Assembly (NCBI RefSeq): GCF_032854445.1
Contig: NC_088305.1
Coordinates: 16,353,717 to 16,417,716, forward strand
Length of the DNA stretch: 64,000 nucleotides
DNA from: Liolophura sinensis
Taxonomy: Eukaryota; Mollusca; Polyplacophora; Chitonida; Chitonidae
Direction: 5' to 3'
The position numbers and the translations under genes are program-made. Shown one piece after another: positions 1 to 64,000 of this stretch. The notes beneath the pieces are model-generated. The model made no database searches, was not told the origin of the DNA, and saw nothing but the letters and a program-made list of their open reading frames with translations. Within the stretch, counting starts at the first letter, position 1. Each line of letters starts with the position of its first letter.

Positions 1-3000
1 TTATTCCATGGCTGAATGAGTGAAAAGCGATCTCAGTCTAGCACCCATCATGACTGTTAATGGTATGAGATAACAGGGCCTAGTATGGAGTATCGTGACC
101 TATCACTAAGCATCACATCATCTGTAGTTATACTAGCACCTCAGTTTCTGTCCTAATTTAATAACATACTTAAATGTCTAGGGCTGTCACAACAGTTTAT
201 AGCTTACACTTTAACATCGCATATTTTTTTTTTACATACATGTAATTTCCCTTCCTACACAAATACCTTGTAGTATAGCCATTCAAATGACTTCACGTTC
301 ATGGCAAGGTCTCTCACCAGCACCATGACAAGACAACCATATCGAAAAAAGTTGAATAGAGCTGTTCAATTTAAGCACTTTTCTGAAGCCATTATCAGGA
401 GCCAATTAAAACTGATAAATTATGGAAATGTATGGAATATAAGACAAAATATGCAATCTACTACCAAGGATACTGATTCACCAATTATCAACATGAAATA
501 AATCAACATTAACAGATTTTTGAAATTTCTAACTCGTATAATCCTAATTTGTGATGTTTTTGGCCTTTGACTCCAATTTGGGCACCCACTAAGAGTAACT
601 GAGAATATTTCAGTAGGCATAATCACACAACATTTTCTCACCATCAGAAGACAATATTAATTAGCCGTGTAAAACACACACACCGTAATCTCTACTGTGG
701 CCATGGTGCTGTGCTTTACTGGGCCATTCTCATTGGACCAACAATGCCTCCTAACTCTCACACAACACAAGCCATTTAGAAGTTGGCAAATATCATTTAT
801 GGAGGGACAAAGTCTTACATGTTAGCAAATGTCAAAAATTAAGCTAGAGTAAAAATAGGAATTTCCCAATATAATATTTGTTCTCTTGTAAAATGTTAAA
901 TGTTGTGTTAATTTCCATCTGTTGCTCTGTAATTAAAGTTAACTGATAACAGTACAAAGAATAATCCTCAAAAATGACGTGAATTCAGAAAAATATAAAA
1001 ATGAAACACATTTTTTCTTGTTCAAACACATCTGGATTGATCGAAACCTCATGGCAGGCCTTCAAAGACATGAAAGGAAGTGAACAAGGAGAAGTTCTTG
1101 GCCCCTTTCTTTTCAACATTTCCTATTGAAAATATTCGTAATAAAACAGTTTATCGTGACTGAGGTCTATGCAGAATGTAAATGGGACCCCAAGTCCAGA
1201 CATTTACAAGATCAAAACTGTAGAATTCTGAAAAGCTACGACACGAGAAGTACACAGACACCAGCCTCTCTTCAAAGCTTTTTCAAACGACTTCTGTTTG
1301 CTTCATTTTGGTGTCGTTTTGTTGAGCTAGGTCAGGGCTGTTTGCCAGTGCCACAGGCAGCACTCACTTCGTCGTTAAAATGGTACAGAGCAAACAAGTG
1401 GGAACAGAAGGAGCCAGTACAAAGAGCCATTCAAAAGATCTTTTCCTCTCTTGGCCACTTCTCTTTAATTGGACAGCCCATTTTGTCAGATGCCAGTTTG
1501 TTTTGCCAGATTTTCAGATCTTGTCCTTTCAGTTTACCACACTCGGTTGCTCATGCCTTCAACGCACACAAACACGTATATCTATGAGCAAAACAACACT
1601 CCCAATGCAGCTTGAATTCACATATTTACTAATACAAAGCAACAATTATATCACACATAACCAGCAGAAAAGGACAGATGAACTTACTGCCCAACAAAGG
1701 ACGCAAAATATTCAATATCTCTTCAGTTGGATCCAGTGACAAACAATATGATTGTTTTCAGGAACCAGCTGTATGCAAATTTTCAATACAACTGAAACAG
1801 CGTGAACTATATCAAAGCTCGACCATAGTCATACAGTTCTAAAACGCAAATCGAGAATATGACTTGCATCAGCAAAAAAATCTGAAATTACACAATTCAT
1901 CTGAACTTTACAAATATGTCTCAGTGAATGGAGGTACCCAGAAGAAGTTTCTCAGTCAACATATGCAAGACCATCTTTCCCTCATATTGTCCCAAAACAA
2001 GCATACTTTCAGACAATGGCAGAAAAGATTATACCAACCTACACATATTTCAACACCACTGTTCAATAATCAGTGATAAATCACAGACAGAACCTTCTTT
2101 GACAGAAGAACCATGCGATCAAGTCAATGGTGCAAGTATATGTAGGTGTGCGTTTCAAGGCTTAAAAAGTTTTCAACAAAATTTTTTGCAGTATTATTGC
2201 AGGATTTTGATTTTGAATTTGCTGAAGGTGCATGAGACAAGTGGAAAAGTAACAGACATGTCTGTGTACATCTGCACAGCAATTTTACTTGAAGAGCTCC
2301 AGCACACTGCCATATTTATAAAATTAATCTTCTTACATTAATCCCCGCTTTTTTAAGGAATAGAGACTTTAACAAGAAAGTACATGCAGGTGGAAATAAG
2401 CTAAATTTGGCAAGCTGTGCAAAGGACAAATGAAAATTTACTGAACTAAAAAAAATTCCACGAATACTAATCAGATCATCTCTTCACCTGTCCCTAAGAA
2501 AGTTTACCTGTCATATTTGTGGCCATTGGACATTTTAGCTGACAGATTCGCTTGACCCGGACATGCATCCAGCTAAAATTCTGACTGCTGATGGGAGTAA
2601 GGTATAACAATGCCCAGAACAACCTTTAACTTTAGTCAGGAATTAACCTTCATACCACCTCGCCCCAATTTCGTGTGCACCCCCACCCCCACCCCCACCC
2701 CACTCAAAAGAAGCCAAATGCTGACTCCTTCATGTACTTGTGTAACACGAGAACCTTTATGTGGCCATACTCTCTTTATTTAGCTAAAAGCTTTCATGAC
2801 ACTCGCTCAGATTACTACTTTCTCTTCAGGTTTTGCAGGCAATATTTGCTCTGTTTGTATTCATACTCTACACATTGGCCAGTTTACGAGCAAATTTGTA
2901 AAGAGGGTGAGGTGGAAAAAGTACAAAACTTTTCAACCTAAAAACAAACCATTAAATTTTTAAAGGTAAATTTCTCCATGTTCATGAATGAGTGACCAGG

Positions 3001-3916
3001 TACACATACAGTTGTTTGTGTATTTACATCCCTAAAGCTCAGCGGTCAAGTACTTAACTACAATATCCTGGTCCTACCCAGCCCTACTTAAGACTGTTAT
3101 CAGATCATAGCTACTGGCAATCTCAGGGCCAAAGTCAGGGGTCAGTTCTAATGGGAGATTCTGGGTGGGTGGGAGAGAAGGAGTAAGGCTGGTGAGGAAG
3201 AGTGACAGTGAGGGGTATTTTGGAGGTTTTGGAGGCATAATCTCAGACGAAATCAAACCTTGTCTAGATTACCGGATGAACACGTCAACAGGAAGTGCTG
3301 CTTATTTCTTCTCTGTATATTAAGCTTTTACATGGCACATATATGTATCAAACTACAACTAACACAACGCGTTTATCAGATTTCAAACTTCCTATAATGG
3401 CCACAGCCATTTTCTTAACAGCACTATCGATCTTTGGTTGAAGGGCATGTAGTGAATATTAACACAGATCACTGAATTAAAATTGTTAAAAACTTGATAA
3501 ATACACATCAACATGTACGACACGTCTGTATCACAGAATAGACCATTACCTAACGTATATGACCTAACGTGTTCGTCCATGACAATTAAGACACTCATAA
3601 CTAAGAGCCTGAGAGTGCTCTTGGGCTACTGGAAAGGGGTTTTCAGGTTTTGTTTGGGAGGTAAGATCATATCCTACTTTTTCAGCGCTAAAAGTAATTA
3701 TTTTATGACCTACACATAGCTTCTAAAAAGTACTTGGCCGAATGATTATTTTTTTTATTGGAACGAAGTGGGACAGCATATGTGTGTATGTCAGTGGTAC
3801 GCACAGTGGCTTGCCACTAGCTCACCCGCAACAGGCTTTCAGCATACCCCAACCATTCAACTAGCTTTCAATGCTGATGGTATATAGACCAAGCTACTGT
3901 AGAGGTGTTCGAATGA
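1..3916. other. Probable RECK intron 2 (left part); nothing coding supported
   Basis: AT-rich with no recognised repeat family apart from a short (CCCCCA)n at 2680-2702. A minus-strand frame at 615-510 (GVKGQKHHKLGLYELEISKI before a stop) was noticed but has no gene to join. Confidence 0.4.
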
Positions 3917-4183
3917 TTTATTTATTTATTTATTTGATTGGTGTTTTACGCCGTACTCAAGAATATTTCACTTGTACGACGGCGGCCATCATTATGGTGG
4001 GTTGAAATCAGGCACAGCCTAGGGGAAACCCACGACCATCCCACGGTTGCTGCAGTCCTCCCCACGTACGGCCAGAGAGGAAGCCAACATGAGCTGGACT
4101 TGAACTCACAGCGACCGCATTGGTGAGAGACTCCTGGGTCATTTAGCTGCGCTAGCGCACTAACCAACTGAGCCACAGAGGCC
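3917..4183 (-). mobile_element. SINE family A, full-length
   Basis: Minus-strand copy with head GGCCTCTGTGGCTCAGTTGG, B box GAGTTCAAGTCCAGC and tail TACGGCGTAAAACACCAATC plus (AAAT)n. Confidence 0.9.
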
Positions 4184-4254
4184 TTGTTTTAGAATGAAAT
4201 GACAACTCAGTCACTATATCTACAAGTTTATCACCACTCCGTTACCATTCCACA

Positions 4255-4395
4255 GGCAAATTGCAGATGCAATGCAGGCATACTACGAACACACTGCAGG
4301 CACAATCCACTGACACGCTGCAGATGCACTACAGGCACAACGCGGATGCACTATTGGTGCACTACAGGCATATACTACATGCACGCTCCAGGAAA
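4255..4395 (+). repeat. Imperfect ~20-bp tandem repeat
   Basis: Loose copies of CTGCAGGCACAA / CTGCAGATGCACTACAGGCA. Too diverged for a firm unit length. Confidence 0.6.
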
Positions 4396-5157
4396 ATAGC
4401 CAGAAATGTCAGAATGTCTAAACATTTTATTAGGGAAGGTGGCCCAGATCTGATTTTTTGTCTTCCCGTCTTTTCCAGTTCTTTAAACAGGAAGCCCACA
4501 CAGCACTAATTTTTTACTCGACTACTTGAACTAACCCTGCTGGTACACTACAAAATACTTTGCAGATTATAATTCAAAAAGATTTAAGGTAACTGTATAA
4601 TTATGACAGGCAATACATATATATGTACCAGTCTTTTAGAAGTGCGAGTACATGCAACATATGCCTCAAAAAGTTTACGAATTGGATCATCTTCCAAATT
4701 CCACTACTCAGCAAAAAATAAGTTGTGCAAATTCAAAAATGTATACATACATAACATATATATGCAAATAGACATGTGTACCCCAAGGTGAGCAATTAAA
4801 GCCCCCTATCCACTTAATCTTGTATTTAAATCAGAGCTTCATAAATATTCACGAGGGGAATGGCATACTATATGAGAGAAGGTGCATGCACCGTTGGGTT
4901 TTCATCGTGAATTACTTGTAGGTAGAGGCATGAGAGAACAGGCTCGATACGGAATAGTGAATGGTTAGATTAACACAACCATAGAACTTCACATCATTGG
5001 GGTTAAATTGCAACCATGTACTGCCGGCTATAGTCATGAGAAAATTGACATCAAGCTTTCTGTAGCCCTCCTGAAAACCCCAAGGCTTTGTGATTTTACT
5101 AGAAATCCATGTAGTGTCGTCAAACATCATGAATGAAATATTCAGCTGAAAGGGAGA

Positions 5158-5358
5158 TTAAAAGTATATGTAATAGGTAGGTAAAGTATATGTAATAGGT
5201 AGGTAACATATATGTAACAGGTAGGTAAAGTATATGTAATAGGTAGGTAAAGTATATGTAATAGGTAAGTAACATATATGTAACAGGTAGGTAAAGTATA
5301 TGTAATAGGTAGGTAAAGTATATGTAATAGGTAGGTACTGTATGTGTAATAGGTAGTT
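5158..5358 (+). repeat. 22-bp tandem array
   Basis: About nine copies of AAAGTATATGTAATAGGTAG plus GT, with variants AACATATATGTAACAGGTAG. Open frames on the minus strand here are repeat artefacts. Confidence 0.9.
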
Positions 5359-5853
5359 TGGGCCAACAAGAGCTCGTTTCCTGATCTACACTACATGTCA
5401 CATTGCCTCTTTCCAATGGACATATACAGTGGTAAGCTGATCAGATATAAATTATTCTGAGCATTTACAAAGCTATCTGTTATAATAAATTAATTCATTT
5501 TTTTTAATTTAAATTTCTTCCCATATTTTCATTATACAGATATATGTTCTTACAAAATCCTGAACACACAAATCGAAAGCTGAGTGAATGGTCTGGAGTA
5601 CATGTAATTATAGCTGTTCAAACACAGGATAATTTCACCTCGGCAGAGTTTTTGACTAAATCAAAGATTGAAGTAAAAATAAAAACACTTGAGTCCAGGA
5701 CAAGTTTTGAAATCATCACAAGAGTGGCGAGAGGCTACATGTGCAACAGACTGAGTAATACTTATGTCCCTATACAGTAACAGAAAACACATGTGGCATG
5801 CACACAAGTCGTGCAATAATGAATTCACTTTTACATCCATCGCCTGTGTTCCC

Positions 5854-5995
5854 TTTTTATTTATTTATTTATTTATCTATTTTGATTGGTGTTTTATGCC
5901 GTACTCCAGAATTTTTCACTTGTACAACAGCAGCTAGCATTATGGCATTACCCACGACCATCTGCAGGTTGCTGCAGAGCTTCCCACATGCTGTT
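5854..5995 (-). mobile_element. SINE family A, 3' part only
   Basis: Carries the (AAAT)n tail, GTGTTTTATGCCGTACTCCA and CCACGACCATCTGCAGGTTG, and stops before the tRNA-like head. Confidence 0.85.
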
Positions 5996-6426
5996 CCCTT
6001 TTTGCAATTTTTGTAATATTATTACCTATATTAATCCGCACACCTGGTAACCTGCACAAGATTGAGGCACTAAAATTTTGCAGTATATTATATGTCACTG
6101 CGCTGCCATCATAATACAGATGGCCCCCAGTGCTGTAGTGAACTGGTGTTTTATTACTTAAGGGATACTCTGTGCCATGGTCTATGTAAGCTATAGGCTC
6201 ACCACATGAGGTATTTTATAGCCAGGTAGCGATGTCTTTTTTAACGTCAGTTTTACACAGGTAAATCTAGTCGCAGTGGACTGAACATCCTTCATTTTTC
6301 AAGCTCCATTGCTCTCCTCACAAAACCTGGCACAAAAAACCTACCAAGCTGAAAATTGCTCGTTTCAACAGATTTTATACTTGGTAATTCTTCCCTGAAA
6401 AGATATCATTACTATATCTGTTCAGT

Positions 6427-6475
6427 CCAGTGGGTGGGGAGGGGGGTTAGGGGGGTGGGGGGTTAGGGGGGTTTT
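6427..6475 (+). repeat. G-rich tract with quadruplex potential
   Basis: GGTGGGGAGGGGGGTTAGGG followed by GGGTGGGGGGTTAGGGGGG: more than four runs of three or more G. Confidence 0.8.
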
Positions 6476-6623
6476 GAGAAGAAGAATGCATGCCCTGCAA
6501 AAAAAGTCACTGAGTCTATACATGGTCAATGGACCGTAGCTAAACAGTATCAGCCTTGTAAGCCCAACTTTATTCTCCCCACTTGACTGCATAACTTATT
6601 TACATGTCATAGAATAAAAGTCT

Positions 6624-6873
6624 CAGTCGGTTAGAGCGCTAGCGCAGCTTAATGACCCAGGAGTAGCTTACCAATGCAGTCGCTGTGAGTTCAAGTCCAG
6701 CTCATGCTGGTTTCCTCTCCGGCCGTACGTGGGAGGGTCTGCCAGCAACCTGCGGATGGCTGTGGGTTTCCCCCTGGCTCTGCCCAGTTTCCTCCCACCA
6801 TAATGCCGGCCGCTGTCACATAAGTGAAATATTCTTGTGTACGGCGTAAAACACTGATCAAATAAATAAATAA
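6624..6873 (+). mobile_element. SINE family A copy with a 15-bp target-site duplication
   Basis: tRNA-like head (A box CAGTCGGTTAGAGCGC; B box GAGTTCAAGTC), body with GGCCGTACGTGGGAGGGTCT and GCGTAAAACAC, and an (AAAT)n tail. ATAGAATAAAAGTCT flanks it at 6609-6623 and 6874-6888. It lacks the first dozen bases of the head. Confidence 0.9.
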
Positions 6874-8084
6874 ATAGAATAAAAGTCTAATACAGGTATT
6901 AGTATTACTTGTGTGCTACAGATTTTATGCCCTCTTCAACTGCCCCCCACATCCCCACCCCACACGCCCTGCCATGACGCCCTCCCCAGACCACTAGGTT
7001 TATTACATTTCAGTTGAACTTTAGAATGCAAAAGTGCCCTTAAAATGATACTTTTGATATCCAAGTTTTTCTGATAAGGACTAAACAATCTTCAGTGGTT
7101 CTGTATTAAATATTGACAACTGAATTTTGATGAAATACACTGTACATACCTAACACTACCATTCACTCTTTGATTTTGACTTTCATCACTTAATATTTTA
7201 AAATCCCCTAAGCAATCAAAAGCAAGCAAATTTTATGCCCAAATATAATAGATACCCAAAGTCAGCCATGCAACCTCAAAAGGACATACAATTTGAAGTG
7301 TGAATAAATGTGGTAGGATATTTTTTAATATTACTTACTCATATTGATTGATGTTAGCAAGTTGCTCATTTAGCTCAATATTAAATTTGTTTTGACACTC
7401 TCTCAATAGCAGCCTACAAAAATTATACTTTAGAGCTCAACAGGACCTGAAACAAGAAGCTTCAATTGTTTGACACTGGCACTAAGTTTATGTCATCCTA
7501 ATACCAAACACTCTGATATACATGTACGAAGAAATGTTACAAGTAACTCTGGTAGGGTCTTATAGGCAGTGTTACTTAGCTTAAAGAGATCCCAGTAACT
7601 TCCATCCAGATTCCTGCTAATAAAGTCCTTCATTATGGCAGCAAACACAAGTTTTTGATTTTCTATCCCACAGAGTTGCACATGACAGGTTTTCTATGTT
7701 TTTTGTTGCAAATTTTCAAACCTTGAGCCATGAGAGGTTTAGCGAGCCTCAACTACACACATGCACAATGGGCCAAAAAGGCTTAATGGTTTGGGAGTAA
7801 CCAAACTCCTCTGACATTCTCCTCCCTTATAATTACTACACTTTTTTTTAGGACAGGTGGCAAATCATCACCCTGGCAACTGTCCAGTTACAGAGGTGAC
7901 TCTTATAATCTGGTGAGAAATGGATGTCAAATGTTTATGCAGTATGTCCGGACGTTTTCTGTATATAAACGTTAATTATTGACAACATGGATAAGTACCG
8001 TCAATGTTTTCTTTTTTATAAACTGTCAAATATCAATACAATGTTTACATGTATTTTTGCTATCATTTATGCAATATGTTTATA

Positions 8085-8356
8085 TTTTATTTATGTATTT
8101 ATTTGACTGGTGTTTTACGCCGTTCTCAAGAATATTTCACTTATACGACGGCGGCCAGCATTACGGTGGGAGGAAACCGGGCACAACCCGGGGGAAACCC
8201 ACGACCATCCGCAGGTTACTGGCAGACCTTCCCACTTACAGCCGGAGAGGAAGCCAGCATGAGCTGGACTTGAACTCACAGCGACTGCATTGGTGAGAGG
8301 CTTCTAGGTCATTACGCTGCGCTAGCGCGCTAAACGACTGAGCCACGGAGGCCCCC
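8085..8356 (-). mobile_element. SINE family A, near full-length, with target-site duplication
   Basis: On the minus strand it reads GGGCCTCCGTGGCTCAGTCG as the tRNA-like head and ends in the ACGCCGT/(AAAT)n tail. CAATATGTTTATA repeats on both sides (8072-8084, 8356-8368). Confidence 0.9.
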
Positions 8357-8424
8357 AATATGTTTATACAATACATGTGTGTTTGCTGTGGGTTTAGTGA
8401 CGTACATAACTATTTTTCAGTAAT

Positions 8425-8535
8425 ATGATGACGAGGGGTCATAAAGTGTGTGTACATATATTGTATCATTTTGTGGCAGGGCAAGTCTACTGAAGTGTCA
8501 GGCCAAAGACACCATACATGACACCCCATCCAATC
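8425..8535 (-). mobile_element. SINE family B-related fragment
   Basis: GACGAGGGGTCATAAAGTGT ... TTTTGTGGCAGGGC ... GACACCATACATGACACCCC, collinear with the copy at 29222-29553. Confidence 0.65.
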
Positions 8536-10237
8536 ACATTACGCAAATTATCGGGCAATCCCTGCTCTAAAAGAAAGAAAAAAATACTGTCAAAATCACC
8601 TATACTATGTTTAAATGTACTGCAATTAATTCTTATTTTCATCATTCAGCAGAAGTGAAATTTCTAATATCACTTTTCTCAAAGAAAAGTAACTAGAAAA
8701 CTTTGTTAAATACTCTATTTATCAATGCCAGAGACTGGTATCTTGCCTAGGGATTTCATAAATAGTTTCCAAATGAACAACCAGGAAAACATCTGGTAGT
8801 AAACATTTGTTGCGGCCAGAATGTCTACAGTTGCGAGCACACGATAACATTTTACAATACTAGCTCTAATCCAGACTGTCAACAAACTGGTGAATACTCA
8901 TGAAGGATTCCTGTGAACATCTTTTCAAAAAACGAACAGTTCCATAGATTTATGGAATGGATTTGCAGCCAAGACTAGGATCCCGATTTCACACTGTCTA
9001 AGGGTGTCCAATTGAGCGTACGAATACGTATTCATAGGCACCTATTGAGGCCTTTAACTCTTGTACAATACCCCAGGTTGTAAAGACGCTAGCTGTGAAA
9101 GGAAAACCTGGACAAAATGAAGTCGGCACAGATCTGCCTAAGCCTGACAGCTTTATCTCTCCAGTTCAAAGGGTCAATTCTCTATCAGTTTGCAAATAGT
9201 TTTCTTACTCTCTAAAGTTTCCTAGATACACTAAATTCCCAGGTGATACTGCCGTAGCCCTGCTGCCACGACGGTCAATCCATCCAAATATCAGTCTATA
9301 ATATCTCATAGGACATCTGCCTTGTAAACTTCAACTTGTTAAAAATGTTTCATTTAACGCTCCATGTTTCAAGTGTACTTAAAATTCAATCTGAAATATC
9401 CTTTGAAATGAATTTCAGCTGCAAAAAAACAGGAACTGCGGAGATCAATTCATGTTGTAAAGGCAACAACAAAAGTTGTCTTTAAAAAGCAAGAATAGCT
9501 TTCCAGTTATACTTTACATCTAAAACTAAAATTTAAAAACAGAAGATATAGGATGACTGCGTCCATGAAATTTAAAGGACTTTCAAAAATAACGTGAAAC
9601 AGGTGGCATATAACGTAATCCACTTCTTCAAAAGATGTGACTTTCAATTCAGCTGAAAACACTACAGTTATGAATGTCTTATCTGATTCTTACTTGTAGA
9701 TAAACCATGCTACCTATTATATGCATGTATTTTCATTTGTCAACAATTAATAATTCTCTGTATTTGTACTATAGCATTCCCTGTGCAATACTGTTTTTAT
9801 TTCTGATATGTAATTCTGTGCAATATCTGAGTATCTATATTTGTGCAAGTGGTACTATGACAGCCACCAAACTTTGCGCTCTTACACACTTGCCAATAAT
9901 AGATACATATCACATCCCTTTAAACCATACAAAATACTTAAGTATTTACTAAAGCTGTTATAATAGCCCCAAAATTGCTCTTTGCAATTTAAAAGCATAT
10001 GTATACATATGCAATTATATAAGTTTGCACTCAGTAACAACAGTGCATTCAAGTGCGATTACAGGACTTTATTATAAACTAATGTGCAATCGTTTCTCTT
10101 GTGCAAAACATTCAAACTGTTCACATCTCCTTGAGCACTTCTGTAACAAACTGCCTTCCAACAGTTGATCTCCTAATTGCATCCCTTTGTTTATAATTGC
10201 TCAGATTCGTTACGGAATGAATATATAGATTGCTTAC
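8536..10237. other. Non-coding stretch inside probable RECK intron 2
   Basis: No frame, splice-site pair or repeat could be supported. I searched the minus strand here for the next RECK knot exon (a YCP...W.C block) and did not find it. Confidence 0.4.
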
Positions 10238-10296
10238 CTGTTCGCAGGCATATCGACAAGGGCTGTGTCGTGTCAAATCCGAGCAACACTGTGGCG
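10238..10296 (-). CDS. RECK: RECK exon 2: first cysteine-knot segment
   Basis: 59-nt exon with a long pyrimidine tract ending TGCCCACAG and a consensus donor GTAAGC. With one base carried over from exon 1 it reads A-PQCCSDLTRHSPCRYACEQ, four cysteines spaced CC-x8-C-x3-C. It leaves in phase 0. Confidence 0.72.
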
Positions 10297-11084
10297 CTGT
10301 GGGCAGAAAACAGAGGAGGGAAAAATCAATGGAGGGAAAGTTTGAAAATAAAAGCCCTGGCAAAGACAAGGTGTACATAGCACATACCACACTAACCGTG
10401 GCCAACGATTCCTTCAGGCCACAGCTCTATCTATTAACTCTTTGTTCTTGTTTCATTTTCCTTTATTGGTATTGCTGTGGGCTCGAGCAAGAAGCATGGA
10501 TAATGTGCCCCATCCCCACCCCTCTTAGCCTCCCTTTTTTTTTTTTTCTTTTAGATAAATCGCATCAAACATCTTGATTGTGCTTTATGGAATGTGTTGT
10601 CAAGGAAAACACTTGCTTGCTACTGATGTGTTTTGGCTATAAAATATTAAATAATATTTAGTGAACAGCTTAATTGTCTTCTTTGTTCATTAATTTTTGG
10701 TATTGAAGTACCGATATACAGACAATAAAATATGAACATTTGTTGTGAAAAGCCTAACTGTCTCCCCCATACATGTCTATTCCCTAATGTTCACTCATAT
10801 TTTTGAGAATTAAAGGCTTACTACATGTATGTAATGTACTTTCCGTGGAGTGATACATCATGACATACACATTGGTTACATTAAGTTTTATTCCCCAGAT
10901 TCTTTTAATAACCAGGCCTATATGTAACTTTATAAACACAAGGCATGATACACCCTTTAATTTGATATGTTATCTTTCAAGCATTGCTTGGCTACATGTA
11001 GACTTTATACATACATTCAAATAACAGCAAGTAAATTCATAAACTCAGGTTTTTAACACCGCATGAAAACTATGAAAAAAAACA

Positions 11085-11152
<68 letters not shown>

Positions 11153-14100
11153 TAATATAAAATATATAAAAACCTTTCCAGGGTTTGCAGGCAAATTAAA
11201 ACTAATTTTAATGGTTCATTTACCACAGCACATTTTAAGTGTTAATGAAAGCAAATTTTACAGCAAAATGTTGTCCTGCCTTTCATGTCGCACTTGTAAA
11301 ATCAAACGCTTGCATACATCGCATGGTACATTTGCTTCACCTCTCCCGTCATTGCCTCATTACAGTCACATATTAAAAAAAAAGTACTGCAGCTAAACAT
11401 ACATGTCTAATGATAAGAAATATTAGTGGCATAATTTTGACTTCCCAGTTTAAATAACGATCTGACATCATTTGAGTTTATAATCTACCTAGACTCATAA
11501 CATGTACAAGACACAAGACAAGTACATGTACCACAATGGCAAGAGAGTACCACAAAAACATGTACCACTGACGAGAAAGTACCACATGTACATGTGCCAC
11601 AGTGACAAGGTGGTTTAAGTCAGTTCCGGTTTGCTTTCACGCTAGGCAGAAAACCAGGGTGTATTAGTCCCCTTGGGTTTGCGTTTATGCTAGGCAGAAA
11701 ACCAAGGCGTTTAAAGTTAGCACGGGCTCACGTTCATGCTAGGCAGAAAATCAAGATGTTTTAAGACGAAACAGGGTTGCATTAATGCTAATGGCAGAAA
11801 ACCAAGGTGTTCTAAGTCAGGATGGGTTTGCGTTTATTGCTTAAAGCAGAAAACCAAGGTGTTCTAAATCAGGATGGATTTGCGTTTATTGCTTAAAGCA
11901 GAAAACCAAGGTGTTCTAAATCAGGATGGGTTTGCACTTATTGCTTAAAGCAGAAAACCAAGGTGTTCTAAGTCAGGATGGGTTTGCGTTTATTGCTTAA
12001 AGCAGAAAACCAACGTGTTCTAAGTCAGGATGGGTTTGCGTTTATTGCTTAAAGCAGAAAACCAAGGTGTTCTAAGTCAGGATGGGTTTGCGTTTATTGC
12101 TTAAAGCAGAAAACCAAGGTGTTCTAAGTCAGGATGGGTTTGCGTTTATTGCTTAAAGCAGAAAACCAAGGTGTTCTAAGTCAGGATGGGTTTGCGTTTA
12201 TTGCTTAAAGCAGAAAACCAAGGTGTTCTAAGTCAGGATGGGTTTGCGTTTATTGCTTAAAGCAGAAAACCAAGGTGTTCTAAATCAGGATGGGTTTGCG
12301 TTTATTGCTTAAAGCAGAAAAACAAGGTGTTTTAAGTCAGGATGGGTTTGCGTTTATTGCTTAAAGCAGAAAACCAAGGTGTTCTAAATCAGGATGGGTT
12401 TGCGTTTATTGCTTAAAGCAGAAAAACAAGGTGTTTTAAGTCAGGATGGGTTTGCGTTTATTGCTTAAAGCAGAAAACCAAGGTGTTCTAAGTCAGGATG
12501 GGTTTGCATTCATGCTTAAAGCAGAAAACCAAAGTGTTTTAATCAGGATGGGTTTGCATTCACGCTTAAAGCAGAAAACCAAGGTGTTTTAAGTCAGGAT
12601 GGGTTTGCATTCATGCTTAAAGAAGAAAACCAAGGTGTTTTAAGTCAGGATGGGTTTGCATTCAGTGATGTCATGGTTCTGATGGGGCATTCAACTTCAT
12701 ACATACTTAACACATCAGGATTTCCAGCTACGCTAATTAGCGCTAACTTCAAAGTTCAAACATATCTGAGTTCTTATGAAGTCATGGCCACAAGTGCACA
12801 AAGGGGCGCAAAAAGTTGGAAGAATGAAAATGAAAATATGTTTGGCTCCCGTCACAAACAATTGGCCATGACAGCGTCAATATTGGGCAGAAAATTATAC
12901 AGGAAAATAGATGATTAATGCCGTCAATATTGGAGACACCCTGGTAACAGCCAGGAATGAGCGGGAGACCTTCCATCATGGGGCCTCCGTTAAACAAGGC
13001 TGTACGCAGGACACGCTGTTTGTCGTATGTGACAGACAGCCCAACTAAACTCTTGCTAGGTTCCGTTTTCGCCACGATCGTTACTGGAACTGTTTATTTG
13101 TCAATTCCACACACTCACAGAGCATGTCCCCCCCCCACTTGTCAAAGCCTTGTAACGGCAGTCAGGACACATTTTGACCCCCCTGCAAACTGATCAGGTC
13201 TCCTAGCAGTTACTCAAACTCTGGCCAGCACCGATAAAACAGTACACAGCCAAATAACCTCTCTACAGTCTAATGGGAGAGTAAATTTGTGATGACTGGA
13301 AAGGGAATGCTATTTCGCCTACACCTCTCTGCTTAAAAAAAATTTAATTAATACCTTGGCACTTAAGAGACAATTCTCCATATCCCAGCAAGACTTTAGT
13401 AAGGAGATTTCAGCTATAACCACATGTATACATAACTCTATAGGACAGGTGGGAAAAACTATTTATACCAGTAAGTACAAGCAGACAGAGACCATTAGCT
13501 GCATAGCACACTGGATTTCCTTTGATTATTACCATAATTAATATGATTTCCTGAGCATCTATTATTAATTATAATATATGCATAATTCTGAAGATGCTAT
13601 GGGTGCTGAGGTCCTCAAATGCTAAGCACACAGCTGAGGTACTAATTAATAACTTACAGGTATTAACAATTGTAAGAGGCATGGGAATTAAACACCAACA
13701 GTTTTTTTTCTTTTTACAATGCACATACTACAGTTTTGAGAACCAATAAAACTACCATTGTAAAAATCGACCTTAAATTTTGCCCTTGAGATATTCTGAG
13801 AGTTCTAATTGTCTTAAAAAGCTGTTCAGCTTTGTTCGGAAGATTGAGTGATATCGAACTCAAAAGTATGTTTCAGTCGCCACTAAGTAATATTTCACGT
13901 AAAATCTACCAAATGCTCAGTCAAAGCAGTTCATATAGTTTACAAAATGGATGAAGGGTTTAACATGGAACTTATCAAATTTTCAGACATATTACATATG
14001 GATGAGGAGTCACTAGGTGTCTGCTTGTGTCTTCTTGTGGCAGGGCGAGCCCATGTCGTCAAAGTATGCAGCACTGAGTGCCAAGTGAGGCAGCAACAAG

Positions 14101-15372
14101 TACCATTTTTAAAGTCTTTGGTATGACCCAACCCAGGTTGTAGATTAAAGAAAGCAAGAAATGTACAAGTGCACAAATCCCAGTGAAATTGCAGGTGACA
14201 TTTTTACAAGGCAAATTTTTTTTAAATAGTTCTCATCACAACTACAAGTGCAGGATGTAAATTGAATTTTAGGAAATGAGAATTACTTTGAAAAAAATAG
14301 ATAGTTCCACCATAAAAAAAAAACCCTTACACAAGTGCCCTCTATTGATAAAGCTTTACATTTGCATTTGGCGTTGTCAGTTACATGTTATTCTGCACCA
14401 AGGCGACTGCAGAGGATCAAGCATAGAATGTGCAGAAAAATAAGTTACAAGAGAAGGCTTTCACTGTATTAAAGGAACAAAATGTCCATCGCAGAAAATA
14501 CATTTCATTTCCTACTGAAATAAGTAAAAGAGTTTAACAGACTTGTATTAAACACATTCAAAGCAGTAAAACGTGTGAAACGTATACTGTGGGAAATATG
14601 TTGTTTTTGTATGTGAAAATTTTAACAACAACTAAAAGCCAAATACTGAATGTAATACTGGAAAAAGGAAAATATTGAAATATTTTGTCGTAGAATAGAT
14701 AAACACAGCCATATCCAATGCTGCGTATAAAGCAATTTTCAAAAAACGGGCAAATAATACACAATGTCTTCCGCTACGTTCTGTTACGGTGTCGGCAGAC
14801 CACGGGAAAATCGACAGCTGGCATCGACAAGCCGCCCCGCCTCGATGCGCCTCGAGCCCGGGACGACGGCAGAGAAGAGCCGTGCTGAAGTCCGTTAAAA
14901 ATAGCCGGGGCAGAAGCGCTATGACAGAGGCACAGCTGTATTTTTCACTGTGTAAGGCACGTAAGAACTGACCGAAGAGAGCTTAACAGGGGGACCTCAA
15001 CGATTATCTAAGCAAAATTCGGCCTCACTGTCCCCCAGTTTACCTCCAGAATCAACGTCCAGTAAAAGATATGGCCTAAATTCGACAAGTACTGAAGAGA
15101 TAAGCGAGAGTTAAGCTTAGGAATTGAGTATGAGACAGTCGGTAAATCCACGGCCTATTATGAACCTCAATCCGCCATGATTAGGTTAGGCTACATGGAG
15201 CTGTGAGGCCGGGGCAGCCAAATCGACTTGGCGACCCGTGCAAATCCATGGCGATTATGGACAGTTCAGGCGACCTAATGGAACAAAAAGCTGACTTACC
15301 CCTAGCTGAGACAATAGACAGGGATAGCAGTAGTAAAGCTACCCCTGCAAACATCATGGTAAGCACTGACAT
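10238..15372 (-). CDS. RECK: RECK (reversion-inducing cysteine-rich protein with Kazal motifs), 5' part; join of 15372-15300 and 10296-10238
   Basis: Two minus-strand exons join in phase to give 44 residues: a hydrophobic signal peptide, then PQCCSDLTRHSPCRYACEQ. The CC-x8-C-x3-C-E-Q pattern has the same spacing as the first cysteine-knot repeat of vertebrate RECK. RECK is known as a GPI-anchored cell-surface glycoprotein that restrains matrix metalloproteinases and acts as a Wnt7 co-receptor. Splice sites are strong: donor GGGTAAGTC after exon 1, acceptor TTTTCTGCCCACAG and donor CAGGTAAGC around exon 2. Exon 1 ends in phase 1 and exon 2 in phase 0. I found no third exon in 1-10237, so intron 2 probably continues past the left edge. 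The identification rests on one knot plus the signal peptide, so another protein with the same knot is possible. Confidence 0.7.
11085..11147. repeat. (TA)n microsatellite
   Basis: About 31 uninterrupted TA dinucleotides, followed by AATAATAATAT. Confidence 0.95.
11636..12665 (+). repeat. 52-bp minisatellite in RECK intron 1
   Basis: About 19 copies of a unit with GCAGAAAACCAAGGTGTTCT and CAGGATGGGTTTGCGTTTAT. The first four units are diverged (GCTAGGCAGAAAACC) and the last few use CATTCATGCTTAAAG, so homogenisation is strongest in the middle. Confidence 0.93.
12666..15299. other. RECK intron 1 between the 52-bp array and exon 1
   Basis: Unique AT-rich sequence with one SINE B fragment (13995-14145). 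A GC-richer block at 14780-14970 (for example GCCGCCCCGCCTCGATGCGC) lies downstream of RECK exon 1 and could be part of its CpG-rich promoter region. A minus-strand frame at 13075-12950 has coding-like codons but no splice support. Confidence 0.4.
13995..14145 (-). mobile_element. SINE family B-related fragment in RECK intron 1
   Basis: GATGAGGAGTCACTAGGTGT, TCTTCTTGTGGCAGGGCGAG and TTTGGTATGACCCAACCCAG match the 29222 copy. Confidence 0.65.
15300..15372 (-). CDS. RECK: RECK exon 1: start codon and signal peptide
   Basis: The ATG at 15372 begins MSVLTMMFAGVALLLLSLSI followed by VSAR: a short N-region, a hydrophobic core and a VSA cleavage-type end, i.e. a classic signal peptide. The frame stays open upstream to an ATG at 15534, but starting there would bury the signal behind 54 low-complexity residues, so the 15372 start is preferred; it has G at -3. 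The exon ends at 15300 before GTAAGT, in phase 1. Confidence 0.7.
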
Positions 15373-15760
15373 GGCTTTAAGTTGGCGGCGTGCATGTTGT
15401 CCCGTGTCTTTAACCGCTGCTGCTGCTCCACTACTGCGGCCGCCTGCCCACGTTGTATGCGGCAGCCCACAACAAAAGGCTGTGCCGCGACCCCCCCTGC
15501 TATCCATTAGCTCGCTCCTAGCAAGCATTAACACCGTATAGCGGGTCTTCTACCCTCTCCGGAATCGAAAACCTCGAATTACCCTCCCCAAATTATGTCT
15601 GGCTAAATATATTCTCTTGTGCGATGATTTACCGGGAAGTTGACCCATTTTCCGTGGACACGACGTTACGCCATTGCATTAGTTGTACTACACACACCGC
15701 TCAAACAGACCGAAGGGGGTGTGCGCGCTAAACGGAACGCTAAATAATTATTTGAATAAG
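15373..15760 (-). promoter_or_regulatory. Probable RECK 5' UTR and promoter region
   Basis: The sequence upstream of the RECK start codon is richer in G+C and CpG than its surroundings (for example GCGGCCGCCTGCC near 15436 and GCCGCGACC near 15484), as expected of an unmethylated promoter. No clear TATA box is placed. The extent is approximate. Confidence 0.4.
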
Positions 15761-16801
15761 GAATGAGCAATTACTGTGATCGCTCCTCGTCCAATAGACA
15801 GTCGTTTCGAGACGATTTGTTACGCTGAGTGGCTTATAATCAGTTCTGATGGAGGGGTGATTTTATAAGCTCTGGCGTTAAACGGATTCAATGAAAGATT
15901 TGATAGGCTGAGTATTTTCTTGGAGGGATGGGGGTTTGCAGCTAAGCTGTAAAGCTAGATTGCAAGAAGCCCTATATATCCCCTCGTATATACTCTATTG
16001 TGGTCGGGGGATTTGAGCAGATCGCTGTACAAACTGAGAGCAAAGCCAAGTAAGTTTACTACGCTGGTGATAAGTGGCCCCCGACAACGTTTTTAAGCCA
16101 TGCGACAGAATGCGATTGAAGCCAGCCAGTTAAGGTCGAGAGAATGTATTAAGAGGGGAAATAAAGATTTACCGATACCGTTGGAGAAGTAACGAAAAAA
16201 GAGAAAGAGAGAGAAAAAATGAAATCAAAGGCAAAGGCCTCTTTTCTTATTACTCTACCTACAGATATGGGAATATATTTGGGCTTTTTAGCCTCCACTA
16301 AAAAAAAGAAAATGATCTGCTAATTTTAAAACAAAGTTTTTCAATGTCTGAATGATGCTAAAATGTATTTTACTGTTATAACACAATATACTGTGTTATA
16401 TTCAAAATATTATCCTATTAGTCCAATGCAATGTTGAGTCAAAAGGACGAGTGTGCTATACGTAACAGAATAATTCACCACAGTCACAGAATACATTTTG
16501 CTTTTTTGTTTTTCGGAGTGTTTTAAGGGGATATTTCTTTATACACCAATCACAAAATCGTATACGTAATCCGGTATGGTAAGCAGTATAGGGCTGAAAA
16601 CCTATCTACAGGCCTATATATAAGCCCTTAATGCAATTTCGGTCATACATTTTTGAATACCGTATCTTTACCTAATAAAAGATATATGAACTACTGTTTG
16701 AACGAACAATCGTGGTCACATAAGATATATGAAGTGTCAGATGGGGGCGGAGGCATTTCACGCAATATCACATAATACGTTATAATCGTGTCGCTGTTAT
16801 A
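15761..16801. other. Intergenic upstream of RECK
   Basis: No gene or repeat family supported. AT-rich, with a purine-rich run near 16195-16225. Confidence 0.4.
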
Positions 16802-17017
16802 CATGGTGTCCCAGAAGTCGTGCATCATCCAGGTTGAGGTTGAATGCTTGAGCTACAGAGCGGTGTGCTGCCCCAACTCTTCCAAACATTCTTGTACTGT
16901 TAGTTTATTAGCCATAATTAACTCTGAAAGGGAGAAAAAATTTAAAATCAGTATTAAATCTGAAACAGAAAAAAAAAAATGAAAATCAGGATGGTGCACG
17001 ACTTCTGGGACACCCTG
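16802..17017. mobile_element. 216-bp MITE with mariner-type terminal inverted repeats
   Basis: 29-bp inverted ends (16802-16830 and 16989-17017) share GGTGTCCCAGAAGTCGTGCA with two mismatches between arms. TA flanks both sides (16800-16801 and 17018-17019), the target duplication of Tc1/mariner elements. The inside is A-rich with no complete transposase. Confidence 0.8.
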
Positions 17018-17883
17018 TATATGCTGCACGGCACGCATTAAAGGCCCCATAGTTAATGTGTCGGTCTATCGCAGTGTGTCGCTCCACTTCGGCCGGGATA
17101 AAGGATTACGCTATACAAATTCCCCTAGGAGCCCTTATTTGATAACAATTAAATGGGCAACGCAATTAATCATTAAGTTCCACTTATAACAGGCCATACC
17201 TTTAACTTCTACCCAAATGCCCTGCCCGGTAAATCTAAGCGATTGTTCTATATTATACTTCTATATTGTTCTACATATACTTACATGGTTTACAGTTTTG
17301 TGCTTTATGGCGTGGACCTATATATAGGCCTATGTTATGTGTGTGTCCCAGAAATACTGCTCAGTTATGTGATTATCAGTGCAATGTAATTCTTCTAATG
17401 TTTATGAGGTATTAGCCGCCGTTCTGGCAGCAAAATGTTACATTTCTGTTTGACATTTTTTCAGAAAAGCAAAGACCATGTGACAGAAGAGAAATGGTGT
17501 GTTTCGGTTCTACAGTTACGTGTATTTTGGCTTAAAAGAGCAGACATGATGTCCCAAAGATTTTGTTTCATTTGACATACATTTATTGGCGTATAAACAG
17601 ACCAGTTTCATAAAATTACTTCATTATTTCAGTTTGTCACTTTGGTTTTCTCCACTCATGAATCCATAAATCTCATGTATAGGTGAAACTTCGTTAAACG
17701 CCTATTACACAGTTAAAAAATGTAATATTTCACGATTTGTTTTGTTCTCTATATGGTTCACCAGCTGACGTTAATTAGCCAGAACTGTATGTATATTGTA
17801 TGTGTGACATATAGTACACATAGACCTCAATATATATTGAGGCCTATGCACGATAAATTGGTCGTCTCATCCATCGCATATGA

Positions 17884-18195
17884 GTGAGTGAATGCTTGGG
17901 GTTTAACGTTGTATTTAACAATTGCTCAGTCACATGACACCGACGGAATCCCCATAGTGCATGCAATCCTTGTTGCAGGACGGATTTCCTGCCGCTCTTT
18001 TATGTAGTGCTGCTTCACTGAGGCGCCTTACCGGGTCAACCAGTCGTTGCAATATCCCCTTCATGCTGAACGCCAAGAGAGGGAGTTATAACTTTCTCTT
18101 TTAAGGTCTTAGGTGTGACTCGACCCAGGATTGACCCTGGATCTATCGCTCCCGAAGCGGAGGCTCTACCAACTATGCTATCGGGGGCCGGTCCC
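17884..18195 (-). mobile_element. SINE family B, near full-length
   Basis: On the minus strand a tRNA-like head (GCATAGTTGGTAGAGCCTCC; B box GGGTCAATCCTGGGTCGAGT) is followed by a body with GGCGTTCAGCATGAAGGGGA and ends AACGTTAAACCCCAAGCATT. Different head and body from family A. Confidence 0.85.
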
Positions 18196-18754
18196 ATTGC
18201 ATATATTCATTCGAAGTTATGACGTAGTGTTTAGTGAGAGAATGGTGTTTTACGTCGGAGTCGTGAAAAATATTACGATTATACGACAGTTAGCGTAATG
18301 GGAGGAGAAAAGATTGTGATTAATAAAGATCTCTGGTGTAAAACGTATTACCTGCATGGTATGTGTTTGCACTATATACGGTGTATAAATCGTGAAGCAT
18401 GAAATGACTGCATATGCCTTGATTATATGGTTTCAACTGTATATATATATATATATATATATATCCTCGGATATGTCTTCGGATTTATCAGTTCATGCAT
18501 AGTTTCCAAGTTGTTTTGGCCTTTTGATCCCTGGGCCAGTACGAGTCAGCCGTCTTTCCACGACGTCTAACGAGAAAGTAAGACATCACTACGTGCATAT
18601 TAACCCTTTGTTTAGGATGTATCTAAAGAAAGTAAGCATCATGTATACAAGTATATTTCCATGACCTCTGGTGACACGAAACTTAATAGCAACATATCTA
18701 TACCTGCGGGATTTGTTTTGTATGTAGACTTGTGTAATGTTACACATCTCTCAC

Positions 18755-18840
<86 letters not shown>

Positions 18841-18853
18841 TGTGTGTGTGTGT
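18755..18853. repeat. Compound (TA)n(TG)n microsatellite
   Basis: TATATA run passing directly into ~36 TG units with one TATG break. Confidence 0.95.
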
Positions 18854-19539
18854 TTTGTAATTATATCGACGCATTTCCCTTCCCAGGACCTTAATTGTTG
18901 TCGTGCGTGTGTGTATAGGAAATACCAACAGTTTGGCCCACGGTGCCACGCGCGGCAACCGTAACGGGTGGACACCGAGGATTTGCCCAGCAGCTAACCC
19001 TGGACACGTGAAGCGGCGTAAATAAGCCTATACCCTTGCCAAATCATGTCTCAAGCTGTGTTCCCCAAGCAGTTTGAAGGACCAGTCAACACCTGAAAAA
19101 TAAGCAAAAATTAAATTCAAATTTATAGTTGACGCTTTGCAAATTTCGTGGGGCTATATCCAACATGCATGGCAGGTTTTCCCTGCGGGCGTTTGATCTC
19201 GGAGTGTTGGGGTAGAGGGATGAGGGGTAGGAGAGTGGAACTTGAGGGGTGGGGTGGGGTAACAGCTGTATGCATGTGTAATATGATTGCCAGTTTTAGG
19301 CTTTCCAAAATGTTCTTATTTTTTTCTTCTAGTTTTACTGACTGATTGATTGATTGCTTGATTGATTGGTGTATTACCGGCTTACTCAAAAATATGTCAC
19401 ATGAAAACCAGCGGCTCAGGAGATTACAGCGCTCTGGCTCGCTGCGACTGCAGGATAGGCGCCTGACCAATGAGGTCATGTCTGTGAATCCTGCTCTTTC
19501 TGCGGCCTCAAGTCAGGTAGTTTATCAGGTTTATTACCA

Positions 19540-20085
19540 CATATCAACCATTTGTCCATCATACCTTACACCAAACCTCAAGCACCAGTACGTATAAACC
19601 ATGTGTCCATCATGCTTTACACCAAACCTCAAGCACCAGTACGTATAAACTATGTGTCCACCATGCCTTACGCCAAACCTCAAACACCAGTACGTATAAA
19701 CTATTTGCCTATCATGGTCAGGAGAAAGCCTAAAACTCAAAACTCTTACACCAAACCTCAAGCACCAATACGTATAAACCATGTGTCCACCATGCCTTAC
19801 ACCAAACTTCAAGCACCGGTAGGTATAAACCATTTGTCCATCATGCCTTACACCAAACCTCAAGCACCAGTACGTATAAACCATTTGCCTATCATAGGCA
19901 GGGGAAAGCCTAAAACTCAAAACTCTTTCACCAAACCTCAAGCACCAGTACGCATAAACCATTTGTCCATCATGCCTTACACAAAAGTCCAAGCACCAGT
20001 ACGTATAAACCCTTCGTTCATCATGTCTTAGACGAGAGCTCAAGCACTAGTACGTATAAACCATGTGTGTCCATCATGCCTTACA
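19540..20085 (+). repeat. 51-bp minisatellite open on both strands
   Basis: About ten copies of a unit with CATGCCTTACACCAAACCTC and AAGCACCAGTACGTATAAAC, twice interrupted by GGAAAGCCTAAAACTCAAAA. 51 bp is 17 codons, giving open frames of ~160 codons on both strands; no gene is called. Confidence 0.9.
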
Positions 20086-22200
20086 CGAAATGAAGATGGA
20101 GATCAAGTGGTTGCCCTAGCCTGGTTGAAAACAAAATGGACACCCAATGATGATTTCTTTCAAAGAATACACTGTCGCTGACAGATATTCAGTAGTCATT
20201 TTCCTATGCATTTTTCTTCACCCAGGACATCTGTTACTACTATCACGTGGTCTCTAGCTTGCGGGCCTTCTTATAGATATTCTGTAGGACGGAAATTTTA
20301 CGAAGCTTCCTACAGGTTTCAATAGAACCCAACCACGACCATGCGAGCGCGGTCAAATATATAAAGCGAACATAGTCATCCAGGGCTACCGTCACCTTTA
20401 CCTGTACCCAACTGCCTGTCCATGGACGTGTCAACCTTTTTCCAGCCTCATTAACAGACCGAACATCCATTGACACACCACGTTCGCCAAGTTGACGAAA
20501 CCGTGTCGCCTAAATTGGCTGTTTGTTTAGCACCCGTCATAAAATTCTCGCATTCTTCTACAAAACACTGCCGGCACAAAACAAAATAGGGCAAAACGAC
20601 CGAATGACGGCGATGGCGAGACGGGTCTATATACGCCTTCATGGTAAATATACGCTCAAAGCTACACTTTGCAGTGCATATGCAAACACATGTTCCTATA
20701 TAATCCGATGGTACCGCTACCTTTTGCGGAACCGTGTTCGCAGATGTGACGTTAAAATGTCAGCCGGCATTTCACACGGTCTGTTTGTACTATATTATGG
20801 CATACAAAACCCCTTTTAAATAACGCTCTTTTAGGTGTTTAAGGGAAAAAATAATGTCAGGTCTTAAACGGTATAACTTTATTCAATCCAAACAGCTTTC
20901 ATATACGTGTTTTAATTACAGCCTTCCCAGCTATCTGCAGTGACATTTTAGACGTGTGCAGAAGTTTATTTTAACCGCTGAATGTATATTTGTCTTCATA
21001 GTAGAAAGATATCGGTTGGCTAATTGCTGGCGTGTCATTATATCCCAAAAGGCACCTTTTTCATTGACGTTTTTAACCGGGTAAACAAAAGCGAACATAA
21101 ATATTTTTAATGACACAGCTACAGTAACAAGTTTTCAGCAACATTTACATCAGCATTTTGATTGTTTGTTTGTAAAGTATATTTTCAGTAAAGATTGGAT
21201 GTTGCCGAAATTATGTTGCTGTGAATTTTAAAGTGACAATTGTTATTGCATGGTTCTAGATCAGCGAGCACTCTTTCATTTTCTCCCGATCGAAGTACGC
21301 GAATAGTATGAACATGTATGGTCTTGCAGGTTCTTCTTTATACCGTTACACTTATTTAAAAATACAAATGCTTAAAATGAAAAGCTGGGAGTAATAAAAT
21401 CAGTATTTGTCAGATTCTATAATACTTTTTTTTCATGCAATTATTGCCACAATGAAGTATTAAAACATGAATTTGAACATAACATGCCTTAACATACTCC
21501 ACAGCTTAACTTTCAGAAACACTGGTCCCAGTCGTTCAAAATTGGTTCAAGGCTAAGTACCGGTACAAGATTTAACTTTAAGACAAGTCTTCTATTTTGT
21601 ACTAGGGCTTGCATACCAGTACATTCAGTGTGAACAACAGCTGCTGCTGTTATACTTTGATTTTGGACAACTACACTGGCTGCGAAGGTTGGCTAAATTT
21701 TTTAATATAAGATATGACTTAATACCAGTCTTAGCTTATACACTTTTGAAAAACTGCGCCCTGATTTATAGCCTACTTTTCCATTCATTAACGTGGAACT
21801 CGGTTTTTTCGACTGTGCTGTCCTCAATATGTCGACACTGTAGGCTACCAAAATATGTCTTCTCTAATTCTGCAGTAATTCTGACTTCATATCTCCTTGG
21901 TATTTATGAATAATAAACACCATAACGTCACAATTATCGCAAATGTTGGCTACCTCATGCATCGGCAGCAAGACAAACTTCATCAATCGCCATTTTTAAT
22001 TCGAATCGGCCGCACTTGGCATCGTCCGGGAAAGAAGATAAACTCGTGGAGCGATTGAATTGGAACCAATGAGATTATAAGGTTAACTGATAAATTATTC
22101 TGGAGTCTATCATCACTATAATAAAACTATTGCGAAAAAACATAAGACTGGGATGAGCAGCCGAGTCTACCATAACAACGGAGTCACGTGATTCTAAAAT
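20086..22200. other. Intergenic, unassigned
   Basis: Only short frames; no recognised repeats or splice-site pairs. Confidence 0.4.
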
Positions 22201-22247
22201 GGCGGTGTGCAAAGTTCTGACGCTTAAGTCTTTATTATTCCTACATG
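22201..22247 (+). CDS. Possible first coding exon of an unidentified plus-strand gene
   Basis: CTAAAATGGCGG opens MAVCKVLTLKSLLFLH, and the exon ends CATG|GTAAGG, a consensus donor. A CCAAT element (AACCAATGAG near 22065) and the E-box TCACGTG near 22184 lie upstream, and AAAATGGCGG fits a YY1-type start-site motif. No convincing second exon was found; a weak candidate follows CTTTCAATAG at 23095. Confidence 0.3.
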
Positions 22248-24119
22248 GTAAGGCGATATGAATTCAAAATTGCTTGAAATGCCAACGCTGTACGTGACAA
22301 AAAGAAGTGTTCCGTAATCTTAAAGGGCAGCACAGTCGATCGGACCGAGTTCCAGGTTATGTAACGATTCAGAGCGGAAGCTATGTGGAAGCTATAAGCT
22401 GGGAACATAGCCAAATGAACTCAGAACTACCTCACGTTAAGCCATATTCCTTCATTCATTTATTTTTCTTTCATTACTCAAGCTCGAACCCTGTCACATT
22501 CTATCATCTTTATATTTTATATATTCCACTAAAGGATTGCGCTGGGGCTATTTTTGTCTCAAACGGCTGAAGTGCTGGCGGTCTGACAGCCAAACTCATG
22601 TTCGCGAGCTCGATTCCAGGCGTCGGCAGTTTCTATCGCGGCTTTACGTTGTAATGTGTGCTAGATTGTTTTGCTGCGGGTACTCCTGTTTTCTGCTTCT
22701 ACAGACCAGGCCATAGCCATAAAATTAAGCGAAAAAGTCTTGAACAGCAACCAAATATAAATAAGTAAATGTACAACGTTCACATGTATTGCTAAGTTCA
22801 TAGTGCGTAACATTTACACACGAATACAAGGTATATGTGTCTTATTTTCAATTGTGTCTTTAATTTGGAGGTAAATCACCTTAATCGTTGCTTGTAAACA
22901 TTTATCGGGAACTGTAAAACGCACAAACATTACCTATAATTCATCCTAATTTAGACACTGAGAAACATCAGTTTTGTTTAATTGGCACCTGCCAGCCCTA
23001 GTGTGCAACTGGATATGTGCGGTGTAATATATGCAGCTTGCATCTTTGGCGATACATCTGTGCACGTTATCATATTTTGTTCTGTTCTTTCAATAGTTCA
23101 TGGCATGCGTACACAGAATAGAGACATATACAAAAGCCTGTTCACGTGCGTGTAAATGTCTGCCAGTGCGACAAACAACCAGTGACTCGTGTCAATCTTG
23201 CCTACAGCGGAGGTTCTGTGCAGTTCCACGCGGCGGTAGTATCGGCTTGCGAATCATCAGGAAATTTCATCTGCAGTTAATTGCCCCCTTGTAAGTTTTC
23301 AGCGGGGGATATATTTTGTTTATTCAGGTTAAAAAATAATGAAAGATTTTAGCTGGCCTACATGTCTGGTATATCTGTGTACTGTACAATGTGTATTTTA
23401 TTTGTGCTGAATACAGTGACCATGGCAGCAAGGAACTGTCTTAATGAGTCCCACTGAATTGTGACGGCATACACTTTACATAGAACAAGTGCCTTGAATT
23501 AATAATAATTTTGATTATTATTAAGAACTGAACACCAACTATATACTATATTATTTTATGTTATGTTATGTGGGTAACCAATATTAATAGGAGTATCTAA
23601 AGAATTAACTATACCTTAACTTTGAGTTACAGGCAAGAGTAGCTTGCATACTGCATGATTGTTGGGGCTATAAATACGTTATACCGCTAATATACCCGAT
23701 CACTTGGTTGACACATTTCTTTATACCAGATTTCATAACATAATTTGCGGCTGTGTTCATTCTAATGCATGCTCCATTGTTTTCTTTCTCGACTTTAGTT
23801 TTTCATTTGATTCTTGCTTGACTAATGAAGCCGGATGAGGACATCTCGTCCGTCAGCCCGCCACTGACTCCATACTGAAGAACTTTTCAGTTATACAATG
23901 GCGGTCCGTTTACAGGTGGAGAACACCAGAGTTCCCGGAGTAAACCGCTGACACGCCGATGGAAGGCAAATTACCGCTGTAGACAGTTAAGCCTCTTTGA
24001 CAACATCCAAAATCCCAATTTTTGCTGTACAAGCATAAGTTAGGTCGTGTATCATGGATATTGTACGTGGTCCGGAACAGTTCAGTAGCGGACAACACCA
24101 ACCAACACTGTTGCGTCAT

Positions 24120-24250
24120 GTTTGTGCGTGTATATTCCTTACAACTTTGTTGAACTGTGTTGCACCTGATCAGCCAATCGAAGATCAGCTTGGAATCATG
24201 TGATATTATTAAGACGCGTGACCTGGACAAAATGGCGGTCTCAAAAGTTA
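24120..24250 (+). promoter_or_regulatory. Possible promoter-like segment with CCAAT and YY1-type motifs
   Basis: CAGCCAATCG, CATGTGATATT and GACAAAATGGCGGTC occur in the same order and similar spacing as in the segment ahead of 22201. The ATG here opens only ten codons. It may be a decayed copy of a promoter or a chance match. Confidence 0.2.
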
Positions 24251-24307
24251 AAAAGAATGAATGAATGATCATGGCTTGACGACACATGGGCAATATTTCA
24301 ACAGCCA

Positions 24308-24527
24308 GGCCCTGAGATCACGAAGCGATATTATTAGGCTTAAGTCCAAATTTCAAATCACTTCAAAATTGTTACTTCTTATGCAAAGGTCAAAATATTG
24401 CCTGACAATGTAAATTCTGGATGAATTATTGCGCAACAAATTTCTGCTAAAATAATGGAACAGGACATACTAAATTTGATGATTGAAATTTTTACATACG
24501 TCTAAGACCGCTTCGTGATCCGGGGAC
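24308..24527. mobile_element. ~220-bp non-autonomous element with inverted ends
   Basis: The left arm GATCACGAAGCGATATTATT and the reverse complement of the right arm (GATCACGAAGCGGTCTTAGA) match, with weaker matching inward through AAATTTCAA. No coding capacity. Superfamily not assigned; exact ends are uncertain by a few bases. Confidence 0.6.
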
Positions 24528-24728
24528 TAGAGCTATAATTTCTGTCGAAAATGTAAATATGTCTTCTGGATGAACTTCATTTTTCTGACGACTGGAGGGA
24601 AATAACCTTGAACTTTCCTCCAATTTATCAACATTGTGTCAAAACACAGTTCAACACCGCCATACGATGTTGGCAGTTGTTGGTATTGGTTATACGCCTT
24701 CGTTATAAAGACAGACGTGGTGGACAAC

Positions 24729-24827
24729 ATGGCACAACAGGAAGTGCTTATGCTGGCCATCAAAACTTGGCGACGTTGGATGGGGTGGATAGTCGACCGC
24801 CTATTGTCAAATTCCCACGAATATTGA
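24729..24827 (+). pseudogene. Possible N-terminal fragment of a PIF/Harbinger-type transposase
   Basis: ATGGCACAACAGGAAGTGCT opens MAQQEVLMLAIKTWRRWMGW followed by IVDRLLSNSHEY and a stop. The L-rich, R/W-rich start ahead of a W..R...-HEY block resembles animal Harbinger transposase N-termini, and it lies ~700 bp from, and convergent with, the MADF relic at 25262-25513, as expected of a two-gene element. The catalytic part is missing. Confidence 0.3.
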
Positions 24828-25261
24828 GAGTGCAGGAATTTACAATTTCCTACTTTAAGACAGGAAATAAATTATGGGAGAAATTATAATTATATAATCT
24901 TCTCTTGTCGTAACAAGTCACAGAAGAAAGTACTCAAATGTTTTTACAATCATTTGCATGCTTTCTTTCTGTATTCCCGTTGTTACCTTTCGGATGAAAT
25001 GTATACGACTTGTTCCTTTTGCAAATGTGAGGGTGTCCACGTTGCCTCCTCGTTACTTTAGCTGGCTTTTCAGGTGCATGAGTACGGCCTTCTGTACAGG
25101 TTGCTTGTTGTAAATGTTGTTCAGAATTTAAGCTCCGTTCAGACTATGCAACATCGTTCAACTTTTGCTGACTCAAAACCAAGTTGAATACTGTTGAGGT
25201 AAGTTGAGTATCTCGTTCACACTACAAATCAAATAAGTCAGCATTGTCCACCACTGTTGTC

Positions 25262-25513
25262 TCACTGTTTTTTTTTTAAACCAAACTTTCGATAAATTGG
25301 TGGGAAATTTCTATCTTTCTCTCCGATGCACGAGACACAATGATTTCTTGTGCCCGTTTCAAAGTCCCTGTATTTCAAAGTCCGTGTCTTTGTAATATTT
25401 AGAGAGAGTGTTATACAGGCAAGGTATTTTTCAAACTCCTGTATCAACGAAAATGTCTCATCGTGAGACCACTTTCTCTCTTTCGCCTTTGGTGCCGCCA
25501 TTTTGTTGAACAA
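25262..25513 (-). pseudogene. MADF/Myb-SANT-like domain relic with a one-base deletion
   Basis: From ATG 25501 the frame reads MAAPKAKERKWSHDETFSLI then QEFEKY. After a single missing base near 25423 the next frame continues CLYNTLSKYYKDTDFEIQGL. Together they look like the N-terminal W-x-D/E-E-T...CLY/W...YKD pattern of MADF domains, which occur as the accessory DNA-binding protein of PIF/Harbinger transposons and in some host regulators. The frame break argues for a dead copy. Confidence 0.5.
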
Positions 25514-25564
25514 AGTTGAAGACCGGGTCCAGACTACTTAACTTGTTGACCCAACTTCAAGTTG

Positions 25565-26375
25565 ACACTTGTTCACGTGCATGTTAGGTAGCGTGCATGT
25601 TTAGTAGCGGTTTCCTTGTTCACGTGCATGTTAGGTAGCGACGTTGTTTGTAGAGCTTGTTCGTTGAGTATCAGCCTACTTTGTTGTTTAGCTTGCTCAG
25701 GTGTATGTTACGTAACGGCCTAGTTCCAACAGTTTGTCGAACGCTTGCTCGCTGAGTATCAACCTACTTTGTTGTTTAGCTTGCTCAGGTGCATGTTAGG
25801 TACCGACTTAGTTCGCACAGTTTGTTGAACGCTTGCTCGTTGAGTATCAGTCTACTTTGTTGTTTAGCTTGATCAGGTGCATGTTACGTAACGGCCTGGT
25901 TCGCACAGTTTGTTGAACGCTTGCTCGTTGAGTATCAGCCTACTTTGTTGTTTAGCTTGCTCAGGTGCATGTTATGTACAGGCCTAGTTCGAACAGCTTT
26001 TTGAATGCTTGCTCGTTGAATATCAACCTACTTTGTTGTTTAGCTGGATCAGGTGCATGTTACGTAACGGCCTGGTTCGCACAGTTTGTTGAACGCTTGC
26101 TCGTTGAGTATCAGTCTACTTTGTTGTTTAGCTGGATCATGTGCATGTTACGTAACGGCCTGGTTCGCACAGTTTGTTGATTGCTTGCTGGTTGAGTATC
26201 AGCCTTCTTTGTTGTTTAGCTTGCTCAGGTGCATGTTATCTAGCGGCCTAGTTCGAACAGCTTGTTGAATGCTTGCTCGTTGAGTAGCAGCCTACTTTGT
26301 TGTGTAGCTTGCTCAGATGCATGTTAGGTACCGACCTAGTTCGCACAGCTTGTTGAGCGCTTGCTTGTTGAGTAA
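25565..26375 (+). repeat. 88-bp minisatellite
   Basis: About nine copies of a unit with GAACGCTTGCTCGTTGAGTA, TTTGTTGTTTAGCTTGCTCA and GGTGCATGTTACGTAACGGC. It begins just beyond the MADF relic. Confidence 0.9.
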
Positions 26376-28402
26376 TAGGCCTATATACTTTTTTCTGTTA
26401 CCAAGGCTTGAAAATCTCCAACAAAAGGTACAAGGCGATGCATGATTCAATATTTCGGTTTTATTTAAAACTTTATGAAGCTTATCAGTGAAAATGGAAA
26501 TACCTAGTAGAGAGACCATGCAAATTACAATCAATAAATATAGAATGGAAACAAACATATATATATGTGCATACATACACATATACATACACACACATAC
26601 ATACGCACATACATAGAGACAGACAAACAGATTGCCCGGGTACCATCCTGCTTCTTTCTCACCTTACTACAGAAGATACGTTGTGCCATGACTGTGCGGG
26701 CTTAAATAACGTTTATTAAACATTAAATGTAAATGTATTGATGCTAAGCGTAAATAACTAATAAATATATGTGTTCGTGTCTAAGTACACACAGAATGTA
26801 GCAGCCGTAACACACCTGATTTCTAAATAATCATAAGTGACGATTTAATCGACTCAACGCGCACGATGACGTCACAGCTGGATGCGTTTTCTAAAACCAG
26901 AAAGAGCGCTCCACTCGGCGACCGTAAATAGGATACGGGGTGTCGCCTTAGAGGCAATAGATATCTATGGCTAAATCCAGGTCTTCATAAGACACATCCC
27001 TGCCTTTTAATTGCTTACATTTGCATTCTTTATGTTGGCCTGTCGTATCGGTTTAAAAGACGGCCGTGTCACCAGCGTGTATTGGTATTTCCCCTGGGGG
27101 CAAGCCTAGCTGTGATCGTGCACATATTTGTTTACCCCCCAGGCCATCTGTCTTTATGTCATATTAAATGCTAATCTGCGCTTAAGACTCATGAGAGGAA
27201 TCCGTGAATGTTATGTACATGTAGACATACAGCTGGCTGAAGTCTGATGTGACACACACCGTAAATAATGTACATCTGCAACGCTAGGCTATACGAAATA
27301 TTAACGTATATGTATACATGTATGTATATTACTTGATGTTAATGTCAAGGTACACACTTACGTGAAGTGAGAATGTGTCATGGTCAATTGTTATACATGC
27401 TTATTAGGCTTTCAAACGCTGTAGCAGGTGCCCTTTCAATCCCAGCCCTGGGCAGAGAATTTCTATAGATTCCGTGGATGTTCTGCACTGTCTAACGTTC
27501 GTGAGAACTTCCACTGATTATATAGTTACATGATGTGCATGTCTGTATAGGTCTCTTGTGAGAGAGTTTGCAAGTAACATGCCATTGTCCCTGGGTTTAC
27601 TGCGAGCTGGCCCATGAAACTGAGCAGGGCATAGTATAAGTATTTTTTTTTATAGTGTAACGTTTAAGAACAACCAAATAATTACATAAAGCCAAAGTAA
27701 ATAATTAACTGACGTAATGAATAGAAATGATCATGGTGATGACTGCTGGCTGAATTGAGTAAATCACAGGATGTTAATATAACAATGTGGTCTAACCGTA
27801 CACATGAAGGCATCATTCTAAGGCCAACCCACCATGAATGAAGAGGCGGAGACTGCTGTGGCTTTAAGTCAGGAGGAGGAACCTGCCGACTAAATACTGG
27901 CAGTATCAAAGTTGGTGATGATTGTAAAACAGAGCCAAGGGTCAGTTCAGATAATCATTCTAAAAACATTCAAATCTTTTGACTGTGTCATATTCTCGAC
28001 TTTCAGAGCTTTGTTACAGATTAAGAGACGACAGTTCCTTGGTATATTTAGCTGGCTTTTCATTCAGTTTTTCTTGTACTTTCTGCTATCATTGAAAATG
28101 ACAGTTTAAATGATTAAAGTTTGGGCATTTTGTACGTCATTATAGGCCTACTTTTTTTGGCATATATCCCACAAAATTTTCTGCATACTAGACCTGAAGG
28201 CCTGTGTTCAATCTTTTATTTAGATGTAGTTTTCGTATGAAAGATTCGAACTGTTGACTACGTATCACCTGGGCTTAAATACCGACTGAGGCATCACCCT
28301 CTTCAACTCTTCTAGTGACTAACGCCTCTGTTTTTCCGCACAAAATGGCGTGTTTCTTGGAAACGCCTCTGGGACCTGCGCCATTGCTTCAGCTCGGAGC
28401 GC
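26376..28402. other. Intergenic, unassigned
   Basis: Contains a (CATA)n-like run near 26560-26620 and a palindromic CRE-type TGACGTCA at about 26869. No gene supported. Confidence 0.4.
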
Positions 28403-28891
28403 CTATCGTGAAACTGCAGGAAATGTGCACATGCTGCAATGGACGGATACACTGAGGATGAACCGAGGCAGATTGTTGTGGGCTTTTAATCCTGCTGCAA
28501 TCCGCTCCATTTCCCCCCTAGTTTCGACCGGATTCACACACCAGTTAACACACCAGAAGTGGCACTCTGCAGGGTTGCCGATTAATCCATTTATTGTTTC
28601 CAGTTTTTCGTGCAATAATGTGGGGTATATGGTGTGGTTTAATACTGCATCTCCTTCCCGGAGCCACTCATGGAACATAGTCCGGGCACAATGATTTCCC
28701 TGTTGACTCATACCTGATTGGATTACTTTCTCTGACCGGGTAATATTTCGGCCCACACGCAGTTTGCATGCAAAGCCTTCCTCTTTATCTGTTTTAGTTA
28801 ATATCTGATATTCATGCAGATTATTCTTCCGCTTTCCACCTCCAATTATCTTGGCTTTGGCAGTTTCTGCATATATTATTACATTAATACA
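28403..28891 (-). CDS. Unidentified 162-codon open frame, possibly a relic or single exon
   Basis: The minus strand is open from 28891 to a stop at 28403-28405. It reads like coding sequence in its first half (ETAKAKIIGGGKRKNNLHEY, then KEEGFACKLRVGRN) and continues FHEWLREGDAVLNHTIYP. No family is recognised. The first ATG is at 28756; a possible acceptor ATATATGCAG precedes AAACTGCC near 28870. The plus strand is also open for 114 codons here, which weakens the case. It could be a mobile-element gene or an isolated exon. Confidence 0.3.
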   Translation of the reverse strand, partial: CINVIIYAETAKAKIIGGGKRKNNLHEYQILTKTDKEEGFACKLRVGRNITRSEKVIQSGMSQQGNHCARTMFHEWLREGDAVLNHTIYPTLLHEKLETINGLIGNPAECHFWCVNWCVNPVETRGEMERIAAGLKAHNNLPRFILSVSVHCSMCTFPAVSR

Positions 28892-29221
28892 TCACTGCAA
28901 TCCATCATGAAGACATGTATAACTAGGAACTCAAAGCTATAGCAATATATATTAATCAGAAGGTGTCTCTACACGAATAGTAGACTGAAACACAGTTAAA
29001 ATACAACCATATACATTATTTCAGAAATATCGTGGGGAGACAGGACACGAGGTGTGGGTTCAAATCCGTCTTTGGACAGGGAATTTGGAGATTCTCGCAC
29101 TCTCACTGTTCCTGAATTGTTGCTAACAATAAACAGTCGACGACAAAATATAATATAACAAAGACTTATGACCATGTTTAAGCGCTAAAGCAGACGCTTA
29201 AGTATAGCCATGACTAAGCCC

Positions 29222-29553
29222 GGCATGAATGAATGAATGCTCGGGGTTTTTACATCGTACTTACGACGACGAGGAGTCATTAGGTGTGTGTACACACACT
29301 GTCTTCTTGTGGCAGGGCTTCCGCCACTGTAGTATAATGCCGAAGACACCAGGCATGACACGCCACCCTGTCACATTATACTGACACCGGGTCAACCAGT
29401 CCTATTTCCTTGCTCTAACCTCTCAGTGCTGAACGTCAAACGAGGCAACAACAAGCACCATTATAAAATCATTGGTATGACCCGATCCAGGTTTGATCCC
29501 GGTTCTCCCGACTTGAGGCGGATGCTCTAACCCTTAGGCAACCGAAGCGGTCT
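29222..29553 (-). mobile_element. SINE family B-related copy
   Basis: Same architecture as family B (TCAACCAGTCC, CTGAACGTCAAACGAGG, and the head complement ACCCGATCCAGGTTTGATCC), with a variant 3' part GACGAGGAGTCATTAGGTGT. Confidence 0.8.
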
Positions 29554-29767
29554 GGACTTAGGCTTTGTTAGGGATATGGTTATAGTTATGTTTAACAGCT
29601 AACTGTAACCTGATATATAACTATAACAAGGCTTAGCACTTAACCATTAGCATGAGTATAAGAAATCTTCGCATTTATACATATTCATCGGCATGAACAT
29701 ATCAAAGTAAGCGCTAAAACATAGGGGTGAAACATAACCTTAAGACCTAACAAACCTCAGTGCTTAA

Positions 29768-30122
29768 ATATAGCCAATGGCCGAGGGAGTTAGCACGCCA
29801 GCGCGGTATAATGACCAAAGAGCCTCACTCCAATGCGGTCGCAGGAAGTTCATATCTAGCTGATGCTGGCTCCCTTTCCAGTCGTACGTGGGAAGGTCTT
29901 GCAGCAGCCTGCGGATGGTCATGTCAACAGAACCACAAGCATAAGTATATGGAAACCCACGGCCATCAGTACGTACGACCGGAAACGAAACCGGCATGAG
30001 CTGAACTTGAATTCACTGGAGTTCAAGTCTGTTTCTCAACTCCAGCTTGAACTGGATTTGAACTCATTGGCGAGAGGCTCATTGCGCCGCGCTGGGGTGC
30101 TAACCACCACGGCCACGGAGGC
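29768..30122. mobile_element. Two SINE family A heads in inverted orientation
   Basis: 29768-29925 is a plus-strand head and body (GCCGAGGGAGTTAGCACGCC ... CAGTCGTACGTGGGAAGGTC). 29950-30122 is a minus-strand copy ending GCTAACCACCACGGCCACGG. Both lack the A-rich tail, so the pair forms an imperfect inverted repeat about 350 bp long. Confidence 0.7.
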
Positions 30123-30946
30123 CACAGTATTCTACTGAATGCTTAGACGTAATATACAACACCGAGAGGATGATAGAAAACATACTGAGCAAATAACCAT
30201 TTCTGGGCGTAAAATACCGATGACATGCCAAAAAAAAAGAAAGAAAAGAAAAACAGATAATTAAATATTGTTATATCTACGACTGCATAATACCACTTTG
30301 CACTGACGTATCATCAAGACTATGATGAGCAGACAGCGATTGCGTGACAACAAGAAAGCATGCCAAAACAATCGCGTTGAATTATTAATGACACTAAAAC
30401 TTTTGAATGTAATCATGAACTCTTTGTTGAAATCAGAAACACCAACCCTCAACCAAAAATGACGATTCATGAAGATATGTCCCCTGTATACACTAAGTTC
30501 CAAAACACTTACAGGTAAATCTACCATTAAACCAACATACAATTGAAGAATGAATGCACGCAGGCGAGCTAAGAGTGTTACGAGACAATCTCTGTTCGTT
30601 CTGCATGAAGCATAGATTTATGGCTTTATATACACAAGTCACGCTGCGTGCGCTAACATATTCAATTCCCCATGCCAGGTGTCACGGTTAATGTTGGTAT
30701 ACCAGTAGGCCTAATATACCAGCAGACAAACTGCACCGGGCTAAAATATGGTATTATTTCCGGCAATGGTCGGAGTGGCAGCACTGATGATATACCTTAC
30801 TCGTTCTAATGGACATTAATATGGCTAGGGTTCAGCATTGATTTACGGCCTGGACGCCTATTGGGCGGACTGGGGCTGTCTATGACGTGTCATTAGTTCC
30901 GGTACAGTCTGACATCCCGTCTGATGGCAGTAAAACACGCAACTCC

Positions 30947-31053
<107 letters not shown>

Positions 31054-31321
31054 ATATCTCTCTCTTTCCTTACTGCGGCGAGCGACATAGACTGTCCAAA
31101 CTCCTCGCAGTGAACAGATATGATGTACTGGTAAAGTAAAATATGTATGGCGGTGTCGTAGAATGTGAGGGGTGATGGTTTCCTTCGACTAGCTGAAGCA
31201 TGGTGGATAATGCATGAGAAATAGTGTCTCATAAAAAGGGCCAATTCTGAACAATGTGTATACATTTATATTAAATCCATCTCAAAAATACTATCAAATC
31301 TTATCTTAGTCTATGTCGTGA

Positions 31322-31482
31322 TGCTTCCTCTCCGGCCGTACGTGGGAAGGTCCTGCAGCAACCTGCGGATGGTCGTGGTTTTCCTCCGCGCTCTGTCAAG
31401 TTTCCACCCACCATAATGCTGGCCGCCATCGTAAAATATTCTTGAGTACGGCGTAAAACACCAATCAAATAAATAAATAAGT
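31322..31482 (+). mobile_element. SINE family A, 3' part
   Basis: Begins at CTTCCTCTCCGGCCGTACGT and ends with CACCAATCAAATAAATAAAT; head missing. Confidence 0.85.
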
Positions 31483-32083
31483 ATGTCCTGATGATTCTTT
31501 GGTCTATGTCCTGGTGTTTCTTTAAAGCCTACATATATTACAATAATCCTTTGCACATTTATGTGAAGAACCTTTCATGTAATTGACTTATACATGTAGA
31601 AGAGCCTTTTAAGGATCTTCACGAGGTGCCATCTTTGACTTGACGTAATTACATATAGGCTTACAGTTAGAGTTTCACTCCCACCAGATGTTAAACTAAA
31701 GGCGTAGACAGTTTAATGGCAACGCACGGAAATCGCTTGTCTTCTCACAAAAGTGCCTTAAAACACGTGTCAGTTTTGACACAATAGCCGCATGGTTTAA
31801 TTTCATATAAAACTGAGTTATAGTTACCGATTTGAATGGCCATCTCTTTTAGCGCTTATATTAACTGTTACTTTTGAGATATTACGAAGCAAGAAAAGAT
31901 TCACTGCGGGTACCGGCAAAAAAAAGAGACCAAAAAAAGGCAAATCTTCATTATTTATCTGTTCTGTCTGTCGTGTGTCTCGGTCAATTATTTTATCACA
32001 CACTCTTCTCCTAGACGGCCCCTATATGACGAGCGTTATTTGACAGTTATATATGTACATGAGACCTGTACAACACAGGTATC

Positions 32084-32090
<7 letters not shown>

Positions 32091-32174
<84 letters not shown>
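32091..32174. repeat. Long (TA)n microsatellite
   Basis: About 40 TA units, the longest in the window, directly upstream of a diverged SINE. Confidence 0.95.
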
Positions 32175-32179
<5 letters not shown>

Positions 32180-32189
32180 CTTTAGAGGG

Positions 32190-32402
32190 TTTTTGGTGGT
32201 AGAGTGATTAGCGTGTTAGCGCAGCACAATGACCCAAGAGCCACTCACCAACGATACCGCTGTGAGTTCAGCTCCTGTCATGCGCGCAATCTGCGGATGG
32301 GCGTTGGATTCCGTCGAGCTCTTCCTGCTTGGTTTCTTCTCACCACTATTCTGGCCGAAGTCGTATAAGTAAAGTACCAATGAAAGAAGTAGATAAATAA
32401 AT
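32190..32402 (+). mobile_element. Diverged SINE family A copy beside a long (TA)n
   Basis: TTAGCGTGTTAGCGCAGCAC, TGACCCAAGAGCCACTCACC and CTGTGAGTTCAGCTCC match the family head; the tail is degraded. Confidence 0.7.
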
Positions 32403-33064
32403 ATGCCGTATATTACATTGACCTTCGGTAACTATTTAAAGTGAGCATAAACGCTGTGACGAATTGAGTCAGTTCCACTCAAAGCATAGCACAAAACTGT
32501 TTTCATTTCATTTCCTTTTGGAACGCCTTCTGTATAACGGATTATCGCTGTTTTGGCAAGAATTTCCGCCAATTTTCTACGGAAAATTTTGAAAATTATC
32601 AATTATTTTCTGTGAAATTATCATTCTATGAATTCCGCTAGGATCATTCCAGCAAGTTTCAGACAATCAAAATAATGTGAAAATCCATTTTAAAATATTG
32701 TCTCAAAAACCAGCTTAAAAACAATTGCTTTTGTGGAATTTGTTGGTAAGAAAAGAATGTAAGAAAATAATTGAAAGTATTCTGAACACTGTTCTAGCCT
32801 TTCGGTTGAGACACACATTATTTTTGACTTCATGTTCGCATTAATCTTTGGATATGTATTGATTTAGAAAATTTACAAAGGTTTGTCTTTGCCAGTAAAC
32901 GACTTTATATATATGCTTGAAAATATGAACAGGCCCACTGTTGGCCACATCAAGCCTTTATTTCTGCTCAAGAACACCCGAATTTGCTTAACTCAGAAAT
33001 CGCTAATATTTCGTAGTATTTTAATGAAACCTGAAGGTCCATGGTGTACTCCGGGCACTGCGCT

Positions 33065-33190
33065 TTCTCCACACACCTCGCCGCTTTCTCCACACCCTAA
33101 ACCTCCACCGCTTTCTCCACACCCTAAACCCCCGCCGCTTTCTCCACACCCTAAACCTCCACCGCTTTCTCCACACCCTAAACCTCCGCT
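33065..33190 (+). repeat. 27-bp tandem array
   Basis: Five copies of CCGCTTTCTCCACACCCTAA plus ACCTCCA. 27 bp is nine codons, which produces a proline-rich spurious frame. Confidence 0.9.
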
Positions 33191-33785
33191 CCTTCATATA
33201 AATGAAAGGCCCTTGAAAACGTCGTTTTTCATCAGCCAAACAGTCATTCTAAGGAAACACAGCTATCACCCAAACGATTCTCAGAATAAAAACTCTCTAC
33301 TCTCTATGCAAGTTGATTAAGAACGAAAACTTGGTGTTTGGCAAGGTGCCAACTGAACTGTACTGCAGATTTTAACTAGGTTGGAACCTTTCTAAGCCCT
33401 TCGCAGCCTGCAAGATATTCCTCCGCAGTGTCGCCTCTGGATGCGCCAGTCGCGACGTCTGCAATTGTGCGTCAGGGAGCTCATGCTATTTTTCGATGGG
33501 TTTCTGTATTTTGCATAGATATGCGGTAAACGCCTTTCACACGGCTGTCAGTTAGAACGGCGTGAAGACCAATGGTTTTCGCCTAAGGCATCAAACTAAT
33601 CAAGGTAATTAATACCTGAGAATCTAATAAACCTTTAGCTGGGGGCTCGTTTATCAAATTAATACCCTTTCAGATGACATGCTATGTCGTAGCACAGTGA
33701 TTCGTGCCCGCTTTTTTTTTTTTTTTTTTTTTTTTGCAGGAGTATCAAAACTGTAGACAAACACATGATCAAGTAGGCCTCTATA

Positions 33786-34190
33786 TACGGACGTCTATTG
33801 ATGCCACTGTAAATTTTAAAAAATGTGTCCAGCTTATTCGTTTAGATTACTATTATTATTACAGTTACCATTTTTATTACGGATTACTATTCCGTTTTAA
33901 CAAATTTCTACATCGTTATAACGAATTAGCAAATCGTTTCAGCGGATTGCTATTCCGTGAAAACGAATCAGTAATCCGTGAAAACGGAATAGTTATCCGT
34001 TAAATCATTTGCAAATCGTTATAACGTATAGCCAATCCGTTATAAAACGATTTGGTAATTCTTTATAACGATTTAGTTATTTGTGAAAACGGAATAGTAA
34101 TCCGTAAGAATAACAATGATAGTAAAAGGGAATAGCAATCCTTAGCTGGACACATTTTTAATTTACACTGGCACCAATAGGCTTCCGTAC
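33786..34190. mobile_element. ~400-bp palindromic foldback element
   Basis: The ends are inverted copies: CTATTGATGCCACTGTAAAT ... TGTGTCCAGCT on the left and AGCTGGACACA ... ATTTACACTGGCACCAATAG on the right. Inside, motifs such as ATCCGTGAAAACGGAAT and CGTTATAACG recur in both orientations, so the whole element can fold into a long hairpin with nested small hairpins. No coding frame of note. It looks like a foldback MITE. Confidence 0.75.
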
Positions 34191-34639
34191 CTACACCAAG
34201 TTTTGTCGTCTGTGCACACAAAAACATTTGTTCTTGGCGACTTCTTTGTTGTTTCAGGCTCTGTATGTTTGGGGTGGTTCCAGTGATAGGTTCCTGGGTG
34301 TTTGTCATGTCTGGTGTCTTTTGGTGTCCTAAGACTTTGTAAGATGTCATTTCTGGTGCCTTTGGTCGTTATTAGCCTGGTTGAGCTCTCATATGTGATG
34401 GGGTATCTAAAAATGGGTGGATGTAGTGTCAGAAGTCTTTGGTCATTATAAGCTTTGATGAGATGTGGCTGGTGTGTTTGTTATTGAAACCGGATGCGGG
34501 CATGCTTCCTCTCCTACACATTTTCCTCAAAACAGGAAAGGCGATATTTGAAAAAGAGTGCGAGATTTAATCAATCGAGATTAGGACGAAAATGCGACAT
34601 TCTGATGAGGTTCCAACGAAATTCCGTCAAGAATGTTGT

Positions 34640-35400
34640 CTGACTCTGTGGTGTTTTTGTCTCGGTGGGATGTCGTGTCAGGTGTGTTTGTCCATCCTGC
34701 GTCTGGGTGGGATGTCATGTCTGATGTGTTCGTCCATCCTGCGTCTGGGTGGGATGTCATGTCTGGTGTGTTTGTCCATCCTACATCTGGGTAGGGTGTC
34801 ATATCTGATGTGTTTGTCCATCCTGCGTCTGGGTGGGATGTCATGTCTGATGTGTTTGTCCATCCTGGGTCTGGGTGGGATGTCATATCTGCCGCGTTTG
34901 TCCATCCTGCGTCTGGGTAGGATGTCATGTCTGGTGTGTTTGTCCATCCTGCGTCTGGGTGGGATGTCATGTCTGATGTGTTTGTCCATCCTACATCTGG
35001 GTAGGGTGTCATATCTGATGTGTTTGTCCATCCTGCGTCTGGGTGGGATGTCATGTCTGATGTGTTTGTCCATCCTGCGTCTGGGTGGGATGTCATGTCT
35101 GATGTGTTTGTCCATCCTGCGTCTGGGTAGGATGTCATGTCTGGTGTGTTTGTCCATCCTACATCTGGGTAGGGTGTCATATCTGCTGCGTTTGTCCATC
35201 CTGCGTCTGGGTGGGATGTCATGTCTGGTGTGTTTATCCTGTCTGTACCTGCGTGGGATGTCATATCTGATGTCATCCTGCGTCTGGGTGGGATGTCATA
35301 TCTGATGTGTTTGTCCATCCTGCGTCTGGGTGGGATGCCATGTCTGGCGCGTTTGTCCATCCTGCGCCAGGATGGGATGTCATGTCTGGTTTGTTTGTCC
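34640..35400 (+). repeat. 42-bp minisatellite open on both strands
   Basis: About 17 copies of a unit with TTTGTCCATCCTGCGTCTGG and GTGGGATGTCATGTCTGATG. Four variants alternate (TGCGTCTGGGTGGG, TACATCTGGGTAGG and others), suggesting higher-order duplication. 42 bp is 14 codons; the minus strand is open for 276 codons (DMTSHPDAGWTNTS repeats) and the plus strand for 237, so neither is taken as a gene. Confidence 0.93.
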
Positions 35401-35592
35401 TGCTCACCCATTTATATCATACTGACACCAGGGCAAACAGTTCTCTTTCCTTGCTATAACCTCTTGGTGCTGAGGACTAAGCAAGGCCACAATATGTACC
35501 ATTTTTGAAGCATTTCATATAACCTGATCCGGGTTTGATCCCTGGTCTTCAGACTTTGAGGCCGACGATCATTTTTGTACTAACAGGGTGAC
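35398..35592 (-). mobile_element. SINE family B-related head half
   Basis: ATCATACTGACACCAGGGCA, CTTGCTATAACCTCTTGGTG and the B-box complement GATCCGGGTTTGATCCCTGG. It starts where the 42-bp minisatellite ends. Confidence 0.7.
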
Positions 35593-37402
35593 TTAGCACA
35601 CTGGGTGTGCTCAATAATTTGGTGCCATAATGCAGATAAATGATTTGATGAAAATAATAAAATAGAGCTAAAGAAAAGAAAGACGCTGTTACTTTCAGAG
35701 TGCCTCTAGTCGGGATCGAACTCTTGCCCTCATCAAATACAGCATCTCCATTCTCGAAACTCGCATATTGTTGCTCGGCTCAGCGTCAGTCGTTGATGAA
35801 GACAAAGTGGGTTCAGCAGGTGCTGAGTGGGGCACTGACATCCTCCCTGTGCGTTTATCGGCACGGTGAGTGTGTTATAAACCATTAACGCCATGCCCAA
35901 TAAACGTCACCCTCACACGCACAGATGTACGTACAGTACGTGGTATGTGTTGCCTATCGGTTTGCTCGTCAGAGTAGCCTCCCCTGAAACAGACCGTTAC
36001 AAGTACAAAGGGAATAAATATTTACAAGCAGTAAAAATTCCACTATCCCAATATATGGAGGGCTTGCAACAATCAGTAGTGTGTGTTTTGATTCATATTT
36101 TACTTACATGTACTTTGATTTGTATTTACCCTCTTAAACACTGTAGTCGAGAATAAATTCTTTTTCATGGCGGTGATTTTATTGGGTTATTTAGTTAGAT
36201 ATAATTAGGTAGTCGGTGGCGTCGGAAAGGAATTGAAAGTGGGGGGAGGAGGGGGCCACCTATCACAACCCATTAGGCGAGGGTCCAGGGGCAGCCTAGG
36301 CCCCGGAAGTCCCGCGACCCTAGACTGCGGTACATGAAATCTCAGCCACTTTTGGGCACCGAGAGATGGGGTCTGAAGTATATAGAGCCGTGAAAGTGAA
36401 TTGCAGCAAAAAAAAAGAGTTTTTAAAAGCACATTAGACCCCCAGACCCCCAACCCTAGATTGCCACAGACGTATTCTTGAATAGCAAAGTTGGGCCACC
36501 GAATCGACACACCGGTAATTTAAAAAAGTTTATAAGTGTGTCACAGCACATTAGACGATTTTTCAGCCATTCAAAGTTAACTGATACCCCTTGGTAATTA
36601 AAAGAGTGCGGAGCCATGAAAAAATCGACAAAAATAATTAACACGTTTAAAGTCAGTACCCCGAATTTAGGGCGTTTGGGCTCCTACTTGGAAAGCTGGG
36701 GACTGGCTTAAATATCACAGCCACAGATGAGCATCTTCGGAGAAATTTTTCACTATGTCCCTTTAAAAAGCTTCGTGAACAGTCTTAACTGATCTCGAGA
36801 AAACAAAGAATTTCAAAATTCTTAACAGAATTTAAATTTCTCAGGCACGTAAAAATTGGAGGGTTCACTGGTAGTAGACCTACTGAAGAATACTTCACAA
36901 ATACTCAGAAGGCAGAACATGAACTAGAAAGTCATTATTGACTAATATTAAATATGCTTTTTGAAGGTCTATTGCCTTTACAGAAGAAAAGAGGGAATTT
37001 TTTATGGTGGGAATTTAGGGTTTTTGAAGGCATCAAATGATTTGTGTAAAGTACAAGTCTAAAACATTTTGAATAATTGCGAATTTATAAGAGGGATGGT
37101 TTTTTTTGTTTTTGTTTTTTGTTGTTGTTGTTTGTTACCTGATACATACAGGTCTGTAAGACTATGCTCACTGCACCATGGCTTGCGATCATCGTATCGT
37201 AGAGAGCCTCATCTGGGGAATCCCCCGAAACGCAGCCTCGGTTTGGCTATACACTCATGTTGCTTCTTTTTTGCGCCATGTGCAAACCAGCAAGACGTGT
37301 TTCTAAACGATTTCAGCACAAACTGAAATAGATTAGACGATTTTCACCGAGATTTACAGGATATTTTATACCACTTTATACCTGAGAGAGCGTTAGTGTA
37401 GC
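35593..37402. other. Region upstream of EXOG
   Basis: Includes an unusual GC-rich block at 36220-36320 (GGGGGGAGGAGGGGGCC, then GGTCCAGGGGCAGCCTAGGC) that looks like an unclassified interspersed repeat. The EXOG promoter should lie in the last few hundred bases, but no core element is clear. Confidence 0.4.
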
Positions 37403-37577
37403 ATGCGTGTGTTTGGGTCGTACAGTCGTGGATTTTTGTCCGGCTCAGCGTTGTCCTTATCATGTTGTGCAGTGTGGTACGGTCTTCTTTCCCCGCCGGG
37501 ACTTCGCTGTGAACGGCCGCATCTCAGTGACAGCAATCTGCCCGTGTCATCTGTGGTGGACACAGACCACTCACTAG
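37403..37577 (+). CDS. EXOG: EXOG exon 1: start and mitochondrial targeting/anchor segment
   Basis: 58 codons plus one base, beginning MRVFGSYSRGFLSGSALSLS, a basic then hydrophobic N-terminus like that of human EXOG (RRFLSG followed by a hydrophobic anchor). Donor CTAG|GTGAAC. The exon ends in phase 1, and the carried G completes a GAG codon with exon 2. Confidence 0.85.
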
Positions 37578-40500
37578 GTGAACTAAATGAATAAGGAGTG
37601 AATGAATGTACCATGTGTGAAATGCAATCAGGGTTAGGAAATTATATGGTTGCTGTCCAGATTTATTACAGTTACCCCTGCATGGGCCTGTAAATGTTAA
37701 GTTGAGTTTAATGCGTTACGTTAATCTTAGTAATGTGACTCTCAAAATCCCTAGGCTGGTTTTATGCATTTTTTCTGCCAACACTTGGTAGTCTTCGCCA
37801 AATTATGTGGTCAAGTCCATCCTTTACAAGTTGTCATAGACTTCTGGTATTCGAAATTCTGGCTTCAGTAATGACTGATGACATACAAAGTTTGTCCCTT
37901 ATTAAAGCTGTTGGTTCCAACCCCCCAACAGGGTGAGGGTCATTTCTGGTGAATAAGTATACCAATATTTTCACATTTGATGTGTTTTCATGCGGGCCGT
38001 ACTTTGTTTTCGTTTGCTAGAGGACATCCATCAACTAGATACGAGTCGTGAGATCCTAAAGTATGGAGTCCCTGACCGAGGCCCTGTGGTGCGATCATAC
38101 AGTGGTCATGCTCTTGCTTATGACCAGGCGAGGCGGGTGCCTGTGTGGGTGGCTGAGCACCTCACACCGGACAGTGTTGTGGGTAAGGGCAGTAAGGTGA
38201 CAGTAAAATTGTAAGGCTGTGTACAGTGATCACACACTGATGTACAACAATGTGAGGCGGGTGCCTGTGTGGGTGGCTGAGCACCTCACACCTGACAGTG
38301 TCATGGGTAAGGGCAGTAAGGTGACAGTAAAACTGTAAGGCTGTGTACAGTGGTCACAAACTGATGTACGACCATGTGAGGCGGTGCCTGTGTGGGTGGC
38401 TGAGCACCTCACACCAGACAGTGTACTGGGTAAGGGCAGTAAGGTGACAGTAAAACTGCAAGGCTGTGTACAGTGGTCACAAACTGATGTACGACCATGT
38501 GAGGCGGTGCCTGTGTGGGTGGCTGAGCACCTCACACCAGACAGTGTCGTGGGTAAGGGCAGTAAGGTGACAGTAAAACTGTAAGGCTGTGTACAGTGGT
38601 CACAAACTGATGTACGACCATGTGAGGCGGTGCCTGTGTGGGTGGCTGAGCACCTCACCCCTGACAGTGTCGTGGGTAAGGGCAGTAAGGTGACAGTAAA
38701 ACTGTAAGGCTGTGTACAGTGGTCACAAACTGATGTACGACCATGTGAGGCGGTGCCTGTGTGGGTGGCTGAGCACCTCACCCCTGACAGTGTCGTGGGT
38801 AAGGGCAGTAAGGTGACAGTAAAACTGTAAGGCTGTGTACAGTGGTCACACACTGATGTACAACCATGTGAGGCGGGTGCCTGTGTAGGTGGCTGAACAC
38901 CTCACCCCTGACAGTGTACTGGGTAAGGGCAGTAAGGTGACAGTTAAACTGTAAGGCTGTGTACAGTGGTCACAAACTGATGTACGACCATGTGAGGCGG
39001 GTGCCTGTGTGGGTGCCTGACCACCTCACACCAGACAGTGTCATGGGTAAGGGCAGTAAGGTGACAGTAAAACTGTAAGGCTGTGTACAGTGGTCACCAT
39101 AAAACTGACTACTGTACCACTTTATATATGAAAAGTGAGTATAGAGTTAAACAACAATCAAATTTGAAATACATGTAAATAAATAGATATTGGAATTCGT
39201 CAACCTATTCAGATGTTTGCAAGGTGTTTATTCAAACATATTCAAGACTGATGATACTATATTTTCTGGGAGGCCCTGATATTGGACAACCCAACCAGGG
39301 TAGATTTGTCTTAAAAATCAAAGTGAAAAAGTACATAAATTACGCTAAAAGTTGCTCTTTCATAGCTGAATAGGTTGAGGGATTAGGGCATATGTACTTA
39401 ATAATATGTTGATCAGCCCCATCAGTGGTCTCAATGTTCAGTCATTCACTCGTTTTTAAGAGCTCTAAATAAAAATGATGACCTCTAATTGAGTCCAAGT
39501 TATCGGAAAAGATGATATCTCCTGCGTGAATACAATATTCATAATTTCAGTCCCATATTGTATAATGGTAAATTTGTTGAATTTTAGGAACTTTTTTGTT
39601 TTGCAAAGTCTATGAATGACAAAATGTAATCTATTTCAGACATTTAAATCATAGAAAAAGACCTTATGTTGTGTCAAGGTAATCAGTCTGAAGAGCCTGA
39701 GATATTTTGTTTATCCCTGCTTATTGTAGGTCCTGCTCATAGAAAGCACTCCAAGTTCAAGCCTGATCCGAACATCCCAGCCATGTTCAGCGCTCAGAAC
39801 AAGGATTTCTTGCAAAGTGGGGGCTGGTCTCGGGGCCACATGGCACCCGCAGGGGACTTTAAACATAGCCAGGTCAGTGCTCAGAACAGTGATTTCTTAT
39901 AGAGTTGGGTCTAGTCTTGGGGACACATGGCACGTGGGAGTTCTAACAGCCAGGTGGGTGCTCAGAGCAAGAATTTGCTACAGAGTGGGATCTGGTCTTG
40001 GGGAGACATGGCACGTGGGAGTTCTAACAGCCAGGTGGGTGCTCAGAGCAAGAATTTGCTACAGAGTGGGATCTGGTCTTGGGGAGACATGGCACGTGGG
40101 AGTTCTAACAGCCAGGTGGGTGCTCAGAGCAAGAATTTGCTACAGAGTGGGATCTGGTCTTGGGGAGACATGGCACCTGCAGGGGACTTCTGACAGCCAG
40201 GACTTGCTCTCAGAGCAAAGATTTCTTACAGAGTGGAGTCTAGTCTTGTTCAGCTGTGGGGGTACACATGGCACCCATGGGGACTTCTGACAGCTAGGTG
40301 AGTGCTAAGAACAAGTATTTCTTACAGTGTGGGGTCTGACAACACATGGAACTGGGACAGACTGCTTGCTGTGTTATTCTTTTATCTAGTGCTCCTTTAC
40401 TGAGACGACTTACCAACACATGGAACTGTGACAGACTGCTTGCTGTGTTATTCTTCTTCAGGACAGACTAGGGTGAATGCATGGAACTTCGGACACTTTT

Positions 40501-43500
40501 TAGGGTGAATGCATGGAACTTCGGACGCTTTTTAGGGTGAATGCATGGAACTTCGGACACTTTTTAGGGTGAATGCATGGAACTTCAGACACTCTTTAGG
40601 GTGAATGCATGGAACTTCAGACACTCTTTAGGGTGAATGCATGGAACTTCAGACACTCTTTAGGGTGAATGCATGGAACTTTGGACACTATTGGCCATTG
40701 TCTGAAAAGCACTAAATATTTTCTCCAGGTATGATTATTAGCGGCGATCTACATGTACCATGGAGAATATGAACATAAGGTCACTCACAGCTATTCTGTA
40801 TGCCGTTATTGGTCACCTTATTTTTTTTAATATACATTTTTATATGTAGAAACTGATTTTTTTTACACAGTAACAAATTCAAAACCCTGAGCCTGCTTGC
40901 ACAGAGATCTTAGCTACAATCGATTGTAGACCCTGCACTTGAGTTTAGAATTGATTGTAAAACTAAGTTGTGCCGTTAGCACAAAGGAATTGTAAGGTGA
41001 TTGTAAATTTTTGAAGTTACAATTGCAATCGTAGGTCAAATTTGACTTATACATAATGGAGGCCCATGTGCTGGTCGAGAACATTTATTGCGTACAGTTT
41101 CCAAAGAGTTCTACGACTACGTGATTCAGCAGTTTACAACTGCAGCATGAAAAACTACTTGTAGCCTCTTCTCGAGACAATTACATTGCCCATATTTGCA
41201 AACCAAGTCCAAAATTACCAACAGTATATGTGTTAAAGGCACGTATTTATATGTGACGTTAATTTTTGGTGAGTGGGTGCTTATGGTTTAACGCCATACT
41301 TATCAATTTTTGAGTCGTATAACGACGAAGGAGTCCTTAGAGTGCATGTAATGTGCCTCCTTGTTACAGGACGGATTTCCACTGTTCTTTTATCTAGTGC
41401 TCCTTTACTGAGACGACTTACCAAAGGCAAGTAAGCCACCCCACCCTAGGATTGATCTTGCATGTACTGCCCCCGGGAGTGGATGCTCTACCCACTGAGC
41501 CGTCGGGGAGGGTCTTTAATATTGGGGTGATTGTTAATATTTACAACTGGGTCAAGCCAATTGTTATTTCTGATTGCTAACTTCAACTGTCCTGCTTTGT
41601 GCAGGAGAGTGTCAATTGATGTCATCTTGGGCTTACGATCCCCAGAGCTGGAGAATATTTCCTGGATTCTCCCTTCAACTCTGTCAGAAGACTTGAAGCC
41701 AAATGTACATGTTTGGACGGGGCCAATCTTATTGTTGAGGACTTCAGAAGGGGAGTTTGGTACAGTGTAAAACACCAATCAAATAAATAAATAAATAAAT
41801 ATATGGAAGGGGAGTTAGCCAAACGTCTGAAGTTCCCCAACTTTACCATGCGTTTAGTGGCATTTATACATGACGTTCATCCTGGAAGAAAGGGTCTCAT
41901 ACATTTGTAACAAATGAATTAAAAGTTGTAGACTTAAATGAGCAGGAAAAGTGCTAGCTCCAAAAACTTTTTCCGACTCTTATAAGCCGCATACTAGTTT
42001 GCAAAAATCTTCCGAGAGCCGGGCAGTCTTATGAGTAACAGATAGGGGGAAAACATGTCACTTTGCAGTTTTACCCCTTGGTTATTATTTATTTTGAAGC
42101 ATACATACCAACACATTCACCCCTGGCCCCCCCACCCCTCCCCCCCCCCTCCAAAAAAAAAAAAAAAAAAATGATAATATCAGCCATATATTGGCTACTT
42201 TCGGGAACTTCGAAGGTAACATTGGCCTATGCTTAAACATTTTTCGTGAAATTTGTATGAAAACTAAACTTTTTGTGGGTAAAGTATCATATTACATAAT
42301 TTACAGTCTGATTGGTATAAGCGCCCAACAGGATGAGAGCCCTAATGCTTTCCGCAACAAAAAGGATTCTTGATATGGCCCTGAAGCAGGATCATGAGGA
42401 TTCTTAACCGCTGACTGCAGTGTTTAATAATAGGCCCTAACTCACAAATTTATGTGGCTCTCGCAAGACTTCCACAGAAGTCGAGCCTGGCATAGTAAAG
42501 TAGTCAAATTAAGGCCCGATCACCTTGTATATGCATGGCTGAGATAAGGGAGATAATCGCATGCGTAATCTCCGAGTTGTGTCCCTTGTTCCCCTTTTGT
42601 ATATAGATGTTAAAGGAATACAGATTCTATGCTGATTGACCAACAGTGGAGATAGGCATTATTTGGTTATAGCATGTAGCCTACAGTAAGTATTATTATG
42701 CGTGGAGTGCCCATAATACAGCGTACGCTAGGCATATCATTGCCTGGACTTGTCTGTCTCTCACATCGGCCAATCAGGTAATGAATGATTCTATACAGAT
42801 TTAAGAAAACGGTTTAAGCGAAACTGACATATTTATTTTATATTTTCTAGGCAGCCATGAACTCCACGTTTTACCTGACAAATGTGGTCCCGCAGAACTA
42901 TGAGAACAACGCCGGTTATTGGAACAGATTTGAAATCTTCTGTCGTGATCTCACACGGAGTTTCAGTGACATTCGAGTGTTCACAGGGCCTTTATTCTTA
43001 CCCAATGTTGTGGAGGGACAGAAAAAATACGTGAAATATGAGGTATGTGTCCGCATTAATTAGAATTATGTTTTGTTTCCTCTCACCATAGTGCAGGCTG
43101 CTGTATATATATATTTTTGTATGGGATAAAACACCAATTAAGAAAAAAAAATATAAATAAATAAATAATTCAACTTAGTACATTGATTCCTATGCTTTTC
43201 AGTCGCTAGGGTTCAAATCCAGCCTAGTAGAGGACAATTTTATATTCGTCTGCTTTCACTGCATCTTAGTGGCAGTAACTAATCAACAACTCTGCAGTGG
43301 ATTTGCACAGCCTAGACGTTAGTCTCGCTGGTTTCTCACTTATGTGGTGTACATACAGTGTTTGTAAGTAACAGTTTTGGGGAAAGTTCATCAGTCATTT
43401 GCAGGAGGTTGTTGGTTTACCCCAGGCTTTCCAGTTTCCAGTGTGATCATGTAAGTGAACAATTCTTCACTATGGCAATGAACAATCAAGTTATCAAATA

Positions 43501-44993
43501 TACAGAACAGGCCAAGTAAAACTGGCTAGCCCAATGGCGGGACTGCTTTATATATGTGGTGTGCTTGGTATTGTAATGAGGGAGCAGTAGTTCTCTAATC
43601 TACCACTGCTTGTATTTGTTTGACATCACCAGCCACTCTGTTATAAGTGAAAAGACTGTATGACCTTCATGTTTGTCAACGTACATATTTTGTAAATGTG
43701 ATGAACGAAAAAGATCATGAAGAGGTGAAGGTATTGTTTGCCTACCATCGATGTTAATACAGAAATCCTTTCCAAGACAACATAAAACTTGATCTGCACA
43801 TATGTACACCTTGATTGCATTCACAGTTTGAGAATTCTGGGACATATTGTGTGGACATCTAGCATGGTATGATTTCCAAGTATCATCAGGCATAATTTTC
43901 TGAATATTGTAGTTTATTGATTTATTACATAAATTATTCAACGTCAGCTATAGCATTTCTATAATATCCTTATATGTGTCTTTTAAAATTTTATGTTTTT
44001 TTTTTTTTTATTTTCTTTAATGGTTTAATATTGTCTGTGTGTTTCTGTCTTGATTTTGAATGTCTTCATTCTAACGTGGAAAACCACAATTGTTTCCTGG
44101 TTCCAACATGTTATTGTCAAGAATATTGCTAATGTGGCTTTGTACCTCCATCAATCATGCTTCCTGGTTCCAACATATTATTGTCGTGAATATTGCTAAT
44201 GTGGCTTTGAACCTCCATCAATCATGCTTCCTGGTTCTAACATATTATTGTCATGAATATTGCTAATGTGGCTTTGAACCTCCATCAATCATGCTTCCTG
44301 GTTCTAACATATTATTGTCATGAATATTGCTAATGTGGCTTTGAACCTCGATCAATCATGCTTCCTGGTTCCAACATATTATTGTCGTGAATATTGCTAA
44401 TGTGGCTTTGAACCTCAATCAATCATTCATTCATTCATTTCATCCCATCACAGTGCTGACCATTGTTGTATAATTAAAATATTCTTGAATATGGCATAAA
44501 ACTCTAATCAAATGAATAAATAAATAAACCATTCATTTGCATTGGCCATCAGGTTATTGGAGAAAGTACCGTCGCTGTTCCCACACATCTTTACAAGTTG
44601 ATTGTCGCTGAAAACAACAGCTCAGACCAGAAAGCTGTGGGTGCTTTTGTTGTGCCTAATGAACCACTAGGATTTGACCACAAACTGACTGAGTACCAAG
44701 TGACCCTGGAGGCTCTGGAAGGGATGACAGGCACGACCTTCCTACCGCTCATCAACCAGACAAAACTTGTGGATCTGTGCACAGTGGACACATGTCAACT
44801 TTTGTCAGCCCAAAAGTTTGAACTACACGTTCTTTCAAGTCGACTTCGTAATGCGAAGAATCGTGAAAAACTGGATAAAATCTGGAGTGAATTGGAGAGC
44901 AAAAAGCTTGTTCCAGACACATTCATCACGGAAATCTATGAGAAAAAACGCAAAGAGTTTGAAATCAAGGAAAAGCAGAAATCAGAACTTTAA
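37403..44993 (+). CDS. EXOG: EXOG, mitochondrial endo/exonuclease G-like; join 37403-37577, 38021-38182, 39730-39872, 42851-43042, 44553-44993
   Basis: Five exons join with matching phases (1, 1, 0, 0) into a 370-residue protein; human EXOG is 368. EXOG is a DNA/RNA non-specific (beta-beta-alpha metal) nuclease of the mitochondrial inner membrane, with 5'-exonuclease activity used in mtDNA repair. Visible features: an N-terminal basic/hydrophobic targeting segment with RGFLSG; KFKPDPNIP; the active-site motif SRGHMAPAG with general-base His149; NNAGYWNRFE with metal-ligand Asn180, 31 residues after the His as in human EXOG; GAFVVPNEPLGF; and a charged C-terminal helix ending KQKSEL. Serine, rather than aspartate, in the SRGH motif separates EXOG from EndoG. 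Introns 2, 3 and 4 all contain tandem arrays, two of them copied from the adjacent exon ends. No frameshift or missing catalytic residue is seen. Confidence 0.93.
38021..38182 (+). CDS. EXOG: EXOG exon 2
   Basis: Residues 59-112, including SYSGHALAYDQARRVPVWVA, which matches the conserved EXOG stretch ahead of the active site. Acceptor TTTGCTAG; donor GTGG|GTAAGG; ends in phase 1. The last ~60 bases and the donor are the seed of the tandem array that follows directly in intron 2. Confidence 0.93.
38120..39095 (+). repeat. 123/124-bp tandem array copied from the EXOG exon 2/intron 2 junction
   Basis: Each unit holds a copy of the exon 2 end (YDxxRRVPVWVAEHLTPDSV in the 124-bp units), the donor GGGTAAGGG and about 60 bases of intron. 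The true donor GT is at 38183; copies follow at 38307, 38430, 38553, 38676, 38799, 38923 and 39047, all with the same GGGTAAGGG core. Units of 123 bp lack one G (GCGGTG for GCGGGTG), which breaks the exon frame. Using any downstream donor would add GKGSKVTVKL and a stop. The 123-bp period is divisible by three, which explains a long spurious open frame on the opposite strand. Confidence 0.95.
39730..39872 (+). CDS. EXOG: EXOG exon 3: active-site exon
   Basis: Residues 113-160, with KFKPDPNIPAMFSA and GGWSRGHMAPAGDF carrying catalytic His149. Acceptor TTATTGTAG; donor CAG|GTCAGT; ends in phase 0. Its 3' ~80 bases, including the active-site codons and the donor, are the seed of the 81-bp array in intron 3. 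Confidence 0.93.
39790..40325 (+). repeat. 81-bp tandem array copied from the EXOG exon 3/intron 3 junction
   Basis: Units repeat the exon 3 end from GCTCAGAACAAGGATTTC through the donor. The true donor is at 39873; copies are at 39954, 40035, 40116 (CAGGTGGGTG) and a degenerate one at 40298 (TAGGTGAGTG); the copy at about 40201 has lost the GT. The active-site codons are altered in the intron copies: TCTCGGGGCCACATG (SRGHM) becomes TCTTGGGGAGACATG (SWGDM), so no copy could replace the catalytic histidine. 81 bp is 27 codons, so the frame stays open through the middle copies. Confidence 0.93.
40466..40690 (+). repeat. 32-bp tandem array in EXOG intron 3
   Basis: About seven near-identical copies of TAGGGTGAATGCATGGAACT followed by TCGGACACTTTT or TCAGACACTCTT. 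It lies just downstream of the exon-derived 81-bp array and has no evident similarity to EXOG exons. Confidence 0.9.
41268..41513 (-). mobile_element. SINE family B copy in EXOG intron 3
   Basis: GGTTTAACGCCATACTTATC, GTTACAGGACGGATTTCCAC and a head complement CTACCCACTGAGCCGTCGGG. Confidence 0.85.
41755..41803 (+). mobile_element. SINE family A tail fragment in EXOG intron 3
   Basis: AGTGTAAAACACCAATCAAA followed by (TAAA)n. Confidence 0.6.
42119..42170 (+). repeat. Poly-C/poly-A tract in EXOG intron 3
   Basis: Pyrimidine tract rich in C runs (CCCCCCCACCCCTCCCCCCC) directly followed by about 19 A. Confidence 0.9.
42851..43042 (+). CDS. EXOG: EXOG exon 4: metal-binding exon
   Basis: 64 codons, residues 161-224, with TFYLTNVVPQNYENN and GYWNRFE (metal-ligand Asn180). 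Acceptor TATTTTCTAG; donor GAG|GTATGT; phase 0 at both ends. Confidence 0.93.
43066..43168 (+). mobile_element. SINE family A 3' fragment in EXOG intron 4
   Basis: TCCTCTCACCATAGTGCAGG, GGGATAAAACACCAATTAAG and a (TAAA)n tail. Confidence 0.6.
44094..44430 (+). repeat. 67-bp tandem array in EXOG intron 4
   Basis: Five copies of a unit containing CTTCCTGGTTCTAACATATT and TGAATATTGCTAATGTGGCT. They differ by a few substitutions and end just before a SINE fragment and the exon 5 acceptor. Confidence 0.9.
44440..44529 (+). mobile_element. SINE family A 3' fragment abutting the EXOG exon 5 acceptor
   Basis: Contains AAATATTCTTGAATATGGCA, AACTCTAATCAAATGAATAA and the A-rich tail, ending about 24 bp before exon 5. 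Confidence 0.65.
44553..44993 (+). CDS. EXOG: EXOG exon 5: C-terminal exon with stop
   Basis: Residues 225-370, from VIGESTVAVPTHLYKLIVAE to the stop at 44991-44993. It includes GAFVVPNEPLGF and a C-terminal domain LDKIWSELESKKLVPDTF resembling the EXOG-specific C-terminal extension. The acceptor GCCATCAG has a poor pyrimidine tract and sits about 24 bp after the A-rich tail of a SINE fragment, so the branch-point region is partly SINE-derived. Confidence 0.92.
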   Translation, partial: VIGESTVAVPTHLYKLIVAENNSSDQKAVGAFVVPNEPLGFDHKLTEYQVTLEALEGMTGTTFLPLINQTKLVDLCTVDTCQLLSAQKFELHVLSSRLRNAKNREKLDKIWSELESKKLVPDTFITEIYEKKRKEFEIKEKQKSEL

Positions 44994-45834
44994 AAATGTA
45001 AAATCGTCTGAAGTAGGGACCTTACCTGACCAAATATGGGGGATACATGTAATGCATGTACAATATTAATATTGTTTTGAAAGTCATTACCGCGAAGAAA
45101 TATCAGGATATATAGGGTTGACTAAGTTGCAGATTTTGCCCAATTTTGCGTTGAGTTCTGTTGATATTAGAATTTATGTGTTTTGAGGTTTAATTTTGTG
45201 CGAGTTATGATGGTATCTTACTCGAAAAGCACCCAAAGTAAGATTTTATGACATTTCTTTGCCTATAAAAATGCACTTTATCAGGGCACAGTTTTAGGAG
45301 ATTTTACTCATGTACATGTTATATTGTTAATATACTAGTATATAAATGGCATATATTTTAATCTGTTACTGTCCTGTGGGTAAAAGATATAGTCAGACAA
45401 GGCAGGTAATCCAAAATGGCTGCCATAGCAGAAGTATTTCTTTTCACAGCTATGATAGGAACTTGATCAGGCATTTGGAGATATATTTACTAAATGGGAA
45501 CAAACTCTTTCATAAGCAACAGCACACAACTTTATCATTGTGAATGGTATTTTTTTCAGAATGGTGGCACCTGGTGGCTATGTTTTATATATCTTTTGGA
45601 AAGTATTTCACAAACCATTTTAGATGTACATGTATCTCACCAAATTTTGCCAGTATCTCATACACTTTTAAGTTATTGTGCGCAGATGTGCGATAATGTG
45701 GAAGCATTCATTTCACTTTTATTTTATCACAGTAAACGGTGTTACTATGTCGTAAACTACATTTTTATTACTATTTTAAACTACGTAAACTACTATTTTA
45801 TTTCATCACTGTGTTATTTTGAAGTGTTATTTAG

Positions 45835-46077
45835 GAGACCTCCGTGGCTCAGTCGGTAATGACCCAGGAGCGTCTCACCAATGCGGTCACTGTGAGTTCA
45901 GCTTATGCTGGCTTCCTCTCCAGCCGTAAGTGGGAAGGTCTGCCAGCAACCTGCGGATGGTCGTGGGTTTTCCCCGGGCTGTGTCCGGTTTCCACCCACC
46001 ATAATGCTGGCCGCCGTCATATAAGTGAAATATTCTTGTGTACGGCATAAAACACCAATCAAGTAAATAAATAAATA
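45835..46077 (+). mobile_element. SINE family A, full-length, with imperfect target-site duplication
   Basis: Head GACCTCCGTGGCTCAGTCGG, B box GTGAGTTCAGC, body and (AAAT)n tail. GAAGTGTTATTTA upstream and GAAGTGGTATTTA downstream mark the insertion site. Confidence 0.9.
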
Positions 46078-46317
46078 TGAAGTGGTATTTACTCTAATTG
46101 TTAAAATTTGTTTTAATGTCAGTTCTATATTGTCAGTATATTAGTTTCCAAAAGGCCCGGTCAGCCTAGAGCTTGGGGTACCTATATGTTGGGATTTTTA
46201 ACCCTCATGTTGTTTTAGCTAGCTGTAAGTGTAAATGTGACTGGGCGCTAAATGTATGTCAGACCATATTTCTCAGGGTACATCAAACAGTTGTGTTTTA
46301 TTTCTTAATATGCAGCA

Positions 46318-46347
46318 GTGGCGTAAAACACCAAACAAATAAATAAT
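46318..46347 (+). mobile_element. SINE family A tail fragment
   Basis: GTGGCGTAAAACACCAAACA followed by AATAAATAAT. Confidence 0.5.
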
Positions 46348-47429
46348 ATGCAGCTTAAGAGATATCCTATCTTATAAAAGTACAGAAAAGTTTCACAGCT
46401 TTCTACGTGGAGCCCCAGTTACCAGTCTGGAAATTGTGAAGCACATATATATATAGCTTACAATCTGACAGTGGTGATGTCAACGGGGATAGCTGTCAAA
46501 AAAAACTTTTCCAGGGGAAGAGTCTAAATGTGCTACCGTAAAGTTGTGCGGCCCTAAGAGTAATTTCATTGATGATGTCATTTCTGAAAAATTGACGATC
46601 ATTGAAGCAAAATGTGCATAAAATGAGGTGTTATTAGAAGAGATAAAATATGCCTCAGAAATGGTTTTATTTTTAAGAATTTATTTTGGTTATAACTCTT
46701 TCCCTTTGCCATACAACCATAGTCTTTCTTTTACAGTACCTTTTTCATTTTTATTTTAACCATTTTATCCATGCATTCCCAAGTAACAACATTCATTGTG
46801 TTTTTTGTCATACCTCTACATTCCATCACTCAATCAGTCAGCATTGGGCAGGGAAAGTTTATGACATTCTTACCAAAGGTCGGTGGCTTTCTCTGGACTC
46901 TTCAGTTTTCTCCCCCACAAAACTACCCATTATAGTATGGGTGCAAATATGTTGTGTAAGGAATAAGGAAACGAATGAATCAAGATGGCTGATCAATCAG
47001 CCTCAGTCTCAGTATCCTTCTGATAATCGTGGCATCTTTATTTGGTATTTTGTCCAAACCTCATCAAGATGGTCAATTTGTGAACTTTTTAGTTTTATCA
47101 GGGGTATTGTACTTTTGCTGCTACTCATATTCTTCACAGGTAAAATGGTTACCAATTAAATTGTACATTAAGTCATTTACAAAGCTAGTTATGCTTGCAT
47201 TTGGTTCCAAATATAGAGCTACGACAATGTGCATGCATGGTGTTTCGGAGTTAATTGTACCTGTAATTCCCCACTTTGAGCCGTTAAGTCCACGAGGGCA
47301 GAGTCTAATTGACCGTCGCAGAATATCCCAGTAGATCTTGACGGGTGTGTGAGATTATGAGTTGTGACACAGTCACTTGACTATGGCTTGACTATGTGAA
47401 TTTTTATTCAGGAGGTTGCCAAGCACTTG
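46348..47429. other. Intergenic after EXOG
   Basis: Nothing supported; a 157-codon plus-strand frame at 46686-47159 is low-complexity hydrophobic sequence without family resemblance. Confidence 0.4.
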
Positions 47430-47640
47430 CTGAAATGCGGTGGCGTTCTGTTCCACCCACAAACTTGGCCGCCAACATGCAAGTGAAATATTTTTGAGAG
47501 TGGTATAAAACATCACTGAAATAAAGAAGTCACTTTTAAGCTACATGAAGGGCCTCCGTGGCTCAGTTGGTTAGCGTGCAAGAGCAGTGTAATGACCCAG
47601 GAGCTTCTCACCAATGTGGTCGCTGTGAGTTCAAGTCCAA
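47430..47640 (+). mobile_element. Two SINE family A pieces in tandem
   Basis: 47430-47523 is a degraded 3' part (CCACCCACAAACTTGGCCGC, GTGGTATAAAACATCACTGA). 47550-47640 is a tRNA-like head only (GGGCCTCCGTGGCTCAGTTG to GTGAGTTCAAGTCC). Confidence 0.7.
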
Positions 47641-47914
47641 AAACATTTAAAAAGCACAAAAAAGCTTCTCTGCCCTTCCTTGGGGTGTAAAAATGGCTTT
47701 AAGCTTAAGTTTCCCCGAGGGCCCAGCATCGGTCCAGATTAAATCAATACAACTCTGTAGGCCCCTTGTTCCCAGTGTAAGTTCATCCATGATGTTATTT
47801 TCTGACCATTGACGGACTTGAACAAATGCCTGGTTTGTCCAAGGAATGAAAGACAAGAATAGATGTATTAACCACAAAGCCACAATGTGACAGGCATGGT
47901 GTCTACATAGACAA

Positions 47915-48235
47915 CTGTGTTTTGCAAGTACACATCCAGAGTGTCTGCACAGATAACTGTGATTTGGACACACACATAAGACAGTCTGCACACACAATTG
48001 TGATTTGGACAAACACATACAGCGAGTCTGCACAGACAACTGTGTTTTGGAGGTACACATACAAAAGTCACCACAGACAACTGTGTTTTGGATGTACACA
48101 TATAAGAGTCTGCACAGACAACTGTGTTGGACATACACATATAAGAATCACCACAGACAACTGTTTTGGATGTACATGTAAAAGGAGTCTACAAACAACT
48201 GTGTTTTGGACATACATGTACAGAAGAGTCTAGAA
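47915..48235 (+). repeat. ~41-bp minisatellite
   Basis: About eight copies of CACAGACAACTGTGTTTTGG followed by a TACACATA-rich spacer. Cysteine-rich open frames on the minus strand come from the repeat. Confidence 0.88.
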
Positions 48236-48959
48236 ATGTGACATACATTTCAGACATGCATGTAGAAAGGCAGCAGACTGCTAAGACAACTTAGCATGTA
48301 ACTGCTCTAAGACAATCTAGTTTAAGCAATTTATTCAGTTTTTCTTGCATATTTTTTTATTCATTTTTTTTTTTACTGGCATATACACACACATGCTTAC
48401 AGAGATATTTTACACAGCAGAATGCAGGTTTTATCACCAAGTATATATTTAAACTATTAGCAAACTTAGGTCTGATTATTGTTCTAACAATGACAAACGT
48501 TGACAAGACTTCTGGGAATCAGAATTTGTTCGTAACACAAGATTATTCCAAATAACCGAGCAATCCAGAATCTTTAAAGAAGTTGACACCTTTTTAACAA
48601 CTGCAGGACATTCCTGAATACAGACCGTTAGTCATAACAGAGTTAAAAGATAATAATAAATAAGTAAAGGAATCGTTATGTAAATTTCAAATGTGAAATG
48701 AGTTTTTGATGCCCAATACAAAGATACTGGCCTGCATTAGGACTGAAGGTTGGTGTAACATTTCAAATTTATGTGAAGATGCCTGGACTTTGTAGGATTT
48801 GCGGGATTTCTTTTATTTATATAATTTTGCCAATTGGTTGCAAGAAAACTATGTGCTTCCATTAAATACAAGACTTGTGTAAAACCAAACATTGAAAAAT
48901 TAGCCTTTCTGGTATTGGTGACACTAATCAAGCAAATAAATACTCTTGATGGCAAGGGA

Positions 48960-49078
48960 GGACACCAAGCAGACCTCGATGGAAACCCAAGACCATCCAC
49001 AGGTTGCTGACAGACTTTCCCACGTATGGCCAGAGAGAGAGAGAGAGCCAGCATGAGCTGGCATGCTAACCCCCTCAA
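48960..49078 (-). mobile_element. SINE family A middle fragment
   Basis: GACCATCCACAGGTTGCTGA and CCCACGTATGGCCAGAG followed by GAGAGAGAGA match the family body in minus orientation; both ends are truncated. Confidence 0.65.
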
Positions 49079-49894
49079 CTATGGATGCCCTTCTGGTACT
49101 AGCGTGTGATTAAGCACCACACAATCAAACAAATACATACTCGTGATGGCGTGTCTGGTACTACCGAATGATCAAACACCAATCAGATAATTGTTGCATA
49201 GCCTATTGACTATTTGTGTCATGAGCTCTAATAAAATGTTTTCTTTCTACCATACATGCAGCTACATTTCAGTGATTTTCTGCAAACATCACAGTTATAA
49301 CACCTGTTTGGAAATAACATAAGGCATACTGACAGACATTTATGAACTAACCCAGCCCTGGAAACAAGGGACACAACTCTAGTCACATTGGTCCTTGCAA
49401 TCCTGCATGTCTCTCCCTATAAAATTACTTGAATACATCATAATGCCTGCTGTAAAAATTATAAAAATATCCAAGCAAAGGCAGAGGCATGTATTAAGTC
49501 TAAACTGCTCCCATGTTCATCCTTAATTTGGATGCCTCGTAAAAGACAACCTGGCCTTTTGAATACAAATTACACCAATTTTTTTATAAAACAAAACAAC
49601 TATAGGCCAAGCCTATTTTCTCCACCAGGTTAAATTGAAGAAGAAAGGTTAAATTGAAGAAGAAAGCAAATTTGTTCATTTTCTGAAGATATTAGAATGA
49701 TCACAATTACTTGTTAACTATATTAAAGTTAACATGCACAAAGTAGCTAACATGAACAGTCTATATACTGTATTTCAACAAAATTTTAACAATTTTTAAG
49801 TTAAAATATTTTGCTGCATTCAAATAATCATCAAATAAGTTTGATGTCTAATCAGAAAGGTTATTTCTAGGGCCTTAGATATGCTTCTGTAAGT

Positions 49895-49970
49895 ACATTT
49901 TACATACCAAGCTTTAGTGCTTTTAACATACCAAGCTTTAGTGCTTTTAACATACCAAGCTTTAGGTGAA
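49895..49970 (+). repeat. 24-bp repeat, three copies
   Basis: ACATACCAAGCTTTAGTGCT followed by TTTA, three times. A smaller duplication, TTAAATTGAAGAAGAAAG, occurs at about 49630-49665. Confidence 0.8.
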
Positions 49971-50079
49971 ATACATCATTTTACATACAACTGCATGTGA
50001 AAAGCTACATATAAATATACTGAAAACTCAATTATTCTGATCATAGAATGTGTTTAAGTTTTTTTTTGTTCTTTCAGTT

Positions 50080-50316
50080 ATTTATTTATTCATTTGACTG
50101 GTGTTTTACGCAGTATTCAAGAATATTTCACTTACACGACGGCGGCCAGTGGAAGAACCCTGGCAGAATCTGGGGGAAACCCATGACCATCCGCAGGTTG
50201 TTGACAGACCTTTCCACTTACAGCCAAAGAGGAAGCCAGTATGAGCTGAACTTGAAATCAGAGCGACCACATTGGTGAGAGACTCCTGGGTCATTACGCT
50301 GCACTAGCGTGCTAAT
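50080..50316 (-). mobile_element. SINE family A, near full-length
   Basis: Tail TTATTTATTCATTTGACTGG, then CAAGAATATTTCACTTACAC, and the head complement ending CGCTGCACTAGCGTGCTAA. Confidence 0.85.
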
Positions 50317-53300
50317 TTTGTTTGAGACCAAGTTCTAAATAATGGGGCATATATCACTATGTGTTCAGATGATTTTTAAACAGCAAAAATGACTGAAGTT
50401 TTTGAAACAACTGTTAAAAAAAGTTTTTAATGTTTATTTAAGTACATTGCTATTTGGTTAGCAGAGTAGTGGAGACAGAATTGAATTCGTATAAGTTTTT
50501 GTTGTGAAAACATTTCGCTATAAAGTCAGCATATTAATTTGCTGTCTAAATTTGAAACAAAGTTTAATGTAATTTGATAGAGTATTATTGTTAAAACAGA
50601 GATACAGAGCAATCATACACTGCTGAACATCAAAATAAAGCCCTAAATTTAATGTGCCTTCACTGAGAACTACTTTGGAATAAACGCAGACAAAAAAACA
50701 AACAACTGAATTAACCCATAACGTAGAATTTTAAACACTTAAATTAAGCAAACCAATTAACTATAGTAAGTGCATCCGGTACGTTTGAAAAATTCACTGG
50801 CACCTGTGTCTCAATAGTGAAAAGTCATGAAAAACAACTAGAACAATTTTGCACAAGTATAGTGTATAATTAAATACTGCAAATGCTATCAAGAACACAA
50901 CAAATCACTGAATATGTAATCAAAAACTAAGCTAAGAGAAACACTAAGACAGCCAAGTGGTATGGTGTAAAACCGGTGTATACGTGTAGAATTAAGTTAA
51001 ACAAACTCCAATGTTCAATTTAATTTGATCGACTTGACTGATCGATTTGTGTTTTAATACATGTTTTGAAACTTTGCATTGACTGACACAATGCACTGAC
51101 ATCATATACATGAAGTCATTTTATTTAATTACCGGACTGATCTAGTTACCCTCATTCACAGTTTACATCCCATATACATGTACCAGTTTATTTCCTCATA
51201 CTTCACAGAGCATATGTATCACATGTAATTCTGCAGTAATGATCTAGTAGCCAATGTACTTGTACTGTAACAATACATGATCAAATATATTTGACTCTAT
51301 GCCTGACCTGTAACATAGTACACATTCACAACATTAATTATATCAGAAAATTGGAAAATTTACTAATTATGTACGAGGTACATGTAGCTTGCTTGTAAAT
51401 GAATACACAATGGGTATACAGGTACTAGTATGTTGTTGGCCGTAACCCAACCAACCCTCCAAGCAAAATCCCAGCTTTAAAGTTATTACAATTTTGACAG
51501 AAATTGTGCTTCTAAAAAAATTTCCCACAATGTTAATGTCTTAAAACCCACCGTCTTGTTCAGTGGGCAGAATTAACAAAAAAGAATTCTCTATAGATCA
51601 ACCCTATATTGTCTGACATGGTCCCATCATGCCCAACACAGAATTTTTTGAGAATACCCTAAGTTGTAGTGCCATTCCAAACAGTGCTTAAAGCCCATGG
51701 GTTGGTTTCGTGTAGTTGTACATGAAAGCCACACACTGGAGTCAGACCCTCCACACAAAGCCATTCAAGTTATCACTCTGCTTTCTCAGAACTGTAGCCT
51801 AAATGTCTGCTTTCCACACAATGACAAACTGTGGCCTCCAATGTAGCAGTATCCTGAGCATGTTAAAATTATTGATAGTAAAACTTTGAACTCGATACAA
51901 TGAATAAAGGGGTATCACCAGATCATAACTGTTACATATTTATCTTTACTTTTCCTTCATTAAACTCGGGATTTGTACCATAAAATGACCGTACTTCACA
52001 CACATTTTTTTGTAAGATTGCTATTTTTACTTTTAATTTTCCATTAGCCATTGTTACACAAACCATGAGGAGTTCTTCAGGCTGACTACAAGGATTTTCA
52101 AGCATTCATCTTTATCCAGACAATTGTGGCCAGATGTTCCAGTGATGATAACATATTGCCCCATTGATAAATTAATATCTTCAGACTCAAGCATACTCAG
52201 CTGTCACAGGGAGAATTTCTGACTGGTAGATCTAATTGATTTGTCAACCATCAGACACTCTGGGGTGATAACCTGCGCCGATTAGTCTGGGCCCAGTTAT
52301 GTACTCATAACTAAGGTATGCATCGTCATGGCAATAACATGTAGGTGTACATAGTGGCTGCTCATGGAAAAACTGCTCTTTAAAAAGAAAAAAACCCCAC
52401 AGTTTGCACCTGTTTTGATTGCCATAGACAGGGAAGATGTAATTAACTTTGACACGGTGCATGTTTTTGTTGAAGATTTCATTTACATTTTATGTTGCCA
52501 TGTTCACAATGTGCAAATATGGGGCAAACAAAACATGCCATAAGTTACCTCCTTTTCCCTTTCCAAACAAAAAAGAACAACACTTAATTTTGTTATTATT
52601 TAACCACTGTTCACAAGACACATACAAACAGCTTGACAAGAAACTCAACCTAATTCTGGAATGAGTTATGTTTTGCAGGCCAACTCTTGCCTCTGTCATT
52701 TTTATGCACGCTTAACACTAGTACTGTACAATCACAAACACTGGTATATATACATGTACAGGCACAGGCTTGTTCCAACATGCAAATGACTTACACAATA
52801 TTATCAACACAAATCTCTTTAATTTTCAAATATTTCATTAGTTTAAAGCCTTAATAACATACATGTAGTTCTAACAGTGTTTGGTTTGGGAGTGATCTCC
52901 CTTGCTGTGAGTATTTCACGGGGATACGTCTAAACATGCTTGACAGTCAGGGTAGACAACGCACAAACTAGACTATTATGTCTAATCTATTGTTACCATA
53001 CTTTTTGACCTATATATACACCCCATGTTTTTTTTGTTGATAACAACGGGTAATATTTTACAATTTACGATTGTGCCTTACACTTGGTTCATGATCACGA
53101 GACAATATTTTTTCATCACTGTTTAAAAATTCACCACTAAAGTCCACACACCACTAATCCTTTACAACTACAATGACATCACGACTACAGATGACTAAAC
53201 AGGTTTTAACCCATATATGAGCACGTAAATGAAAATGTATGGAATTGGTCAAACAATCACTTGTGAACTGTCGCTGCCAATTACTCTAGCCACCAGCTCA

Positions 53301-53440
53301 TGGCACACTCAGTTAATCAATAAGGTAATTACAATGATCGGGCTAAGAGACCAGCCTCTGATCTTCTGTGTAGTATATATGTTCATTAATAAGAAGGAAT
53401 GGAATTTCAAGAATCAAATATTACAGTCTTGCTATGGAGT
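50317..53440. other. Downstream of GDI (3' flank and possible long 3' UTR)
   Basis: Unique AT-rich sequence without recognised repeats. No poly-A tract or target duplication of a recent retrocopy is evident immediately after the GDI stop. Confidence 0.4.
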
Positions 53441-54778
53441 TCATTCATCTGTTTGCTCTAGACGGGACGACACGTTGGAGAAGTCGAATGGTGTACCCAT
53501 AACCCTCTTGTACAGGTCAAGCACGTCCGTGCACGTCGTCTCGAAGTGGCTGCTAGCATCGTATGACTTCGAAATGAAAAGCTGGTTTTCGGTTCCGTCA
53601 TCCAAAGGCTCCAGCAGATCCTGTTCAGAAATAAATTGTTCGCGAATGGTTCCCAGCAAATCAAGGCCTGGTCTCAGCTCTTTGGTGGGGTCAGAGGTTT
53701 CCACAGTGGTGCTGACAATGGCTAAGTAGAAGCCTTTGGCGGCGACATTGTGCGTGTAGGAGACGACACCTATGTAGATATCGTTTTGTCGTCCCACCTG
53801 ACTCTGAGGAATGATGATCTGACAAGAAACGGCGTCGTTGGTGCCTGGTACTGGGTGATCCAGGATGCAGATGGCACGAACCACACGGCCCACTTTGCGG
53901 CACTTGTCCAGGGCGTAGGAAGGGTCACAAATGACAGCCTTGCACCTGGCGGTTTCCTCGCCTGAGCGCACACCAACGACTTTCCCATCTTCCATCTTGA
54001 TTTCGTCAATGGACTTGTCCAGCATGTACGTACCTCCATAAATGGCACTCAGTCTGGCGAACCCCTGTGGCAATTCGCCCAGCCCGTAAAGCGGGTAAAG
54101 GTATGGCGATTTCAGTCCTTCGTAGGCAGCCAGGGATGCGCTGTACAGCTTGATACGGTTAATGGTCTCCTCACATGGCTTCTTGAGATAGTCATCATTG
54201 CTGTACAGGGCAAATGCATGGCCTGTGAAATCAATGGTGTTCTTATCCAGGTTGAAGCATTTAGACATCATCTCTTCTGATGTGGTTTGTTTGGGGTTGA
54301 CATTTTTCCAGGTCTTCGGGTCTTCAGGGTTGAATTCCTGAACGAACAGCAGGAACTGGCGGTATCTTCTCTTTTCAAAAATGCCCATCAATGACGACGC
54401 CAGAGCTTCTCTCTCGTTTGAAGGTACTTTGTAAATCTTTCCGCCTTTGTACACGAAGCTGCCTTCGATTCCTTTGAAATCGAGGTAGCGGGTTACGCCA
54501 GTGTGGATCAGCAGTCTGACCAGTTGACCATTAGCCATGAGGAATTTGGGGATAAGGTCGACGTTCCAGTCCCTACCCCTTCCCATCCCGTCCCCAGGAG
54601 AATCTTTCTTGAAATGCTTATACAACTCCTCCAATGGATTCATCGATGTGCTCTCGCCGCCGTAGTATTTATTTCGGTCCATGTGCAACACCTTCTTCCC
54701 AGCTACGGACAGCAGGCCGCTAAGAATACACTCCTTTAGGCCTGTACCCAAAACAATCACATCGTATTCCGCATCCAT
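53441..54778 (-). CDS. GDI2: Rab GDP dissociation inhibitor, single-exon gene
   Basis: 445 residues with no intron, the same length as human GDI2. GDI extracts GDP-bound prenylated Rab proteins from membranes and keeps them soluble in the cytosol for recycling. Family hallmarks: N-terminal Rossmann-like motif [11 protein letters not shown] (residues 11-21), [13 protein letters not shown] (31-43), [20 protein letters not shown] (65-84) of the Rab-binding platform, [11 protein letters not shown] (182-192), [20 protein letters not shown] (224-243) with AIYGGTYML, and [10 protein letters not shown] and HFETTC near the C-terminus. Lys15 stands where vertebrate GDIs have Thr. Vertebrate GDI genes have many introns, so this is either an intact retrocopy or a lineage-specific intronless gene. 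No frame damage is visible and the codons look selected, so it is probably functional. GDI1 and GDI2 are vertebrate duplicates; the symbol marks the family only. Confidence 0.95.
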
Positions 54779-54866
54779 AGTGAGTTCTTACCAAAATCTG
54801 GGACAAACAGCTTCCGCAATCTAATCGGTCTGACGAAGCCGCCTCCTGTCTGATTGATTATTCAAT
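54779..54866. promoter_or_regulatory. Compact bidirectional promoter between GDI and a plus-strand exon
   Basis: Only 88 bp separate the GDI start codon (minus strand) from the ATG of a divergent plus-strand exon at 54867. The interval contains GATTGATTATTCAAT, with CCAAT-like elements on the minus strand. The plus start reads CAATATGGCG, close to the YY1-type AAnATGGCG motif seen at many TATA-less metazoan promoters. Confidence 0.5.
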
Positions 54867-55004
54867 ATGGCGAATCTTCTGTATAAGTTACGTCCCTTGG
54901 ACAGCTCTTTTATGTCAGGAGGCCTGAACACATTTACAACACTTTCAGTTTGTCTAACATTTCCTTGGCAATCGTATGTTGTTTACGGCAAATATTTGCT
55001 TTCT
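54867..55004 (+). CDS. First exon of a plus-strand transcript divergent from GDI; BBS12 leader or a small membrane protein
   Basis: ATGGCG opens 46 codons (MANLLYKLRPLDSSFMSGGL...) that end exactly at a consensus donor TTTCT|GTAAGTATG in phase 0. I do not recognise the peptide. Three readings are possible: it is a 5' exon with an upstream ORF spliced to the BBS12 exon at 57160 (the vertebrate BBS12 gene has a non-coding first exon); it joins the candidate exon at 56058 (acceptor TTTTTTGTTTCAG), giving a 65-residue protein with a hydrophobic end IFLKCVERHLSIYILWFAL; or it is untranslated. RNA data are needed to choose. Confidence 0.4.
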
Positions 55005-57159
55005 GTAAGTATGAGAATGCGTTCCAAGAGGTTTACCCGAAGCGCATCTGAAAGTTAATGGTCACTGACAATCTGTTGGCCGAAAGTATTCACTAAAAGT
55101 GGATGAAATTAGTGCGTAAAATTTGTGGTTGATAGAAGTGACGAAACGAGTTGTGAGTGTCACATGTTCCAGTGTGAAGTTCAAGCAAAACAGACACGTG
55201 GATATTGATACGCGTGGCGTCAATGAAATTCACATTTGTCACGTGGTCTTGCAATAAAGATAAAATAAAGTTTGATTAAATGTCTTAAAATGCATATAAA
55301 CAGCAATTTAAAAAAAATCATGAGAAATTAACAGAAAAAACGTATAAAATTATCACCTGACTGTGTGTAGGCCTACTCAGGTTTTATTGTTATTCTAATA
55401 AGCAGTGAAAGTAGTCCCAGCATTGTATTGGTTTTATTATTATTTTATAAGTAAATGATGTTCATCCTGTGCAAGGGAAGAGAGCATAATAATTGATTTA
55501 TTAGTGTTGCTCAATGTATTAAAAAAAAGTACTGGCAGGCTAATCAGACTGATAAACTAGCATTGAACATTACAAAATGAATTACATATAGTTGCTGATC
55601 TCTAATTAATAGTATAGTTCCAGTGCAGTTGTGTGTGTTTGAGTCCAACCTTCACCGATTTGCTAGCCCGTGGTTAAATATTGGCGGGATGTTCAGTTTA
55701 TGACTGTGAGATGAAGTGATAGTCACCAGATTTTCCATTAAACCCAGCCTTACCTTCAGTGTTTGAGTTAAATATCCCTGAGTGCTGTGTAAATGATTAA
55801 GTAAACAAGCTCACTGGAAGTTTTAATAAATGTGTATATCAATGTTCACAACAGAACAAAAATGCAAAAAAACGGTGACTTCAAAATGACAGGCCCATTT
55901 TAAAAAACAAAAAAGAAGTGAGGAAATCTGTTGTTCAAAACAGGACAAAAAAAAAAACAGCCGTATTTCAAGTAAAAGAAAGGTAAAATATGAAGTAAGG
56001 TTCATCACATAGACAACTGAGAACTATGCATAAAAATACATTTATTTTTTGTTTCAGATTTTTTTAAAGTGTGTGGAAAGGCATTTAAGTATTTACATAC
56101 TGTGGTTTGCTTTATGAGGCATATTGATGGTATCTGGGAACTCGGACGTCACATTCCTTTTTGCCCTGATGTTGACCAGAACAAAGGAATTTTTGTGAGC
56201 ATTATTTCAGTAATTCTTTACTTACAGGTAAAAAGAGTTTTTCCATATTCAGTGTTGTGATTAAAGTTAAAAAAACTTCCTGTGACGTCAGAGTCCTAAA
56301 CCTGATAGAATGGTCCATAAAGCCCACCTTAGAATTCAGATGTTTGAATGCCTTTAACTCTCTTCCCAAATATCAAAAAACATAAATGAAAGTATATTTT
56401 ATGCATAGTTTTAAGTGATCTGTTTAGTGATGCCTACATCAAGTTTTAGAGGCCTTTACTATTAAAGTTTGTCAGAAAGAATTGAAGAATATTGAAACTC
56501 TCTGTCTGTAAGCTAGCCCCGGGTAGAACCATGTATGAAGTTTCAATTCAATTCGAGACCACGGATATTATGGTTAAATTCACTCACACAGTCTCAGAAG
56601 TGAAAATGTTGTCCAGTTCACACCGAAGTGAATTCAAAATTCTTGGCAAAACAAATCTAAAACTAGGGTTTGTTGCTTTTCACAATTAACATATGCTGTC
56701 CAGAATGGTCTAACATCAGTAACACCTGGTTAATATCAGCCAATGTCAGGTGTAGTATTTTTGGAATATTTCCCATTGTGTTCATTTCTCCGTATACCTC
56801 ACCATGTTATCTATATCCCTGTTGTCTGCTATGGACTGCCTCACAATTACCTGTTTGGGACTGTTAATGCAACAAGATTATAATACAACTGTGAAAATTA
56901 TTAGACGACAAATTAAACCAATTAATTAGAAGAGCAATGTTTCTCAGGAGAAACACAATTAAAACAGTGGTTAACGAACCATGTGGGAAATAATAAGCAG
57001 CTTATTAATTATTTACGTGAACTGTTTCAATTGAAGCAATATAAAAAAGGTCAAACAACCAAAGTATAAATACATGCGATGAAATGAAAGTAAATAAATA
57101 GAAGTAAAAGCTTTTATTATAATGTTAGGTTATAACCTATGTTTTCTCCTATCCTGTAG
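55005..57159. other. Interval between the divergent first exon and the BBS12 start exon
   Basis: AT-rich, apparently intronic. It contains a possible exon start at 56058 after TTTTTTGTTTCAG (see the 54867 exon). Nothing else is supported. Confidence 0.4.
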
Positions 57160-57206
57160 ATGAGTCGTTTAATATGGAATGTTGTGATACGGATAACAGA
57201 TGAGTT

Positions 57207-57264
57207 ATGGCGGGCTGCTGGGCAGGAGGGAGACACAATGGACTGGAAGCCGCTGTGGTGTTAG
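57207..57264 (+). CDS. BBS12: BBS12 exon with start codon
   Basis: 19 codons plus one base, MAGCWAGGRHNGLEAAVVL, with donor TTAG|GTAAGG. The exon probably begins at 57160 after CCTATCCTGTAG, leaving 47 bases of leader. Confidence 0.72.
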
Positions 57265-60200
57265 GTAAGGAAGTACTGATGATTTGAAGACAATACATCT
57301 GTTGTAGCTTTGATTACAGTTATGCCTAGTGGCAACATAAAAAGGAGCGCTAACCATCTTGGCCGCATTAAGAGTTGGAAATCAGTGCCATGCAATGAGA
57401 CAAGTATATGTAGCTTATCCTTGAAGAAAATTGGTATGTTTGCAGATATACAGTAGTTTAAATGTTGATGTTCATTAATATTAAAAGTACCACGGGTGCA
57501 TATTTCTGGCAGACAGCCATGGATTTGATAGGCGAGTTTAGTGTTTGTAGTCTTGCTGCAGCTAACCAGCACTGGTGTATGAATGAATGATTGATTTTGG
57601 CATAAGGAAGAAGAAAACGTGAAAATGATGCCAGAATCATATAATAAAACGCAAAAAGTTGTATGCAAATAAGATCTTTAATATTTTTAAAAATTTTTTC
57701 CTTCAGCAGAAAAAGATATTTGAAAATACTTTGGTATGGTGCATATTTGGGACAAACTTTTGGTATATATCGTCTTTACATCATAATGCTGTAAATAATG
57801 AGGTGATGCATGTCTAATAAATTTATTCATATGTAAGTTTGTTGCTTATATCCTAATTCATGCCCTTAATCTGAATTATGATAATATGTATGACTATATT
57901 AAAAATATAAATAGGATAAAAATTTGAACACATTGGTTAGCTGAAAAGACAGAATTCTAGTGCAAATATTGAAATAGTGAAACATGTGTTATATCCTCAT
58001 TTATAACATTATTGCACTACGGCATAAAACACCAATCAAATAAATAAATAAATAACATTATTACACAAAAACCATTTACACAAAAAGTTGGCCCCAATTA
58101 CCCACCGTACAAAAATTATCATCAAGTGTCTTTTTCTCTTTAAAGAAAAATCAAAAAAAATATTGCAAACCACATTCTCTTTTCGACTTAACTTCATGTA
58201 ATTGTTATGTTTTCTCCACCTTTAATGCTCCGTCAGTAATAATTCAGCCATAATGTTGTGACTGACCCAAGATTAAAGTCTGAAGGTGCATCTACTACAT
58301 GTACCTGGTGCAGGTTTGACAAGTTTATGTTGACACTCACCTGGAAGTGCCTCTGCCACATGTAGCTGGTGAAGGGTGGGCAGGTTTACTGTGGACACTC
58401 ATCTGGAAGTGCCTCTACCACATGTAGCTGGTGAAGGGTGGGCGGGTTTACTGTGGACACTCATCTGGAAGTGCCTCTACTACATGTAGCTGGTGAAGGG
58501 TGGGCAGGTTTACTGTGGACACTCATCTGGAAGTGCCTCTACTACATGTAGCTGGTGAAGGGTGGGCAGGTTTACTGTGGACACTCATCTGGAAGTGCCT
58601 CTACTACATGTAGCTGGTGAAGGGTGGGCAGGTTTACTGTGGACACTCACCTGGAAGTGCCTCTGCCACATGTAGCTGGTGAAGGGTGGGCGGGTTTACT
58701 GTGGACACTCACCTGGAAGTGCCTCTACTACATGTAGCTGGTGAAGGGTGGGCAGGTTTACTGTGGACACTCATCTGGAAGTGCCTCTACCACATGTAGC
58801 TGGTGAAGGGTGGGCAGGTTTACTGTGGACATTCACCTGGAAGTGCCTCTACCACATGTAGCTGGTGAAGGGTGGGCGAGTTTACTGTGGACACTCATCT
58901 GGAAGTGCCTCTGCCACATGTAGCTGGTGAAGGGTGGGCAGGTTTACTGTGGACACTCACCTGGAAGTGCCTCTACCTCATGTAGCTGGTGAAGGGTGGG
59001 CGGGTTTACTTTGGACACTCACCTGGAAGTGCCTCTACCACATGTACCTGGTGAAGGGTGGGCGGGTTTACTGTGGACACTCACCTGGAAGTGCCTCTCC
59101 CACATGTACCTGGTGAAGGGTGGGCGGGTTTACTGTGGACACTCATCTGGAAGTGCCTCTGCCACATGTAGCTGGTGAAGGGTGGGCAGGTTTTACTGTG
59201 GACACTCACCTGGAAGTGCCTCTGCCACATGTACCTGGTGATTGGTGGGCAGGTTTACTATGGACACTCACCTGGAAGTGCCTCTGCCACATGTACCTGG
59301 TGAAGGGTGGGCAGGTTTACTGTGGACACTCACCTGGAAGTGTCTCTACCACATGTACCTGGTGAAGGGTGGGCAGGTTTACTGTGGACACTCACCTGGA
59401 AATGCCTCTGCCACATGTACCTGGTGAAGGGTGGGCAGGTTTTACTGTGGACACTCATCTGGAAGTGCCTCTGCCACATGTGCCTGGTGAAGGGTGGGCA
59501 GGTTTACTGTGGACACTCACCTGGAAGTGCCTCTGCCACATGTAGCTGGTGAAGGGTGGGCAGGTTTACTATGGACACTCACCTGGAAGTGCCTCTGCCA
59601 CATGTACCTGGTGAAGGGTGGGCAGGTTTACTGTGGACACTCACCTGGAAGTGCCTCTGCCACATGTACCTGGTGAAGGGTGGGCAGGTTTACTGTGGAC
59701 ACTCATCTGGAAATGCCTCTGCCACATGTAAAACTGACCACCATTGTTAAATGAAATATTTTTGAGTGTGGCGCTCAACAAAAAAATAAATTTTATATGG
59801 GGTTCAGCATAAAAATTTGAACAGAATGTTTTTCTTATTTGAACTATAATAAATATATATATGTGTTTTTTTAATCCGTGAGTTTTACATCATGATTTCA
59901 TGGACAAACCACAAAGCACCTCGAATCAGGAATTTGTTTCACATTTGTTCGTTAAGAGGTGGGATATCCGAGTTAAGCCACTCCTTTCTCGAACGTGGAG
60001 GTTGGAGGATGTACATGTGGCTCAGTGAGAAAGGTGCATGGTGTCGGTTCAATTCCAGCCTTGGACATTTGTAGATTGTTTTGTTCTTTATGTTTATAAG
60101 GGCATTCGTGATAATAGGGTGTGTACAAATCTTGTCAGGCCCTTAGTGCATTGTTATTACCTCCAGTGTACAAGTGAAAATTTCAGAAATGGTTAAGTAT

Positions 60201-63200
60201 TATCTAAAACAATAAGTCAGTCTAATGATGAATCAGTCAAAATGCCCAATATGGGTTTGTTAAAAGAAAACAAAAGAAAAAATCAATACAGTGATGAAAT
60301 AAATACATGGGTTAAATTTGCTGTAGATTGATATGCCATGAATTTATTGTCCTGTATCTTTTGCAGGTCAACTTGGGAACTCTCTTCTTGGCAGCAGTCA
60401 AAGGTTTGTCATTTATTATATTGATGAGCAGAAGAAAAAACGCATGTTGCAAATTGAAATTATCACACTGCAACATTAATGTCAAATACCCTAATTCTTC
60501 AACCTTTTCAAAGGCCTCTGCGACCAATGTTTTGAAACTTTCTAAGAGAACTGTGGGGAGTAGAGTAATAATTTGCACAGTTTTTTGAATCTTGCATCTT
60601 TAATGACACAAGCACATCACATTATCATCATTTTCCTAATATTTGTAGGCATAAAGTCCACTGAAAAGAATGCTTTAGTGGTTGAAAAGGTGGAAAATGT
60701 ACAGTAAATAGAATTCTGATGCACAGATGAAGTCGTGTGTTTAGAGAGACACTATCATGTTTCTTATCGTCACGTCATTGTAGATGAATATCTTCATTGT
60801 GTTAATTACCGCCCCCGGATAGCACAGTTTGTGGAGCGTCCGCTTCAGGAGCGGTATATCCAGGATCAATCCTAGGTCGAGTCACTCCTAAGACTTTAAA
60901 AGAGGAAGTTGTAACTTCCTCGCTTGGCGTTCAGCATGAAGGGGATAGTGCAATGACTGGTTGACCCGTATCAGTATAATGGCTCGGGCGGGGCGGCTTA
61001 CTTGTCTACGGTAAGTCGTCTCAGTGTCGTCTCAGTGAAGCAGCACTAGATAAAAGAGCGTTGGAAATCCATCCTGCAACAAGGAGGCACATTACATACA
61101 ACCTAATGATTCCTTTGTCATCATATGACTGAAAAATTGTTGAGTATGACGTTAAACCCCAAGTACTCACTCATTCACTCATTGTGTTAATTCAACTCGC
61201 ACATCACACGGCCCCCTTGTTGTTCTTTTCTGCATCATTTTATTCTGATAGATTGCAAAATTTCAATATTGTCATTTTTGATTTGTCCCTGAACCACATC
61301 TGGCATCCTGGCATTTTTAATGATTGTTTGTGGCCTTAATTGCTGTACCAATTGTGCTACAGGGGTTTGCCTTGTGGTTTGCCACAGCAAACAAAAAAAT
61401 GTCTCTGCTGGACTGGGGCTATAATGGTAGGTGCTTGGTAACCCCAATTTCTGTATTAAGAAATTTGTATAAAATAAGTGTCTTTTAATTGTTACAAAGA
61501 AATGGGCCATTATTTTCTGTTTTTTCATTTCATTTGTTTCAGAGATATTTCCATAAAATGTAAACCTTTCGTCCATTGCATGTATCTGACAGTGCATAAG
61601 AGTTAAGATTAAAGAATCTTTCTGTTGGGATATGTTCCAGGGTTGTAGACATGTTTTACGCGTACATGTGCAAGTATGTTGTGAAGTTTTACAGTGTATG
61701 CCAAACATTTATCACCAAATCATTTTTTTTTCATTCACGGTTTTCATCTTTTATCTTGAACAGTAAATTTCACATATATCTTATATTTCAGTTTGAAATG
61801 CATTGTGGGTGATGATAACTCTAGTGTGACAGTTTCTGATCCAGTGGAACTTCTGAAAAATCTGGATATTGAGGTATTTGCTTGGAATATTTTCGCTTGT
61901 TAAATGAATTGATTTTCCTTGTGTTTTTCCCTTATTATTTCCTTGTGTTCTTCCCTTTTTATTTCGTTAGTATTTTCCTTTATTATTTCCTTATTGTTTC
62001 CTTATTGCTCAGATGTTATTAGGCGTTGCTTCCATCCCATCCTCAGGCATGCAGAGTTTGAGATTTCCCTCTTCTTTGTGAAAGTTTGAGATTTCCCTCT
62101 TCTGTGTGAAAGTTTGAGAATTGAGATTTTCCTCTTCCTTGTGGAAGTTTGAGGCTTTCCTCTTCCTAATGGTAGTTTGCCCCAAGCAGATCATTTCTTT
62201 CATGGGCACACCATTTTTTGTCTATCTAATAAACTGACTGCCATAATATACATGTAAGTTAAATATTCTTGAGTATGATACTAAACCCCAGTCAATCGAT
62301 CAAACAAACAAAGAGTGGATCATTCAGTGAATTTTGGCTTTATTATTACTGACCTACATGTACAGATTAATTAGTAATCAAAACTGTAAGAGATTATGTT
62401 CCTTAAAATGGCCACACCTTTGACATATGTAGCTGACAATATTGTCGTACTTTGTCTGTCATTTCAGTATATTGTAGGTCAGTCTCACCAGAGTACACAC
62501 TGAATTATTCTGCCTGTCACTCCTGCATCCTGCAGGTCAGATCATACGGGACACCTGTCAGTCTCATCAGAGTGCACACTGAATTATTCTGCCTTTCATT
62601 TCAGCATCCTGCAGGTCAGATCATACGGGACACCTGTCAGTCTCACCAGAGTGCACACTGAATTATTCTGCCTGTCATTTCAGCATCCTGTAGGTCAGAT
62701 CATACGAGACACCTGTCATTCTCACCAGAGTACACACTGAATTATTCTGCCTGTCACTCCTGCATCCTGTAGGTCAGATCATATGAGACACCTGTCAGTT
62801 TCACCAGAGTACGCGCTGAATTATTTTGCCTGTCATTTCAGCATCCTGTAGGTCAGATCATATGAGACACCTGTCAGTCTCACCAGAGTACACACTGAGT
62901 TATTCTGCCTGTCAATTTAGCATTCTGTAGGTTAGATCATATGAGACACCTGTCAGTTTCACCAGAGTACACGCTGAATTATTTTGCCTGTCATTTCAGC
63001 ACCCTGTAGGTCAGATCATATGAGACACCTGTCAGTCTCACCAGAGTACACACTGAATTATTCTGCCTGTCATTTCAGCATCCTATAGTTCAGATCATAG
63101 GAGACACCTGTCAATTTCTCCAGAGTACACACTGAATTATTCTGCCTGTCATTTCAGCATCCTGTGGGTCAGATCATACGAGACACCTGTCAGTCTCACC

Positions 63201-64000
63201 AGAGTACACACTGAATTATTCTGCCTGTCATTTCAACATCCTGTAGTTCAGATCATATGGGACACGTGTCAGACTTACCAGAGTACACACTGAATTATCC
63301 TGCCTGTCATTTCGGCATCCTGTAGGTCAAATCGTACACGACACGTGTCAGTCTCACCAGAGTACACACTGAATTATTCTGCCTGTCATTTCAGCATCCT
63401 GTAGGTTAGATCATATGTGACACCTGTCAGTCTCACCAGAGTACACACTGAATTATCCAGCCTCTCATTTCAGCATTCTGTGGGTCAGATCATATGAGAC
63501 ACCTGTCAGTCTCACCAGAGTACACACTGAATTATTCTGCCTGTCATTTCAACATCCTGTAGGTCAGATCATAGGAGACACCTGTCAGTCTCACCAGAGT
63601 GCACACTGAATTATTCTGCCTGTCATTTCAGCATCCTGTAGGTTAGATCATACGAGACACCTGTCAGTCTCACCAGAGTACACACTGAATTATCCAGCCT
63701 CTCATTTCAGCATTCTGTGGGTCAGATCATATGTGACACCTGTCAGTCTCACCAGAGTACACACTGAATTATCCAGCCTCTCATTTCAGCATTCTGTGGG
63801 TCAGATCATATGAGACACCTGTCAGTCTCACCAGAGTACACACTGAATTATCCTGCCTGTCATTTCAGCATCTTGTAGGACAGATCATACGAGACACCTG
63901 TCAGTCTCACCAGAGTACACACTGAATTATTCTGCCTGTCATTTCAGCATCCTGTAGGTCAGATCATACGGGACACCTGTCAATCTCACCAGAGTCCACA
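57207..64000 (+). CDS. BBS12: BBS12 chaperonin-like protein, 5' part; join 57207-57264, 60367-60403, 61792-61873, 63948->64000
   Basis: Four exons join in phase (1, 2, 0) to give 76 residues before the window ends: RHNGLEAAVVLGQLGNSLLG, SSQSLKCIVGDDNSSVTVSD, PVELLKNLDIE, then HPVGQIIRDTCQSHQSP. This follows the start of vertebrate BBS12 (RHMGLQQL..., LLESLDL..., AVGQLLNEAVQ). BBS12 is a divergent group II chaperonin-like protein that works with BBS6 and BBS10 and the CCT chaperonin to assemble the BBSome of primary cilia. The vertebrate coding region is essentially one exon, whereas here it is split into at least four. An in-frame TGA two codons before ATG 57207 supports that start. Intron 3 holds the 79-bp array copied from the exon 4 start. 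Confidence 0.75.
58016..58056 (+). mobile_element. SINE family A tail fragment in BBS12 intron 1
   Basis: CTACGGCATAAAACACCAAT followed by CAAATAAATAAATAAATAA. Confidence 0.6.
58267..59740 (+). repeat. 62-bp tandem array in BBS12 intron 1
   Basis: About 23 copies of a unit containing TTTACTGTGGACACTCACCT and TGGTGAAGGGTGGGCAGG. On the minus strand 14 units read CCAGGTGAGTG, a perfect 5' splice consensus; nine carry CCAGATGAGTG instead. Some units have one extra T. Short open frames in it are artefacts of the repeat. Confidence 0.92.
60367..60403 (+). CDS. BBS12: BBS12 exon 2
   Basis: 37-nt microexon between CCTGTATCTTTTGCAG and AAAG|GTTTGT, coding GQLGNSLLGSSQ with split codons at both ends (in 1, out 2). 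The frame is also open beyond the donor for about 25 codons (RFVIYYIDEQKKKRMLQIEI), so intron retention would extend the protein before a stop. Confidence 0.68.
60808..61186 (+). mobile_element. SINE family B, full-length, in BBS12 intron 2
   Basis: Head GCCCCCGGATAGCACAGTTT ... GGATCAATCCTAGGTCGAGT, body with CTTGGCGTTCAGCATGAAGG and TGACTGGTTGACCCG, and 3' end GACGTTAAACCCCAAGTACT with CATTCA repeats. Confidence 0.88.
61792..61873 (+). CDS. BBS12: BBS12 exon 3
   Basis: 82-nt exon after TTATATTTCAG, coding S-LKCIVGDDNSSVTVSDPVEL and LKNLDIE, with donor GAG|GTATTT in phase 0. It aligns with the VRLLESLDL region of vertebrate BBS12. Confidence 0.75.
61915..62165 (+). repeat. Two short tandem arrays in BBS12 intron 3
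   Basis: TTCCTTATTATTTCCTTGTG-type repeats at 61915-62005, then about four copies of GAAAGTTTGAGATTTCCCTC plus TTCTTTGT at 62050-62165. Confidence 0.75.
62468..63947 (+). repeat. 79-bp tandem array copied from the BBS12 intron 3/exon 4 junction
   Basis: Unit starts (CATCCTG or variant) fall at 62526, 62605, 62684, 62763, 62842, 62921, 63000, 63079, 63158, 63237, 63316, 63395, 63474, 63553, 63632, 63711, 63790 and 63869, then the true exon at 63948, every step exactly 79 bp. A partial unit precedes at about 62468. Each unit has the acceptor tract TGCCTGTCATTTCAG and the exon start. The AG is kept in 13 of 18 decoys and lost at 62526, 62763, 63237, 63316 and 63553. The decoys read carry an in-frame TGA at codon 8 (a CGA-to-TGA type change) or at codon 19. 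Confidence 0.95.
63948..64000 (+). CDS. BBS12: BBS12 exon 4, truncated by the window end
   Basis: Follows TGCCTGTCATTTCAG and reads HPVGQIIRDTCQSHQSP in phase 0. It is the last member of the 79-bp array and is chosen as the true exon because its end (CAGAGTCCACA) departs from the repeat consensus (CAGAGTACACACTGA), which would give a stop. Confidence 0.68.

Follow-up and report, generated by a model that had tools for sequence, protein, structure and literature searches.

Why do minisatellites of the chiton Liolophura sinensis lie across exon borders, and why do they grow only into the intron? The question is raised by a window of 64,000 nucleotides (the whole stretch of DNA that was analysed), in which three arrays occupy three splice junctions of two unrelated genes. 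A sequence-only reading attributed them to a local mechanism linked to splice sites or R-loops. We consider it about 80% probable that they are 'mirages' arising from ordinary tandem duplication, with the outermost splice site in use, and that no trigger linked to splicing is required.

Genes and arrays of the window

Translated together, five exons from the window reproduce NCBI's EXOG of Liolophura sinensis (P0001, 370 aa) without a difference. They lie on the plus strand at 37403..37577 (exon 1, coding part), 38021..38182, 39730..39872, 42851..43042 and 44553..44994 (exon 5, the last). According to the copy alignments the last ~60 nt of exon 2 are copy 0 of array 1, and the last ~90 nt of exon 3 include copy 0 of array 2. 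TRF places no array at the edges of exon 4, and the array nearest to exon 5 stops at 44426, off the junction. The second gene, which we take to be BBS12, has three in-window exons on the plus strand (57207..57264, the coding part of exon 1; 60367..60403; 61792..61873) that exactly match the start of the NCBI protein P0121; exon 4, located on the basis of the same protein, lies past the window end (L004 4061-4186). NCBI titles P0121 'uncharacterized protein LOC135477422'. It contains a Cpn60_TCP1 domain and its PDB matches, among those listed (60 of 95), are all group II chaperonins, so that the BBS12 label stays provisional. An identity search with the 78-aa peptide gave no match, while a padded query retrieved P0121. 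The two genes have eight exons in the window; the nine of the sequence-only reading are reached once a single-exon GDI gene is counted. All three splice sites claimed as genuine were found, albeit with the acceptor of array 3 beyond the window. Judged from sequence, they are real at the protein level: the NCBI models of EXOG and P0121 are compatible with the outermost splice site only.

Array 1 (38122..39096, plus strand; TRF and alignment) crosses the donor of EXOG exon 2 with 8 copies of a 123-124 bp unit, and TGG|GTAAGG is kept in all of them. In-register similarity extends into the exon from 38098, where the longest run matching copy 1 is 7 nt (equalled in 55 of 20,000 shuffles). Array 2 (39781..40345, plus strand; TRF and alignment, the right end being placed by eye) comprises the tail of EXOG exon 3 (39781-39867) and six intronic copies. 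Its unit is essentially exon-derived and AG|GT is retained at 5/6 copy sites, the true donor included. Each of the 7 decoy donors of array 1 is preceded by a stop in the exon's frame, as is each of the 5 in array 2, one of which has no GT; for the two arrays combined, this holds at all 12 downstream copy sites, of which 11 have GT. Copy turnover in both arrays is typical of minisatellites, with identical inner copies (4 and 5 in array 1, 2 and 3 in array 2) and decay at the edge, which is slight in array 1 and clear in copies 5 and 6 of array 2.

Array 3 precedes exon 4 of the BBS12-like gene. Its in-window part (62453..64000, plus strand; TRF and the continuation on L004) holds 20 of 47 acceptor copies, and the 79 bp unit consists of 34 nt of intron end and 45 nt of exon start. 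The true acceptor, about 2 kb past the window, belongs to the last of the 47 copies, and the array ends 45 nt into exon 4 (L004 4105, window-equivalent 66105). The last in-window copy encodes ...HQSP, whereas the P0121 protein requires ...HQKTY. AG is kept in 36 copies including the true site, thus in 35 of the 46 decoys, and lost in 11. All 46 decoys lead to a stop, 45 of them already before exon 4; use of the nearest, 59 nt upstream, shifts the frame into a stop just inside it. As claimed, the exon edge is contained in the arrays, the borders falling inside the units of all three.

The coding exons are whole and the decoys lead to stops, and selection was correctly named as the likely reason why the exon stays intact. 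Compared with the majority of 18 other animals, the chiton agrees at 0.92 (12 conserved columns) and 0.89 (19) in the exon parts of arrays 1 and 2, and at 0.80 and 0.78 in EXOG exons 4 and 5. Corruption of the exons by conversion from the arrays left no clear sign in these EXOG columns. Because the other animals agree with the majority slightly better in the two array parts (0.94 and 0.95), a slight effect of the arrays on the EXOG exons is conceivable.

Junction arrays elsewhere and the role of chance

Outside the window a sample of 280 kb was taken at preset positions (20 stretches or 200 kb, to which 8 were added). Minisatellites are dense: the first 200 kb contain 39 arrays (8.4% of bases) and the full sample contains 44 (17,948 bp, 6.4%). 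Three of the 44 lie on junctions predicted with a splice-aware exon caller. A nucleolin-like gene carries four copies at an acceptor (L005 830-1281), counted only under this caller, and a further array at the donor of a predicted exon (L005 5922-6306). The third, with 2.2 copies, is at the acceptor of a predicted exon (L021 8600-8851) that weakly resembles Pcf11_helical in Pfam. In both acceptor arrays the decoys carry stops in all three frames. A run-based count gives 2/44, and Pfam returned one clear match, Tra1_central, for ten exon-like sample runs. The sample exons are ab initio calls; at threshold 16 the caller yields 45, and 14 when run on reversed sequence as a control. Calls mostly inside an array were removed before the count (5, 5 and 2 at thresholds 14, 16 and 18). 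Window and sample, about 0.35 Mb together, show six junction arrays spread over four genes, and such arrays are apparently common in the Liolophura sinensis genome.

Chance placement was said to be unlikely, which depends on the null chosen: whole footprints placed in the window give a mean of 1.35 against the 3 seen (P=0.14). Expectations fall to 0.25 with footprints kept off coding sequence (P=0.003) and to 0.17 with one-unit seeds (P=0.0004); within the two gene bodies only, they are 0.71 for footprints (P=0.024) and 0.42 for seeds (P=0.005). Rerunning the three window nulls with 31 arrays yields P=0.14, 0.006 and 0.0009, respectively. These tests set the exon 4 acceptor at the window's end and leave out junctions of undetected genes in the left half, and their P values are optimistic since the window was picked for showing the pattern. 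An excess would not be explained by GC-rich seeds, the GC-weighted seed expectation still being 0.16.

Evidence from the sample is weaker. A scan for arrays overlapping junctions had been proposed, and on these 280 kb the count of 3/44 exceeds the null means, at P values of 0.014 to 0.34: footprints give 1.6-2.1 expected (1.4 to 1.9 times, P 0.20-0.34) and seeds 0.50-1.88 (1.6 to 6 times, P 0.014-0.29). For the run-based count of 2 the expectation is ~1.0 (P=0.27), falling to 0.80 (P=0.18) under the most favourable variant. As applied, the rule used run ends instead of GT/AG sites and random placement instead of circular rotation; it was fixed once the L005 donor array was already known from the first 20 stretches, so that the test is not blind for that case. 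In the sample, enrichment at junctions is unproven, and its absence equally so.

The same figures bear on the rival that survives best, in which splice-linked replication stress, R-loops or repair preferentially duplicates junction-spanning segments. Given the seed expectations in window and sample (0.17 and 0.50-1.88, against 3 each) some true junction excess is possible, and it would call for a further cause; the seed result within the gene bodies and the failure of GC content to account for an excess point the same way. The window was selected for the pattern, however, and neither the footprint nor the run-based test of the sample adds to the case. The coding-strand GC skew does not support the splice-site or R-loop mechanism of the sequence-only reading either: it is +0.25 and +0.24 in donor arrays 1 and 2 but -0.19 in acceptor array 3, and several non-junction arrays also show G skew of the R-loop type. 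Nor do the three window junction arrays have any sequence in common (blastn, E up to 1). Overall we regard a junction-targeted origin as unlikely. Simple arithmetic extrapolates 3 per 280 kb to about 6,500 junction arrays in the genome (Poisson about 1,300-19,000), or a count of 2 to 4,353 (527-15,726). That they were preferentially made at splice sites thousands of times, tied to transcription or splicing and serving as a standing source of new introns, seems to us similarly doubtful.

Probable origin by ordinary duplication

Under the preferred reading, slippage or unequal exchange, ordinary causes of tandem duplication, would by chance have acted on a segment that spans an exon edge in a minisatellite-rich genome; the resulting array would then expand and contract as any minisatellite. 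Growth would insert copies rather than overwrite neighbours, so that the extra copies, each an exon piece with its splice signal, would come to sit on the intron side of the used site. The used site would have to be the outermost, adjoining the complete exon, as use of an inner site would add sequence and run into a stop. Outermost-site use is modelled here, from NCBI gene models in the window and ab initio exons in the sample. Growth into the intron only had been offered as a clue to mechanism; it is expected of any junction duplication with the outermost site open, because the exon remains whole at one end of such a duplication and the protein is encoded through the outermost site alone. Exon definition, in which a site is paired with the splice site at the other end of the exon, would favour outermost donors and acceptors alike and could explain why the decoys are ignored. 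Array 3 is a natural experiment for splice-site choice: with 35 AG-bearing near-copies upstream of the true acceptor, exon definition and scanning predict opposite outcomes.

It might be argued that the repeated sites are functional, as alternative splice sites or splicing regulators. Splice signals do persist in many copies, and downstream repeat units of human IFI6 act as donors (PMC4526556, from the portion of that paper available). Every alternative copy in the three window arrays nevertheless ends in a stop, so that isoforms would be truncated, and the loss of AG in part of the acceptor copies is what drift would give; a function is therefore very improbable.

We likewise give scant credence to the view that the arrays are relics of introns born by tandem exon duplication. 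In the model of Rogers introns are reportedly made in this way, and a potato variant is said to exist. The exon-derived units of array 2, with AG|GT re-created at most copy borders, would suit such an origin, and in potato a new intron did arise from a duplication across an intron-exon border (PMC4974935, in the text available), but each chiton intron is only partly filled by its array. Long near-identical arrays are prone to assembly error and the copy numbers as assembled may be off, but collapsed or expanded repeats are the least probable source of the pattern, as copies differ by distinct substitutions and indels, and the same structure is seen in genes that are unrelated and lie on separate large contigs, C1 and C11.

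Comparison with known systems

Turri reportedly described in 1995 a minisatellite with multiple splice donors in human IFI6 (6-16). The chiton arrays resemble it in lying at an exon end with splice donors in the units. They differ in that the downstream donors of arrays 1 and 2 come after stops in all cases, whereas two downstream units serve as donors in IFI6, going by the available part of PMC4526556. Like the potato RdRp gene (PMC4974935, as far as its accessible text goes), they contain a tandemly duplicated segment that crosses an intron-exon border and takes its splice signals from the parent copy; potato has two copies and a new intron, the chiton many copies within an existing one. The chiton arrays also provide raw material for testing intron gain through duplication.

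The closest match is found in amphioxus, and the statement that no class had been named did not hold. In the accessible sections of PMC3087553 and PMC3902484, 'mirages' are tandem duplications, similar to minisatellites, in which a donor or acceptor border is repeated; they occur in Adh3, the globins BflGb6 and BflGb9, PGBD5 and troponin C. They are reported to be polymorphic, and evidence that includes RT-PCR of globin suggests that splicing is normal (PMC3087553). Measured against these descriptions, the chiton units likewise span the exon-intron border and contain the exon edge, also at L005 and L021. Both 5' and 3' borders are affected (in the two window genes, two donors against a single acceptor; in the sample, two acceptors against a single donor), and AG/GT is present in many but not all copies (8/8, 5/6 and 36/47). 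Inner copies are homogenised and cluster borders diverged, as seen in arrays 1 and 2. Array 3 is far larger, with 47 copies against the 6 (globin) and 7 (PGBD5) given there. The host is a mollusc, whereas amphioxus is a chordate. The chiton data suggest that mirages are common where minisatellites are dense. The junction arrays of Liolophura sinensis belong to this known kind; what is new is their occurrence in a mollusc, to which they extend the mirages of amphioxus.

Three arrays at splice junctions of two genes

Five exons in the window, which is G000:C11:16353717-16417716 in a 609-Mb assembly, join to exactly the NCBI Liolophura sinensis EXOG protein P0001 (37403-37577, 38021-38182, 39730-39872, 42851-43042 and 44553-44994; 100% identity). 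The protein is similar to structures of human EXOG (best E 2e-98) and has a match to the Endonuclease_NS domain. Three further exons (57207-57264, 60367-60403 and 61792-61873) match the start of P0121, a chaperonin-domain protein of the same species whose gene we call BBS12-like. Between both genes sits an uninterrupted frame of 445 aa for GDI (Rab GDP dissociation inhibitor; 53444-54778, minus strand; Pfam E 2e-219), an intact single-exon gene that is possibly a retrocopy.

At the donor of EXOG exon 2, array 1 consists of eight copies of 123-124 bp, each combining approximately 60 nt from exon 2 with the donor and approximately 63 nt of the intron. All eight retain the donor context GGGTAAGGG unaltered. 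Upstream of the TRF start an in-register match runs on into the exon. Compared with copy 1, it holds exact runs of at most 7 nt, a length reached by 55 of 20,000 shuffles, and the match may be the trace of a short repeat that seeded the duplication. In array 2 the end of exon 3 (39781-39867) is repeated as six intronic copies, each about 81 nt or longer. Its unit consists essentially of exon sequence, with the donor adjoining the border between two units; copies 2 and 3 are identical, and copies 5 and 6 have decayed. This exon also encodes an extra glycine (QSGGWSRG, 39816-39829) in comparison to four relatives and human EXOG. Because the intronic copies keep the same length here, the glycine seems to predate array 2 or to have been shared by conversion. 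Compared with 18 other animals, the exon edges in arrays 1 and 2 agree with the majority in 0.92 and 0.89 of conserved columns, against 0.80 and 0.78 for EXOG exons 4 and 5; the other animals' own means at these edges are slightly higher (0.94 and 0.95).

The unit of array 3 joins the last 34 nt of intron (pyrimidine tract plus AG) to the first 45 nt of exon. Inside the window we count 20 acceptor copies; with the sequence continuing past its end (L004) the total is 47, counted with a 30-nt motif at up to 8 mismatches. The last copy is the true exon 4 of the BBS12-like gene (L004 4061-4186), which leaves the unit sequence 45 nt in, at the KTYGTG codons. The sequence-only reading had guessed correctly at an acceptor that was out of its view. 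Intron 1 of the same gene holds another array (58286-59730; 23 copies of a 62-bp unit), in which many units read CAG/GTGAGT, a donor consensus, on the opposite strand, at a place with no known exon.

Junction arrays in sampled stretches

Junction arrays recur in the genome. One 10-kb stretch (L005, G000:C1:4000001-4010000) contains five minisatellite arrays together with a presumably nucleolin-like gene, and two of these lie at predicted junctions. The first (830-1281) has four copies of CTTTCTACAG followed across the acceptor by GTGGAGTTA, the last leading into the predicted exon VELPNVPEDNLADEESEKP; the second (5922-6306) is a donor array behind an acidic predicted exon of this gene. In a further stretch (L021, 8600-8851) 2.2 copies span the acceptor of a predicted exon that includes PLVAKMNDNSKMKRKFSSFF. 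The extra acceptor copies before these predicted exons (three in L005, one in L021) run into stops in each of the three frames, and in the donor array of L005 the frame of the predicted exon reaches a stop within the first intronic copy. The stretch G000:C11:8000001-8010000 has a high GC content (0.48), zero arrays and, counting both strands, eight exon-like runs; some of the translations presumably resemble integrases and packaging ATPases from large DNA transposons. In G000:C11:18000001-18010000 one short peptide run occurs five times at a spacing of approximately 1,672 bp; this is a long-unit tandem array, exceeding the 500-bp limit of TRF.

Are junctions preferred?

The sample is made up of 28 10-kb stretches whose positions were set in advance: 20 at even intervals along C1 and C11 and, added later, 8 on C2-C7. 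Together they contain 44 arrays covering 17,948 bp (6.4% of bases). The array share is 8.4% in the first 20 stretches, against 13.9% in the window by the same rule. With codon-scored runs, two arrays fall on run edges where 1.0 would be expected (P=0.27; variants 0.18 to 0.27), under a counting rule fixed after the L005 donor array had been noticed. A splice-aware caller, which at threshold 14 finds two of five known internal exons exactly and overlaps three (58 calls against 23 in a reversed-sequence control), places 3 of the 44 arrays on junctions. Null means at three thresholds are 2.09, 1.87 and 1.55 (P=0.34, 0.28 and 0.20); seed expectations, with one repeat unit per array placed at random, are 0.50 to 1.88 against 3 (P=0.014 to 0.29).

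In the window 15 arrays occupy 14.2% of bases and three reach a junction, one of which lies beyond the window end and was placed at the end for the test. Whole arrays placed freely give 1.35 expected (P=0.14), arrays barred from coding sequence 0.25 (P=0.003) and single-unit seeds 0.17 (P=0.0004). Inside the two genes the expectation is 0.71 for whole arrays (P=0.024), and seeds give 0.42 (P=0.005). All these P values are optimistic, as the window was selected for showing the pattern. We consider the seed null closest to the biology, since arrays expand by inserting copies, without overwriting what lies next to them. The idea that junctions are array hotspots gains from the low seed P values of the window, but the sample yields neither a several-fold excess nor its absence. 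In a genome this rich in minisatellites, overlap by chance may be enough.

Direction, cause and known counterparts

The intronic direction of all three arrays had been read as a clue to how they grow. Tandem duplication across a junction would keep the complete exon at one array end, with the other copies being exon pieces; as long as the outermost site is the one in use, every extra copy is therefore intronic by definition, and direction says nothing about the growth mechanism. In all three arrays the outermost site is the sole one encoding the protein. All seven downstream donors in array 1 and all five copy sites in array 2 lie after an in-frame stop. Array 3 has 46 acceptor copies upstream of the true one; 45 of them meet a stop ahead of exon 4, and the nearest, at a distance of 59 nt, shifts the frame to a stop just inside exon 4. 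Under exon definition the outermost site would be the one picked, whether it is a donor or an acceptor. Coding-strand G skew, which is +0.25 and +0.24 in arrays 1 and 2 and reversed (-0.19) in array 3, speaks against an R-loop cause common to the three arrays.

Summarizing, the observation of junction arrays is confirmed and extended; its original interpretation is supported only in part. The chiton arrays provide a good test bed for splice-site choice. They belong to an already known kind of structure, the mirages of amphioxus, whose founding paper is reportedly Canestro 2002. Passages of two papers describe mirages as tandem repeats spanning exon-intron borders of the Adh3, globin, troponin C and PGBD5 genes, at either border and with AG/GT kept in many, not all, units; data including globin RT-PCR suggest undisturbed splicing, and intron gain is proposed as an outcome (PMC3087553, PMC3902484). 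Among the matches listed from an open-access library, judged on title and abstract start, none is a mollusc case, and the passages of one chiton genome paper matching four terms do not treat such arrays (PMC12005716). A related case is known from the minisatellite of human IFI6 (PMC4526556), and a potato gene gained an intron via duplication across an intron-exon border (PMC4974935).
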